From Ashinkailepas kermadecensis (lineage: Eukaryota > Arthropoda > Thecostraca > Neolepadidae): a stretch of 64,000 nt of DNA. Positions 1 to 64,000 of this stretch are shown here, one piece after another. The DNA is taken from NCBI GenBank assembly GCA_034440615.1, contig JAOTOM010002300.1, forward strand, positions 1 through 64,000, read 5' to 3'. The notes below the pieces were generated by a model, which saw nothing but the letters and a program-made list of their open reading frames with translations, made no database searches and was not told where the DNA came from. A program made the position numbers and the translations under genes. Positions within the stretch are counted from its first letter, which is position 1. Every line of letters begins with the position of its first letter.

Positions 1-425
1 GAATCACGGCAGCTTAAAAGTACCCACATCGGTAGGGCAACCTGCAAACACAGAGCAGTCATATGGTGTATTCGAAAAGCCTGCGGGGAAACTGTGGCTT
101 CCCTGGCGTGACTTGGGAAACCCTCAACGCTGGTCCAATCTATGCAGGGCGAACAACACTACCTGCTCGCTTATAATCATAAAGCCGAATGATCCTCAAA
201 GCCTTCCCGCTGCCCACGTCCCCGGCGACCTCCTGACCCTTGACCCTTGAAGAGCGCGGGTTTCTGCCGGGAAGCGTCGAACTCCACCGGCGCCATGATG
301 ACTCCTGACCCCCATCACGGCCAAACCCACCGGAGCTATAGTGACCCTCGGACCCCAGCCTGGCCGAACCCCATCATGGAGCCACGGCGACCACTGACCT
401 TACTTTAGCGTAGGCCCGCCGGCAG
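1..425. other. Presumed peroxidase intron or upstream sequence
   Basis: I see no convincing coding exon here. The final bases, ending ccggcag at 425, form a plausible splice acceptor for the peroxidase exon that follows. Earlier peroxidase exons (signal or propeptide and distal-histidine region) are not visible and probably lie before the window. Confidence 0.5.
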
Positions 426-620
426 GCGACTATGAGTGAACGAGTGATCTCGCTGCCGACGGTCGCCCACACCCTGTGGGTGCGCCAGCACAACCTGGTG
501 GCGGCCGAGCTGGCCGAGCTCAACCCGCAATGGGACGACGAGCGGCTGTTCAGGAGAGTCGCCGCATCACCGTGGCAATGGTTCACTAGCACGGCGTGGA
601 GTACCTGCCGCTGCTGCTCG
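426..620 (+). pseudogene. Animal haem peroxidase exon 1 of window (frameshifted, stop codon)
   Basis: This exon encodes the family block around HTLWVRQHN, then AAELAELNPQWDDERLF and, in another frame, EYLPLLLG. These are hallmark segments of the animal haem peroxidase (peroxinectin/myeloperoxidase) superfamily, secreted or membrane enzymes that oxidise substrates with hydrogen peroxide. The exon is broken. The GDYxVNE segment near 427-447, which carries the catalytic Arg and Glu in the family, needs two single-base corrections. A base is missing near 549-551 (ERLF then QE expected), and a TAG at 587-589 interrupts the last part. The acceptor is ccggcag at 419-425 and the donor is gtaggc at 621. 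Three of the breaks are single-base losses, so sequencing error is an alternative to true decay. Confidence 0.85.
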
Positions 621-960
621 GTAGGCGTGCTCGCTCAGGACATCCCACTGAAATACCGATAGAATAGTTACTATATTGTGGATGGATACTGTGGATGAAT
701 AGATACTGTGAATGCTGTGATCACAGCCGATGAGTGCCTACCACTGTTGCTCGGTAGGCATGCTGTCCCTCAGGACATCCAACTGGGTTACGAATTCTGG
801 GATCATGGCCAACGGGTGCCTCCTGCTACTCGGTAGACATGCTCTCCTCGGGGCATCCCACTGGAATACGAGTACCGGGATCACGACCACAAGTTCTCCT
901 GCTGCTCAGTAGGCATGCTCTCCCTCAGGTCATCCAACGGGGATACGAGTAGGTGAATAC
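603..960 (+). repeat. Minisatellite built from the exon 1 end and its splice donor
   Basis: About four diverged units of roughly 70-90 bp. Each resembles the end of peroxidase exon 1 and the intron start: the ctgctgctcggtaggc core recurs as ttgctcggtaggcatgct, ctactcggtagacatgct and ctgctcagtaggcatgct, followed by a caggacatccaactgg-like stretch. The first unit is the real exon end with its donor at 621. The later units therefore carry decoy donors. Confidence 0.75.
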
Positions 961-1429
961 TGGGAAAAGATTACCAGATGGACGCTCTCGCATGGCTTTT
1001 GGTTCATGGTTGAAGCCGAGTGCATGCAAATTTTCTGTCTTTTTCCTGTTGGATAGAGGGTAGCAGAGGGTTTATAGGTCGAGTTTTCCATGTAATGCCA
1101 CATGCATGATGTTAAATATCACGAGGCATCCCCCCACCAATTGCCGTGGCGACACCCATACGTATTCTCTTGGTATTGTTGGAGGACATCGCCCCTCTCA
1201 TGTCTCCCAGGTAGGCGGGCAACCGGTCCTCTTACAGTAGCTGGCCCTCCTACATTCCGTGGTGTATGTACGTTGTTTTTGTGTACTTCCAGTGTACTTC
1301 TGTTTTTTTTGTCGCGACCTGTCCTCTCCATCCTTAATTCGTTCCTGGCGAGTTCAAAAAGAAGACCACCATGACTGTATCCCCACCCTGCTACACCGCC
1401 CCGACCATGACTGTCTGCGGCTACCTCAG
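961..1429. other. Peroxidase intron, unique part
   Basis: No coding similarity is visible. The stretch ends with a splice acceptor, ctacctcag at 1421-1429, just before peroxidase exon 2. Confidence 0.5.
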
Positions 1430-1564
1430 GTGCCGAACTGGTTACCGTAGCCGGCCTGACGCCCGCCACCAGCGGCTACTTCACCGGCTACTCTGATGCT
1501 ATCGACCCCGCCATAGCCAACGTGTTCGCCACGGCCGCTTTCCGCTTCGGACAGTCAGATCCAG
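1430..1564 (+). pseudogene. Animal haem peroxidase exon 2 (proximal His replaced by Gln)
   Basis: The translation contains GYFTGYSDAIDPAIANVFAT followed by AAFRFGQS, matching the peroxidase block that usually reads ANxFATAAFRFGHSLI. In this superfamily the His of FGHS is the proximal haem-iron ligand. Here the codon at 1552-1554 is CAG (Gln). The phase fits exon 1 (Leu-Leu-Leu-Gly with the glycine split across the junction). At the 3' end, SDP is followed by a donor gtgtgtgac at 1565. To join exon 3 in frame and restore the usual SLIQ, two bases would have to be missing near 1555, so this junction is also shifted. Loss of the haem ligand and the frame problem together suggest a non-catalytic or dead copy. 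Confidence 0.85.
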
Positions 1565-1775
1565 GTGTGTGACGTCATAGCCCGATCCAGGTGTGTGACA
1601 CATCATAGGCGCATCCAGTTGCGTGAGGTGATAGCCCGATCCAGGTGTGCGACATCATAGCCCGATCCAGGTGTGTGGCGTCATAGGCGGATCCAGGTGT
1701 GTGAGGTAATAGTCAGATCTAGGTGTGTGACGTAGTAGCCAGACTCAGGTGTGTGACATAATAATCAGATCCAGG
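1555..1775 (+). repeat. 26-bp minisatellite carrying the exon 2 splice donor
   Basis: About nine units of 23-28 bp with consensus close to gatccaggtgtgtgacgtca followed by tagccc. The first unit overlaps the last bases of peroxidase exon 2, so every unit repeats the exon end and its donor (ccag/gtgtgtga). Confidence 0.85.
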
Positions 1776-2504
1776 TACAAGACATGTCATGCCAAGGAAG
1801 GTATGCACCTGCTCCCCACACGGACAGCCGTTGTGGGTATCCTCAGTGAAGTTGTGTGCACTACGTGACATTGAGGAGCGTGCATTGGGTTTGACTGGGC
1901 CACTTCCGAGTGACGAATGACGAAGACGATAACAACCAAATTGTTGGGCGCATACGTTGTTACATAAAGACCAGAAAAATCATCCACTAATCAGCAAAAA
2001 CAAGGCCGTCCACTAATAAAAGTGGAATATCAAACGGTCCTTCACTCAAAGATGGATACCTATCGGCTTCAGTGGAGGAATATGATCATCTTTCACGCTT
2101 TGCCGGGACGAAGCAGGGACGTTCATTTTGTATGCCGTCATAAGAAACAGAGTCGAATATCCGTAGGCTTTGGCAAGCGAACGTTCATAGGTTTTGTGTT
2201 ATGAAGCCTCTGTGGGTTAGGCAATGATAGGCTGTGCTGTGTTAGGTAGGTTGGTTAGGTTTGGGCAGGTTACGTTAAGTTAGGCTCGATCAGGTTCGGT
2301 TTAGTTTGGATTGGTTTGGTTTGGTTTGATTTGGTTTGGTTTTTAGGGTTGCCCATTGCCTTCATTTATTTTGCGCCCCCCCCCCACAAAAAAAATCGCA
2401 GAAATCAACACCCTGGGTGCCACCCGACCCCGTGTTCCCAACTGGGCGGCTTTATATTATCTTCCATCACCATTGCCTTGATACCCTGGCTCACGTCGTC
2501 TCAG
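1776..2504. other. Peroxidase intron with TTAGG-like stretch
   Basis: No exon is seen. Around 2213-2345 there is a G/T-rich stretch with many ggttagg, ttggtttgg and gttaggt words, reminiscent of the arthropod TTAGG telomere motif but too irregular to be a telomere array. The intron ends in ctcgtctcag-like acceptor sequence at 2504. Confidence 0.5.
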
Positions 2505-2672
2505 GGCCTGATCAAACTGCTGGGCCCGTTCGGCAAGACGAAGAGCTTCACGCAGCTGCACCGCTTCTACTTCAACCCGACGCGGCTGTACCAGCCGACC
2601 CAGCTGGACAACCTGGTGCTCGGCCAGCTGAGCTCGTGCAGCAGAGCCGTCGACGGTCACCTGACCTCCCAG
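2505..2672 (+). CDS. Animal haem peroxidase exon 3
   Basis: Exactly 56 codons, phase 0 at both ends and without stops. It begins GLIKLLGPFGKTKSF and contains FYFNPTRLYQPTQLDNLVLG and then AVDGHLTSQ. This is the family segment after the proximal histidine, where a helix reads FxPxxLYxPxxLDxLVxGL and the chain continues to AVDxxIT. The acceptor is cgtctcag and the donor gtcagcac at 2673. Unlike its neighbours, this exon shows no break. Confidence 0.9.
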
Positions 2673-2834
2673 GTCAGCACAGGTCGTGTCGCGTCGCGAG
2701 CTGGTGGAGCTGGTGCTGCTTGCTGTGTGGTGCTGCTTTTTTGGTGGAGAAGTTCCCGGTCGTAGTGCCCTTGTCATGCTGAATTTTTGTTGTCGTAAAT
2801 GGTCGTTGACCATTTACTGACTGGTCACGGTCGG
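2673..2834. other. Start of peroxidase intron 3
   Basis: Short unique intron stretch between exon 3 and a long minisatellite. Nothing coding is visible. Confidence 0.5.
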
Positions 2835-3506
2835 TTCGCCAACAGACCGCGCCCACCTGTCAACAGACCACAGCCAATCTATCCTAAAGCCATGCGTCAA
2901 CAGACCAGGGATCACCTGTCAGCAGACCGCTAACCATCTGGCAGCACAGCCTGACTCACCTGGCGACAGACCACACCCACATGTCAGCAGACCACGACAA
3001 ACCTGTCAACATACCATGCCACACATGTCAACATACCACAGCATGCCTGTCAACAGACTACGACACGCCTGTCAACAGACCATCCTCACTTATCAACATA
3101 CCAGGACACACATGTCAGCATACCACGGCATGCCTGTCAACAGACCACGGACCACCTGCCAATAGACCATGCCTCACCGTTCAACAAACCACGACACACC
3201 TGTCAACAGACCACGGTCCATCTGTCAACATCCACCTCCACATGTCAACAGATCACGGATCTGTCAACAGCACGGTCTGTCAACAGACCACGGTCCGCCT
3301 GTCAACAGACCACGGTCCGCCTGTCAACAGACCGCAGTCCGCCTGCCAACAGACCACGGACCACCTGTCAATAGACCACGGTCCGCTTGTCAACAGATTA
3401 CGGCGCACCTGTCAATACACCTCGGGCCACCTGTCAACAGACCGTGGCCCACCTGTCAACAGACCACGGCCCACCTGTCAGCAGACCACGTACCACCTGT
3501 CACCAG
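2835..3506 (+). repeat. 21-bp minisatellite carrying the exon 4 splice acceptor
   Basis: About 30 units close to cacctgtcaacagaccacgg, degenerate at the 5' end and cleaner toward the exon. The last unit, cacctgtcaccagattgcgg, provides the real acceptor (ctgtcaccag) of peroxidase exon 4. Each earlier unit therefore contains a similar ctgtcaacag decoy. The array also gives long open frames in all three forward frames ([14 protein letters not shown] repeats), which are not genes. Confidence 0.9.
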
Positions 3507-3731
3507 ATTGCGGCGCACCTGTTCGAGGCCGACGCGTCGGCCCCGTCGCGACGGGGCGCCGGTCGGGCTCCACCTTGGCGCAATAAACGTGCAGCGTGGC
3601 CGCGACCACGGCCTGCCGGCCTACAACGTGTGGCGGCGCGCGTGCGGCCTGCCGCCGGCCGCCAGCTTCGCACACCTGCGCCGGCTGGTGCGCCAGCCCG
3701 GCCAGGTGGACCAGCTGCAGACGGTGTACAG
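3507..3731 (+). pseudogene. Animal haem peroxidase exon 4 (one-base frameshift)
   Basis: The exon starts [19 protein letters not shown] in one frame and continues [20 protein letters not shown] in the next. The second half is the most conserved peroxidase signature ([21 protein letters not shown]), followed by [12 protein letters not shown] and [13 protein letters not shown]. One extra base near 3564-3569 separates the two halves. It may be a real mutation or a base-calling error. The donor gtgagg follows at 3732, and the split codon AG/A joins exon 5 in phase. The small (TA)n run at 3859-3902 lies in the intron after it. Confidence 0.9.
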
Positions 3732-3852
3732 GTGAGGCGACGCCGGACCCGTGGAGACGTGTGAGGTGTAAGCTTGAGTTGAGGCATAAGCAGACGGCAT
3801 GAGTCCTATAGTAGGAGCGATATAATACTGTGAAATATACCAAAACGTACGT

Positions 3853-3858
<6 letters not shown>

Positions 3859-3902
<44 letters not shown>
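3859..3902. repeat. (TA)n microsatellite
   Basis: Uninterrupted alternating TA of about 44 bp inside the peroxidase intron. It is also the source of spurious Ile-Tyr repeat frames on the - strand. Confidence 0.95.
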
Positions 3903-3907
<5 letters not shown>

Positions 3908-4284
3908 TGTTAAAATATCGGCTAAAAATTCGCTAAAATATGTCAAGTTATCAAAGGTCACCACAATATATGCCAAGATAAAACAGATCACCACTATATA
4001 TTCTAACATATACCATATCATGCGTGCTATTTTGGAGGTGCTTTGTAAGGCATGGAATATCATAATAATATGGGAATACAAAATAAGAATCACTACACTA
4101 GTGAATCGGCGAGCTGAGGGCGTCGCAATGCAGATGGAGATAGAATGCAAGCAGCGGTGAAAGCAGCTTACAAAAACGCGATCGACCATTCGGAGGCGCG
4201 TTCGCTGTTCTCTTCAAATCGCTTCCGTTCACCGAGTAGCAAGTGGTAAATCGCCCGCTCGCCTAACCGCGTGCGCCTCGACAG

Positions 4285-4454
4285 ATCGGTGGACCACGTC
4301 GACTTATACGTGGGCTGGTTGCTGGAGGCGCCGATAGATGGCGCCGTGGTCGGGCCGACCTTCGCCTGCCTGCTGACTGACCAATTCGTGCGGCTGAAGA
4401 CCGGCGACCGGTTCTGGTACGAGACGGCCGACCCGCGGCTGCGCTTCACTCCCG
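4285..4454 (+). CDS. Animal haem peroxidase exon 5
   Basis: An open exon encoding [20 protein letters not shown], then [20 protein letters not shown] and RFWYE, ending RLRFTP plus one base. This matches the peroxidase block VDDIDLYVGGLxExPxxGxxVGPTFACIIxxQFxRLRxGDRFWYE. The acceptor is gcctcgacag and the donor gtgcgtg at 4455. The family would continue with A-QLEELRR, but the exon that supplies this is found only downstream on the opposite strand. Confidence 0.92.
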
Positions 4455-4496
4455 GTGCGTGAACGGTCTGACGAGTGGGGCTTTGGCGGGGCCGGA

Positions 4497-4565
4497 GCGA
4501 TGGTTGAGCTGGATGGTTGAGCTGGATGGTTGAGCTGGATGGTTGAGCTTGATGGCTGAGATGGA
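4497..4565 (+). repeat. 13-bp minisatellite (atggttgagctgg), first block
   Basis: Five to six units of atggttgagctgg directly after peroxidase exon 5. The same unit resumes at 4750, so a SINE appears to split one array. Confidence 0.85.
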
Positions 4566-4571
4566 CGTAGG

Positions 4572-4738
4572 GACGAGTAGTCCAGGGGTAGGTTGCCCGT
4601 CTCACAATCGAATGATTGTGGGTTCGAGTCTCACATGTCGCTACTTTTCGCCCGCATCCAATCGGCGTGAGATATTGCCGACGCTACATGACTCAACAGT
4701 CGACGTGTCGTAAAACCAACAACCACCGGTTGAGGTGA
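4572..4738 (+). mobile_element. tRNA-derived SINE, family 1, copy 1
   Basis: A tRNA-like head (stem cacaatc/gattgtg, then a pol III B-box-like ggttcgagtc near 4621) is followed by a body with ttcgcccgcatccaatcgg and acgctacatgactcaacagt, and a tail in aaaccaacaaccacc. A second copy with the same order of parts lies at 26765-26940. Both copies are flanked by or inserted in repeats, so I cannot define target duplications. Confidence 0.75.
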
Positions 4739-4749
4739 GTGATGGGGCC

Positions 4750-4920
4750 TGGGCGATGGTTGAGCTGGATGGCTGAGCTGGATGGTTGAGCTAGATGGTT
4801 GAGTTGAGTGATGCCTGAGCGATGGTTGAGCTGGATGGTTGGGTTGAGTGATGGGGCATGAGCTGGATGGTTGAGCTGGATGGTTGAGCTGGATGGTTGA
4901 GCTGGGTGATGGGTCCAGAG
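4750..4920 (+). repeat. 13-bp minisatellite, second block
   Basis: Continuation of the atggttgagctgg array, with gtgatggggc spacers between groups of units. Confidence 0.8.
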
Positions 4921-5397
4921 CGATGGGTTCCCTGAATGTTAATCTCTGAATGTTACTCTCTGAATCATTTCGGCTCGTGCCGCACTGGAGGGCGAGCCCT
5001 GGGTCGTGCCGACCCTAGCTGACGGGGTATGTGTATGTTGTGCCACGATACGTCCACTATGTGTGAGTGGGATCACCACCGAGGTGATGTTGCAACTTCG
5101 CGCGCCGCCAGACAGAGATGTATGTACCACCGATGCATATTTCAGCATTAAGTTTCTCAAAACCAGTCCGAGCCGCAAATGACAATGCGTCATTTGGTGC
5201 ACTGTTCATTCTCAAACCAATCGGAGCTGGGGTACTTCATTTTACATTTTTGCCATTTCATGTCATACATTTTCTTCCACGCATTTAGGCATTATTTGCT
5301 ACCACGTGATGCGGGTTGTCAGCCACTATTTTCACACCGAATTCGAACTGAAGTGAATGGCGAACAAAATTGATCGGACTTGGTCCAGCTGGAGCCA

Positions 5398-5705
5398 GCC
5401 TGACAAGACGTGACCGGACATGACGTGGCCTGACATGATGTGACCTGAGATGACGTGACCTAACATGACGTGACCTGACCTGACATTATCTGACGTAACG
5501 TGACCTGACGTGGAATGACGTGACCTGACGTGACCTGACATTACCTGACGCGATCTGGCATGACGTGGCATGACCTGACGTGACGTGACGTGACCTGAAC
5601 TGACGTAACGTGATATGACGTGACGTAAATTGACGTGACCTGACCTGACCTGGCATGACGTTGCCTGACGTGACGTGACCTGACATGACGTGATCTGACG
5701 TGGCG
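5398..5705 (+). repeat. Tandem repeat of tgacctgacgtgac type
   Basis: About 300 bp of five-base words (tgacg, tgacc, tgaca) in variable order, dense in TGACGT palindromes. The frames read on the - strand (VTSRHVRS-type) are low-complexity translations, not genes. Confidence 0.85.
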
Positions 5706-7129
5706 GACCGACGTTTCCAGAGCAGCTGCAACAGCTGCGGAAAACAAACCTGGCTCGCGTGCTCTGCGACACCTCAGACAACGTGAGGGAAGTACAGCCG
5801 CGGCCGATGCTGTTGCCATCTAGCGACAACCTTCCACAACCGTGCGGCAGTGTTACGCTACCTGTCGTCGACCTGTCGTACTGGGAGGAGCCGACTCCAT
5901 GACATGCACACCGGCCACATTGACAACGACAATGTGGTAATTCAATGCGAAATACTGAACGCGCTGCTATTGGTCGGTGCGGGTAGGCGTGCAGCGGTGA
6001 TTGGTTGGTTTGATAGGCGGGCGGCTGCGATTGGCTGTTGCGGATAGGAGCATTAACAGTGAGATTCCCCCCCTTTCACGCGACATTTGGAACAATTTGT
6101 GCCCCAGTGCTCCGGTTATCCATTGATTTAACGATACAAACAAACTTTGGCAGCTTTGTTTGCTTAGCATGCCTGTCGTTGGTTGCGAAGGTTGACCTGA
6201 AGATTGTTGGCACTCGCTTTTAGAGCGGGACATTGTCCAGAAGTTAAACGCAGGCTGCATTTGCAACGAAGCTGTGTATAGACGAGCACCTCTCAATCTT
6301 GGACGTATGTTTGTCGCTGCCCTGCTCGACGAAACCGTAATGCTGTATCATATATCATAATCAGCGACACATGTTCCAGTCCCAAATACCAGTTACTTTG
6401 GCATCTGTGGAAAGTCAGTGCTGACATAAGCATCAGTGTGGCACTCGGCGCGTCTAAAAATGCATCAGCTGCATTCCGGGGAGTTATTTAAGGATACTGT
6501 TCGAGAGTAATGCATTAATAGGCACGAGCAAGAGACTTGATATTATTGTCACCATTGCAATAGTTCGCGACATTATCGCTATGTTGTTCATCTTGCTTGC
6601 TGGATCTTGATTGCGTGATCTTGCTTAGAGTCCCCTGGCGCTGGTTGCTATCGTGGGCGTGTCTGGATACATTAGTTGTGCTGTGAAAATGTCGTCAATT
6701 GCATCGTTACATAGTGTGGTATGATTTATAATATAGAATCGCTGAGGAAATGAACGACGTATGCGAGAGGTTTGTTCGCCATGCGTTGTGAAATTATGCG
6801 AGTCGTCTGCGAAAAAAGTCGTAGAAAAAGCGACGTGCTGTTCCCACGTGTTGTGCTAACCGTGAGAAACTTGTGTCAACAGCACAAACAATTCACTATT
6901 CAACCTGCCGACATCGTTTTCGCAAAATGAAGCGAGATTTCAGGCGCATTCCAGCTCATTCGAGGCGTACGAACTGCCAGTGTAATTATTGCCTTCCATA
7001 TAAATAGCATGCAATGAATTAACTCTTCATGCAATTATTGCCTTCCGAACCTTTCAAAGTCTGCTCCATTTTTTTATCGCGTCACAGCATGCACATGCAA
7101 CCAGTGCTACGTATCGCTGCAGCACCAGC
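5706..7129. other. Non-coding stretch, no recognised features
   Basis: No exon, RNA gene or transposon signature is visible. The sequence is mixed-composition and apparently unique. Confidence 0.4.
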
Positions 7130-7223
7130 TGCAGCAGACAGCTGGAACAGAAAGCCGCAGCAGACAGCTGCAACAGACAGGCGCAGCGGACAGCTGCAGC
7201 AGACAGCTGCAACAGACAGCTGA
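7130..7223 (+). repeat. 15-bp minisatellite (gcagacagctgcaac)
   Basis: About six units around cagctgcaacagaca, rich in CAGCTG E-box palindromes. Repetition is clear by eye; no function is inferred. Confidence 0.8.
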
Positions 7224-7894
7224 TCATGCCCGTCCTCTGTGTATCTCGGTGCCGCTTCTGTCTCGAGCCCGAACTCTGGAATCCCCTCATCACCAGTGTG
7301 CAGTGACAAGTCCGAGCTCTGGCATCAACATTTAGACCTGGATCACTACATCTAGACATAACTAACGTTTCCTCTTTACCCGCCGCTCTGCACCAGACAC
7401 TGCTCTGCACCAGGTCTATTGCTGTCGGTCTTCCTCACCCAGCTTCCCGATCATGTTTTTCATTGCCAAGCTTCTTGATCATATGCTTCCTCGCCCAGCT
7501 TCCCGTTCATGTTCTTCCTCTCATAGCTTCCTGTCGATGTACCGTTCCTTCTTCACACTGCCTTTCATGAATGCCGCAGCGCGGCTTCGTCTCCTCTATA
7601 CTTACCTCATACCTGCCACCGTCTTCCCATGCCATATGTTGTGCCTGATAGCTTTTCTATACTCTCTCTTTCTCCGTCAGTTACTTAAATACGAACATAC
7701 CACACGCACTGTCCACGTATCCCGGTGTCAAGCAGACATTACTTTCGGCTGCTTGGCACAGTCTCCACTTCACTTCACATTCTCTTCCGTATCACGTATC
7801 CCCTTCCTTCACGCATCCCTCCACCCTCATTGGCTCCCCCTGCATATTCTTGTTTCCCATGCCTGCACCCCTCACGAATTCCATGCATTCCTCC

Positions 7895-8170
7895 TGGATT
7901 CCATGCATTCCTGCATTCCTGCACCCATCGCTGGCTACCCTCGCGCATTCCTTCGCCTCCGCATACATTCCCACATTCCTGCACCCATCGTTGGCTCCCC
8001 TCGCGTTTCCTTCGCGTCACCGTACATTCCCACATTCCTGCACCCATCGTTGGCTCCCCACGCGTTTCCTTCGCGTCTCCGTACATTCCCGCATCCCCGC
8101 ACCCATCGTTGGCTTCCCACGCGTTCCCTTCGCGTCTCCGTACATTCATACATTCTGCACTCCTCTCTGG
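7895..8170 (+). repeat. 58-59-bp minisatellite
   Basis: Four to five units containing cctgcacccatcgttggctc and ttccttcgcgtctccgtaca. It stays open in several frames on both strands, which explains long open frames of 300 or more codons here that have no protein-family similarity. Confidence 0.85.
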
Positions 8171-8246
8171 CGTGTCCCTTCGCCTCCCCATGCATTCTTC
8201 CACCAGTCGCACATCTGGACGCCATCACCCCCCGCCCCCCCGCCGC

Positions 8247-8420
8247 TCAGGTGTCACTGCGCCAGAAGCCCAGGCCAACGGCGGGAATGTCGTCGCAGGG
8301 CGTCAGCTTGTTGGTCTCCGACTGGGCGACGAAGTCGTCCGGCTGGACGACGGAGATGGTGTCGACGTTGTAGCAGATCACGCGCGCCCAGCTGATGCGT
8401 CGCAGCTGCTCCAGCTGCGC
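8247..8420 (-). CDS. Animal haem peroxidase C-terminal exon, opposite strand
   Basis: On the - strand the frame reads AQLEQLRRISWARVICYNVD, then VVQPDDF, CDDIPAVGLGFW and a TGA stop at 8249-8247. This is the conserved C-terminus of animal haem peroxidases (QLxQIRKxxLARVICDNxDxIxxVQPDxF ... IPxxDLxxW). It is the exon expected after exon 5 (4285-4454) but it points the other way. I cannot place its acceptor with certainty: a gcgcag lies at the start, but its phase does not fit exon 5. Either this end was inverted (in the genome or the assembly), or it belongs to another peroxidase gene whose other exons are absent here. Confidence 0.85.
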   Translation of the reverse strand, partial: AQLEQLRRISWARVICYNVDTISVVQPDDFVAQSETNKLTPCDDIPAVGLGFWRSDT

Positions 8421-9640
8421 GGCGCCGACGCACGGCGTGCCCGCCATTTTTCGGAGCAGATTTACGCGCCGAACTCTCCATCATACAAAGATACATCACG
8501 TACAGATACATACAGATACATGCACATACATGCATACATTATATGCAGCCTGTCGCCAGCCCAAGGTGGATCCGAAGAGGATGTGACGATCCGATGTGTG
8601 CATAGTACCCCTGCTCGTTATTTCAAACTATGCCACCTTTCTTTATCCCAAGTATTCCCTTTCACCGCTAATCCTGCCCGTCAATGGCTGGGTAACTGCT
8701 CCGTGTCTCTGCTAAGGCCACCACAGTATTTCTATGCATAATCTAATATATTTATATTTATATACACCGCATCACATTACGCCCACGCACTGCTTACACA
8801 CACACTACTCGCAAACTCCCACCTCTGCATTCTTGCACGCGACATACTTCTTCCTCATGCATACCTACATACTCTGACCTTCTATGCTAGGCGTGCGACG
8901 TAGGCGCCACCGGCCGTGTCACACATACCGCACACATCACATAGTGTAATTGCCCCCCCCCCCCATTTAATACGTGTCGCTCCATTCAACAGTGAATTAG
9001 GTTGAGGGGAAAGTAGCTGTGATTGGAAATATACCGGTTTGGAAGAAGGAAGTCATGGCAGACCGATGGCACTGACATGTTTGTTGCTCGGCGGGCCTCT
9101 TCGGTCGTCTCGACGCTGCCTGAGCTCCGTCCGTGCGTGAGAGACTGACTGAGTGAGTGTCCCCGAGCGAGAGCGAGATCGAGCGAGAGGGTCTCAGAGC
9201 GAGCGTTTTCTCTGTGCCTTCCGGTTTTCTTCGATTCGATTTGACCCGTCTCCTCCACTCCTTTGGCCACTCACAGGGCTCCGGATTGTGTTGTTTTTCT
9301 TGATTCGTGGGAGTGCATTTTTGTATTCCCTTTAGGCCGTGTATGTTGTGAAATCGCCTCTGGCCGTCAGGACGGTATGCCGGGGTCTATAACTTTCACC
9401 GGGCCAACGACCTCACAACTGGATGGGGACCCAACCTTCTGTTTTGGCCCACATGCGAGGCTGATGGTGTTTTTTTTATGCCGCCTTTGAACGCGACACG
9501 TACTGCGGGTCGGGTTCGGCGGTATTTCAATTCCACATGAGAGGGGAGGGAGAAGGTGGCCGGGATCTGGTCGGACGTCTTGTTGCCTGGTCGGATGGGA
9601 AAATATTGAAAGCTTTGTACCGAAAGAATTTAAGGTTCTA
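8421..9640. other. Non-coding stretch, no recognised genes
   Basis: No protein similarity is seen on either strand. Around 8470-8535 there are acatac/gatacat simple repeats, at 8950 a C-run, and near 9130-9215 a purine-rich gagcgag stretch. Confidence 0.4.
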
Positions 9641-9647
9641 CTTGTCC

Positions 9648-9687
9648 AAGTCCAAGTCCAAGTCCAAGTCCAAGTCCAAGTCCAAGC
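9648..9687 (+). repeat. (TCCAAG)n hexamer repeat
   Basis: Six to seven perfect TCCAAG units just before the GC-rich 9.7-10.3 kb satellite. Confidence 0.9.
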
Positions 9688-9693
9688 CGATAG

Positions 9694-10310
9694 ACCGGCC
9701 GCCGGCCGGGTCGCTGCCGCTCCCGGCTGCCGTCTATCGCTCGCTGGCCGCAGCCCGAGCACCCCGGGCACCCGGCACCCGGGCCGTCCGGCGCTCGCCG
9801 ATAGACGGCCGCCGGTCGCTGCCGCTCCCGGCTGCCGTCTATCGCTCGCTGGCCGCAGCCCGAGCACCCCGGGCACCCGGCACCCGGGCCGTCCGGCGCT
9901 CGCCGATAGACGGCCGCCGGTCCGCCGCCGGCTGCCTCTCCTGCTGCCCGCGCCGGTCGCGCTCCCGGCTGCCGTCTATCGCTCGCTGGCCGCAGCCCGA
10001 GCACCCCGGGCACCCGGCACCCGGGCCGTCCGGCGCTCGCCGATAGACGGCCGCCGGTCGCTGCCGCTCCCGGCTGCCGTCTATCGCTCGCTGGCCGCAG
10101 CCCGAGCACCCCGGGCACCCGGCACCCGGGCCGTCCGGCGCTCGCCGATAGACGGCCGCCGGTCGCTGTGCGCTCCCGGCTGCCGTCTATCGCTCGCTGG
10201 CCGCAGCCCGAGCACCCCGGGCACCCGGCACCCGGGCCGTCCGGCGCTCGCCGATCGGCGGCCGCCGGTCGCTGTCCCCGGCTGCCGTCTATCGCTCGCT
10301 GGCCGTCTAT
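9694..10310 (+). repeat. GC-rich satellite, unit about 115-130 bp, about five copies
   Basis: Units share gctgccgtctatcgctcgct, then ggccgcagcccgagcacccc, gggcacccggcacccgggcc and gtccggcgctcgccgatag. Copies are nearly identical, so recent expansion or collapse and re-expansion of the assembly is likely. The module ctgccgtctatcgctcgct is the reverse complement of the core of the next array. Confidence 0.9.
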
Positions 10311-10329
10311 CGCGGCGCTCCGCTGGCGC

Positions 10330-13300
10330 GCCGGCCGCCGGTCGCTCGCTCGACGGGCGTGGGGCTGTTTGTCTGTCTGTATATAGACGGCGTCGGGAGC
10401 GAGCGATAGACGGCAGTCGGGATCGAGCGATAGACGGCGTGGGCGGCTGTTTGTCTGTCTGTATATAGACGGCGTCGGGAGCGAGCGATAGACGGCAGTC
10501 GGGATCGAGCGATAGACGGCGTGGGCGGCTGTTTGTCTGTCTGTATATAGACGGCGTCGGGAGCGAGCGATAGACGGCAGTCGGGATCGAGCGATAGACG
10601 GCGTGGGGGGCTGTTTGTCTGTCTGTATATAGACGGCGTCGGGAGCGAGCGATAGACGGCAGTCGGGATCGAGCGATAGACGGCGTGGGGGGCTGTTTGT
10701 CTGTCTGTATATAGACGGCGTCGGGAGCGAGCGATAGACGGCAGTCGGGATCGAGCGATAGACGGCGTGCGGGGGCTGTTTGTCTGTCTGTATATAGACG
10801 GCGTCGGGAGCGAGCGATAGACGGCAGTCGGGCGATAGACGGCTGTTGTCGTATAGACGGCGTCGGTCTGCGATAGACGGCGTCGGGGGCTGTTTGTCTG
10901 TCTGTATATAGACGGCGTCGAGAGCGAGCGATAGACGGCAGTCGGGATCGAGCGATAGACGACAGTCGGGAGCTGTCTGTCTGTCTGTATATAGACGGCG
11001 TCGAGAGCGAGCGATAGACGGCAGTCGGGATCGAGCGATAGACGGCGTGGGGAGCTGTCTGTCTGTCTGTCTATAGACGGCGTCGGGAGCGAGCGATAGA
11101 CGGCGTCGGGAGCTGTCTGTCTGTCTGTCTATAGACGGCGTCGGGAGCGAGCGATAGACGGCGTCGGGAGCGAGCGATAGACGGCGTCGGGAGCTGTCTG
11201 TCTGTCTGTCTATAGACGGCGTCGGGAGCGAGCGATAGACGGCGTCGGGAGCTGTCTGTCTGTCTGTCTAGAGATGGCGTCGGGATCGAGCGATAGACGG
11301 CGTCGGGAGCTGTCTGTCTGTCTGTCTATAGACGGCGTCGGGAGGGAGCGATAGACGGCGTCGGGAGCTGTCTGTCTGTCTGTCTAGAGACGGCGTCGGG
11401 AGCGAGCAATAGACGGCGTCGGGAGCTGTCTGTCTGTCTGTCTATAGACGGCGTCGGGAGCGAGCGATTGACGTCGACGGGAGCGAGCGATAGACAGCGT
11501 CGGGAGCTGTCTGTCTGTCTGTCTATAGACGGCGTCGGGAGCGAGCGATAGACGGCGTCGGGAGCTGTCTGTCTGTCTGTTTATGAGAGCGAGCGATAGA
11601 CTGCATCGGGAGCTGTCTGTATGTCTGTTTATAGACGGCGTCGGGAGCGAGCGATAGACGGCGTCGGGAGCTGTCTGTCTGTCTGTCTACAGACGGCGTC
11701 GGGAGCTATCGGTCTGTTTGTCTATAGACGGCGTCGGGAACTGTCTGTCTGTCTGTCTATAGCCGGCTTCGGGAGCGAGCGATAGATGGCGTCGGGAGCG
11801 AGCGATAGACGGCGTCGGGAGCGAGAGATAGACGGCGCCGGGAGCGAGCGGTAGACGACGTCGGGAGCTGTCTGTCTGTCTGTCTAAAGACGGTGTCGGG
11901 AGCGAGCGATAGACGGCGGGGGGAGCGAGCGATCGTCGGCGTCGGGAGCTGTCTGTCAGTCTGTCTATAGACGGCGTCGGGAGTGGGCGATAGACGGCGT
12001 CGGAAGCGAGCGATAGACGGCGTCGGGAGCTGTCTGTCTGTATGTCTATAGACGGCGTCGGGAACGAGCGATAGACGGCCTCGGGAGCTGTCTGTCTGTC
12101 TGTCTATAGACGGCGTCGGGAGCTGTCTGTCTGTCTGTCTGTCTATAGACGTCGTCGGGAGCGAGCGACAGACGGCGTTGGGAGCGAGCGATAGACGGCG
12201 TCGGGAGCGGGCGATAGACGGCGTCGGGAGCTGTCTGTCTGTTTATCTATAGACGGCGTCGGGAGTGAGCGATAGACGGCAGTCGGGAGCGAGCGATAGA
12301 CGGCGTCGGGAGCGAGCGATAGACGGCGCCGGGAGCGAGCGATAGACGGCGTCGGGAGCTGTCTGTGTGTCTGTCTATAGACGGCGTCGAGAGCGAGCGA
12401 TAGATGGCGCCGGGAACGAGCGATAGACGTCGTCGTGTGCGGTCTGTCTGTCTGTCTATAGACGGCGTCGGGAGCGAGCGATTGACGTCGACGGTAGCGA
12501 GCGATAGAGGGCGTCGGGAGCTGTTTGTCTGTCTGTCTATGGACGGCGTCCGGAGCTGTCTGTCTGTCTGGCTATAGACGGCGTCGGGAGCGAGCGATTG
12601 ACGTCGACGTGAGCGAGCGATAGACGGCGTCGGGAGCTGTTTGTCGGTCTGTATATAGACGGCGTCGGGAGCGAGCGATAGACGGCGTCGGTAGCGAGCG
12701 ATAGACGGCGTCGGCAGCTGTCTGTCTGTCTGTCTATGGACGGTGTCGGGAGCTGTCTGTCTGTCTGTCTGTCTATAGACGGCGTCGGGAGCGAGCGATA
12801 GACGGCGTCGGGAGCGCGCGATAGACGGCGTCGGGAGCTATCTGTTTGTCTGTCTATAGACGGCGTCGGGAGCGAGCGATAGACGGCGCCGGGAGCTGTC
12901 TGTCTGTCTGTGTATAGACGGCGTCGGGAGCGAGCGATAGACGGCGTCGTGAGCGAGTGATAGACGGCGTCGAGAGCTGTCTGTCTGTCTGTCTATAGAG
13001 GGCGTCGGAGCGAGCGATAGACGGAGTCGGGAGCTGTCTGTCTGTCTGTCTATAGACGGCGTCGGGAGCGAGCGATAGACGGCGTCGGGAGCTGTCTGTC
13101 TGTCTGTCTATAGACGGCGTCGGGAGCGAGCGATAGACGGCGTCGGGAGCGAGCGATAGACGGCGCCTAGAGCGAGCGATAGACTGCGTCGGGAGCTGTC
13201 TGTCCGTGTGTCTATAGACGGCGTCGGGAGCGAGCGATAGACGGCAGTCGGTAGCGAGCGATAGACGGCGTTGGGAGCGAGCGATAGACGGCGCCGGGAG

Positions 13301-14390
13301 CGAGCGATAGACGGCGTCGGGAGCTGCCTGTCTGTCTAAAGACGGCGTCGGGAGCGAGCGATAGACGGCGTAGGGAGCGAGCGATAGACGGCGGCGGGAG
13401 CGAGCGATAGACGGCGTCGGGAGCTGTCTGTCTGTCTGTCTATAGACGGCGTCGGGAGCGAGCGATAGATGGCGCCGGGAGCGAGCGATAGACGGCGTGG
13501 GGAGCTGTCTGTCTGTCTGTCGATGGACGGCGTCGGTAGCGAGTGATAGACGGCGTCGGGAGCGAGCGATAAACGGTGTCGGATGCTGTCTGTCTGTCTG
13601 TCTATAGACGGCGGCGGGAGCGAGCGATAGACGGCGTCGGGAGCGAGCGATAGACGGCGTCGGGATCGAGCGATGGACTGCCCGGGTGCAGCCGTCCGAG
13701 CCGGCCAGCGAGCGATAGACGGCGTCCGGAGCGAGCGATAGATGGCCCGGGTGCAGCCGCCCGGGCCGGCCAGCGAGTGATAGATGGCGTAGGGAGCAAG
13801 CGATAGACAGCGTCGGGAGCGAGCGATAAACGGCGTGGGGAGCGAGCGATAGACGGCCCGGGTGCAGCCGTCCGGGCCGGCCAGCAAGCGATAGACGGCG
13901 TCGGGAGCTGTCTGTCTGTCTGTCTGTCTGTCTATAGACAGCGTCGGGAGCAAGCGATAGACGGCGTCGGGTGCGAGCGATAGTCGGCGTCGGGAGCTGT
14001 CTGTCTTTCTGTCTATAGAGGGCGTCGGAGCGAGCGATAGACGGAGTCGGGAACTGTCTGTCTGTCTGTCTATAGACGGCGTCGGGAGCGAGTGATAGAC
14101 GGCGTCGGGAGCGAGTGATAAACGGCGTCGGGAGCGAGCGATAGACGGCGTCGGGAGCTGTCTGTCGGTCTGTCTATAGACGGCGTCGGGAGCGAGCGAT
14201 AGAGGCGGGGGAGCGATAGACGGCGTCGGGAGCTGTCTGTCTGTCTGTCTATAGAGGGCGTCGGGAGCGAGCGATAGACGGCGTCGGGAGCTGTCTGTCT
14301 GTCTGTCTATAGAGGGCATCGGGAGCGAGGGATAGACGGCGTCGGGAGCTGTCTGTCTGTCTGTCTATAGACGGCGTCGGGAGCAAGCCT
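10330..14390 (+). repeat. 4-kb composite satellite, 82-bp then about 58-bp units
   Basis: The first units are 82 bp (ctgtttgtctgtctg, then tatagacggcgtcgggagcg and gatagacggcagtcgg). From about 11 kb the unit is near 58 bp, made of gcgtcgggagcgagcgatag and agctgtctgtctgtctgtc modules in variable number. Near 13676-13890 three insertions of a cccgggtgcagccgtccg module occur. The - strand stays open for over 300 codons (SIDRQTDSSRRRLSLAPDA repeats) only because of the unit composition. There is no other sign of coding. Confidence 0.95.
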
Positions 14391-17300
14391 CTTGATCAAG
14401 CCTCTTGACTTTTTTACCTCATGTTTGTTTTGCGTTTGGTGGTGCATTTGATCTCCCTATTGGATTTTTTGTCCATGGCTGCTGTGCGTTGTCAGCCATT
14501 TGTCATACTTTGCAGTCTTGATGTTTAGTAACATTCCTTGGTTTGCCTCCAGCATTTCCAATTTGGAACTGGTGTTTGTATGATGATGGAAAGTTATTGA
14601 TGATCTATAGGTGATGGTAGAATCTGGATATTTAATCCTGCTACCATATTACCACATCTTTCCACTCAGAAACCTTAAAAAGAATGCTAATGATCTCTGA
14701 ACCTCTCAAATGCAGTGCCACAGCACTGATTGAGACACTGTTTTTACTGGTGCTTCACATCCCACAAACCCAGTCAGGAGCACAGTGTGAAAATCTCAAT
14801 TGCAGCTTATTGTAGGACATCATGTCTTAATTGTGGTGGAGTGGGGTGTCATATGCCTGATCTGTGCTAAATGGGCGAGCATTCCCATCTCAATGGGGAT
14901 ATGTGTGATATTTGTCTGATTGCTTTGTGATTGAGTGGCACCCTAAGTGGTTTGATTATGTGATGGTGTTTCATGTCAGATGTTGGCAGCTGGAGGTATG
15001 CTCATTTTGATGGTGATATGGAATGTGTTGCCAGCAGGCACATGGGAAGCTCCCCTCCATTGGCCAGCCATGCTGGTCTACCTGGCTGTGATATGGGGCC
15101 AGCCTTGTCATGACCTTGACTGGGGCTAGGTCCAGAGTTGGGATTCTGTGTGCACCAAATGCACACCTGTCAGCACAATTCAGAGTGTCTGGTCTGCCAG
15201 CCCAAATACAATGACCTGTATCCATTTGCAGAATGTGGAGAATATTTGGCAACAAGGTCTAATCATATTTTGTGCTTTCAGCATCTGCTGCATGGGCCTG
15301 CAAGTGGTGCCAACTGGTTGGCCGAGATTAGCTGCTGCCCGACAACCACCTCTCCGACCGCAGTGGGACAGCAGGTGGTGGTGGGACAGCGGTGTCATTT
15401 TGTGCACAACTGAAGAGAGGGCTCACAAAGATTAATTATAGGCTGTGACAGGCCACTTCACGACAAAAGTATACTGGCATGTCGTTGGCATGCGCTATTA
15501 TAACACTTGATGTTCTTAATGTGCTGCGACTGCCTCGACACAGGCCTAGCACATGTTCGAAGCACGTCGTTCCAGCTGCAGGATCAATGATGGCCTTGTG
15601 TTGCACACATTTGATGGTTTTGTGTATAGGTGTCTTTCCTGGAAAGCATTGAAGCTGGCGTGAAGGTGGTAAGAGTCGTCCGATTTTCCCTTCTCTGAGA
15701 TTATTGCAAGTTGGTGCAAATAAGCACTCGTAAGAACCAAATGAATATTGTATCCAGATAGCTGTTGGGAGACTTTTCGACCAATTCGCAGCTTGATCCC
15801 AGGGTTTATGCAACAGAGGAGGGCGAGGCCTCTCACCGAACATTTGATTACTTGATTTGATTTGATTCTTCGCTTAGTATTATTGTCTGCCGTGGAATCG
15901 TCGATCCAGAACAGGGATGAGGGCAGTGAAGGATATGCACGAACAGCTCAAGGCATTTCTGTCCAGGGGACACCTTTCGCTAAACATTCCGACGGCGGGA
16001 TGGCGTGATGGTGGCGTTTGGCCGATTGGAGTTGGTACGGATGAACCTTTGCGATGCGGCACTTTTCTCGGTTATATGAAAATTTTCGTTCACCGATCTG
16101 GACCTGGCACGGGATCACACAGTGCACGCCCGCCTCTGGATCCGCCAGTGAAATATGCGTGTGCACTGATGTGTTCTGTTTGCGTCTGTTACCTTTTGTG
16201 TCTGTAAATGCTTGTAACTTGTGGAATACATTTGGTGAAGAGGAGTGCATTTTTTTCTGCGTCTGCTACACTGGTTGCATTTGGTTGGAGGCCGAGCAAC
16301 GTTCTCCTCTTTAGGAAAATTGAATTTCCCTCTTCTCGTCGTCCCGAGGTAAGTAAGGCGTTTTGCGAGAATGAGCGATGGAAGCATATCACAATCAACT
16401 GATAAAAATCTGGGTTAAATCTGGCGTTGAAAGACTTGCCTGTGCTACCCGAGGAAATGTCTGTTAGTGTGGTGAGGTGAGCTGGAATACACTCTCAATT
16501 TTCAACTTTAACACTCGGGAGTCATCAGCATTGCGAGGGTCATAATTCAACGGATACAATCTTCTCCAAATGTATGCAAGACAAAACACCTGGAGGTTGT
16601 AGCACCATCTGCATGAGATATACAAGGTGGCACTGCAATTATCAGCTTAGTGAATTGACAATACGTGGTGGCAGGGGTGAAGCTTTATATGACATTGTGA
16701 GGGCACTTGCATGACCCCCCCCCCCCATGTGGCCTTTGCACCTCTAAATAATATAAACTTATAACATGAGATACTAGTGGTATGCCCCCAATCCACTTGT
16801 GCCCGCTTATTGCTTTCATGTGCTGCGCCCTCTCCCTCGACGAAATTATGTTCCGATGACTAGGCCTATGGGTGGCAACATTTATTTTTGCAACAGTCTC
16901 AATGTACAATGATGGAACATGTACGAATCGAGTATCGGCACTCGTACCCTTCTGATCAGGCTTCTGGTGCATATTAAATGAATTTGCATCGCCATGAAGG
17001 TTCTCTTCTACCATTGCTGAGTTCTGCCTAACTTCTTCCATATAATTGTTCATCTGTGTTCCATTTCGAAGTTCTATTTTTCAACGTTTTTCATTTGTTT
17101 CTACCCACTTGTATGACAACGGGGCACATCTCCATCTAATTGCATCAAGCTACCTAACAGATCCAGCGGGGCCCTAGGGGACGGCCACCCTCCTCCCTCC
17201 CCTTGGGAACCCGATGAAGGTCTCCGACATAGATGGTTGCTTGTTCAGGTAGTAAAGGCTCTAAACAAAGAAACATAATAATGCATTATTTCCTTTTTAT

Positions 17301-19290
17301 TTCCCATGCATTATTCCCCCTTCGGCAAAGGCACGATCTTTCCGTGAAGGTTGAATGCTCCTTCACCCCCTCCATCCTCAACACATTTTTCAGCCGGAGA
17401 CGCTTCTCCGAATAGAGAACGTCCTCGGCATGTGGGAAGCTCGATTGCACCCATCCTTCCCCTCAGAGGCGTAGGAACGTCTCAAAAAGTGGGGGAGGGG
17501 GGAAATCCATTTTGAAGTTCATTCTTTCCATGCATTGCCATAACATTAATGTTAAACTTTCATAGAAAGTGGAGGGTCATGGCCCCTTGCCCCCTGTTCC
17601 TACACCCATTCCTCCCATTTCCCACACTCAACGAACTTTTACCCGAAGGTGCTTCTTCGGATGGAAAAGGCGCCCCATAAAAAATAAGCCCGCACCCCCG
17701 TAACGAAATCAAGATCCGTCAGTGAAACATACCACCATGTGTGCCTACCATGCCCCTGTCGGTTCCCTATATTGGTTCAGATAATGTCGAACCTGAAGTA
17801 TTTTATAGTAAGCATAGATGGGGCTAGCGCAACGCTGACAGGCGTTCGACACTTCCCTCAGGACCCACAAAACATGAATATTCGTTAATTTATTGATATA
17901 TTGAAAAACAGGATTATAATTATCTAGTCTGAGAATCTAAAATTTACCCATAAATTCGGTCGTCATAATTCATATCAGGCACGTATTGTTCTTATTTATT
18001 TCCTGGAACGAAAACTCTATTCATATTGAAGGTATGGAGATGACAGGTTCATGCCATTCGCGCAGTTCGGTTGTGTTCTACAGCAATATATATATTATGA
18101 TAATATCAGTTTAGCAAATATATATGTGCTGAACTGTCAAAATAATACAACAAAAACATATCATTACAGGCCGCTACGCGAATCGTCATTTCATTTTGAC
18201 ACACATTTCCACCACTTGGCAGCACAGCTAAGGCATATTTAGTAAGTGCTTGCGAAAACGTCGGCGAGACTGACCGAAACGGCATACATAGTGAGCGCAC
18301 TAGCGCCCTCAGCGGGGAATGCGCGGGTTTTATCCAGTTTGTAGTACGACTCAAGCTTACCGCGTCCCTGGATTGTCTCCCCAATTTCGAAACCGTGGTT
18401 ACACCCATGACCCAAGTAACGACCTTCACTTGTTCCAAACGATCCATACACATTCGCAAGGGTGCACAAGACGCCAGACAAATGGGGATGGTGCTGGGTG
18501 GGAGACGCGTCCCATTCTTCCCAATAATGTATACATCTATGGACAAGGCTAAACACCATCTTCGGTGATAATTGTGTCCATTAAATATCGCTCGATTCGT
18601 GAAGTGCAACGTTAAAGCACACAGCGTTTTCGGAAGCTTCAGTCGATACATGGTGGACTGGAATGTCTCGAGCGTACCATTTTCTGAATGTCCGCTTAAT
18701 ATTTATCCTTTATTTTCGCACAGTTTAATAATGTTGCATCCTGTTCGTCAAACATCCCTGAATATCTGCATAATTCTACGTCAGGCAGTATATCAAACAA
18801 TATGCTTGTCTCATCTCATTTTAGAGTAATCTGGTAGCTTTGCTACCTTTTTTGTTTCCTTTACCTCCCACTTTTTAGTGTGGCAAAGTACGAGAACGAG
18901 GCGAAACCGAAGTATATTAGGGCTATGATACTGGAATAACATTTTCGGATATTTTTTTGTTTCAATCATCATGTGAGTATTAAGTCATGGTTAGGTAGTC
19001 AATCGTGTGTGTTGGTCATTTATCTGCGATTCGTTTTCTCGTATTGTCTAAATTGTTGGATGAAGCGGATACGGTGTGTGCGTTATAATTGTATGTAGGC
19101 AGAATTTGTCATTTTATTTACAAAACACTCGGGAGTTTTAACAGCCAACTATGCGACATGAATTCACAAGAATTAATATAATGCTCTTCTTTGATTTGAT
19201 CTATTCATATAATAATATTTGTGGTGTAAGCATTTTGGTCATTCTTCTTTTCTGTCTTGGTTTTTAAGGTCCAGTAGGTAGGCAGGTACC
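14391..19290. other. AT-rich intergenic stretch without recognised genes
   Basis: About 4.9 kb in which I find no exon with family similarity, no RNA gene and no clear transposon. Small open frames occur at chance level. Confidence 0.4.
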
Positions 19291-19530
19291 TGCCTAGGCA
19301 AGTAAGTATGAGAGTTGGATTTGTGCTTTGTAATTATGGATGAAGAAAGGAATTTTTTTGGATCATATGGAAAGGAAAAGCTTCTTCAAACTTGTAGCAT
19401 CGCCATCTCAGTTTGCAATTCCGAGTGAATCTTGAGCACTATCAAATAATTAATTGCCAAATAGTACCATTCAATAACCAATGCAAAACAAATCAGATGA
19501 TTATCTTTTGGAAAGGCTAGTAATCTGGAT
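19290..19530 (+). repeat. Dispersed repeat shared with 47800-48010
   Basis: The words gttggatttgtgctttgtaa, then attgccaaa.agcaccatt with similar spacing, recur at 47800-48010. The two are diverged copies of an unnamed interspersed element. The limits are uncertain. Confidence 0.5.
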
Positions 19531-19744
19531 GTGAAAAATCCAGGAACATCTTATTTTCCAACCTTGGTACCTAGGTAGGTATATAACTGCAGGACAAATA
19601 CCATGGGGCTTGGGGGTATGCATAATCCAGTCTTGTCTGCATAGTGATCACTTGACCTGTTATTTGTACATATGTATGTTATATTTTGACAAATATATTT
19701 TGTTTTGTTCTTGCAAGTTTATTTGCATCAATTGTTATTGGTAT

Positions 19745-20710
19745 TGAATAAACAAGGGCAGAAAAGCAATGTACTTCAGCTAGGAATAGGACAATCAGAA
19801 TGCTGGAAATCATTGATAGGAGTGAAGTACCTATAAGGACAAGGCAGTGTTATGAAAAAGCTGCACTTACCTTATGTGCAACTCTGCATGGAATATTCTA
19901 TACAGGCATGGAACAGTTACTTAGAAAGAGATATTGGATATGTTAGATTGAGTACATTGCAAATCCAATAGATTATCTGGTTGATGTGCCAAAAAAACAA
20001 ATAATAACAACACAAAATCTACTGTATTCATTCGTGGACTTAGTAGCTTCAAATGTAAAGAAAGGCTTATGATGTTATATATGTATTTGCTCAATTATAG
20101 GAGGGTAAGGGGTGATGATTGAAATGTATACAATTATCAAAGTGTTAGATATTGCCAATTTGAATGGTGCTCTTCTATTTAGAGTATCAAATAGGGGTCA
20201 TCAATTCAGGTTGGACAAGTTGATGTGTAGGACAGTTACACACCAACAGTGTTCAGTGTGGTGATCAATGGAATAGGCTGTTTGCTGATGTGGGTTGTCT
20301 CTCATTGAATATATTTAGAAATAAGGTGAACATGTGTATTTTGTGTTGGAGAACATTGTTTGCGAGGTCTAATCAGTGGTGGATGGGGGTGAGATTTATG
20401 CCAGTAGTTGTACATTGCAGGTTTAAGCAGGCATATATGAAGTTGGGAAATTATTGGTGGACACTTAATCCATGAGTGTGTTGTGATTGAGTGAGTACAG
20501 CTAGATGAGTAGGTATATAGGTATTGGTAGGCATGTAGGATGCTAGTGAGTAGTTTGTTTGGAATTAAAATGTAGTATTTGTTAGGGTGTTTAGTTTTTT
20601 TTGTCCAGGCTTATATCCTTTCCTTTACAGACTTTACCCAGATAGGCCCCTGTGGCTCATATTTTATACATTTCAACATATATTAGCTTTATGTGATCTG
20701 ACATCTGTTG
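19745..20710 (+). mobile_element. Degenerate CR1/Jockey-type LINE fragment, copy 1
   Basis: The DNA resembles the LINE piece at 23140-24790: an aggacaatcagaatgctggaa segment (RNRTIRMLE in translation), then a segment matching the conserved C-terminal reverse-transcriptase tail, and near 20630-20670 the 3' tail words agactttacccagatagg and cccctgtggctcat. Frameshifts are frequent and no intact frame remains. Confidence 0.7.
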
Positions 20711-22321
20711 GTTTTTCATGGTTTAACATATGCAGGTGTCACATGAATCATCCATTGGTTGACTATATTATGTTGAGAGGGTAAATATACAGAAAAAGTC
20801 CCAAAGCCAACTTTGGGTAAAGATGGTTTTCTGGTGTTTTCTGATGTGATTTGAATGAATTTGATCTTCATTTCTGGTGGGAAATTAAAGCTTTTTTTGG
20901 ACGTAAGTAATGTGGTAAATTTGTGTGTTAAGGTGTTTTATAGCTTCTTGATTCTTTTACCTTACAATGCAGCACATATGAACATGATTAAGATGTTGAG
21001 GCCACTCATTTCCTCTGCAAATGCTTGCTTTTTGGTTGGGAAGCAAAATATTAACAAGACGGTCTTGGAGTTAGGTAGTATATCATAATCAATAATGTTA
21101 AAGAAGAAAAATATGTAACATAACGTAACCTAGCCTAACCTCCATCTTCAGACAAAACCTTGGAATATTTGCTTAATATCCAGCAATCTTGTCTACAAAA
21201 ATTCCAACTTAAAAACCTAGCACAACCTGACTTAACCTTTATATGCTTTTGAATGAAAACACCTTCCAATTTTTGCAAAATGAAAATTTCTTCACTTTTT
21301 CCTCAAGACTTCCACACCCTCTCCCCCCAAAATGTGTGAATTTTCCAACATAAATAAAAACTGAACCTAATGTAACCAAACCTAACTCCTTTGTGTGGTT
21401 TATGGAGATATAATATGTATGAAGCTTGTCTCATAAGCACTTTAAAGGACAATAATGCTACTTTGGGTGGGATAATATAGCATGTGTAATAAATAAAATA
21501 TGAAAAACAACAAAACCCTAGCCCAACATAACCTAATCTAATGCTGTTTGATTACATAAAGCCTCCTGATGCCACCTAAAACCTACAAATGTTGGGTCAC
21601 CTAATATCATGACAAAATTGAATGAGACTGCATGAACTGCCATTTCAGTGCTAATTCGCATGATTTTAAATAGTGAATATCTAACTTATATGTGATTTCC
21701 CAAAGAAATGGTAGAGGAAGAAGCTGATAGGGTAAGCTTCATAAAGTCCAGGTCATACATTTGTTTTCCAATTTGCACTTGGGCTTTTATATAAATGCCA
21801 AAGATAGGCTACATCAGGTATGCCATAAGGAACCTGTCATTCCAGTGTTGTGCTGCATTGGCAATTTCCAAAGGTTAAACAATTATAATATTTATGAAGG
21901 TTCATGGTTTGCATCATATCATCTAAAGTTCAACTCCAGTGAAGAATGATGCCTTTTATTTCTGCCTTTCTGAAATCACTGTCCCTGCATACATGCTTGG
22001 AAGCATGCAGCTGTATGAACACCCAAGGTAGTGTGTCTATATAGATGTAGATAGGAATACCACTTCACCCATGCTGTAGCACCTGCAGTTACTCATGGAG
22101 CATCTAATATAGATACCTTACTCTGCGTACCAAGTTGATATGAATGATATTTTGGATTCATCTATTCCTGAACCATTCTAGATCATTTGAGTTTAATGTG
22201 GTGACTGCCACAGAATGCCAAATGCAATATTGAGCATTGCTGCAATTTGTGTCATTCTTCACATAAACCTGCTAGTAAACCCAATACCACACATATCCTT
22301 TTCACATTTTGCATCTTGTCC
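20711..22321. other. AT-rich non-coding stretch with CCTAACC-type words
   Basis: No gene is seen. Between 21115 and 21560 the words taacctagcctaacctcc, gaacctaatgtaacc and acataacctaatcta recur, a pattern common in arthropod non-coding DNA. The short frames have no family similarity. Confidence 0.4.
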
Positions 22322-22328
22322 TGTGATG

Positions 22329-22376
22329 TGTGAATGATCAAAACTGGTCAAAGTGCCCTAAAGCCCAAATAACTAA
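22329..22376 (+). mobile_element. Ultrashort TGGGCGC element, copy 1 (diverged)
   Basis: It ends ctaaagcccaaataactaac, the family tail, after a diverged 5' part. Flanking 7-bp direct repeats tgtgatg lie at 22322-22328 and 22384-22390, which is weak alone but consistent with the other copies. Confidence 0.6.
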
Positions 22377-22689
22377 CTTGTTTTGTGATGATTGTCACTC
22401 AAGGTTCTTGAAATGAGCTTTTAGGTGCATGGAAGCTTTCAGCAATGCAACTTTTTCATTTGCAGCAAACATTGGCAAGATCTAATATAAACCATAGGTA
22501 TGAGTTCCAGAACCAAGATTGCTTAATTGTCACAATGTTCAATTTATTGTTGTTTTTGTGTGTTAAATGTGCAACATCAGAAGGGGTATGGTGAAACACT
22601 AAAACTGCCATGGAAATGGTATATTTTGTAATGCATTGTAGTTATTTTCTCAATCCAGGACAAAGTTGGAGATGCACTGGTGCTACATC

Positions 22690-22875
22690 TTTTCACCCAT
22701 AAATTATCCAGAGAATGGCTGTCCCTTTTTCACCCATAAGTTATCCAGAGAATGGCTGTCCCTTTTTCACCCATAAGTTATCCAGAGAATGGTTGTCCCC
22801 TTTTCACCCATAAGTTATCCAGAGAATGGTTGTCCCTTTTTCACCCATAAGTTATCCAGAGAATGGTTGTCCCCT
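22690..22875 (+). repeat. 37-bp minisatellite, five units
   Basis: Units contain ttcacccataagttatccag and agaatggctgtcccttt with few differences. Confidence 0.9.
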
Positions 22876-23139
22876 GTTCTCACTGGAAGGTTGAATGCTG
22901 TTTGACAATGCTTGGAAACATGGTTGTATGCAAATCCTCAAAACCTAATGGAAAGTAGAGACATAAGTTTCTGGTGCCACATACAGGAGGAAGATGATGG
23001 CTCCCTTGGAGGACATGGCTGCACCTGCAATGTGAGCTGTCTAGCTGAAGGTGCCCCTCTCAACTGAAGTTGGCATCCCTGTGGAAGGTCTGAGTGCACC
23101 CCTCAAAATTGTATTGATCAGTGATGCTCCTCCAAGGAT

Positions 23140-24790
23140 ATAGTGCCCCAGTGTTTCTCCCAATCAAAATTTCTGGCTGGTTTGGTTATGATTGTGAATA
23201 ACATTGAGGTAGGGCTGAGGAAAAGGGTGTTCAAATTTGCTAATGACATCAAATTGGTAGGAGTGGCTAACAGTAGTGAGCAATCTAGTAATATTCAACT
23301 AGACTTGGAGGACTTAAAAAAAGTGGGCTGATCAATGGCAGATGTCTTTCAACTATGAAACATGTAAGGTTATGCATATTGGGTCTAGAGGTGAGATTTT
23401 TCAGATATACAATGGGAGGTAGGAGAATGGATGTAACTGAAGGGGAAATATATTTGTGTGTTGGTTTCAAATGATCTTAAACCAGAAAAATAAACAATGC
23501 ATCTCAGCAAGGAACAGGGCAATCAGAATGCTGGGAATCATTAATAGGAGTGTGAGGTATAAGAGCAAAGAAGTGATGAAAATGCCATACTTGGCCCCAG
23601 TGCAACCCCACTTAGAATGTTCTGTACTGGCATGGAGCCCCTATTTAGAAGAAAAAAAAGATCTAGATGTGCTAGAAAGAGTGCGGCGCAAAGCCACTAG
23701 ATTCATCAGGGACTAGGTAACTTAGAATATGGTGAAAGACTTACGGCATTAGATATGCACTTACTCAAGTATAGGAGATTAAGGGGTGATATGATTGAAA
23801 TATGGGTACTAAATGACCTCGTAGTCAGCACGCACTTAAGCCCAAATAACAAACAGATATGATTGAAATATATAAAATTATTAAAGGGTTAGATCAGGTC
23901 AATCTGAATGATGCCCTTCTATTTGGACTATCATATAGGGTCATCAATTCAGGTTAGACAAATCAAGGTGTAAGGCAGTTAAGTGACAACATGTCTTCAG
24001 TCAAAGGATTGTTGATCAGTGGAATAGCTTGCCTGCTGATGTTGTGAGGAGTCCCTCGTTGAATGTATTTAAAAATAGGATGGACAACTATTTCAGGCTG
24101 CAAAATCTTGTTTTTGAGTTCCAAGGGATGGTGGATGGGGTCATATTTATGCTAAGTGGGTGTGCACTGTACAGGCCCCTTTAGGGAGGTGTGGATTGAG
24201 TCTGAAAATTATTGGTAGGGCACTCAGGTCACATTTGTTACATGAGATCAAGTGAATAGGGCAGGGTAGGTAAGGTAGAAAGACATTGAGGAGTGTGAGG
24301 GATGCTGGTCCCTGTGGTATTGTTGAAACTTGGACTGTTAGGTTTTTGATCATGCTAATAAATTGAGTATTACACGAGCTATATAGGGTATATTATACTC
24401 CTAGTATTATATTATACTATATAGCGTGTACCTAGCAGTGGATTCAGCACCTTCCTTCAGGATGTGACGCTGATGAGATTGGCTATGGTAGCACAATGGG
24501 GCATGATTGGAGGAGTTTGGAATTGTTAAGGAGTGTGCTACGCAATATCAGGTGAATGGTGCTAGATAGGCTGAGACATATAGTTCCCTTGGAACTTCAG
24601 ATAATGGATTGATTGTGGTGTGAGCATGTACTTTTCTGATATCTTTTCTAGATAGGCTTAACCAGGATGGGCTCCCGTGGCTCTTATTAAGCCTTAAAAC
24701 TTTATGAACTCTATGATATATTGGCTTCAGTGGCTAAGCTAAGATAGGTTATATCAGATAAAGCTGGTCTTGGTTATGTTAGGTATTTTT
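23140..24790 (+). mobile_element. Degenerate CR1/Jockey-type LINE fragment, copy 2
   Basis: The translation gives the reverse-transcriptase segment NNIEVGLRKRVFKFANDIKL (the FADD box has become FAND), then SARNRAIRMLGIINRSVRYK, VQPHLECSVLAWSPYLEE, LERVRRKATRFI and later PSLNVFKNRMDNYF. These are typical of the C-terminal RT region of CR1/Jockey-type non-LTR elements. Several stops and shifts mean it is inactive. The 3' part (24380-24790) includes a tail with gcttaaccaggatgggctcc and gtggctcttattaagcc, repeated at other LINE ends in the window. An ultrashort element is inserted at 23804. Confidence 0.85.
23788..23871 (+). mobile_element. Ultrashort TGGGCGC element, copy 2, with 16-bp TSD
   Basis: A 52-bp insertion (23804-23855) beginning gggtactaaatgacc and ending aagcccaaataacaaaca. 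It is bounded by the 16-bp direct repeat gatatgattgaaatat at 23788-23803 and 23856-23871. It interrupts the LINE coding region, and the related LINE copies at 20112 and on the - strand near 36645 lack it. Confidence 0.9.
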
Positions 24791-26138
24791 AGGTGGATTA
24801 TGTTATTGTCAACTCTCCTGGCACCCCAAGGAAGAAAACCACAAGTCCCTTGTGCATTTATTGCAGCCTATGCCTCTATACCCATGGGCATTTGTGATAC
24901 ATGAAGATGCAATTCAAATGAGAAATGCTGTGATTATCTCTGATAGGAAATTGAGCTGATCAGAAGCATAGGGACGAAAATTGTACTGATCCAAATGAGG
25001 ATGTGTGTTTTTCGTCCTTGGGATGGCAGCCTCCTGCTTATCTGTGTCAAGAACTACTGTTGCAATTACTACCTGATGCTCATTCAACTGATTGGACTTT
25101 GGTTTAAGATTGATGAAGGTTTTAGACATATGTTTTGAAATGTACAGTGGGTCAGTTATCTCTTTCATATATATTTGTTTCATGAGTTGAAATTCTATTT
25201 TGTGGTGGATCCAGATGCAGAATTAGGGAGGCATGTGAATGCTGCCCCATTATTTATAATAAAGATGCATTTTTTCCAGCTGAAGGGGCTAACAATGCAT
25301 ATGAACAAGCATTGCACTTGGTACTCAGGGATCCATTCCTGTGATAATACCCTCATATTTAGCAAAGTAGGTGTATTTTCACCATCTGAAGGGGCTCAAT
25401 GAAGCCATTATGATAACAGAGTATTGTCCCTATTTCAAACCAGAAGTCTGTACCTATTATAACATCCTCAATGTGAAATAACCTGGCAACAACCACACCA
25501 CAACTACTTCATCTGCTACCAAAATCGGTGTATAAAAAGTCCATTGTTGTGCTCCATACCATTCATAGTTGATCTTGGACAGTTTTGCCACCTTGTTCCA
25601 CCTTGATCACAGTGAAATTTATGTTGCTCTATGAGATACAATTCACAGAACTTTCTGTATCCAAATGTGGGCTCTAGTCCCACATGGAGTTGAGTATTTA
25701 CATGGCTTATTCCGGCTGGCAATGTGAATAAGGTCGGATTCCCTCGGTCGTGGCAGTGTTTCGACAGCAAACCCAGCGTCCTGCTCAGGTATGGATGTCA
25801 TTCGTCCGGAGTCGCAGGATGCAGCTATGGTGTGGGTGTATGTGCAGCAACCTCCGACTGGACCGGTATCTGTTATAATACATTATTTGTTGCAAATGGG
25901 CAAGTTACATGAATCTAAGTGTTAGCCAGTGTAGTTGTCTATGAGCACGTGCTTAAACAATCCCAGTTTTTTTTTGTGTGGATCCCTATGTCTATCATCA
26001 CCATGTCTCTCTCTCTCCCTCTCTCTATGTGACCATTAAGTCTTGTTACAGTTTGGCGTTTGTCATAAGTATAGCATGGTATGCCATAGCCCAGTGCATA
26101 TGAGAGCATGCATTTTTAGTTAAGCATCTATTACTACT
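24791..26138. other. AT-rich non-coding stretch
   Basis: No exon with recognisable similarity and no structured repeat. There is a short CT-rich run near 26010. Confidence 0.4.
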
Positions 26139-26226
26139 ACAATAGCTCGGTTGGTTAGAGTTCTGGCCTGCATTTGCATCCCATGTCTTGACAATACTGG
26201 AATCAGATTGCTTCACTCATTTGCAT
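26139..26226 (+). mobile_element. tRNA-derived SINE, family 2, head fragment
   Basis: A tagctcggttggttagagtt segment followed by ctggcctgcatttgcatccc, then a degraded B box. It matches the head of the fuller copy at 55160 (tagcgcagttggttagagcg, ctggcctgcactggtctccc). Confidence 0.65.
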
Positions 26227-26764
26227 CAGAAGAAGTCGACGTGCCCCATATAACGATGGGGGTTACATCAGAATGTCAGCATCTCAAAGCCTCAAATCCA
26301 CATTACCCTGAATCTCACCAATCATTCAAATCCCCGAGCACCTCAGCGCCCAGAATTGGCGAAAATAGCCTTATGAGTGAACTCAGTACATTAGCATCCC
26401 ATACAGCAGAATGCTTCAATGCTGATCACTTCTGATGCTTCAAAACCCCGACATCGTACAACTTGTCATTTCTCAAATCCCCAGGGCTTCAAAGTGCCAT
26501 ATGCTTCAAAACCCCGAAATCAGCTGGCAACGATGATGGTGAAGCAAACTACTTGGTACTGTATTGCGTTACGAAATGCGCCTCGACTCTCTTAGAGCAT
26601 CATGTAAACTAGGGATAACCGGCTGAGTATTTCAGACTTGGAAAATTGCTACTCACTTCTTGATTCTTAGCAGCCATGTGTATGTTTGATTTGCGTTGGT
26701 GCGTTGGTTGGTGAGTTGGTCATGAACCGTTGACGGTACTCGACATCAAGTCACCGTAGCTATA
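26227..26764. other. Non-coding stretch with atgcttcaaaaccccga words
   Basis: Short direct repeats of tgcttcaaaaccccga occur around 26430-26520. No gene is visible. Confidence 0.4.
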
Positions 26765-26940
26765 GGCGAATACTCCAGCAGTAAAGTGTCCGTCTCACAA
26801 CCGGAAGATTGTGGCTTCAAGTTCAACGTGTCTCTTCTCTTCGCCCGCGACCGATCGGAGTGAGACAGTGGCGACGCTACATGACCCAACAGTCTACGCG
26901 TCGTGAAGCCAATGCTGACTAACCAACCACCAAGCTGTAT
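26765..26940 (+). mobile_element. tRNA-derived SINE, family 1, copy 2
   Basis: Same layout as 4572-4738: gtccgtctcacaaccgg with an attgtgg stem, a degraded B box, ttcgcccgcgaccgatcgga, acgctacatgacccaacagt, and a tail with aaccaaccacc. Divergence from copy 1 is visible throughout, so the insertions are old. Confidence 0.75.
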
Positions 26941-27414
26941 AGGTAGTAGAGATTGTCTGTCTGTGTGGTACAAATGTATTGCTGTGAATGAGAGTATAGT
27001 TTGCTCGTTGTTCTCACCTGGGTGTACTCCCACACTGGACATATGCTGTGGGAACACCATGTGACGTACGGCGTTGACATTGCCAGTATCATCTACAACC
27101 AAGGTTGAAAATGTAGCCTGTTCCTGGATTTTTGGCATCCAGAACATTATTCTCTTTGAACAATTATTCTCTCCTTTTTCTCATTTGGAGGTTAAACGAT
27201 GCTGCTTGGGCACTTCATAAAGTGCCCAAAATTAACTGGAATTGCAAACTGAGTTTCTGACGTCCCAGGGTTGAAGAAAAATGTCCTCCGTATTTGACGA
27301 CCGACAATTTTTATCTCCACATCCCCAGCGGATTTGTACCGTGTGGCTCTCACAAGGTACAAATCCAACCCTGTCCACGACTCAGGCGACTCTCTTGTTC
27401 CCCGTGATATTCCC

Positions 27415-27520
27415 CGGCGACGGTCACGTGCCGTCCCAGGAGATCACCGACGACGGTCACGTGCCATTCCAGGAGATTACCGGCGACGGTCACGCGCCGT
27501 TTTGCGGAGATTGCCAGCGA
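27415..27520 (+). repeat. 33-bp minisatellite, three units
   Basis: Units contain ggcgacggtcacgtgccgtc and caggagatcacc. It lies shortly upstream of the first Hairless exon seen here. Confidence 0.85.
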
Positions 27521-27657
27521 TGCTGACTGTTGCACCATGCCCACATGTGTGTGGATATCCTCATGTATCCCACGTGGCCAGCGCCGCAGCGTACCTCCGT
27601 CTGACGCTCGCGTGTCGTGCAGCTGTGCGGCAGCGGTGCGATGTCGGCGCGCGCGAC

Positions 27658-27823
27658 ATGAAGGTCGAGGGCCGGGCGGACGTCGCGATGGAGACCGAGC
27701 TGACGCAGCTGCCGCCGGCGGCCGTGCTGTCGCCGGCTCCGTCCACCACCATGTCGCCGCCGCTCTCCGAGCCCGACAACCGCACCGACGTCGGCGGCGG
27801 CAGACTCAAGTTCTTCGGAAAGG
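27658..27823 (+). CDS. H: Hairless, exon with start of Su(H)-binding region
   Basis: Hairless is a nuclear co-repressor that binds Su(H)/CSL and recruits Groucho and CtBP to silence Notch targets. The exon ends with [10 protein letters not shown] plus one base, and the joined codon with the next exon gives [11 protein letters not shown], close to the GGRLKFFKDG that opens the Su(H)-binding domain in Drosophila Hairless. The donor is gtgagaac at 27824. The start is uncertain. I chose the ATG at 27658 because no clear homology precedes it. The frame is open further upstream, another ATG lies at 27688, and an acceptor-like cgtgtcgtgcag ends at 27623, so an upstream exon is possible. Identification rests on the three exons together. 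Confidence 0.8.
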
Positions 27824-27834
27824 GTGAGAACTGG

Positions 27835-28025
27835 CCAACCCGACCAACCGACCAACCAGTCAGCCAACCGGCCAACCAACCAACCAACCAACCAACCAAC
27901 CAACCAGTCAACCAACCAACCAACCAACCAGTCAACCAACCTACCAACTAACCACCAACCAACCAGTCAACCAACCTACCAACTAACCACCAACCAACCA
28001 ACCAGCCAACCTACAAACTAACCAG
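27835..28025 (+). repeat. (CCAA)n-type simple repeat in Hairless intron
   Basis: Runs of ccaaccaaccagtcaacc begin a dozen bases after the Hairless exon donor. The Pro-Thr-Asn-Gln frames are translations of this repeat. Confidence 0.9.
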
Positions 28026-28049
28026 CCAGCCAACCATCCAGCCTGGGGT

Positions 28050-28235
28050 GGGGGTGGCCGGGTGGTTAAGTTGTTGAGCTCTGGGTACCAAGGGTCTCGG
28101 GTTCAACACTCGCATCGCTCGGGACATTTCCCAATCCCGCGGCCCACCGGCGAAACAGTGTGGGCGGCGCCATTAGCCGTGATCGTGCATAAAGTGCGTG
28201 GTGAGCCACCCAATAAACAATAAACAACCAACCAG
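28050..28235 (+). mobile_element. tRNA-derived SINE, family 3
   Basis: The head ggtggccgggtggttaagtt, then gagctctgggtaccaagggt and tcgggttcaac (B box), looks like a leucine or serine tRNA derivative. A body with gcggcccaccggcgaaacag and a tail in caataaacaataaacaacc follow. It sits inside the CCAA-rich repeat of the Hairless intron. Confidence 0.75.
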
Positions 28236-28394
28236 CCAACCAACTAACCAACCATCCAACAATCAATCTACCCAAGCAACTCACCTGCACGATCAATCTA
28301 CCCGACCAATCATCCAACCAACCAACGTGACCACTTTTCCAACCCAGCCAACCAACGTGACCACTTATCCAACCCAACCAACCCATGTACCCAG

Positions 28395-29290
28395 TGTGAT
28401 GTGTGTTGGGTGTGGTGTGATGTGTGTTGGGTGTGGTGTGATGTGTGTTGGGTGTGATGTGTGTCGGGTGACGTGTGTCGGGTGTCGTGTGATGTGTGTT
28501 GGGTGTGGTGTGATGTGTGTTGGGTGTGGTGTGATGTGTGTTGGGTGTGGTGTGATGTGTGTTGGGTGTGGTGTGATGTGTGTTGGGTGTGGTGTGATGT
28601 GTGTTGGGTGTGGTGTGATGTGTGTCGGGTGTCGTGTGATGTGTGTTGGGTGTGGTGTGATGTGTGTCGGGTGTCGTGTGATGTGTGTTGGGTGTCGTGT
28701 GATGTGTGTTGGGTGTGATGTGTGTCGGGTGACGTGTGACGTGTGTCGGGTGTCGTGTGATGTGTGTTGGGTGTGGTGTGATGTGTGTTGGGTGTGGTGT
28801 GTTGGGTGTGGTGTGATGTGTGTCGGGTGTCGTGTGATGTGTGTTGGGTGTGGTGTGATGTGTGTCGGGTGTCGTGTGATGTGTGTCGGGTGTCGTGTGA
28901 TGTGTGTTGGGTGTGATGTGTGTTGGGTGTGATGTGTGTCGGGTGACGTATGATGTGTGTCGGGTGACGTGTGATGTGTGTTGGGTGTGGTGTGACGTGT
29001 GTTGGGTGTGGTGTGATGTGTGTTGGGTGTGGTGTGATGTGTGTTGGGTGTGGTGTGATGTGTGTCGGGTGTCGTGTGATGTGTGTGGTGTGACGTGTGT
29101 CGGGTGTAGTGTGAAGTGTGTCGGTTGACGTATGATGTGTGTCGGGTGACGTGTGACGTGTGTTGGGTGTGGTGTGATGTGCGTTGGGTGTGGTGTGATG
29201 TGTGTTGGGTGTGGTGTGATGTGTGTCGGGTGTCGTGTGATGTGTGTCGGGTATGGTGTGATGTGTGTTGGGTGTGATATGTGTCGTGTG
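28395..29290 (+). repeat. T/G-rich minisatellite, unit about 20 bp, about 45 copies
   Basis: Units close to gtgtgatgtgtgttgggtgt, with variants tgtgtcgggtgtcg and tgtgtcgggtgacg, fill 0.9 kb. It stays open in five frames (His-Thr or Cys-Val repeats), which must not be taken as genes. Confidence 0.95.
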
Positions 29291-29888
29291 ACGTGTGCGT
29301 TGGGTGCACGCGCGGGTGTGTATGTGTGCATGTGTATTTCTGCGAGATCCGTGTGTGGTGTTTTTATTTGATCCGAGTGTGATATTCGTGTATGATCTGG
29401 ATATGCGGTGTATTTGTGTATGAGTCATATATCTGTGCAAGCCTAGTAACTATGTAACTTCCAAGCCTAGTAACTATGGAATATATATGTACTGGCTGGT
29501 GCATAGTGAACAACCATCAAATTACATGTTCTTAAAGCTGGAAATGGCGCTCGTCAACTCGAACTTTCCCTTCATGTGATTTTTGTTTTGTTTTTAGTTT
29601 GTCTGGAGTATATAGTAAGTGTGTGATAATATTGGATGAATGAAATGTGTTCATGCCTCTTCACAAGCAAATTGACGCTACTGAAAACAATATATAACTG
29701 AAATAATTCCCGGTCAGTTTTGCCACCAGGAGGCCAAAATCTAAGTTACCCGTCCACTTCAAGCCATGATTATAACCGATCGCGACAAAGCAATGCCGTC
29801 AACACCCAGCGTCGTGTGTATGCCTGATGTGATGTTAATCGCTGTGTGGTGGCGTTGTGCGCGCTGACCGGTCGGACGTCCCGCTCAG
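29291..29888. other. Hairless intron, unique part
   Basis: No repeats or exons are recognised until the acceptor tcccgctcag at 29879-29888. Confidence 0.45.
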
Positions 29889-30020
29889 ACGGAAGTGTTC
29901 TGCTGGAGCTGGCGCACGGGGCCGACACCTGGGAGAAGCGCTGGGTGGCCGTCGCCAGGAAGCAGTACTGGACGCCTCCCACCGTCAACGCCAGGATGGA
30001 GCCCATCGGCTGCTTCAGCG
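29889..30020 (+). CDS. H: Hairless, second Su(H)-binding exon
   Basis: A 132-bp exon, phase 1 at both ends, encoding DGSVLLELAHGADTWEKRWV, then AVARKQYWTPP and ending with PIGCFS plus one base. Drosophila Hairless has the same order: DGKFILELA, GGWVSVPRK, then SFSDD after a variable linker. Conserved features are the DG, LEL, W-V-V-RK and PP positions. The donor is gtaggcgctc at 30021. Intact, without stops. Confidence 0.88.
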
Positions 30021-30049
30021 GTAGGCGCTCCGATCGCGACTGTCTGGTG

Positions 30050-30182
30050 TCCGTGTGTCCACATGGTAACGAGTGTGTCCACATGGTAACGACTGCGTCC
30101 ACATGGTAACGAGTGTGTCCACATGGTAACGAGTGTGTCCACATGGTAACGACTGCGTCCACATGGTAACGACCGCGTGGCG
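30050..30182 (+). repeat. 18-bp minisatellite (gtccacatggtaacgagt)
   Basis: About seven units close to gtgtccacatggtaacga, starting about 30 bp after the Hairless exon donor. Confidence 0.9.
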
Positions 30183-30207
30183 TTGCCACGCAATCATGTG
30201 CATGTGG

Positions 30208-30745
30208 CTATCCCACAGAGATGAAGTGTGTGGGGTATCCCACAGAGATAAAGCGTGTGGGGTATCCCACAGAGATGAAGCGTGTGGGGTATCCCACAGA
30301 GATGAAGCGTGTGGGGTATCCCACAGAGATGAAGCGTGTGGAGTATCCCACAGAGATGAAGCGTGTGGGGTATCCCACAGAGATGAAGCGTGTGGGGTAT
30401 CCCACAGAGATGAAGCGTGTGGGGTATCCCACAGATGAAGCGTGTGGGGTATCCCACAGAGATGAAGCGTGTGGGGTATCCCACAGAGATGAAGCGTGTG
30501 GGGTATCCGGCAGAGATGAAGGCGTGGAGTTATCCGGCAGAGATGAAGCGCGTGGGGTATCCGGAAGAGAGGAAGTGCGTGAGGTTTTCCCGACAGAGAT
30601 GAAGCGCGTGGGGTATCCGGCTGAAATGAAGCGCGTGGGGTATCCGGCAGAGATGAAGCGCTTGGGGTATCCACCAGATATGAAGCGCGTGAGGTTATCC
30701 GACATGGATGAAGCCCGCGAATTTATCCGGCAGATTGAGCGCGTG
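30208..30745 (+). repeat. 27-bp minisatellite, about 20 units
   Basis: Units of ggtatcccacagagatgaag plus cgtgtgg, nearly perfect in the first half and diverged (ggtatccggcagagatgaag) in the second half. One unit lacks two or three bases. Open in several frames on both strands, but not coding. Confidence 0.95.
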
Positions 30746-32198
30746 TAATTACAGTACATATCAATTGCGTGGGGAATATTCTGCAATTTGACTACACGTG
30801 CATACCAATACCAAACATGCACGTAGACGATGTCTCATTTCCGAAGGATTCATTATCGCCGAAAGCGGCGTTGGTTACAATGCCATCAGATGACTAAATC
30901 AAGTACAAGAGAGCTTCCGATTTCGCCTATCCATTGTGTGACGCCAATGACGTATGTATTCCACCTTGCACTCAGCAGCGGGCTGGAGTCAGATATCAGT
31001 GTTCAAGTGCAGACGCAGGGCACGGGTCGGCGGTGCTACGCGGGCTGGCTGGAACAGAACCCTGGGAACATTTTGTATATTGCTGTTTCAATTTAAACTG
31101 ATTATCCCTTGTACTTTGTGTTCGGAGTTTGTGAACAAATGGCGTGATCCTTGTCGACTTCATGCTGATAGCATGCTTCACCGAGGATTTCCAGTAGTTT
31201 GTTTTCGGTACGGACAACACGGAATTCCTCTTCAGATCTATTTTAGCCAAGAGGTAGTATCAAGCGAATATGCTTGGTGGGAGGAAGGCCTCACTCATTT
31301 TGGTTTTGTGGCGTTCTGGTGACAAATTAATTCTAGTTTTGAAGACTCGGCCAGTAGTCTCTTATGAGATCAAAATACACATATTTTCCAATTGGAATAG
31401 TTTTTTATCTCAATATTGTGACCCATTGTCCCAGTTGTATTGCGATTCGTTGACCAGTGTCCCAGTTGTACTGTAATTATTAGACCAGTGTCCTAGTTGT
31501 GCTAAAAATATTCAACCTTCTTAGCTTCAGAAAAATAGGAAGAATATATTAATGTCAAATCGGAAGAACGTATTAGTGCCAAGTGATGCTTCAACAGAAC
31601 TGAAACGAAGCTAGCATTGATGTCCAATCTACAACCCCATTGTCTTAGGCGTTCCAGTTATGTCCTACGAACTATTTCATATTGCCCTTTTAATGAAAAA
31701 CTAAATCATCACAGGTTCCTTCCTTGTAATCGCAATCTGATTATGAGAAGCTGTAATGTGTGTGATGCTTCAGCTGCCAACATCCGAATTCACAGAACAG
31801 AACGTGGCGTGAGGGGCGCGTTTGTCGGTGTCTCGGCCACTCGACAATTGCGTTTGTGTGTTACACGGCACGTGCGTTTGTGAGCCACTCCGAGCTCGTT
31901 TCGCACCTCACATGTTCGAATGCGTGATCAGGTGTATCATGTTGGTTAATAATGTGCGATGTATCTGATCAGGCACTGCAATCGAAAATCGATCATAGTA
32001 ATTATTATTTGATTGCCGATTTTCTCAGGAGCCTTGTGACGTGGCCAGCTTTTGGGTCCATGCCATCCCTTCGTATAGGATACCACGGGTTGGTATACTG
32101 TTTTGCATCGGGCTGGTATTTGTGGCGATATTTCAAGAGTGGTGTTTTCCCGACTTCCGGTTCATCGCGAGGATTCATGGAACGAGCGCGCTGAAGCT
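30746..32198. other. Hairless intron, unique part
   Basis: No exon or transposon is recognised. Around 31420-31500 three units of about 40 bp with gaccagtgtcccagttgta repeat. Confidence 0.4.
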
Positions 32199-32283
32199 GC
32201 AGCGAAAAATTGATTGATCGATTACTTGGGCTTAGGGGCGCATCAACTGCTACTGGTTATGTAGCGCCCATCGCAGCGAAAAA
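32199..32283 (-). mobile_element. Ultrashort TGGGCGC element, copy 3, with 11-bp TSD
   Basis: A 63-bp insertion (32210-32272). On the - strand it reads gatgggcgctacataacc, then cagttgatgcgcccctaagc and a tail ending cgatcaatcaa. Direct repeats gcagcgaaaaa lie at 32199-32209 and 32273-32283. Confidence 0.88.
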
Positions 32284-32289
32284 GAAACG

Positions 32290-32570
32290 GCACAGACGCC
32301 ATGCCATGGGAGGGGAAGGAACGGTGCTGATGCCAAGTCATGGGAAGGGAAGGAACGGCACCGACTCCAAGTCATTTGAGGAAAAGGAATGGTACCGACG
32401 CCAAGTCATTGGAGGGAAACGAACGATGCCGACGCAGTCATTGGAGGGAAATGAACAGTATCGACACCAAGTCATTGGAGGGAGAGGAACGGTACCGACA
32501 TCAAGTCATTGTAGGGAGACGAATGGTGTAGGCTCCAGGTCATTTAAGGAAAGAAACAATATTGAAGACA
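32290..32570 (+). repeat. 33-bp minisatellite, about eight units
   Basis: Units contain gaacggtaccgacgccaagt and cattggagggaaa. Confidence 0.85.
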
Positions 32571-33116
32571 AATCGTAGTCACCAAGAGAAAAACCAGGCA
32601 AGAGTACAATCAATTTAGAGGCTATCATGGGGATGACTGAATCAACGCTGATATAAATTATCAGCCGTGGAAAACAGATTCCAAACCGATGAATAGGTTG
32701 GCTTTTTAAGATCGAAGGCGTAAACAACCGTATCGAAAAGCTAGAAACGAGCTAGCTGTCTGTCCAACTCTTTGAGATGGACAGACAGAATAAACGGTTG
32801 ATATAAATCTGACAAAATGTCGAGAACAGATTAATGGTCCTCGCGAACGAATGGAAGACCTGAAGCTTCAGTGCCGTAACAACAACTTGGTGCTGTGAAG
32901 TCAGCAGTTTGGAAGGATACTGACCCCTGAAGACAGTGAGGCGATGGCGCTGCCACGAGCACACACTACCAGGACGTATCGGCGTCCAGAGTTGACGCTA
33001 CTGTAGCCGGCCAGCCGCAGAAAAACACTCGTCTGCTCTGTCGCGCATCTGCACAGTCTACCTGCAGCTGGGTCCACGTCGATGGCAAGCCTGTGTCGAT
33101 TGAATACACGCGGAAC
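32571..33116. other. Hairless intron, unique part
   Basis: Nothing recognised between two minisatellites. Confidence 0.4.
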
Positions 33117-33375
33117 AGTATCTCGTGTCCGCGGCTGACTGGGAGCCGGCCGCCCGTGTCCGCGGCTGCCTAGTACCTGGCCGCCCGTGTCCGCGGCTGC
33201 CTGGGACCTGGCCGCCCGTGTCCGCGGCTGCCTGGGACCTGGCCGCCCGTGTCCGCGGCTGCCTGGGAACTGGCCGCCCGTGTCCGCGGCTGCCTGGGAC
33301 CTGGCCGCCCGTGTCCGCGGCTGCCTGGGAACTGGCCGCCCGTGTCCGCGGCTGACTGGGAGCCGGCTGCCCGTG
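33117..33375 (+). repeat. 30-bp GC-rich minisatellite, about nine units
   Basis: Units of gtgtccgcggctgcctggga plus cctggccgccc. Several copies are identical. Confidence 0.95.
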
Positions 33376-33514
33376 TTCGTGCACGGTCTTAGGCATGCCG
33401 AGACGCTCGACTTAGCTGCAGAGTTTCTGTGCAGGCCGAACTCGCGTCTGTTCGTCTGCACTCGTGCCTGCTCCATGTATATCCGCGGCTGCGTCTGTGT
33501 CGTAGATGCCCGTC

Positions 33515-33870
33515 TTCCCTGTGTGGCAGATGACGATGTACCCTGTTTGGCAGATGACGGTGTACAATGCATGGAAGATGACTGTGTACCCTGGGTGGAA
33601 GATGGCGGTGTATCCTGAATGGCAGATGACGGTGTGCCATGTATGGAAGATGACGGTGTGCCATGTATGGAAGATGACCATATATCCCGTGTGACAGATA
33701 ACGGTGTACCCTGTGTGGCAGATGACGTTGTGCCGTGTATGGACAGATGACGGTGTGCCGTGTATGGACAGTGGGCGCAAAATGACCAACGCAGTCGATG
33801 CGCCCTAAAGCACAAATCCACCACCACCGTGTATGGACAGATGACTGTGTACCGTGCCTGGCAGATGACG
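33515..33870 (+). repeat. Minisatellite carrying the Hairless exon acceptor
   Basis: About eleven units near 29-30 bp, containing tgtgtggcagatgacggtgt or the related catgtatggaagatgacggt. The final ggcag/atgacgg at 33860-33871 is the real acceptor and first bases of the next Hairless exon, so the earlier ggcagatgacg units are decoy acceptors. An ultrashort element is inserted between the last units. Confidence 0.88.
33758..33840 (+). mobile_element. Ultrashort TGGGCGC element, copy 4, near a splice site
   Basis: A 55-bp insertion (33772-33826) beginning tgggcgcaaaatgaccaacg and containing cagtcgatgcgccctaaag. The direct repeat ccgtgtatggacag lies at 33758-33771 and 33827-33840. Because the surrounding minisatellite itself repeats tgtatggacag, this duplication is less decisive than others. 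It ends 38 bp before the acceptor of the large Hairless exon. Confidence 0.8.
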
Positions 33871-34622
33871 GCTCCTCGGTTCAGTCGTCGCCGTGGCCGG
33901 TGGACCCGTACCGGCGGAAACAAGTGGGCCCCCGGCGCCGGCAGTCGGCGCCCGGCGTGGTGCAGCTGCAGCTGCGCTCGCTAGCTGCCCTCACCTTCTG
34001 GCTGGTGCCGGCCGGCCGCGTCACACTCCGCCGCATGTGTCGCCGTCCGCACGCGGTAGCCGCGAGCGCGTCGGCGGGCGAGGGCGCGGTGGTGCCGCCG
34101 CCGCCGCTGCTGCGGCGCCGGCCGGCGGCCCGTTCTGGCGCGGCGCGCGCCGCCGCTCTGGAACAGACAGTCAGCCGGCTGGCCGAGCGGCGGCGGCGGC
34201 CCGTCGTGCGGCCCACACACACGGTGCGCATCAGGGCCGGCAGGGTGAGCCCGTCCGTGTGGCAGCCGTCGCCGCGGAAGCGGTCGCACGCCAGCCGCGA
34301 CTCGGCGGCGCGCGCCGTCCGTCCGTCGGCGGCGAGGCCGGTGGCCTCCACGTCGGCGGCGGCCGCCGTAGAGGTGGCCAGCCCGGGCGCGGCGGCGACG
34401 GCGGCCGCCGGCGCCGTGTCGCCGCCGGCGCGCGCTCGAAGCGTGACGCCTGCTAGCGCGCCGTCGTCCGTGTACAGCATAGACTCTCTGCTGGCGTCGT
34501 CGAGCGGCCGCAGTCCGGCGCGACCGGCCGTGCGCCGGCCGGCCGCGCCGCCGCCGCCGCTGTCCGCGTCCAGTTCCAGCGAGCCGCCGCCACCGGCACC
34601 CCTGCAGCCACTGCCACCGCCA

Positions 34623-34669
<47 letters not shown>

Positions 34670-35070
34670 GCCACCGCTGCCTACGCTAACGCAGGGCTAC
34701 TCGCTGGCGTGCCAACAGTCGCGCTACATGCACTACCTGCAGGCGGTGTCGGCGTTCGGCGGCCTGGAGCGGCTGTCGGTGGCCGCGTACGGCGCGCCCT
34801 ACCCGCTGGTGTCGCCGCTGCTGTACTCGCAGCTGAGCGCCGGCTCGCCGGAGCTGGGCGCCGGCCACCTGGCCGCCGGCGGGTTCGGCCTGGGCCAGCT
34901 CGGCTCGCCGGTTGTCGGCTGTGGGCAGCTGAGCTCGCCGCAGCTGGGCACGTCGCCGGCGGCGGCGCGCTGTCTGCCGCCGGCCGTGGCGGCGCGGCTG
35001 CCGCCCAGCCCGGCGCACCAGGCCAGTCTGCACAGTTCCGCCACGTGCGCGTCGGCACGCATGGACCAAG
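33865..35070 (+). CDS. H: Hairless, large exon with Groucho-type motif
   Basis: This exon has 401 codons, phase 1 at both ends and no stops. With the split codon it opens DDGSSVQSSPWPVDPYRRKQ, matching SFSDDNSSIQSSPW in Drosophila Hairless and completing the Su(H)-binding region, followed by PRRR. Near codon 203 (34473-34496) is YSIDSLLA, resembling the YSIHSLLG Groucho-binding motif. Alanine/arginine/serine-rich linkers surround it, and a run of over 20 prolines lies at about 34606-34680. Then come RYMHYLQAVSAFGGLERLSV and APYPLVSPLLYSQL, whose roles I do not know. The donor gtaacc is at 35071. Strong GC bias gives open frames on the other strand, which are shadows. The predicted protein (about 510 residues or more) is about half the Drosophila length. 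Confidence 0.9.
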
Positions 35071-35700
35071 GTAACCACCGGGCGGGACGCTGTCTGCCGA
35101 CGGCGCGCAGCCGCCCTGTGTTTACTGCACGGCACACTGGCCAGTCGCGTGTGCTCGTGTCTAGTTCCGGTCATGCAGCCCATGTGGAATCCTTAACCTG
35201 GCTGCCAAACTTACGTTTTTGTCGGAGAAGTAGGTGAAGATGGAGGGAGGGGGAGCTAAGTTTAAACATGTTTGTGGACATTGATGCAGTTTTCAGCTGC
35301 CTATTTGGAGTGGGTAATTCCCCATTAATGTCCAGTTATTTACATTCGTGCTCTTCATATTGTTCCTGAATACTCTTCACTTGCAACGCGCATATGGTTC
35401 ATCCCATATCATCCTCAAACTATTGCTGTCCATTCATCATTAATGTGTGCTTCATCGGCAATCACATGCCCTCCCCTGTCATGGGCAGGTCGACCAGTTC
35501 CCCTGGTCTATCCATCTGCTCAGCTGTATCGAGGCAGTCACACCCCTTGGTCAGTCTCCCGGCGTGGGTAGAGTCTGGAAGTTACGGTCTCCCGCCGCAC
35601 GGTACCAGTTGTGGCGGGGGACCAACACACCTTTTGGTCGTGATATCCCGGTGGGGCGGGCGGAACCGTAGGCCACATACGGGTCAAGCGGCAGGTCCTA
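35071..35700. other. Start of Hairless last intron
   Basis: No exon is seen. A GC-rich piece at 35500-35700 (ggtctcccgccgcacggtac, gatatcccggtggggcgg) looks like a separate unidentified repeat, abutting the 3' end of the - strand LINE. Confidence 0.4.
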
Positions 35701-35719
35701 AAGTCATAAAGTCATAAAG

Positions 35720-36750
35720 TGTTAAGGCTTAATAAGAGCCACAGGAACCCATCTGGGTTAAGCCTATCTAGAATAGATACTAGAAAAGTAGATGCTCTCT
35801 TTTTTTTTAGTGTTCTTTAGTTTTTAGTGAGCTACATATTCCAGCCTATCTAGCACCATTCACCTGATATTGCGTAACACACTCCTCAACAATTACAAAA
35901 TCCTCCAATCATACCCATTGTGCTACCATAGCCAATCTCATCAGTATCACATCCCGAAGGAAGGTGCTGAATCTGGGCGCTAAATGATAACACTTTGGTC
36001 GAAGCGCCCTTAAACTCAAATAACTAACTAAGGTGCTGAATCCACTGCTAGGTACACCCTATATAGAGTTATAAAGTGTGTAGCCTTAATAAGAGACCCA
36101 AGGGCCCATCCAGTTAAGTCTGTAAATGGAAGATACCATAAGCCTGGTAAAAAGACCCACCCCAACCATCACCACATCCTAAAGAAACCATCCATCAACA
36201 TCCCACACACCTATCAATGCCTATCTATCCTAGCCATCCAGCCCTATTCCTTTGATCCCTCTTAACACATGTGGATTGAATGTCTTACCAACAATTTTCA
36301 AATTGCATCCATACCTGCTTAAAGGGGTCTGTGCCGTGCACACTTACTTATTATAAATCTCACCCCATCCATCGCCAATTATAACTCAAAAACAAGATTT
36401 TCCTGTCTTAAAAAAATTGTCCACCCTACTTTTAAGTACATTCAATGAGGAACTCCCCACAACATCTGCAGGCAGCCTATTCCACTGATCAACAACCCTT
36501 TGACTGAAGACCTGTTGTCGCTTAACTGTCCTACACCTCAACTTGTCTAACCTGAATTGATGACCCCTATGTGACACTCTAAACTGAAGAGTGCCATTCA
36601 AATTGACCTAATCTAGTCCTTTAACATTTTTGTACATTTCAATCATGTCCCCCCTTAATCTCCTATACTTGAGTGAGTACATATTTAATGCCCTCAAGCC
36701 TTTCTCCATATTCGAAGTTACCTATTCCACTGATGAGTCTAGTTGCTTTG
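35720..36750 (-). mobile_element. Degenerate CR1/Jockey-type LINE fragment, copy 3
   Basis: On the - strand, 36601-36386 encodes HRGHQFRLDKLRCRTVKRQQ, then VVDQWNRLPADVVGSSSLNV and LKSRVDNFF, the conserved end of CR1/Jockey-type RT proteins. It continues into a 3' part (36110-35720) that matches 24380-24700. It belongs to the same family as the + strand copies at 19745 and 23140. 5'-truncated, with no functional ORF. Confidence 0.85.
35961..36042 (+). mobile_element. Ultrashort TGGGCGC element, copy 5, with 13-bp TSD
   Basis: A 56-bp insertion (35974-36029) starting tgggcgctaaatgataac and ending ctcaaataactaact. Perfect direct repeats aaggtgctgaatc lie at 35961-35973 and 36030-36042. The related LINE sequence near 24430-24480, read on the - strand, has one uninterrupted aaggtgctgaatccactg, the empty site. 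Confidence 0.95.
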
Positions 36751-37844
36751 CATCGGTCGCCTCGGGCCGGTGGCCTGGGGGGTCTCTTCCCGGTGCCTGC
36801 CGACCCGGTCGGCTGGGGTTAATGGATGGGCGACGCTGTGGCGCGGCTGGGGTGGGGAGTTTCTGTCCCATGGCCGTGCGAAGGTGCCGCCTGTCCCATA
36901 TAGCTTTGCGGATGTTTGGCGCTGTGCTGTCACGGCGGCAGGCGCCCCCTCCTATATTGTTCCTGGTGGTGAAACGTCTCATTGAGCCAGAGAAGCACAC
37001 ACCCACACTTCCATGGATGGCTTAAATATCAAATCTTCCTTGGAACTTCCAAAGAAGGATCAGAACACCGGCTTGCCCAGCGGGAACCGTACCACGCGAC
37101 TTGCAAGCAACGAACTACATTGTCTTGACATTTAATTTTACAGACCTCCACACTGCAGTATGCGTTGGCTATCGCAATGTGAAGGTGCTCGTTTTTGTTC
37201 TCAACCCCGTGCGATGTTTCAGACGCCAGCGATACGGACACAGTACCCAGTATTGCCGTCGTCGTCCGACCTGTGGTAGAGGTGGCGCATTAGGACACGC
37301 TGGCGAGAAGTGTGAATCGGGAAGACCTGTGGTGTGTCGATTGCGGCCAAGGACAAGCCGTATATAGTGCGCACTGCGTATGACAGAGCCTGCCCAGCAC
37401 ACACTTTAACACACACTTTGAATGCAAGAGAAAATTACCATCATGAAATGTTCAGGCATATCTTTTCTACAGGTAATTGAGATCCACGGGGACACCTATC
37501 CCGAAGTGTCATATGCAGGGAATGTTAGAAGCACACCACATGATGCCACTCAACCAGAAGCCTACCAGTACTTCCCAGTTTCTATCCCGGCTTGGTGACC
37601 AATTGCGATCCTTTTGACTCGCATCATGCGCCTCATTGCCGGAGCGAGGCCTGGGATGTCCTACTGGATGATCTCGTCCCGTGGAGGGGGCAGCGGAAGC
37701 TTCCTCAAACAAACCAGAGACAGAAATTCCAGTGATATACGGGATGTCCTCCAACTGTGGAGTCACCGTTGGCCGTAGGACGGGAGCCGGAAGGAGGGGA
37801 CTGCCAGCTGGCAACGCTCTGTTGGGGATCCCGAGCACCGCACG

Positions 37845-37916
37845 CCGGGAAAGCACCTGTCGATGCGTCATAAAGCCCAAATAACTAACCAGCTAACTAA
37901 CTAACCGGGAAAGCAC
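37845..37916 (+). mobile_element. Ultrashort TGGGCGC element, copy 6 (5'-truncated), 12-bp TSD
   Basis: A 48-bp insertion (37857-37904) that starts inside the family consensus (gtcgatgcgtcataaagccc) and has a longer aactaaccagctaactaact tail. Direct repeats ccgggaaagcac lie at 37845-37856 and 37905-37916. 5' truncation with a variable tail is the signature of target-primed reverse transcription. Confidence 0.9.
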
Positions 37917-38712
37917 TGGCCTCGGACGACGGGCCAGCTGCGAACCCCCGCCCCACCCCAACAGTGGGGCCCGTGAAGCGCCGTGGAAAAATCCGCAATT
38001 CGAAACCCACCGTATGCGCCGTGTCCTTTGTACAGTGAGGTTCTGCTCCAGCTGGGAGCCCCAGAACTTCTTGTGGCTTAAGTGATAGTCTAGGGAAACC
38101 TCGTCCGGGTCGCGGATACTTGGTCCGAAAGAATCGCTGCTTACCGGCCTCTATTAACTGGATTTTCCCATGGCAAAGGGCGGCAGCCGGGCGGCTTGTC
38201 AGGCTGGCCACGTAAACTCGGTGACTCTGCTCAGAGCAGCGCGACAGTCCACCCTCGTCAACTGCTCAGCGACTCCTGGGCTTTGGGAGCCTCCACACAT
38301 CACTGACCGGCGGCCGTACCACATGACTGGTCACTCCGGCGGAGGTCAGGAGAGGCAGTCGGCCGGCCTTCGGCACATGGACGCTGGCTCAGCAGCTCAT
38401 CGCGCCGTACCAGCTACTGCGACGTGGCGGGACAGCGGCCGGCAAGCGCAAACGACGACAGCTATGACTTGGTTGCCTAATTTTATACCAAAGGTACTGC
38501 TGAAAGCATAACTTGGTGGTTACATTTGCCGTCGTGACAGGGACTGGTCCGCCTGCTGGCCACAGCGGTCGCGGGTGCGGGCCGTCGCTGCAGCCCCCTC
38601 ACCGTCACCCTCACCCTGCCCATCGCCCGGACATCAGATGGCCTCCCACAACACCGTCTAGGACTGGTCAGAACCGCACCCCAGGTTCTTCACCAAAAGC
38701 GTCGGACCGCGC

Positions 38713-38862
38713 AATGAAGCCCTGCGTCTATGGGCGGTGTCGCCCACCGAAGGGGGCAGTCCACGGTCCCTGCCACTCAGCCGGCCAATGAAGCCCTGCG
38801 TCTATGGGCGGTGTCGCCCACCGAAGGGGGCAGTCCACGGTCCCTGCCACTCGGCCGGCCAA
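38713..38862 (+). repeat. 74-bp tandem duplication
   Basis: Two nearly identical copies starting aatgaagccctgcgtctat, inside the LINE region. Confidence 0.9.
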
Positions 38863-41411
38863 TCGCCGTCGACGGCCGGTTTTCACAGTCGCACGACCCT
38901 AGGACGAAAGCTTATCACTATTTTAAGCAGAGCTGTGACTGTCGTACGAACGGTCACCTGGATGTCATGGAAATTCCAAACCAAGGTATGATGTCTCCTC
39001 TAGTCTATTCTTAACATACCCATATGCAAGACTTTACAATGGAACTGCGGAGGTTTTAGGAACAGCGCTTGGGGATCTAGTTAGCCCTAAGTCAGCACTG
39101 CCCTGTCGCTATATGTTTTCAAGAAAGCAACTTCCGACCCGACCTCCCCTCTACTTCGAAGACGTAGTGACTGACACTGTTGCCCATGGTGGAGTCGTGC
39201 CGGCTGTTCATCATCGTTTCTGAGCCAAGGCATTGGTGCTGAACACCGACCTCCAGGCAGTAGCAGTTCGTATCCATTTAGATCGTTTTCCTATAACAGT
39301 GTGCTCTATATGCCTGCCTCCCGGGACTGTTTTTACCCGAAATGAGTTGGGCCGGTTAATTTTCTAGCTGCTCTCACCGTTTCTAGTTTGATGGAATTTA
39401 ACTCCAACCATACTAGGTGGGGCTGCGATGGTGTGAACAAGCGAGACCGAGTCCTGTAGTCTTTTGGCATCGATGAGTCTATGCGTCTTACACAATGACT
39501 CTCGAACCCACTTTTTGGTTGCAGCTGGGCGTGCCTAGGCGCTAGATTCGAGTATGCAGGCCACAGCTGGAACAACATTTCGATTGGTCGGTGTCTGACG
39601 ATCTTATGGCTGGTTAAAATTTTCCCATCTGGCTGACATTGGGGAAACACTACACTGGGTACCTGACCCCAGTGGCGGAACCAACGCAAGGCTGACTGGA
39701 TCGCATTCGAGAGCTGACTGCAAGGCACATTTTGCACTCCAACTGGGCAACAACCAAGTTCAACAGACATACTTCCATCTCTGCTTTTACAGGCAACATC
39801 AGGATGTTTCCAAAAACAGCTGGCGCTCCTCGTGGAACCGTGTTCCGTGGTGGACCACTGAGTGTCAACATGTCATTCTGGCGCGACGCCGCGCATGCAA
39901 AGCATTCAGTCGGAACAATACCACCGCTAATCTAATTGCGTTTGATAAGGCGAGGGCGATGGTACACGTCGGACCGTCTCGAAAGTCAGGCGCGTCTCAT
40001 GGAGGACATATGTCAGTGACCTGAATCGGTGTAGCTCTTCGTCACTAGCGTGGTCTTGTGTGAAAATAATGTCCGGCACATTGTGTTCAGATCCTCTCCC
40101 GGTGTTGCGAATAGCTCATCAGCATGTTACCCACCCTGCAGAAGTTGGCTGAGATTGGCCGTGCCCTGTCGCGAGGAAGTCCAGGCAGCACTGCCCATCC
40201 CAAGTTTGTAGGCCACGAAGCTAAATGCGAGACATCGCCTGTTGACCTTGCCACCTTCACGAACCATTCATACAATCGTCGCCGTACCATAGTGGAGCTA
40301 ACGGACACCATCAGATCACACCGGACTATATCAGATGAGCGTCCTGACGGTATCAACAACCATATGTTGAAACGTCTTTCGCCCTGTACTCTCGTTTCCA
40401 TCCTTGTCTCTTTTAACTCACTGTGACTCAGCTGCCATTTGTAATTCCTACAGTGAAGCCAGGCAAGAGTAGTCTCTGCATTGCCGTCCCATTTATCTGA
40501 CTTGCTTCTATAGTTGATGAGCGAATTGTGGGTGATAACCTGAGCTGGTTCATGGAGAAACAAGGCAATTTCGCAAGCTGCCAGTGCGCGTTCAGAAAGA
40601 ATCTTAGCGCTCTGGATGACGTCTTACTATTATGCTGTGATATACGACACACCTTCAGGCAAAGTGGGCACGTGGGAGCGATTTTCTTTCATACAGAGGC
40701 TGCTTATGATACTGTGGCGGCACGAAAACGCAGGAAAATGTGGAATCACAGGACACGTGGAGATATGGGAGCGTTCTTAAAAGGCTTCCGATGTGATCGC
40801 GTCAGCCCGTGTCCGCGCGGGACACCATGTGCCTACCTCCAAAGTTTGTCCAGAATAATAATTTTCGACAAGGGAGTGTACTTAGCGTCGCGCTATTTGC
40901 AACTTTGATAAATGTCATCGAAAACGGCAAATCACAAACTATTGGAAGATCGCTTTTTGTTGATGACTTGGCTATTTGGTCACGTGCGGCGCGGTCACCG
41001 TCCTCGGAGAGACAGCTATAGATGACCGTATCTTGTCGTGAAAAGTGAACCATTGTCAATTTTGTGCGAACAGACGCCAATCCGGGACATCTGGGACACC
41101 GGCATGCAATAAAGCTGAGGCAGTTTCCAGTGCATCCCATATACAAGTCAGTTTCCTCTCAGATGGTATCTATTTTTAGTGGACAAGGAGGAGGAATATT
41201 CAGACACTTTTCCGTCAGAATCAGCTGGCTCCTTCAAGAGGCTCAGAGTCTATTACGAGGCGTCGCGAGAATGAACCGCACGCGAATTCCACCATGGAAA
41301 CCAATCTCACCCGTAATTGAAATCCTCCTCGCGACTACCTGGAAATGAAGTACTGTCCCAGAGCTTTTCAGAGCAGAAACCTCGGAACCACTGGAAGTTC
41401 CAATAATAGTG

Positions 41412-41575
41412 GCGTCGATAAGACAGTCTTATCGATGCTACACCTGAACCTACATGGACGGGTCAAGGACAGTCGATGGAACCATATCGATGCATCGATA
41501 AGACTAATTATAATTAGTCTTATCGATGCTACTCCTGAACATACACGGACGGGTCATGGACAGTCGATCTAACTG
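41412..41575 (+). repeat. Palindromes and 57-bp direct repeats inside LINE
   Basis: A near-perfect 27-bp palindrome (41412-41438) and a perfect 38-bp palindrome (41492-41529; left arm gcatcgataagactaatta) each precede a copy of ctgaacctacatggacgggt and aggacagtcgatgg-like sequence. Confidence 0.9.
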
Positions 41576-42142
41576 GCTGTATATTTATGTGTGGGACATT
41601 AACTCTTGACTTTTTTACCAGCTCAAGCGTTCACTCCTGAATTTGTGGCGATTATTAAGGTATTGTGTTTTATTGAGGTTGAAGGCGAAACATCCCATGC
41701 TATTGTAACAGATGCATCGAGAAGCCTTCAGTCTTTTCACCCATAAACCAATTTATTCAGGAGATCCTAACTCCTCGAACATTATTGGATAGAACGGATA
41801 AGAGGATTGTCATATGTGGGTGCCGTGCCATACCGGTATCGTAGGCAACGATGCTGCTGCGAAGCGTGTCGCGCAGCGCGTAGGACTAACTTTGCCACTC
41901 ACCGCCAGATATTTCCTCTCAAGAAGTATCTGCCTTCCGTCCAGGGAAGTGGCAAGAAAGCTGGGATTATCATGTTCTAAACAAACTCCAATTTGTGGCA
42001 CGCGTTCTGACACAATGGCCGTCGTCGCCATTGTGAAATGTCCTACATTTTACGTCGCCATTGTAAAACGTAGGAAATAAGTGGTGATTTTGGCACGCTT
42101 GCGAATAGGTCGCACATGCGCTACATACGGGTAGGTTTTGGG

Positions 42143-42285
42143 GAGGGAGGCGAGGCCGCGCTTCCCCCGAGGCGGCACACCTATGACAGTTCGGCACGCA
42201 CTGTCATACGTGCACCACATCGGGGGGGAAGCGAAGCAGCGCTTCCCCCGATGCGGCGCACGTGTGACAGTTCGGTACGCCCTTC
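42143..42285. repeat. Inverted repeat cluster with about 32-bp arms
   Basis: The arm cgcttcccccgatgcggc with a cacgtgtgacagttcgg continuation occurs directly at 42155-42195 and 42241-42277. It is inverted in between (42200-42234), giving a hairpin at 42200-42271 with a six-base loop. Confidence 0.8.
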
Positions 42286-44471
42286 CACGCACCAAGACGT
42301 TGCTTTCGTTTCAACTGCTACGAAACCAGATAATGTGGTATTCTGGGCGATAATTCAGTTGTCGTTCTGGCAGGTCAAATATATCGGTATATCTCGTCTA
42401 CACGGTCTCACGTAATTTATATTTTCCAAACATAGATACAGTCATTTGTAATGTGAAAAAAGGATGTATAGGTGCTACACAACCGCTAGCAGTTGATGCG
42501 CACCTAATTCTAAATCATCAATACAATAGTGAAGGTGGCCCTGGTCCTTGCGTTTGCTGCTACCCCTCACTTCTAACTTTCGCCTCACGCCTTCGCAACT
42601 CTTTATTTTTTCTAGTCACCTTTTTGTCTCGCGGTGGCTTTTCTTTTGAATTAGCCTAAATTCAACACCGATGGTTGATTCGATAACTTTAGGGAACAGG
42701 TTCGACGCTAAACAAAGCTTGTTGGCGGTGCAGACTCGGAGCCAACATCTGATTGATGAGTCCATCCAGTCCAGTTCAGCAGCGGCCAATTAGTCGAGCA
42801 TTTAGCGTACTGTCGGTGCTCTGACACCACCATCCAACCATCCAACCATATTGGAACACTTGCCAGTTTGCCTGATCCGAGGATTAAAGACGGCTTCAAG
42901 TTGCAACTCGTTAGTTGGTTATTGGGGTTTAGGGGCGAAGTCCCAACTCAAACTGCGTAATGAGAGCGGATAAATTAATGCCGGCTGTCGCTCTACCGTT
43001 GTCATGCAGGAATGGCTAGTGGTACCAAACTCACGTGTCGAGCTTCTTCTTTCTGCATCTGGTTGGCTATTGGTTTTTTTAACATGTTGATTGCTTTGGT
43101 CAAAAAGCGTCACCAATCTCTCCAATTGGTGGCGGGCGAAGAACAAGCGACAGGTTGGACGCGAGCCGACAACTTTTTGATTTGGAGACGATCATCCCAC
43201 CCCAAGACTACTCACCCACTATGCGCCATACTTTAACATTGTCATTGTTGAAGTATATCTTGCTACTATCGCTTAAACATTGCATCACCGACTGCATAGC
43301 TATACTTAAATTCGATCTCCGCAACAGTAAACAAGAAGTTCAACACAAAAGGCACTTGAAATATGTGACAATGAGCGATCCAGGACTTATTGAGGGCAGG
43401 GACTGTGAGTTCTGTTGGTGTTTGTTATCATTCATGAGTACGAGCCCCCTATGAAATAATTTTTGACGTTTTTTAAAGAGTGGTATACTCTGATTTTCGA
43501 TGACCGCCTTGTCGCTTGTGTATTTGAAGATTTCGGTGACATCACAGCAGACCTGCGATGGCCAGGAGCTCGTTGCATGAGGGAAAGAGAAAGTAGCATT
43601 TTTTCTGCCATCTCTACGATCAAGGGCTCAGACAGGATTTTTTTAGTGCGGGCTCGACGAAAAAAGGACAGCAAGCAGAGACCGCTTACGACGCGCGAGG
43701 CATGCCGAATTTTTTGGTTTTACGTGATGAAAATCTCAAAATTTCTTCCTTCATGTAGTGCATATTTCATTAGTGTGGGGTTGGGGGCTTGGCTGCGCCA
43801 CTGTCTAGGATGCAGTTATTTCTACCGTTATAGAAAGTTGCATCTCGTCATCGGTGCTTCATAATCCTGATATTTTCTCAGAACAATTTGATGGTTGCAG
43901 TGAGACGCGTCTAATCATTGGGCACCCATGCTGTGCAGCTGAACTTGGGACCAATTGTTGGCCAGGGGAAATTGTCATCTTCACTTTCCCGTGCGGTATT
44001 AAAGCTAGCTCAGTTAAACATTGGTTGAGTTTCGTAATAACCTCCCAAGGCGTGTTGGTGTGCAAACTGCGATGCCTTTAATTCTAAGTCATTCTTTTAG
44101 CCCTCTAGATATGGGAGTCGCTACGGCGGAGGACGGAGGATACGCGGCCGCACATTTTGTGAAATTTGGCGTTCCGACTGTGATGTTGCATGGAAATAGT
44201 CAGCAAAAAACATTCGCGCCCCCCTATCAAAAATACATGGCGATTCCCATGTCTCTAAACAACGCTTGTACACCAATCGACAATAATTCCACATTTTCTC
44301 TGATGAAATAAATGTTTTGGAAACGTCAAGCAATATCAACATTTTCGTATACAAATTCGTATAAAGTGATGCAGATGGCTGGTAATCAAAGCTGCCAGCA
44401 TGTTAAGTTCCCACAATGGACGTGGAACATACGCGCTGCGACATTGTCTTCACCTTCACCTCCTGTTGCAG
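42286..44471. other. End of Hairless last intron
   Basis: No exon is recognised until the acceptor. A possible truncated ultrashort element in reverse lies near 42911-42942 (ggttattggggtttaggggc) with only a weak duplication. The intron ends in a C/T-rich tract and tcctgttgcag at 44461-44471. Confidence 0.5.
42911..42942 (-). mobile_element. Possible ultrashort TGGGCGC element, copy 7 (truncated)
   Basis: On the - strand it reads gacttcgcccctaaacccca and ataaccaactaa, resembling the family 3' half. The flanking caactc repeat is only six bases, so target duplication is doubtful. Confidence 0.5.
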
Positions 44472-44500
44472 ACGTTCCTCTCAACCTGTCGAAGAGGTAG
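44472..44500 (+). CDS. H: Hairless, terminal micro-exon with CtBP motif
   Basis: After a good acceptor (cttcacctcctgttgcag), 29 bases encode, with the preceding split codon, DVPLNLSKR and a TAG stop. Drosophila Hairless ends in PLNLSKH, the motif that recruits CtBP. The large exon ends in phase 1 (atggaccaag), and this exon starts with two bases completing a GAC codon, so the phases agree exactly. The intron between them is about 9.4 kb. The motif, stop position, strand and phase together make this convincing despite its tiny size. Confidence 0.88.
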
Positions 44501-46152
44501 CGACAGCGGTATCGCCTCGGCTGTTTAGTGATGGACCCGGAGGGCCGCCGCGTCACCGTAGCCAATCGACTGCAGCTGTCTCGGCCCGGGTGGTGAACCT
44601 CGCCGCCCGCCCAAGGCACAATGTTGTATGAAGTATGAATACTTTGAAGCGCGCTTTAATTTTGTTGTTGTGTTTCAAGCGTGCCTGACTAGGAACGCTA
44701 CGGCCATCGGAACGGTTTGGACCGTGCGTGGGCAAGGAGGCTAAGTGATTGAGTTCATTGTTTGGGGAAGCCCTGCTTCTGGCGTCGAGGATGCTCCGTT
44801 TTGTTTGGCATTTGCAACAATTGTCTTCTTCGAGGGCGCCTCGTCAGTTGGGAACGTTGCCGTTGGCTCGGCGCGGAGGTTGTGGATACCACCGTGCGAG
44901 ACGCTTGCCTGGCCCGCGCCGGACCCGTGATGGCGTCACCCCGGGCTGACGGCTGCCCCCCCCAATCCAGTCCCCCGTCGTCCGACAATGTCGCGTCCAA
45001 TATTCCTGCCGGTGCCGGTACTGAACGCGGCAGTCCGGCAGCGGCGCCTCGCCAGCGCTCCCAGTGCTCTTGACTCCTGAGTCCTGTGACCGGCTCGTCA
45101 AGATCTCAACTCCCATTTCCGTTTGTGATATATTCGGACAATCAAGGCCTGTGACCAGTACGTCGGACCGGGAGTAATCCTAACCGACTAGGCTCGACGC
45201 GGCACATTTGGACAGCAGTGCACTTGATTTTGATAAAAGTAGTTTTATGTTTTGTTGTTCATGAAGTTGACACGCTCGCGCGGTGTTGTTTAATGCATTG
45301 TTTTGTTGTGCTAGGGCGAGGAGTGTCTGTTGTGCTGCAATTTTGGATGTGACACCGTATTCATGTGCTGTTTGTCATCTCAGCAATCGAGCTTGCTGCC
45401 TAATGCGTTCGATCGACGAGTTCATGGAGTGCTGAAACACCTCGGACCAACAATGCCGCCCTTGCGCGCGTGCGTATTGCACGACATCCCAGTGTGCCTT
45501 CAGTGGATTCGTTGGCGTGACGTACTTCAGCAGAGAACTGCTCGATTTTATCATAAGCACCTGTGCCAACGAAACTAACTAGACGCATCAAACAGTTAGA
45601 TGAATGACATTTCGTATTTATTTTGCTACCAGATATTCATAGTGCAAATCCCCACGGGCATGTTTTGTACTTGAATACATGTAAATATTCACCTAATCGA
45701 GAATACATCAGTACAATAGCGCCTCGGATGATCTGCCCGACGGACTCGTCAGGGGGCGCCACCTGGTTCTTACGAATTGCACGGAGGATTCTCGTAGTAC
45801 GCGTCGCAGTGAGATGGCCGTCAATGTAACGCCAAACTACAGATAAAATGATTCCCCCATCGTTGCTAAGTGGGCAGATATACTCCTTATGCATAATTTG
45901 ATTTCTGAGTTACTATCAATGAAGTCGATCGTTACCCGTTCCGCCACTTGGCCGATGAACGCCTCGGGGCCTGTGACGTCACTGAGTTTTGTAAATGAGT
46001 AGGAAACACAGAAAATGGCGAAGCTGGTGGTGATGCGGATGCTGTGATCCATATTAATTACAAAGTATCAACGCAGTAGAAGTGAAGTGGGTAGCAGGAT
46101 GAATTAAGGATATGTGCAAAGTGTTGTTCTTCCATTTAGGGATCTAAATGCA
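44501..46152 (+). other. Hairless 3' UTR and MTA upstream region
   Basis: Between the Hairless stop and the MTA start (1.65 kb) I see no exon with similarity, and by eye no canonical AATAAA signal shortly after the stop. It should hold the Hairless 3' UTR and the MTA promoter and 5' UTR. A possible acceptor (cttccatttag, ending near 46139) lies just before the MTA start codon. Confidence 0.5.
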
Positions 46153-46180
46153 ATGGCTGCGAACATGTATAGGGTTGGAG
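46153..46180 (+). CDS. MTA: MTA (metastasis-associated protein), first coding exon
   Basis: The 28 bases from ATG encode MAANMYRVG plus one base, then the donor gtgagt at 46181. MTA proteins begin with MAANMYRVGDYVYFE or very similar. The split codon G/AC joins the exon at 54606 to give RVGDYVFFE in perfect phase. MTA proteins are subunits of the NuRD nucleosome-remodelling and deacetylase complex and act in the nucleus. This first piece opens the BAH domain. The ATG is chosen by this family match. Confidence 0.9.
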
Positions 46181-46825
46181 GTGAGTTTGACTGAGGTGTT
46201 TGATCTGTTTGTTCTGCAATGATAACAGTTCCCAATGTGCCGGTAGATTACAATACGTGGTGAATTCATTGCTGCTTTGACTTTAATGATTAATTGAAAG
46301 CATATCTTTATATCAGTATGGAAAGCTCCAGATCAATATTTACGTAGATTGAGATGAAAATAATCGCCTGTGCAACCGGTTCTGTTGCAGTAAGACGTTC
46401 ATGACGCAGCTCAGTTTGAAAAATATATATACTTTTTTTTTGGTTCGGGCTTGTTGGTTATTAATGAAGCTGAGCTTATTCAAATGGTCAATGGCATAAC
46501 TATGCATGGTTGATCCACAACAAATATGTATTGAGTGTTGTCATAGGTAAACAACTGACTTCAAGTAGGTAGGGGTACATAGGTGTCTTGCAGGATGCCT
46601 AGTTTGCAGGGTATGGCAGTCTGTTGAATTATTCACACCACTGCTAGAGTTCTTGATAGGCCAAATAATATTTGACATATTTTTGTATGATAATACAACA
46701 GCACAACATATTTTTGCACCCCAAAGAGACAAGCAGGGTATGCTTGACACCTTTGACACCACGATGGAATGCGACCACCACTTGCAGTGGTTAGGTTATT
46801 GGTTTGATATGCATACTCTGGGGTG
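46181..46825. other. MTA intron 1, first part
   Basis: No recognised features in this stretch before a foldback element. Confidence 0.4.
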
Positions 46826-47182
46826 CTGTTTTAGGTAATCTTTACCTTTGGGCCGACACATACTGCCAAGGTTAGTGATTTGGAAAGAGGTCCCGCATAC
46901 AATGTCTCATATATTTCATAACGTCATGGCCGAAAAATTTGCTTCGGATGATTCTGGTTTTCTGGTGGTTAGGAGGTTAGATTACATTATGCTATCATAC
47001 ATTTTGTATATTATGCTACATTATCTTAGTCTAGGTTAGGTGGTAATCTTTACCGACACCCGACTCCTGTGACGTCACTTGCCTGACTTCTGTGATGTCA
47101 CTGTTCCCCACTATGCACCTCTTTACAAATTACTAACCTTGGCAGTATGTATCGGCCGAAAGGTAAAGATTACCCTGTTTTA
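46826..47182 (+). mobile_element. 341-bp foldback/MITE with 8-bp TSD
   Basis: The element (46834-47174) has terminal inverted repeats of about 57 bp starting GGTAATCTTTACC, then CGACACATACTGCCAAGG with few mismatches between arms. Perfect 8-bp direct repeats ctgtttta lie at 46826-46833 and 47175-47182. It has no coding capacity and is thus non-autonomous. An 8-bp duplication fits hAT or P-like families; the family is not assigned. Confidence 0.9.
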
Positions 47183-48479
47183 TATGCTTTTGGGGTGGCA
47201 AGTGCCCCTTCAATATTGGTTTTTCCCCCCAATAATTTCAACTTTTAACAGGAACCTATTGAGTGTGCCCCTCCAATCCATATGGGTCTTCATGTATTTT
47301 GGACCCCCCTCATCACCAATAATTTTCAGAAATATATGCCCATGTGTCTGCTGCTTTGGTCATATAGTGTTTCCAATCTCATGCCAATTGGTTGTGCATG
47401 AACAGTAGTGACATGTTAGGCTAGAAATTGACAACAGTTCTGTTCGGGGATAGTCATCCATCATCCCAAAAGTTGTTGATTTGGAGACAATATTTCACCT
47501 AGCTGGAAGTAATTTTTGTAAATTGCTCAATATCCTCAATAATTCTTATTCCATCCTTTCCTGCTCATAGACTCAAAATAGGAAACAAACTTTTAAAAAT
47601 TGAATTTGTTAATGAAGGATAGGTTTTCTTGTGGCCAGTAATTTTATGCTATAGGTGTTGGCCCCAAAAACCATATCCATTCCAAAATTGGAATGAACAT
47701 TTTATGTCCTCCATTTTTTTATTCAGCAATTTTCAACCCCAATGCTTCTTTTTGACAGTATTCACCGATACCTGAGGTGTAAATGTATTTTCAGATGCTG
47801 TGGTTAGGTACATGGGTTGGATTTGTGCTTTGTAATTGTAGATGTGGAGAGGAAAGTTGATTGGTAATTGAATATGGGGGCAATATTTTATCCAAGTGTG
47901 CAACATCAAACTATCCCTTCTCATGAATCTGAAGCACTTCATCATAGGTCAGTGCATTGCCAAACAGCACCATTTGACCTCAAAATAAGACAATGTCTAG
48001 ATTCTGAAGATTCAAATAATGTTTGAGATTTCCCAAGAAATAGTAGCAGCCTATTTTTCCCAATCCTGTTGTCTACCTGTAGACTACTCACCACCACATG
48101 CTACTTGATGGCTTTTACTTCAGTATACACTACCTTACTCCTTGGTGTGTGCAAGCATTCTCCAGCTGACATATTTGCATCCTAATCAAAATGCAATTGA
48201 GATTTTCATGATTTGCTGAGTGGTTGGTAGGTTCCTGTACATTTTTGTTTGTTGGATGACTTGCAGATTAATTTGCAACCATGATGAAGTCCTCAAGATT
48301 ATGCTGATCTAACACTATATTGATCATGCCAAAATGTTGCTATATTAAATCCAAAATGTTTCAAGTGGTTTGCTGCATGCCCTACAAGTGACCGTACAAG
48401 TATTCACTGAAATTAGTGACAGAGCAAGGAAGTTTGTAATGTATGCTCAAGCACAGTATAAACACAATCTGCCAGATAA
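47183..48479. other. MTA intron 1, AT-rich part
   Basis: No exon. At 47800-48010 a diverged dispersed repeat shares words with 19290-19530. Confidence 0.4.
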
Positions 48480-49334
48480 GATTAAAGTCCAGTCAAAGCT
48501 CTTCCATGTATACATCAGAAGAAGAAAGTAAAATGCCCAGAAATAGGACCACATAGCCTTGAAAATGGAACCATCTCAGATGACCCCATACTTGTGGCTG
48601 AATATCTGTCCAATGCATTCTCAGCTGTATATAGTTGGACTGACCCACCCGATTCATTCCCACACAAGTGATTGGAATGGAATATGCCAAGTACCAAGCT
48701 TACTGCTCTGAATGTCCAAAACATTCTGACAACTTGGATCCTTTCTCAGCAATGGGGCCAGATGGTATCCATTCTTAGCTGCTGAAGCATTATGCCAATA
48801 CCCTAGCATGTCTTCTCAACTATAATTTTTTTGCCACTCCTTGATGAGGAAGACTGTCAGAAACTTAGAAATAAATCACATGCAATTCTTCAAGAAAGGA
48901 ACCAGGTATGGCCCACTAAATTATAGGCCAATAAGTCTGACATCAGCACTACAAGGTTTTCGAGAGACTGATAGCCAAGCACCTACAAGTGTACCTGGGC
49001 AGCTGTGCAGTGCTCTCCCAAGCAGTTTGGTTTCTGTCCAAACTAGTCCACAATGGATTAGTTATTGGCCTTTGACAAGATAACAAGATATGTTGATGAT
49101 GGATATGTAGTTGATCTGATCCTATTTGATTTCTCCAAGGCATTTGATCTGATGAACCACAAAATTATACTAGACAAACTATGAATTATAGGGATAAGTG
49201 GCCATCTGCTTGACTGGTTGGATTTTTTGTATCCAAGGACATATAATGTCTGCAGTCGTGGAAGAAGCTTGTAGTACTGAGAAAGTCACCAATGGAGTCC
49301 TCAAGGCTCTGTGTTGGGACAAGTCCTCTTTCTG

Positions 49335-49338
<4 letters not shown>

Positions 49339-49377
<39 letters not shown>
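49339..49377. repeat. (TA)n microsatellite
   Basis: About 39 bp of alternating TA inside the LINE. Confidence 0.95.
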
Positions 49378-49380
<3 letters not shown>

Positions 49381-49609
49381 AATGCCATTGCTCATCTCAC
49401 CTGTATGACAAGATTTTTGTGGATGGTGTCAAGATCTACTATCAGTGATAAATTATTTGTGAAATAAGGTGCAATTTACCACTTACTGAACACTGAATCG
49501 ACATTCCTTCCAAAGAAGTATGCACATCATGCTTCTTGATGAGTCTTCATGATATCTTCATATCTAATTTCTAACAGTATCTCATTGATAGATATCATGC
49601 GTATACCCA

Positions 49610-50136
49610 CAATTACACAGTTATAAATTATTCGTGAAATAGGGTGGAATATACCACTTTCTGAGCACTGAATAGACATCCTTTCCTAGGACGTATCGAC
49701 ATCGTGCTTGCTGATGTGTGCTTATGACATCTCCATGGCTTGTTCCTAAGAGTATTTAGCATATAAGTAGCATGCTTATGCAGTGGGTGCTGGATAACCT
49801 ATGCAGTTGATGTGCCCCTAAACCCCAATAACAACAGCATGCTTATGATCATCATTACATATTCATTATATCTTATGGCATAATTCCAGACACAGAGATC
49901 TGCTGATAACATGGCATTGCAATTGATGTCGTTGACATATGTATCCATATACTAGGTGTCTCAAAAATTATACCAAAAACATGCACTGATGAGTGCACTG
50001 TTGGCTCAAGTGGAGCTTGAATGACTGGAATTATATTTTAATTGGCATGCTTCCACGGCAAATTTCTACATCCTACTGCACCCATTTCGACATCTCACAC
50101 CTAACGAAAAACCGTTAGTTTAACACTGCTATTACA
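49610..50136 (+). mobile_element. hAT-like MITE, nested copy
   Basis: The element (49618-50128) starts CAGTTATAAATTATTCG and ends agtttaacactg, flanked by caattaca and ctattaca (7 of 8 bases equal). It is inserted in the outer copy and itself holds an ultrashort element at 49781. Confidence 0.85.
49769..49847 (+). mobile_element. Ultrashort TGGGCGC element, copy 8, with 12-bp TSD
   Basis: A 55-bp insertion (49781-49835) with cagtgggtgctggataacc, then cagttgatgtgcccctaaac and cccaataacaac. Perfect direct repeats agcatgcttatg lie at 49769-49780 and 49836-49847. It is third in a nest: LINE, MITE, MITE, ultrashort element. Confidence 0.92.
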
Positions 50137-51328
50137 GAGCATGATATGCAAACATCTTTTAGCACAATTCCAGGTAAGAGGATTACCTATGATGTGGTCT
50201 GTCATACAACATCAGTTTGTAAGCATACGGTTGGCAGGCATTTTGTATCATTAGCATTAAAAAGTTATCCCTCAATTAGGTATCTGGCAACAAGCAAAAA
50301 AGGTACAATTATGAATACACTGTTGGATCAAAATTGTGTTGAAAGAGCATGTTCAGCAACATTGCTTCCAAGGCAAAATTTGACATCCTACTATGCTCAT
50401 TTTGACATCTCGCATAGCAAATATTTCTTGGGGCACTGTCTGCATGCCTTTGCAGAAGTCAAAAGCCAGTTGTGTAAGCCTGCCAGAGGAAGATAAGGTG
50501 CAGATGAATGCCACCTAAATGAAACTGCAGTCATGGGGGCTTAACATGGACTCAAAGAAGTGTGCAGTGTCGGAATTCACCAACAAGCATATTGACCATC
50601 CTGCTCCCAAGTATACCATCAATGGGGGATCATCACCCCCCCCCCCATCCCACATGGACCTGGTCATCATGGTTGATTCTGACCTCAGGTTTCATGCCCA
50701 TGTTTGAAACACCCCACATGAGGCCAGAGGCTTGGCACATAACCTAACCAAATCCAGCATCTACCAATCACCTGATTTTATGGTTTCTGTTTATTACTCA
50801 CATTACCCTATCTGAATACTACTCCTGTGTATGGCACTCTGGATATGCCCAAGACTTGCAAGAACTGGAAAGCATTAAAAGGAAATGAACAAGGCTTATT
50901 TATAGAATGGTCTGCAAAACTTGCCATATGGTACACAACTAGAACAGCTGAATCTCTTTGGTAGAGGGAAGGCTCTTTCAAGCAGGTTTAATCCAATATT
51001 GGAGGATACTTCAACAAAAAGTGTGTGGTCTATCCAAGAGACATCTTTGTCACATCCTAAGACACATGTACCAGAGGCCACCAACTCAAACTCTTCTGAA
51101 GAAAAAATATCACACCGACCTTAGAAAATGGCATTTCAGGTTAAGAACAGTGAACTTGTGGAATTATCTCCTGATTAATGTAGTAAGTTCCACATCTCTA
51201 GATGTTTTCAAGAAGAGCTTCGCTGAATTTCTGGACAGGCTGAATTTGAACAATAGCAAGAAACTATCATGTATTACCCCAATGCAAAAACAAGAAGAAT
51301 AATGAAGTACAGGCCTTGTACATATATG

Positions 51329-51336
<8 letters not shown>

Positions 51337-51378
<42 letters not shown>
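51337..51378. repeat. (TA)n microsatellite
   Basis: About 42 bp of alternating TA at the 3' side of the LINE. Confidence 0.95.
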
Positions 51379-51382
<4 letters not shown>

Positions 51383-51534
51383 TTCTTCTGCAAATTGCTT
51401 GATTGATTGATTGAGATTGATGCAGTGATAGATGGTAATTGGGGATGGATGGGTTGATGGAGATTGACAATAGTAGGTCTTCACTGTGCATGTCCTTTTT
51501 GGATAGACTCTCTAGCTAGTGTTGGTCCTTGGAC

Positions 51535-53075
51535 TTTTTGTGTCATAAATCATGCTTATCAATTGGAAATTATACCAGTAACATGTATCTAACAGTAGGA
51601 TCAGCATTGGGAGTGTGGTGTTCAGATTGGTTATCATAGCACAATGGAGCTAATAGTTTCTCCAGAACTCCGGATATAACATTGATGACATGATTCAGTT
51701 TCTTTTTCCCTTCTTATGGTATCCTCCCTTTATAAGCTTAACTGAGATAGCACCTGTGGCTCTTGTTAAACTTCAAATATTTGCCTTTGCTTCATCATTT
51801 CCACAGTGAGCTAGCAAAATGCCCCAATGTTCTGATGTTTGTATAACCAAACAGTAATGTAAACAATGTGCTTCTGTTGGTTTGACAGCTGTGCTAAAAG
51901 TCGCATTTCTAGAGAAGGCCCTGTGTATGTCTGCTATGTAGTTCACTACATGCTTGAACCACCTATTCAGTGCCTTTTCCACCAAGTCTGTGATTGTGGG
52001 TATTGTAACTAGGACAGTAAAAATGTATAGTGTAAATGGGTGAAACATGTCACTTACAGAATACTGAATTGACATCCCTTCTCACCAAATGTGAGCATTC
52101 TACTTGTAGATGTGTGCTTAGTCAGTCTGCATTTCATGCTTAAAACATTTTTGCATTTGTAACTTTGCACAACTGTCAGCACATGTTCGCCATTATGGAC
52201 AGTGGAAATATATGGAGAGTGGACAGTGGAACATATGATACAGTTGCAGATACTGTGAACAATTGTAGTGTGGTCTATTGTACAATTACCCCTTGGCACA
52301 ACATATAAATGCCCTTATACAAGCATCATGTTGTTTTCTGGTGTAGTTTATAGCAGGCTAAAAATAGCATTGTGAATGCTATTTATCATCTTGCTGTTGG
52401 GATCCTAGAACCCACTTATCATCTTGCCTATCTTTGAAATGTGGAATCATTAAGGGTTACTGTATACATATCATCATCCCACTTTGTCATGCTTGCATAA
52501 CTCACTGATGTGCTGTGCAGTGCACAGCTTACCAGATGCCATTATTGCTGAAAATTGTTCTTTTGACATCAATGTTGCCCCTTGTAGGCATGCCTTCTTA
52601 ATCGTCCAGCAGTGGGCTAAGTCAAATTGAAACACAATATAATGGTATGTTTGATTGTATTATAATATAATACTATGTATGTTTTGAAGTAGGGATTGGT
52701 GTTCTCTACAAGAACCAGGATATGGTATTTATCCAAGTACATAATATTGGGTCTATCTGAATCCCATTACACCTTGGACCTTTTATCTCCTGAATAATGC
52801 TTATAAATTAAGGATCATGCCAGTAACAAGTGTGCATGGCACTGTATTTGGTACCAACCTCTGGACATTTGATGCAGAAGAGCTTGACCATGGTCACACA
52901 ATGGGGTCAATAGTTTCTAGAATGACATTCTAGAAACTATCGATAGTTCCAACATATGACATTCAGTAGGGGTTTCAGTCTCTTTTGTCTGCTTATATTA
53001 TCTTCACTGTATAGGCCTAACCCAGATGGCCCCTGTGGCACTTGTTGAGCCTTAAATCTGCTGTACCCAGATATT
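51535..53075 (+). repeat. LINE 3'-tail sequences, two diverged copies
   Basis: Two blocks, 51535-51780 and about 52785-53075, share attataccagtaacatgt, gcacaatggggtcaatag and a terminal taacccagatggcccctgtgg plus cttgttgagcc. The same tail ends the LINE copies at 20670, 24670 and 35740. Between the blocks, about 52014-52150 resembles the 5' part of the hAT-like MITE (ggtgaaacatgtcacttac, actgaattgacatccc). Confidence 0.6.
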
Positions 53076-54309
53076 AATGGAATTATTGACCTGAACATAT
53101 ATCTCATTTCCCAAAAAGTGAACCTGTCCAGGCCAGTGCAGTTTCCAATTGGCATGAATGGGCTATGTTTATGTAGTGGTCTATTTTGGTGGAGCCTTTA
53201 TTGGACATTGAACTCTCAGAATACCTTTTTATTTGGCAGTTGTATGTCAAATGAGCAGCTTAGACAATTGTGAAGTGTTTGCACATATCACACTAACATT
53301 TGTTAGCATATGTGGCAAAGAGGTTGACATGCTGCCTTGTGGAGCCAATTTTTGGGCATTGGTGCTGGCTTTGGCATAACAGTGCCCCTTAACGGCATTA
53401 ATTGTGTTCGATTAACTGTGCAGGCAAAGCAGAAAATTGCTTGGGGTGGATAGCACTCAAACCCACCTTGCAGTTGGCAGACAGACACAGTACCACTCTA
53501 CTGTTTGCCCCCTATTTGAACAGTTAGCGAGTTATTTTGGCTTGAAGGCACTTCAACCAGAATTGATAATTTGTGCCCGTCATTGTCTGGTGTGTATATA
53601 ACAAATGTGCATGGATATGAATATGTGCTATGTGCAATGTGCAATATATATATATATATTTATATATATATATATATACATATACATATACATATATCAT
53701 TCCACCATTATCAATATGATTGATCAATTTATTCAATTTAATCAATATGATTAACAGCAGATAATCCACATGAACCATTTCAGTCTGATTTCGAAGAAAT
53801 GTGGAATATGCTGCACCCATCTTTGAAGGCATATCATATTTTCAAAGCACGAACAAAATTGCCAGGTGTCCTGTTTGGAATCTGTTTGCCAACCTTGTTA
53901 CTATGATATTTGATATTCCTGTCAATTTGCTGTGGTAAGTTAGTCCTTATACATGAACTCATAGTGTGGTTTTGAGGAGGTGCTCTTAGTTGTACCCCCA
54001 TTATATTTAGTTGACTGTCAGATAATGTGCAACTATGTTCCTTCTGTGTTGCATGCTCCCTGTGCTTGTCACTGAATATGTTAATCCATTTGTTTTTTGG
54101 TGCCAATGTTTGTTTTCTTGGCGTATGACCCTCTTTTGGTTGGATATAACTTGATATGTTGGGATAGTAATGGTCGTACCATGCCTTGATGGCCTGGAAT
54201 TTATAACGTACCTTACATTAAAAAAAATCACCCAATGATAATGTTTAATTATTTTCTGTTTCAAGGGCACTTGAGCTTAACACAGGTTAAGCACCTTGCT
54301 GTCTTGAGA
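53076..54309. other. MTA intron 1, AT-rich part
   Basis: Contains a (TA)n stretch at about 53646-53690 followed by tacatatacat repeats. No exon is recognised. Confidence 0.45.
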
Positions 54310-54368
54310 AGAACATTGCTATGTAACCTTTGCAGTCGATGCTCCCCTAAACTACAATTGAGAACATT
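54310..54368 (+). mobile_element. Ultrashort TGGGCGC element, copy 9 (5'-truncated)
   Basis: A 43-bp piece (54318-54360) with taacctttgcagtcgatgct and cccctaaactac, bounded by agaacatt at 54310-54317 and 54361-54368. Diverged but with the correct order of parts. Confidence 0.7.
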
Positions 54369-54605
54369 CAATTTTGATGACTACATTTTATGGAAGTGGA
54401 ATACTCAAAGCAGCGAACTTGTATTACCCATTCCATCATTTTGGTAATGTCAATTAGAGGGAGGGGGAAAGAAGGACCCCATGGTGTGTTTACATCCACG
54501 AGTGCGGCATCATGATGAAATTATTGGATTTTCATTTGATGTTTGCAGGGGCCATTGGTATATCCAGCATTATTGATCTGACTAAAGCACTTTGTCTCAT
54601 TTCAG

Positions 54606-54673
54606 ACTATGTCTTTTTTGAGACATCCTCCACTTCACCCTACCAGATCCGTAGGATTGAAGAGCTAAACAAG
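54606..54673 (+). CDS. MTA: MTA, second coding exon (BAH domain)
   Basis: A 68-bp exon beginning with two bases that complete the Asp codon from exon 1, then YVFFETSSTSPYQIRRIEEL and NK. MTA proteins read [23 protein letters not shown] at this position in the BAH domain. The acceptor is gtctcatttcag and the donor gtgagacc at 54674, phase 0. Intact. Confidence 0.93.
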
Positions 54674-55142
54674 GTGAGACCGAAAGTATACTTAGATATG
54701 CTTGCTTAGTTTATAGCACATCTATGTGCTAACCCAGCATTTACTACAGTGTTTTCAGTTCACTGGAGTGGTGCATCCTGCCATGTCAATGTTTCGTTTG
54801 TAGCTCAGAACAGTGGATACAAATCTGGTACATGTTGCAGGTCTTTGTCTGCCAACGTTTTTGTTTGTTGTGAAAAAAGCATGGACACAAATAAACATAT
54901 TCGTAATGGTTTAAGTTGAGCCAGCGTGGGACGCGGGCTACAAGAAAACCGTACTGATTGCCTAAGCAGCCTCATTTCCACTGATGAGTGTTGCTCTGGT
55001 TCATTTTATCATAAGCCAACAAGATAAGCAGCAAAGATGACATGACAGTGCAATGGTGGCTTTCATGGCTTATTTATGAGAGTGATAAGTTCAAGTTTGG
55101 CGTTTCCATTGATTTCACATAACATATTTTAAGTGTTATTTT
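54674..55142. other. MTA intron 2, first part
   Basis: No recognised features before the SINE. Confidence 0.45.
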
Positions 55143-55509
55143 AAGACGGTGTTCTTTTTGCCGCCCCGGTAGCGCAGTTGGTTAGAGCGCTGGCCTGCAC
55201 TGGTCTCCCCTGTCCTGGCGACACAGGGTTCCAGTCGCTTCGCGCGCTCGCATTTAGCCCCGGTTGGGAGGGTCGGTTGGCAGCTGGCCCAATAAGGTCG
55301 GGGACGAGCTTCCGGGCGGCCGTGTCGGTGCATTGACGGCACGTTAAACTTTCGGTCAAAATTCTGCCGTTGAACTGGAATTCATGGATCGTGTGGTGGG
55401 GCCAGGGTTCACGCAATAAGCTCTGCTTAGCAATAGGACCCTGGTTCATAAAGCCACCCCAGCAAGAACTCGGATTAAAATTATTGATTGAAAAAAGAAC
55501 AAGACGCTG
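55143..55509 (+). mobile_element. tRNA-derived SINE, family 2, long copy
   Basis: The head ccccggtagcgcagttggtt plus agagcgctggcctg has a clear pol III A box, and acagggttccagtcg holds the B box. A body of about 250 bp includes acgttaaactttcggtcaaa and ggaccctggttcataaagcc, ending ttattgattgaaaaaag. Candidate target duplications are aagacggtg at 55143 and aagacgctg at 55501 (8 of 9). The tRNA-like part is not a tRNA gene, since no full cloverleaf is preserved. Confidence 0.85.
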
Positions 55510-56733
55510 AAAGGTTCAAGCCGCTGTCGCTATTGGTTTGTCTATTATTTCACAAGAAAACAGGAGAGATCCTTCGACTCACAAACTAATGCCATACATC
55601 TGATTGAATGCATCTTGGTCGCATAAAGCCAGTAAGGTATAACATAAAATTAATGCTGATGTGCTTATCATCTTGCAAGCTTTCATCCCACGTCATTGCA
55701 GATGAATTTTTGTGCGCCACGAGTGATCTCCGTATGTAGATGTGTTCTCCAGAAGCAAATTAGAATACTTTTGTAAAAATGACCTGCGAGCAATTATCCC
55801 AAATCGTCTATGTCGGCCATTGTGAATGACAATGGTGCACATTTTTTTATCGTAAAGTTGCAGATTTTTTCGGTTTCGATTCGAGAGAGTAGTTATTTTG
55901 ACAACGTGCTTTTGTATGTGGTTTGGGAATAATGGGATTGAAACAAGTGGAATATAAAAATGTCAAGAACGTGCGATGGAGTCATAGTTTTCTTTTATAA
56001 CTGTATTGCATTATTACTTGAATGACATCCAGGTTTAATAACTCAGTTAAGGCTTGGCAATTTCTAGCAAAGAGCAACACAGTTGCATTATGTGATCATG
56101 AAACAGCACCAGCCAATGTTCCGATGACAGAAATGGCAGGGAGCTTTTTCGGAACGGAGCGGGGCAATTTGCTGGGTGACAAAGGTCCGGGACCAGACGT
56201 CCGTGCCATGCCGAATGTGCTCTAGCCCGTCCCGTGCAGCATGGCTGCTCTCCATATGTTATCATATTAATCGTAGTTGAAGAGTGTAAACCCATTATTA
56301 ATCTTGTGAGTTGTCCCCAGGGGGTGCCCCCCAACTTTTTAGTCCAATAAAAAAAGGGAGACGCTTGCCCGACCAATCAGCTGTTTGACGACTCGGGTCT
56401 GGACAATGGTAAACAAACATATTTTGTTTTAGTGGGCGAAACCGGTGACATTCACACAACCAAATTTGTTGCCTTGTAGGGACATTGTGATAAGTAGTAT
56501 TAAAGATCAAGACATGTCTTTGTAGAAAATTAGCACGAAAAAATAAAATAGAATATAAATAAAAGCTTCCACAATTTTTCCCTCCACTTTTTTCCACCGA
56601 TGGCGGAGGTTGAATGTTGGCTCAAGTTTATAGAATTGATGATCCTCTAAGGTTCCTTTTTGCGGAGCGTTTACCTGCAGTACCGTTGTCCCCCAGTTGA
56701 GTTGCTATTGTAACGCATGCCTAAATATTGTAG
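55510..56733. other. MTA intron 2, unique part
   Basis: No exon or known repeat is recognised. Confidence 0.4.
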
Positions 56734-57232
56734 CCACACAGCAGAGATCAATTATGTATGAAATATGGTGGAATATACCACTTCATGAGCACTGAATAGA
56801 CATTCCAAACTGCTATTGACATCGTTACATTGCATTACATTGCAGTGTTGCATTACAGAAGGAACGTACCTGTAGTCATTCAGAGCTTCTAGGAATGTGT
56901 TTATGAAGTCTCCACAATCACTATGGATTGTGACACACAAGCATTTCGTACCACAATTCCATGCAAAGGGATTACCTATGATGTGGTCCGCTATGCAATA
57001 TCATGTGTTGATAGAACTGTATCGTTATCATTAATATAGTTATCCCTATGTTAGGTGTTTCTCAAAATAAGCGAAGAATATATACTTATGAGTACACTTG
57101 CGACACAGATTTGGTTTCAAGGACAGAAGCGACTTCTTTCAGATGTTTCCATGACCAATTTCTACATCCTACTGCACTCAGCTCGACTTCTCACACCTAA
57201 CGAAAAGCCATCATTTTCACACGGCCACGCAG
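56734..57232 (+). mobile_element. hAT-like MITE, solitary copy 2
   Basis: A 483-bp element (56742-57224) starting CAGAGATCAATTATG and ending tcattttcacacgg, flanked by ccacacag and ccacgcag (7 of 8). It shares gtggaatataccacttc, gattacctatgatgtggtc and cgacttctcacacctaacg with the other copies. A 60-bp piece of it (56836-56895) recurs outside at 57940-58000. Confidence 0.88.
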
Positions 57233-57565
57233 TGAGCCTATGTCTGCATTTCACATGCTGGGGTTTGTTTAGTTGCATTCCTAATTTCGTTATTTCCAAA
57301 TTGCTTACCAAGTGAAGTACGTAAGCACCCCGAAGTCAGGAAATACGCACAAATATCACCAGGGCCCTTACGCCCACACCCATACGGGATAAAACGAAGT
57401 ACAACCAGATTGAGATATATATTTGATCTAAGTGAAGATACAATACCATTAACACATGTATAGAAAAGTTGTAAAGCGCATTTGCATGGTTACACTCAAA
57501 AATATTCACTCAGTTCCATGCACCCTCTCACAAAAATACTACCTACCTAACCATGTTCACAGGGT

Positions 57566-57720
57566 CATATGGGTGGGCCAACAAAGACAGCTGTCAGTTT
57601 GTCGGTATGGGGCAGAACACACCAAACGCCGCACTTGATGCCATATGGGTGGGCCAACAAAGACAGCTGTCAGTTTGTCGGTATGGGGCAGAACACACCA
57701 AACGCCGCACTTGATGCCAT
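57566..57720 (+). repeat. 76-bp tandem duplication
   Basis: Two identical-looking copies starting catatgggtgggccaacaaa. Either a very young duplication or an assembly artefact. Confidence 0.92.
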
Positions 57721-59457
57721 CAAGCAACGGAAAATATTACCCACATGATTATGTAATGTTGAACCCTTCGTGATTTCAGGTACACCACTAAAAAAGAAGT
57801 AATTCCGGGTAGGAGAGAGCCACGGCGTGAACCTTTTTCCGGGAGTGAACATATGAAAGCGTAATCACATGTTTCAATGCTGTCTTCATCCGGTATCTTT
57901 CAATTTCATATAGCTGCATCGCATCTGCTGCCTACGAAATTACATTGCAGTGTTTCATTACAGAAGGAACGTACCTGTAGTCATTCAGAGCTTCTAGGAA
58001 GGCTTTAACCTGGTGATGTTCCCTCATTGGTTTATAAATATACAATTGTCGATCTTGGTTTAACTGAAGAAAGTTATATTATATATCTGTAGGAAATTAT
58101 ATCATGTTCAGTTTCCCAATATTTGACCATTGGGACAGCCGGTTGAAATCTCTTTGAAGCGCATCGACATTTGCTATGCAATACATTTTCGGCGAAATTT
58201 TGACGTCTACGAACATGAGACGTGGAGAGTGTATCTCAGCCAGGACAGCGCGAGTATAGGGCGCCTATGCATGTATAGTATAGACGAGTATAGGGCGCCT
58301 ATGCATGTATAGTATAGACGAGTATAGGCGCCTATATATAGGCGCTGGACGAGCGAGGACAAGTGTTAAAGACACTGGTGAGGCCGAATCTTCGTGTATA
58401 TCGGTCATAACGTAAACGCTTTGCCTTGACCATTTACACAGCCACGGGCGTCGTCACGCATGGATGCAGAGCTAAGGCGACTTCGGAATGCGATGCATTC
58501 ACCAAATTGCATTGCTAACAGCTAAACTGAGAGGCGCCATACTTGTTTTGTTCTGAACTCGAGACTCTGGGATACAAACCAAGGACATTGGCCACTTGCC
58601 GTCCGAGACGGATGGTGAGTGCCGGCTGCGGTGCCGGCTGCGGTTGCGGCGCAAGGTCTATATTTAGCTGCCCGTGCACGGAAACGTGACCGCAACTTCT
58701 CAGAATGAAGATTGAGAGTACTTCAGGATTGTGTGATAAATATTGTGTGATGGAAGCTGTTAAATATCAACATGGAACATGCAGATCTTGCTCTGAGTGA
58801 GCAAATTAGAACTTGCAGTGTTGTATTGCACCTTTAATTCCTGTTTAAGGTTGCTGTCGAGTGGAAATGTCACCGAAAACCTCTTTCTTTGAGCAAAGAT
58901 TAAGGACACTGTATCAATAATATTGGTAGAAAATGCATACAGCTCAAAATTAAATGGGTACATCTGATTCTGAGTGAAGGAACTAGAACTCCAATCGCCG
59001 GAACGGAAAAGTTATTACGCTTTCAACAGCGTGACTGTCGGACCTGGCTGCTCAGGTGAACTTGTGTACAGTAGACTCGCTGGCATAGTAGACTCGCCCG
59101 CTCGGGCTTCGCGCTCCCTCGTAATAAATAATGCAAGAGCAGACGCGACGGCCAGCAGTCCCCCTTCCGTGGTACTATATATAATAGAGGGCGGTCTGGT
59201 ACTTTTCTCATTCACCAGTGGGCGCTCAGAGACGACAGATATCAGTTCCCTTTCCGTAGTACTTGGTAGACTACAGAGCCAGTCTGATGCTTTGCCATTC
59301 ATCAATGGGCGCTGTTCTCGACCGGTGAGATGGGAGACAACCCAGGTGAACGTCGTTCCAATACTTCGATCACACTTTGAGAGATCTCAGTGTAGTCGGC
59401 AGTTACGAGATCAGTTGGCTGCTCTTCAGATGTCGACTTACAGTCTGCGCCCCTGGT
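57721..59457. other. MTA intron 2, unique part
   Basis: Contains 34-bp tandem units at 58251-58345 (gagtatagggcgcctatgca). No exon is recognised. Confidence 0.45.
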
Positions 59458-59625
59458 CGTAATGCACGGCCTTCCTGCCGGGAAGCCACACCGAACAGGC
59501 GGCAGTACGTGATACACGTGGGTCAGCAAGCTGGTGCAGGCGTAATGCACGGCCTTCCTGCCGGGAAGCCACACCGAACAGGCGGCAGTGCGTGACACAC
59601 GTGGGTCAGCAAGCTGGTGCAGGCG
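59458..59625 (+). repeat. 83-bp tandem duplication
   Basis: Two nearly identical copies beginning gtaatgcacggccttcctg. Confidence 0.92.
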
Positions 59626-59662
59626 TTTTTATTTAGAACCTACCAAAAACTGCAATCAAATA

Positions 59663-59735
59663 GATCAATGTGGGCGCAAATGATGAATTCTGGTCGAAGC
59701 GCTGTAAAGTCCAAATAACTAACTGGATCAATGTG
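59663..59735 (+). mobile_element. Ultrashort TGGGCGC element, copy 10, with 10-bp TSD
   Basis: Begins tgggcgcaaatgatgaattc at 59671 and ends agtccaaataactaact. Direct repeats gatcaatgtg lie at 59663-59672 and 59726-59735 (the last two bases overlap the element start). Confidence 0.9.
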
Positions 59736-61527
59736 TAATGTAATGTTCCGTTCTTGTGAATAGATACTCTGTCAGCTTGGTTCCAGATATTCGAGAATGC
59801 TTCGTGTGTGAGTGATGGTGTTCATCTTTTTGACAACTTTGTAAAACAGACGAATGACGCTGCCGATTATTGGTCACGTTCGTGAATAATGCGTACGTCA
59901 ACACTGTCTGGCCTTCGTCACGCTTTCCGATATCTGACAGCATAGGTCTGAGCAGTTCGTCAGTCAAGTCAGGCAACACGGCCACAACTGGATCAGCAGG
60001 CTTGGCGGAAACATACTGAATGGAGATTCGTTTGTCAGGTCAGGCAACACGGTCACAACTGGATCAGCAAGTTTGGCGGAAAAGGCGCACTGTGAAACGT
60101 ACGGACGCCCGCCCCGTTATAAACCCCGACTTTATCCTTCAAACTGAAATTGAACCAGAAAAAAGTAGCTGAATCGTAAGAGTTAGCAGAAGTAGAAAAA
60201 GCGGCAAGATGCGTGATGCTCCTATTTCTGCAATTCCACACAAAAACATCGCTTATGGTTTCATCGAAGCAAACCGACTTCCGAACGCAATATTGATGTC
60301 ATGTCTCAACATTGCGTAATTTGTGGAGTTGAAGCAGCACACGTTTCACCGGAAGTGTGTTCCGTCAGAGTAACGTGAACGCCGCGGATCAGTGCGCCGC
60401 GCATTGTCTACATGCTGGCCGTGCATCACATGCGGACAGCAGGAACTTCACTTATCGAATGAAGGGTGGCGTCCAGCACGACTGGCCCACAGCAACTCTA
60501 ACTTCAGCAGCTCTGGCAACTCGTTATCGATCAGTGCCATGGATGTTGACTTGCTTCTGTCCACCTCATCGTCTTCATTTTGCTTGTGCCTGATGAGGCC
60601 GGCGTCGGCTACGGCCTCAAGCAGTTGCAGCTCCTTGGCTTCAGCTATGTGATATTCGAAACATTTATGATTCGAAGTCGAATGCCTAGCTTTCTTTGCC
60701 TAGCTTCATCGTCATGTCTGCCAACACCTTATGGCGTTCTTAGCAGTTTATTGCATGTTCTTCATTATTCATTGTCGCATAGCCCAGGATGATGCGTAGT
60801 CCTCCACATGGCCTCTCGAATGCACCTTTATTATTTCGCGTTGGCAGGAGGAGATGAGGATTGCAACATGCCCCGTTCCACCACCTATTTGAATGGTGAG
60901 CAAAATACGTATTCTGTGCCGGTGTTTTGAGCTGTCCGTTCAGAGTTGAACTTTGCCTGGTAAGCGGCGTGTTTTTTTTTTGGGGGGGGGATTGCATGTC
61001 TTTGGGCTGCGAATTATCGAGACGTCAGCCTTTTCAAATTGAGATCGATGGTTTGAGTAGAAACAACATGACTTTGTGCTCCTGCCGTGTGTTGTATTCG
61101 ACTTCGACTCAGACTATGCCGACACCAGAATCAGCGAAGGATCTGTGTGGTGAGAAGTCCTATTCCTCTCGAAAACATTGCAGCTATGTAAGGCCAAACC
61201 GACACATCTAGTTCCCACCAAATGTTGATCCTGGTATACCTGGGAACCCTGACTGACCTGGGGTGATCTTTACCCGTGACGATGTACACCCACCCCAGGG
61301 CACTTCCCCTGGTCCCCAACGTACCCGGAAGTTTTTGGAAGAGTACGCTGTACGGAGTGCCCCTCCACCACTAAAACTCGCTATTTTAGTTTATCCTGTA
61401 TGCATTTGATGTAGTTTCATTCTCATCCATATAAGTTATTTTTTTAATATATCTTGGAGTTTCATTCATCAACGTCGCAACACCTCGGGGAGCATTGTGT
61501 TGATCTTGTGTGGTGTATTTACGTACG
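59736..61527. other. MTA intron 2, unique part
   Basis: No exon with recognisable similarity. A short direct repeat (gtcaggcaacacggccacaa / gtcaggcaacacggtcacaa) lies at 59967 and 60038. Confidence 0.4.
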
Positions 61528-61602
61528 GTGCTGGTGTTTGGTTATTTGGGTTTAAGGGCGCGCCGACTACAGGGTCATTTGGCGCCCATGTGCTGGTGTT
61601 TG
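61528..61602 (-). mobile_element. Ultrashort TGGGCGC element, copy 11, with 13-bp TSD
   Basis: A 49-bp insertion (61541-61589). On the - strand it reads atgggcgccaaatgaccctg, then ggcgcgcccttaaacccaaa and taac. Perfect direct repeats gtgctggtgtttg lie at 61528-61540 and 61590-61602. Confidence 0.93.
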
Positions 61603-62190
61603 TATTCTGCATTGTACTCTCGCTATCGTCGCTAGGCGACATAACCTCTGGGTGCATAACTTATTTCTGTTTGAGTTATGACCACTTTCGATTATGTGTG
61701 ACATATGGTGATTTCATCCATATGAAGCTCACGGAAAGGAAACCATCCGCGGCATTACGATCGTGTTTGAAATAGAACTGCTGGCAAAAAACTGTTCACA
61801 TCACGATCATGACATGAGGGCAGAAGAAATTATTCGCGCAGTGTCAAACCCTCTTTCTCATATAAAAATATAAATTCCAGAACAAAATCATGGCCAGTAC
61901 CGATTTCATCCAGAATTACCAAGCCATGTCTTCCTAGGCATAGATAATGCGACAGGCATATGTCCAGCTACCTGAGCTGCTTCCTGACTGCATGCCCGTA
62001 TTGATACGATTTACGACTGATATGTCCGTCTGCAAGATGACGCGTCGTACCACCGTAGTAGTATCGCCCAACATGATACACAGCAGGATGCACCAGATCT
62101 TGTGTGTAAGAATGTACGTCCTCCCTACTCAACGCACATGTATCTTCATTTGGGGATGTTCCATGCTCCAGCTTCGTGATTTGAGTTGGT

Positions 62191-62273
62191 TACATGACTA
62201 GCCTATGGGCGCTGTATAACCAATGCAGTTGATGCGCCCTAAAACCCAAATAACTAACTACATGACTAGCCTA
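62191..62273 (+). mobile_element. Ultrashort TGGGCGC element, copy 12, with 15-bp TSD
   Basis: A 53-bp insertion (62206-62258) starting tgggcgctgtataaccaatg, with cagttgatgcgccctaaaac and ccaaataactaac. Perfect direct repeats tacatgactagccta lie at 62191-62205 and 62259-62273. It lies 257 bp before the third MTA exon. The best-preserved full-length copy. Confidence 0.95.
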
Positions 62274-62530
62274 GTTTGAGAAGACATAGCGAGGGTTTGT
62301 GGCGACCCCCTCCGCAGAAAACGGCGAAATGTTCTCGTTGGGCGATGATTCATACACTATTTTGGCAGATTAAAGCCATGCAGCGTCATACACGTATCAA
62401 CTTGTGTCCGTGTTGTCTATTCAGGCTTCTGCACAAACTGCATGTCGGTGTAGTTCCTAAAGCACCCGTCGGGAGCACGCCTGCAACCCTTTCTCTGACG
62501 TGACGCATGATGCTGTTTTTTTCTTTGCAG

Positions 62531-62624
62531 ACGATAAATGGAAATGTTGAAGCGAAAGTAATGTGCTTCTACCGAAGGCGAGACATCTCTTCATCCCTCA
62601 TCTCATTAGCTGACAAGCATCAGA
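62531..62624 (+). CDS. MTA: MTA, third coding exon (BAH domain)
   Basis: A 94-bp exon encoding [20 protein letters not shown], then [11 protein letters not shown] plus one base. MTA proteins read [20 protein letters not shown] here. The acceptor is tctttgcag and the donor gtgagt at 62625. Phase 0 entry matches exon 2, and the gene continues past the window. Intact. Confidence 0.94.
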
Positions 62625-62785
62625 GTGAGTACCCTGTCGCGTGGCTGACTCGATCGTCAACTCACAACGCACAACTCTTCCGAATGCTTGATGTGAGCGT
62701 ACGCGACCGCTGTGATTCGTGCCGATGCGTGGCTTTTGTGTGTTGCGGTATGGATCGAATTGTGTTCGGTCGTGTTCAGCCGTGT

Positions 62786-63282
62786 GGCTGTGGCAGTGAT
62801 AAATTATTCGCAAAATTGGGTGGAATATACCATTTAATGAACACCGAATCGACATCCTTCCCAAAGAAGTATCGCCATCGTGCTTCTTGGTGCATGTTTG
62901 TGAAGTCTGTATGCCTCGTTTCTAACTGTATTCCGTTCGCAAGCATCCTGATTTTGCTCACCATAACGGATCTGAGATCGTGATAAAGAATATCCCGTAG
63001 GGAAATTTCAGGTGAATAGAATACCTATGATGCGATATGTCATATAATGCCAGTTTATAGCATAGTTTTTGCATCGTTATCGTTGATATCGGTATATCCA
63101 GATAAGATGCATTTCAAAACATGCAAAACGAGAACAGTCATATGTGCGCAATTATCTCAAAGCTGGGTTTGCAGGACACGATTATGAATAGCATTACTTC
63201 CATGGCGAATTCGACATCCTGTCGTACTCGTTTCGACATCTCACACCTAACGAGAAATCATTATTTTAACGCTGGGCTGTGG
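62786..63282 (+). mobile_element. hAT-like MITE, solitary copy 3, perfect 8-bp TSD
   Basis: A 481-bp element (62794-63274) starting CAGTGATAAATTATTCG and ending cattattttaacgctg (imperfect terminal inverted repeat, about 12 of 17 matches). Perfect 8-bp target duplications ggctgtgg lie at 62786-62793 and 63275-63282. No coding capacity consistent with a transposase. The 8-bp duplication and CAGTG ends suggest the hAT superfamily. Confidence 0.92.
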
Positions 63283-63552
63283 TGTTCATGGCCAAGCATT
63301 TGCACACTTTTTTGCATAGTGGTGCAGTTCTCTTCTGTTTTATGACAAATCCAATTGAACACTACTATCCACGCAAAACGCGTCACGTCTGGAGCTCCTA
63401 CTTGTCGAGTTTTTTCTTCTTCTCAGGCGGGCAAAATTCCGGCTAGTTTTGGACTACTTTAGACTAGTTAGACTAGTTTTGGATTGACTAGGAACTGAAG
63501 TAGGTCGTAGGCGGGTAATCTTAATGTTATATGCATATTCCTATAATATATA

Positions 63553-63583
<31 letters not shown>

Positions 63584-64000
63584 TAATTATAATATGCATC
63601 CATATTATATGTTTGCTTTTACACTTCAATGAATTATAACCAGATACATGGTTAGCCCTCGCGAGTGGTGGGAGAGGGGGGGGGGGAGTGATGCAAACCC
63701 CTGAGGTGTTTCACGGATAGGTTCCGAACCACTCAACGGAACCCAGTACAATTTCCAGTACCCTCTGGGGCATCTTTTCGGAGCTTTTGGTGCACAAGGT
63801 CATGTCAGGGCCCGGAGCTATGACGCCGTGAGGGGAACCCCTCCAACCATTTGTGAACGGAGTCGCACATTATCGCATCTTGACGTGACATTAAGCGGTT
63901 TCACACGTGCACTAGCGGGAAGTAATCGTCATGACATCCCAATGGCGAGGTCAGGCCATAACAATTACGTCGATCTGAAAGCTTTTAAACCGGATATTTG
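63283..64000. other. MTA intron 3, first part
   Basis: Contains a (TA)n stretch at about 63544-63583 and a G-run at 63677. No exon is recognised before the window ends. Confidence 0.5.

What the first reader, a model, noticed from the sequence alone, without database searches (positions are those of the whole stretch)
22322..62273. A family of ~55-bp retroposon-like elements with target-site duplications
I find twelve copies of a very short element, consensus TGGGCGCtaaatgacc, then a gcagtcgatGCGCCCtaaa part, then a CCCAAATAACTAACTA tail. Copies lie at 22329, 23804, 32210, 33772, 35974, 37857, 42911, 49781, 54318, 59671, 61541 and 62206, in both orientations. Most are bounded by direct repeats of 7-16 bp that differ at each site, such as aaggtgctgaatc, agcatgcttatg, gtgctggtgtttg and tacatgactagccta. 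Variable-length duplications, 5' truncation of some copies and an (AACT)n-like tail are features of LINE-driven reverse transcription. At about 50-60 bp, with no visible pol III A or B box, they are far shorter than usual SINEs. GGGCGC and GCGCCC can pair to form a small hairpin. I know of no named family like this.
Basis: partly seen in the sequence, partly recalled or inferred. Interest (0 to 1): 0.87.

Follow-up and report, generated by a model that had tools for sequence, protein, structure and literature searches.

The report
Hairpin-only copies of a LINE tail
The 53-base hairpin and tail that end a family of jumping genes (LINEs) are found inserted on their own, often flanked by duplicated target DNA, at many places in this genome, most likely because RNA remnants of the LINE trimmed down to that hairpin were copied back into DNA.

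Summary
All 12 copies exist, in both orientations, and 11 of 12 have flanking duplications (score 8 or more). An HMM adds two clear hairpin-only copies and one degenerate one. Two insertions have paralogous empty sites in the window.

Genome-wide (unnamed, 907.7 Mb), the tail 14-mer occurs 6013 times against 3 for the reversed pattern. The unit is not a stand-alone family. It is the 3' terminal hairpin plus (TAAC)n tail of LINEs that encode reverse transcriptase and RNase H. Of 2839 hairpin-plus-tail copies, 816 have the LINE's GTTA directly upstream. In the samples, most of the others begin within about two bases of the hairpin base.

A tRNA-Val SINE of about 170 bp ends in a similar hairpin, yet 0-1 of 100 listed tails (plus 10 of 100 in a minor subset) lack SINE body. 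For three LINE haplotypes 70, 73 and 26 of 100 listed rows are hairpin-only. This speaks against simple RT drop-off and favours hairpin-only LINE RNA fragments as templates for target-primed reverse transcription. No RNA data were available; the species is unidentified. Verdict: a real, striking variant of 5'-truncated LINE retroposition.

The parts
22329..22376 (+). hairpin-only copy, slightly 5' truncated
   Evidence: HMM 28.2 bits; TSD CTTGTCCTGTGATG/CTTGTTTTGTGATG, score 8
23804..23855 (+). hairpin-only copy inside a CR1/L2-like LINE fragment
   Evidence: 41.4 bits; 16-bp exact TSD; paralogous empty site in 35712-36692
32210..32270 (-). hairpin-only copy with an (ATCA)n-like tail
   Evidence: 48.0 bits; TSD TTTTTCGCTGC; beside a tandem array
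33772..33825 (+). hairpin-only copy at the end of a 24-bp minisatellite
   Evidence: 46.3 bits; flanking repeat inflated by the array
35974..36029 (+). hairpin-only copy inside a CR1/L2-like LINE fragment
   Evidence: 50.0 bits; 13-bp exact TSD; paralogous empty site near 24440
37857..37904 (+). 5'-truncated copy with a long (AACT)n tail
   Evidence: 20.5 bits; 12-bp exact TSD
42471..42521 (+). additional old hairpin-only copy
   Evidence: 24.1 bits; no clear TSD
42911..42947 (-). 5'-truncated old copy
   Evidence: 15.5 bits; TSD not convincing (score 6)
49781..49835 (+). hairpin-only copy, CAG extra at the 5' end
   Evidence: 47.0 bits; 12-bp exact TSD
53526..53578 (-). additional hairpin-only copy
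   Evidence: 21.3 bits; no clear TSD
54318..54360 (+). 5'-truncated copy
   Evidence: 18.4 bits; TSD AGAACATT, score 8
59671..59725 (+). hairpin-only copy
   Evidence: 40.2 bits; TSD GATCAATGTG
61541..61589 (-). hairpin-only copy
   Evidence: 49.4 bits; 13-bp exact TSD
62206..62258 (+). hairpin-only copy, same hairpin and tail as LINE copies L035 and L041
   Evidence: 56.1 bits; 15-bp exact TSD; alignment
19975..20014 (+). probable very old, degenerate copy inside a LINE fragment
   Evidence: 7.3 bits, E = 0.34, against 3.0 bits in the reversed control; extra sequence against the LINE paralog; TSD not significant
4570..4725 (+). tRNA-Val SINE whose 3' end resembles the hairpin and tail
   Evidence: 126.2 bits to the SINE; its tail 13.2 bits to the hairpin HMM
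26767..26914 (+). tRNA-Val SINE, same 3' end
   Evidence: 85.6 bits; its tail 9.0 bits to the hairpin HMM
43061..43217 (-). tRNA-Val SINE, diverged
   Evidence: 68.1 bits
47356..47459 (-). tRNA-Val SINE, diverged fragment
   Evidence: 23.8 bits

Best explanation
The short elements are the 3'-terminal hairpin and TAAC tail of RNase H-bearing LINEs, inserted alone, mostly between target-site duplications, and most likely templated by LINE RNA fragments already trimmed to the base of that hairpin. Shown: the hairpin and tail are the LINE's 3' end, short copies are discrete insertions, and in the samples their 5' ends pile up within about two bases of the stem. Predicted: the hairpin folds as a 6-bp outer stem, an internal loop and a 3-4-bp inner stem. 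Inferred: LINE ORF2 protein binds this hairpin, as shown for other 'stringent' LINEs (PMC4176376, passages read). Inferred: 5'-to-3' decay or cleavage removes the upstream RNA and stops at the hairpin, perhaps because ORF2 protein protects it. The stub would then be used for ordinary target-primed reverse transcription, and a tRNA-Val SINE has probably captured a related tail.
For: LINE identity: upstream of the hairpin, L004, L023, L024 and L035 carry long open stretches ending 78-146 nt before the tail. L023 (882 aa, open) matches RVT_1 (7.3e-35) and RNase_H (1.8e-08); L024 matches RNase_H. Relatives at 55-60% identity are listed with an EEP endonuclease too. GTTA stands directly before 816 of 2839 hairpin-plus-tail copies, against about 11 if bases were equal and random. 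Short unit: 88 of the 100 tail places listed were read; they gave 66 sites distinct by downstream flank, of which 14 (by eye) run on into LINE sequence and 52 do not recognisably. 30 of 66 have a duplication scoring 9 or more, against 11 of 261 shuffled pairings. Of those 30, 18 break within about two bases of the hairpin base, 4 lie 3-6 nt inside, 5 deeper and 3 beyond. Sharp edge: for haplotype A the LINE's A at -1 is kept in 50 of 61 distinct non-LINE flanks, while -2 and beyond look random. Many sources: of 45 non-nested hairpin-only copies in the list, 32 lie within 2 edits of one of 25 LINE hairpins taken, and 9 of those LINE hairpins have at least one such copy. Against RT drop-off: of 7210 SINE tails (6963 + 247), 1 of the 100 listed lacks SINE body by eye (0 by the script's rule) and 10 of the 100 listed do, 6 more being borderline; for LINE haplotypes A, B and C the hairpin-only rows are 70, 73 and 26 of 100.
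Against: No RNA of this size was seen; no transcript data were available. The hairpin-only share varies between LINE haplotypes (70, 73, 26 of 100 listed; 61 distinct against 30 rows, 52 against 27, 26 against 74 once identical short flanks are collapsed), which a uniform decay mechanism does not predict and predicted stability does not explain (-13.6, -18.5, -14.1 kcal/mol). The preferred start differs: A(-1) for haplotype A; for B -1 is A in only 19 of 52, so T(+1) or later; for C 14 of 26. Eight of the 30 LINE-like haplotype-A rows share only about 7 LINE bases, a second start point. The SINE hairpin has a different sequence, so its behaviour need not apply to LINE hairpins; 1 of 100 still allows about 5%. 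36 of the 66 sites have no strong duplication. Places listed for A and B come mostly from smaller contigs, and host repeats amplified with a nested copy inflate the short class (28 of 73 short rows). The 12 places not read were my choice, several in repeats already seen.
Confidence: 0.5

Rival explanations
1. Reverse transcriptase drop-off: the enzyme copies the tail and hairpin of full-length LINE RNA, then falls off at the base of the hairpin to which it is bound, leaving 53-bp insertions.
For: Needs no special RNA; the edge coincides with the predicted stem; LINE copies are usually 5' truncated (PMC3747384, passage).
Against: The tRNA-Val SINE with a similar hairpin is nearly always copied through it in the listed rows; from general knowledge an enzyme blocked by a hairpin would stop at its 3' side, not after copying it all; haplotype C is mostly long.
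Confidence: 0.25
2. An independent ultrashort retroposon: short source loci make their own RNA of about 53 nt and parasitise the LINE through the shared tail, as a headless SINE would.
For: The hairpin-only share and preferred start differ by haplotype, as separate source genes would give; exact start.
Against: No tRNA or RNA-family match; short copies match several different LINE hairpin types, requiring repeated origins.
Confidence: 0.2
3. The short copies are ordinary random 5' truncations of a LINE, with no special step.
For: Shorter truncated copies (L017, L020, L043) and a longer one (L041) exist.
Against: 18 of 30 duplication-defined 5' ends lie within about two bases of one point; 50 of 61 keep -1 but not -2.
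Confidence: 0.04
4. A miniature DNA transposon with inverted ends.
For: GGGCGC/GCGCCC is an inverted repeat.
Against: Duplications range from 9 to 16 bp, with two longer matches in repetitive DNA; the inverted repeat is not at both ends; one end is a TAAC repeat; LINE continuation.
Confidence: 0.01

Closest known systems
Stringent-type LINEs with a 3' stem-loop (UnaL2, ZfL2-1, ZfL2-2; PMC4176376, passages read)
   Same: 3' stem-loop plus short repeat tail; partner SINEs share the tail
   Different: Those are L2-clade; this LINE has RNase H. Hairpin-only copies starting at the stem base are not mentioned in the passages I saw.
SINE/LINE tail pairs (PMC3747384, passages read)
   Same: A tRNA-derived SINE carries a similar 3' hairpin and tail
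   Different: The short copies have no head at all.
5'-truncated LINE copies
   Same: Share the LINE 3' end, with TSDs
   Different: The review gives truncation at various positions, 100-1,000 bp (PMC3747384, passage); here one sharp point at about 53 bp dominates.
I/Nimb-like 'tick transposon' LINEs (name recalled; no tree built)
   Same: RT plus RNase H, EEP endonuclease in relatives
   Different: Clade not tested; 3' ends of that clade not compared.
SIDER and similar short retroposons of trypanosomatids (search listing only, PMC2323293, PMC3820030; lengths recalled)
   Same: Short non-autonomous relatives of a LINE
   Different: Hundreds of bp with LINE 5' sequence (recalled); here only the 3' hairpin.

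Membership tests
5'-truncated copies of an RNase H-bearing LINE | Same 3' end as longer LINE copies | tested here: met
5'-truncated copies of an RNase H-bearing LINE | Variable-length target-site duplications and empty sites | tested here: met
   30 of 66 distinct sites and 11 of 15 window copies
5'-truncated copies of an RNase H-bearing LINE | Truncation at scattered positions | tested here: not met
   5' ends pile up at the hairpin base
SINE | Head derived from a pol III RNA (tRNA, 7SL, 5S) | tested here: not met
   No tRNA or Rfam match in the window at gathering score; no head between TSD and hairpin in copies with a TSD
SINE | 3' tail shared with a LINE | tested here: met
Stringent-type LINE 3' end | Conserved 3' stem-loop kept by compensatory changes | tested here: inconclusive
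   First inner pair is standard (GC 22, AT 5, GT 3) in 30 of 31 hairpins, but the register was chosen to favour pairing; the outer stem hardly varies and most changes there break pairs; the SINE tail folds alike with a different outer stem
Stringent-type LINE 3' end | ORF2 protein needs the stem-loop for retrotransposition | not testable with these tools
   Needs a cell or in vitro assay
I/Nimb-group LINE | RT and RNase H in one ORF | tested here: met
   L023
I/Nimb-group LINE | EEP endonuclease | tested here: inconclusive
   Listed for relatives; not in the part of L023 that was read
I/Nimb-group LINE | Clade placement by RT tree | not tested
   No tree built
MITE / DNA transposon | Fixed-length TSD and terminal inverted repeats | tested here: not met
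Known self-cleaving ribozyme or other Rfam RNA | Rfam match over the hairpin | tested here: not met
   No such match up to E = 5 in five loci; the only hit was a tRNA elsewhere in L012

The most novel reading that the evidence does not exclude
The LINE's own recognition hairpin has become the smallest known self-contained passenger: a discrete RNA of about 53 nt, tail included, with a fixed 5' end, that moves at high rate without head, promoter or coding sequence and outnumbers its parent LINE ends in some subfamilies.
Probability: 0.25. Interest if true: 0.8.

Novelty: new variant of a known kind. Interest (0 to 1): 0.6.

Why it matters
It would set a lower limit on what a LINE needs to mobilise an RNA: one hairpin and a short repeat. 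Two passengers with similar hairpins in one genome, one rarely cut at the hairpin and one mostly so, make the question of why LINE copies are 5' truncated directly testable (template decay versus polymerase drop-off). It also warns that repeats of about 50 bp can be real retroposons that length filters may miss.

Tried and rejected
Rejected: DNA transposon (variable TSDs); part of a tandem or satellite repeat (independent empty sites); source in the CR1/L2-like LINE of the window (its end reads GACTTTAT); known ribozyme; origin from the SINE tail (the hairpins are of LINE type). Ten window ORFs gave no Pfam family for nine and one sub-threshold hit for the tenth. LINE protein and tail pattern searches of viral contigs found nothing. 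A species name was sought through COX1 and never answered. Papers: ten searches; searches returned none, searches gave listings. I saw no description of hairpin-only LINE copies in those titles and abstract starts or in the passages of the two papers I opened, which does not show that none exists. The RNAalifold try inside one search returned no structure and was not used. The empty-site alignment of 23804 is ragged around the duplication; the reading of it rests as well.
Full report
Observation. A profile from eight of them finds all twelve; on the reversed window its best score is 3.0 bits against 15.5 bits or more for the twelve. It adds two hairpin-only copies (42471, 53530-53578) and a degenerate one (19975, 7.3 bits, E = 0.34). 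Two further hits belong to a tRNA-Val SINE, of which the window has four copies.

Insertion. With a simple score (matches minus two per mismatch), 11 of 15 hairpin-only copies have flanking repeats of 8 or more against 111 of 2000 random positions outside tandem arrays; leaving out the two copies next to arrays gives 9 of 13. Misses are 42471, 42913, 53526 and 19975. The clearest evidence is internal: copies 35974 and 23804 sit in two different copies of one CR1/L2-like LINE fragment, and each host copy lacks the insert that the other has. So units of 52 and 56 bp moved on their own.

Genome-wide. The genome (907.7 Mb, unnamed) holds 6013 exact tails CCCAAATAACTAAC against 3 for the reversed pattern, and 2839 of these have TGGGCGC upstream with 14-44 nt between (reversed control 0). 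Since 3 of 15 window copies carry the exact 14-mer, the whole family may number tens of thousands; that is a rough extrapolation from three.

What it belongs to. Of the 100 places listed, 88 were read; they are distinct at 66 downstream flanks. By eye, 14 of the 66 run on upstream into LINE sequence. L023 has an open frame of 882 aa with reverse transcriptase and RNase H, and L024 an RNase H match; the longest frames of L004, L023, L024 and L035 stop 78-146 nt before the tail. Database relatives at 55-60% identity are listed with an EEP endonuclease as well. GTTA stands directly before TGGGCGC in 816 of 2839 copies, where about 11 are expected if bases were equal and random. The element is therefore the LINE's 3' end.

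Why most copies are short. 30 of 66 distinct sites have strong duplications against 11 of 261 shuffled pairings; 36 have none that is strong. The 5' ends of the 30: 18 within about two bases of the hairpin base, 4 three to six bases inside, 5 deeper, 3 beyond (two of those three, L112 and L014, lie in repetitive DNA). For haplotype A (650 copies with a non-G at the first place, 100 listed), 30 rows are LINE-like and 70 are not; in 61 distinct non-LINE flanks the LINE's A at -1 is kept 50 times and -2 looks random. Eight of the 30 share only about seven LINE bases, a second start point. For haplotype B (350 copies, 100 listed), 25 are LINE, 2 GTTA only and 73 not (52 distinct); -1 is A in 19 of 52, so the start is at T(+1) or later. 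For haplotype C (131 copies, 100 listed), 71 are LINE-like, 3 GTTA only and 26 not; -1 is A in 14 of 26. The short share thus differs by subfamily, which I cannot explain. Host repeats that amplified with a nested copy inflate the raw share: in the list 28 of 73 short rows are of that kind.

One source or many. Of the 45 remaining short copies, 17 are identical to one of 25 LINE hairpins taken and 32 are within two edits; their nearest LINE hairpins are of 13 types, 9 of which have a copy within two edits. This fits repeated origin from LINE RNA better than one founder.

The internal control. A tRNA-Val SINE (found by ARAGORN in 4 of 36 loci scanned, flanking repeats read by eye) ends in a similar hairpin and an AACC-type tail. 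The likeness rests on weak HMM hits (13.2 and 9.0 bits) and on the same predicted fold with a different outer stem. Its 24-base tail occurs 6963 times with G at -11 and 247 times otherwise. In the first 100 of the former one row lacks the SINE body by eye (it is borderline, not counted, by the script's rule); in the first 100 of the latter 10 do and 6 are borderline. Headless SINE tails are thus estimated at 1-2%, with about 5% still possible on 100 rows, against 26-73% hairpin-only for LINE haplotypes. If the enzyme simply fell off after the hairpin, the SINE should show it too, unless its different stem sequence matters. I therefore prefer a template-side cause: LINE RNA trimmed from the 5' side to the hairpin, which the LINE protein would bind and protect, then used in target-primed reverse transcription. 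Binding of the 3' stem-loop by ORF2 protein is shown for zebrafish L2 elements (PMC4176376, passages); for this LINE it is inferred.

Structure. Among 31 distinct hairpins the first inner pair is GC 22, AT 5, GT 3 and unpaired once, with the register chosen to favour pairing; the outer stem hardly varies and most changes there break pairs, as in dead copies. Predicted energies are -13.6, -18.5 and -14.1 kcal/mol for haplotypes A, B and C, and -12.7 for the SINE tail.

Limits. The species is unknown, no RNA data were at hand, listed places for most patterns come from smaller contigs, and sequences were sampled rather than scanned whole. Literature was searched ten times with word searches; no hairpin-only LINE family was seen in listings or passages, which is weak evidence of novelty. 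Rechecking the calls corrected counts and wording but required no change of odds.

Noticed in passing
4570-4725, 26767-26914, 43061-43217 (-), 47356-47459 (-): tRNA-Val(cac)-derived SINE of about 170 bp, with 7210 exact 24-base tails genome-wide; probable partner SINE of the RNase H LINE.
   Followed up: partly
19900-24710 (+) and 35712-36692 (-): Fragments of a CR1/L2-like LINE (C-terminal RT motif read by eye, name recalled) that serve as paralogous empty sites for each other.
   Followed up: partly
9644-14408: Large array of ATAGACGGCGTCGGGAGCGAGCG-type units mixed with GTCTGTCT units, and many other minisatellites (112 TRF rows in the window).
   Followed up: no
L023, L035, L041 upstream of the hairpin: GTTA or TTAGTTA just before the hairpin is complementary to the TAAC tail repeats, so the LINE 3' end may close as a longer stem that hairpin-only copies have lost (one fold).
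   Followed up: no
L001 group (9 of 88 tails) and L006 group (7 of 88): Two other repeats that seem to have amplified after a hairpin-only copy inserted into them, carrying it to more places.
   Followed up: partly
49781-49783: Three extra bases (CAG) between the target duplication and the hairpin, perhaps untemplated additions at the 5' junction.
   Followed up: no
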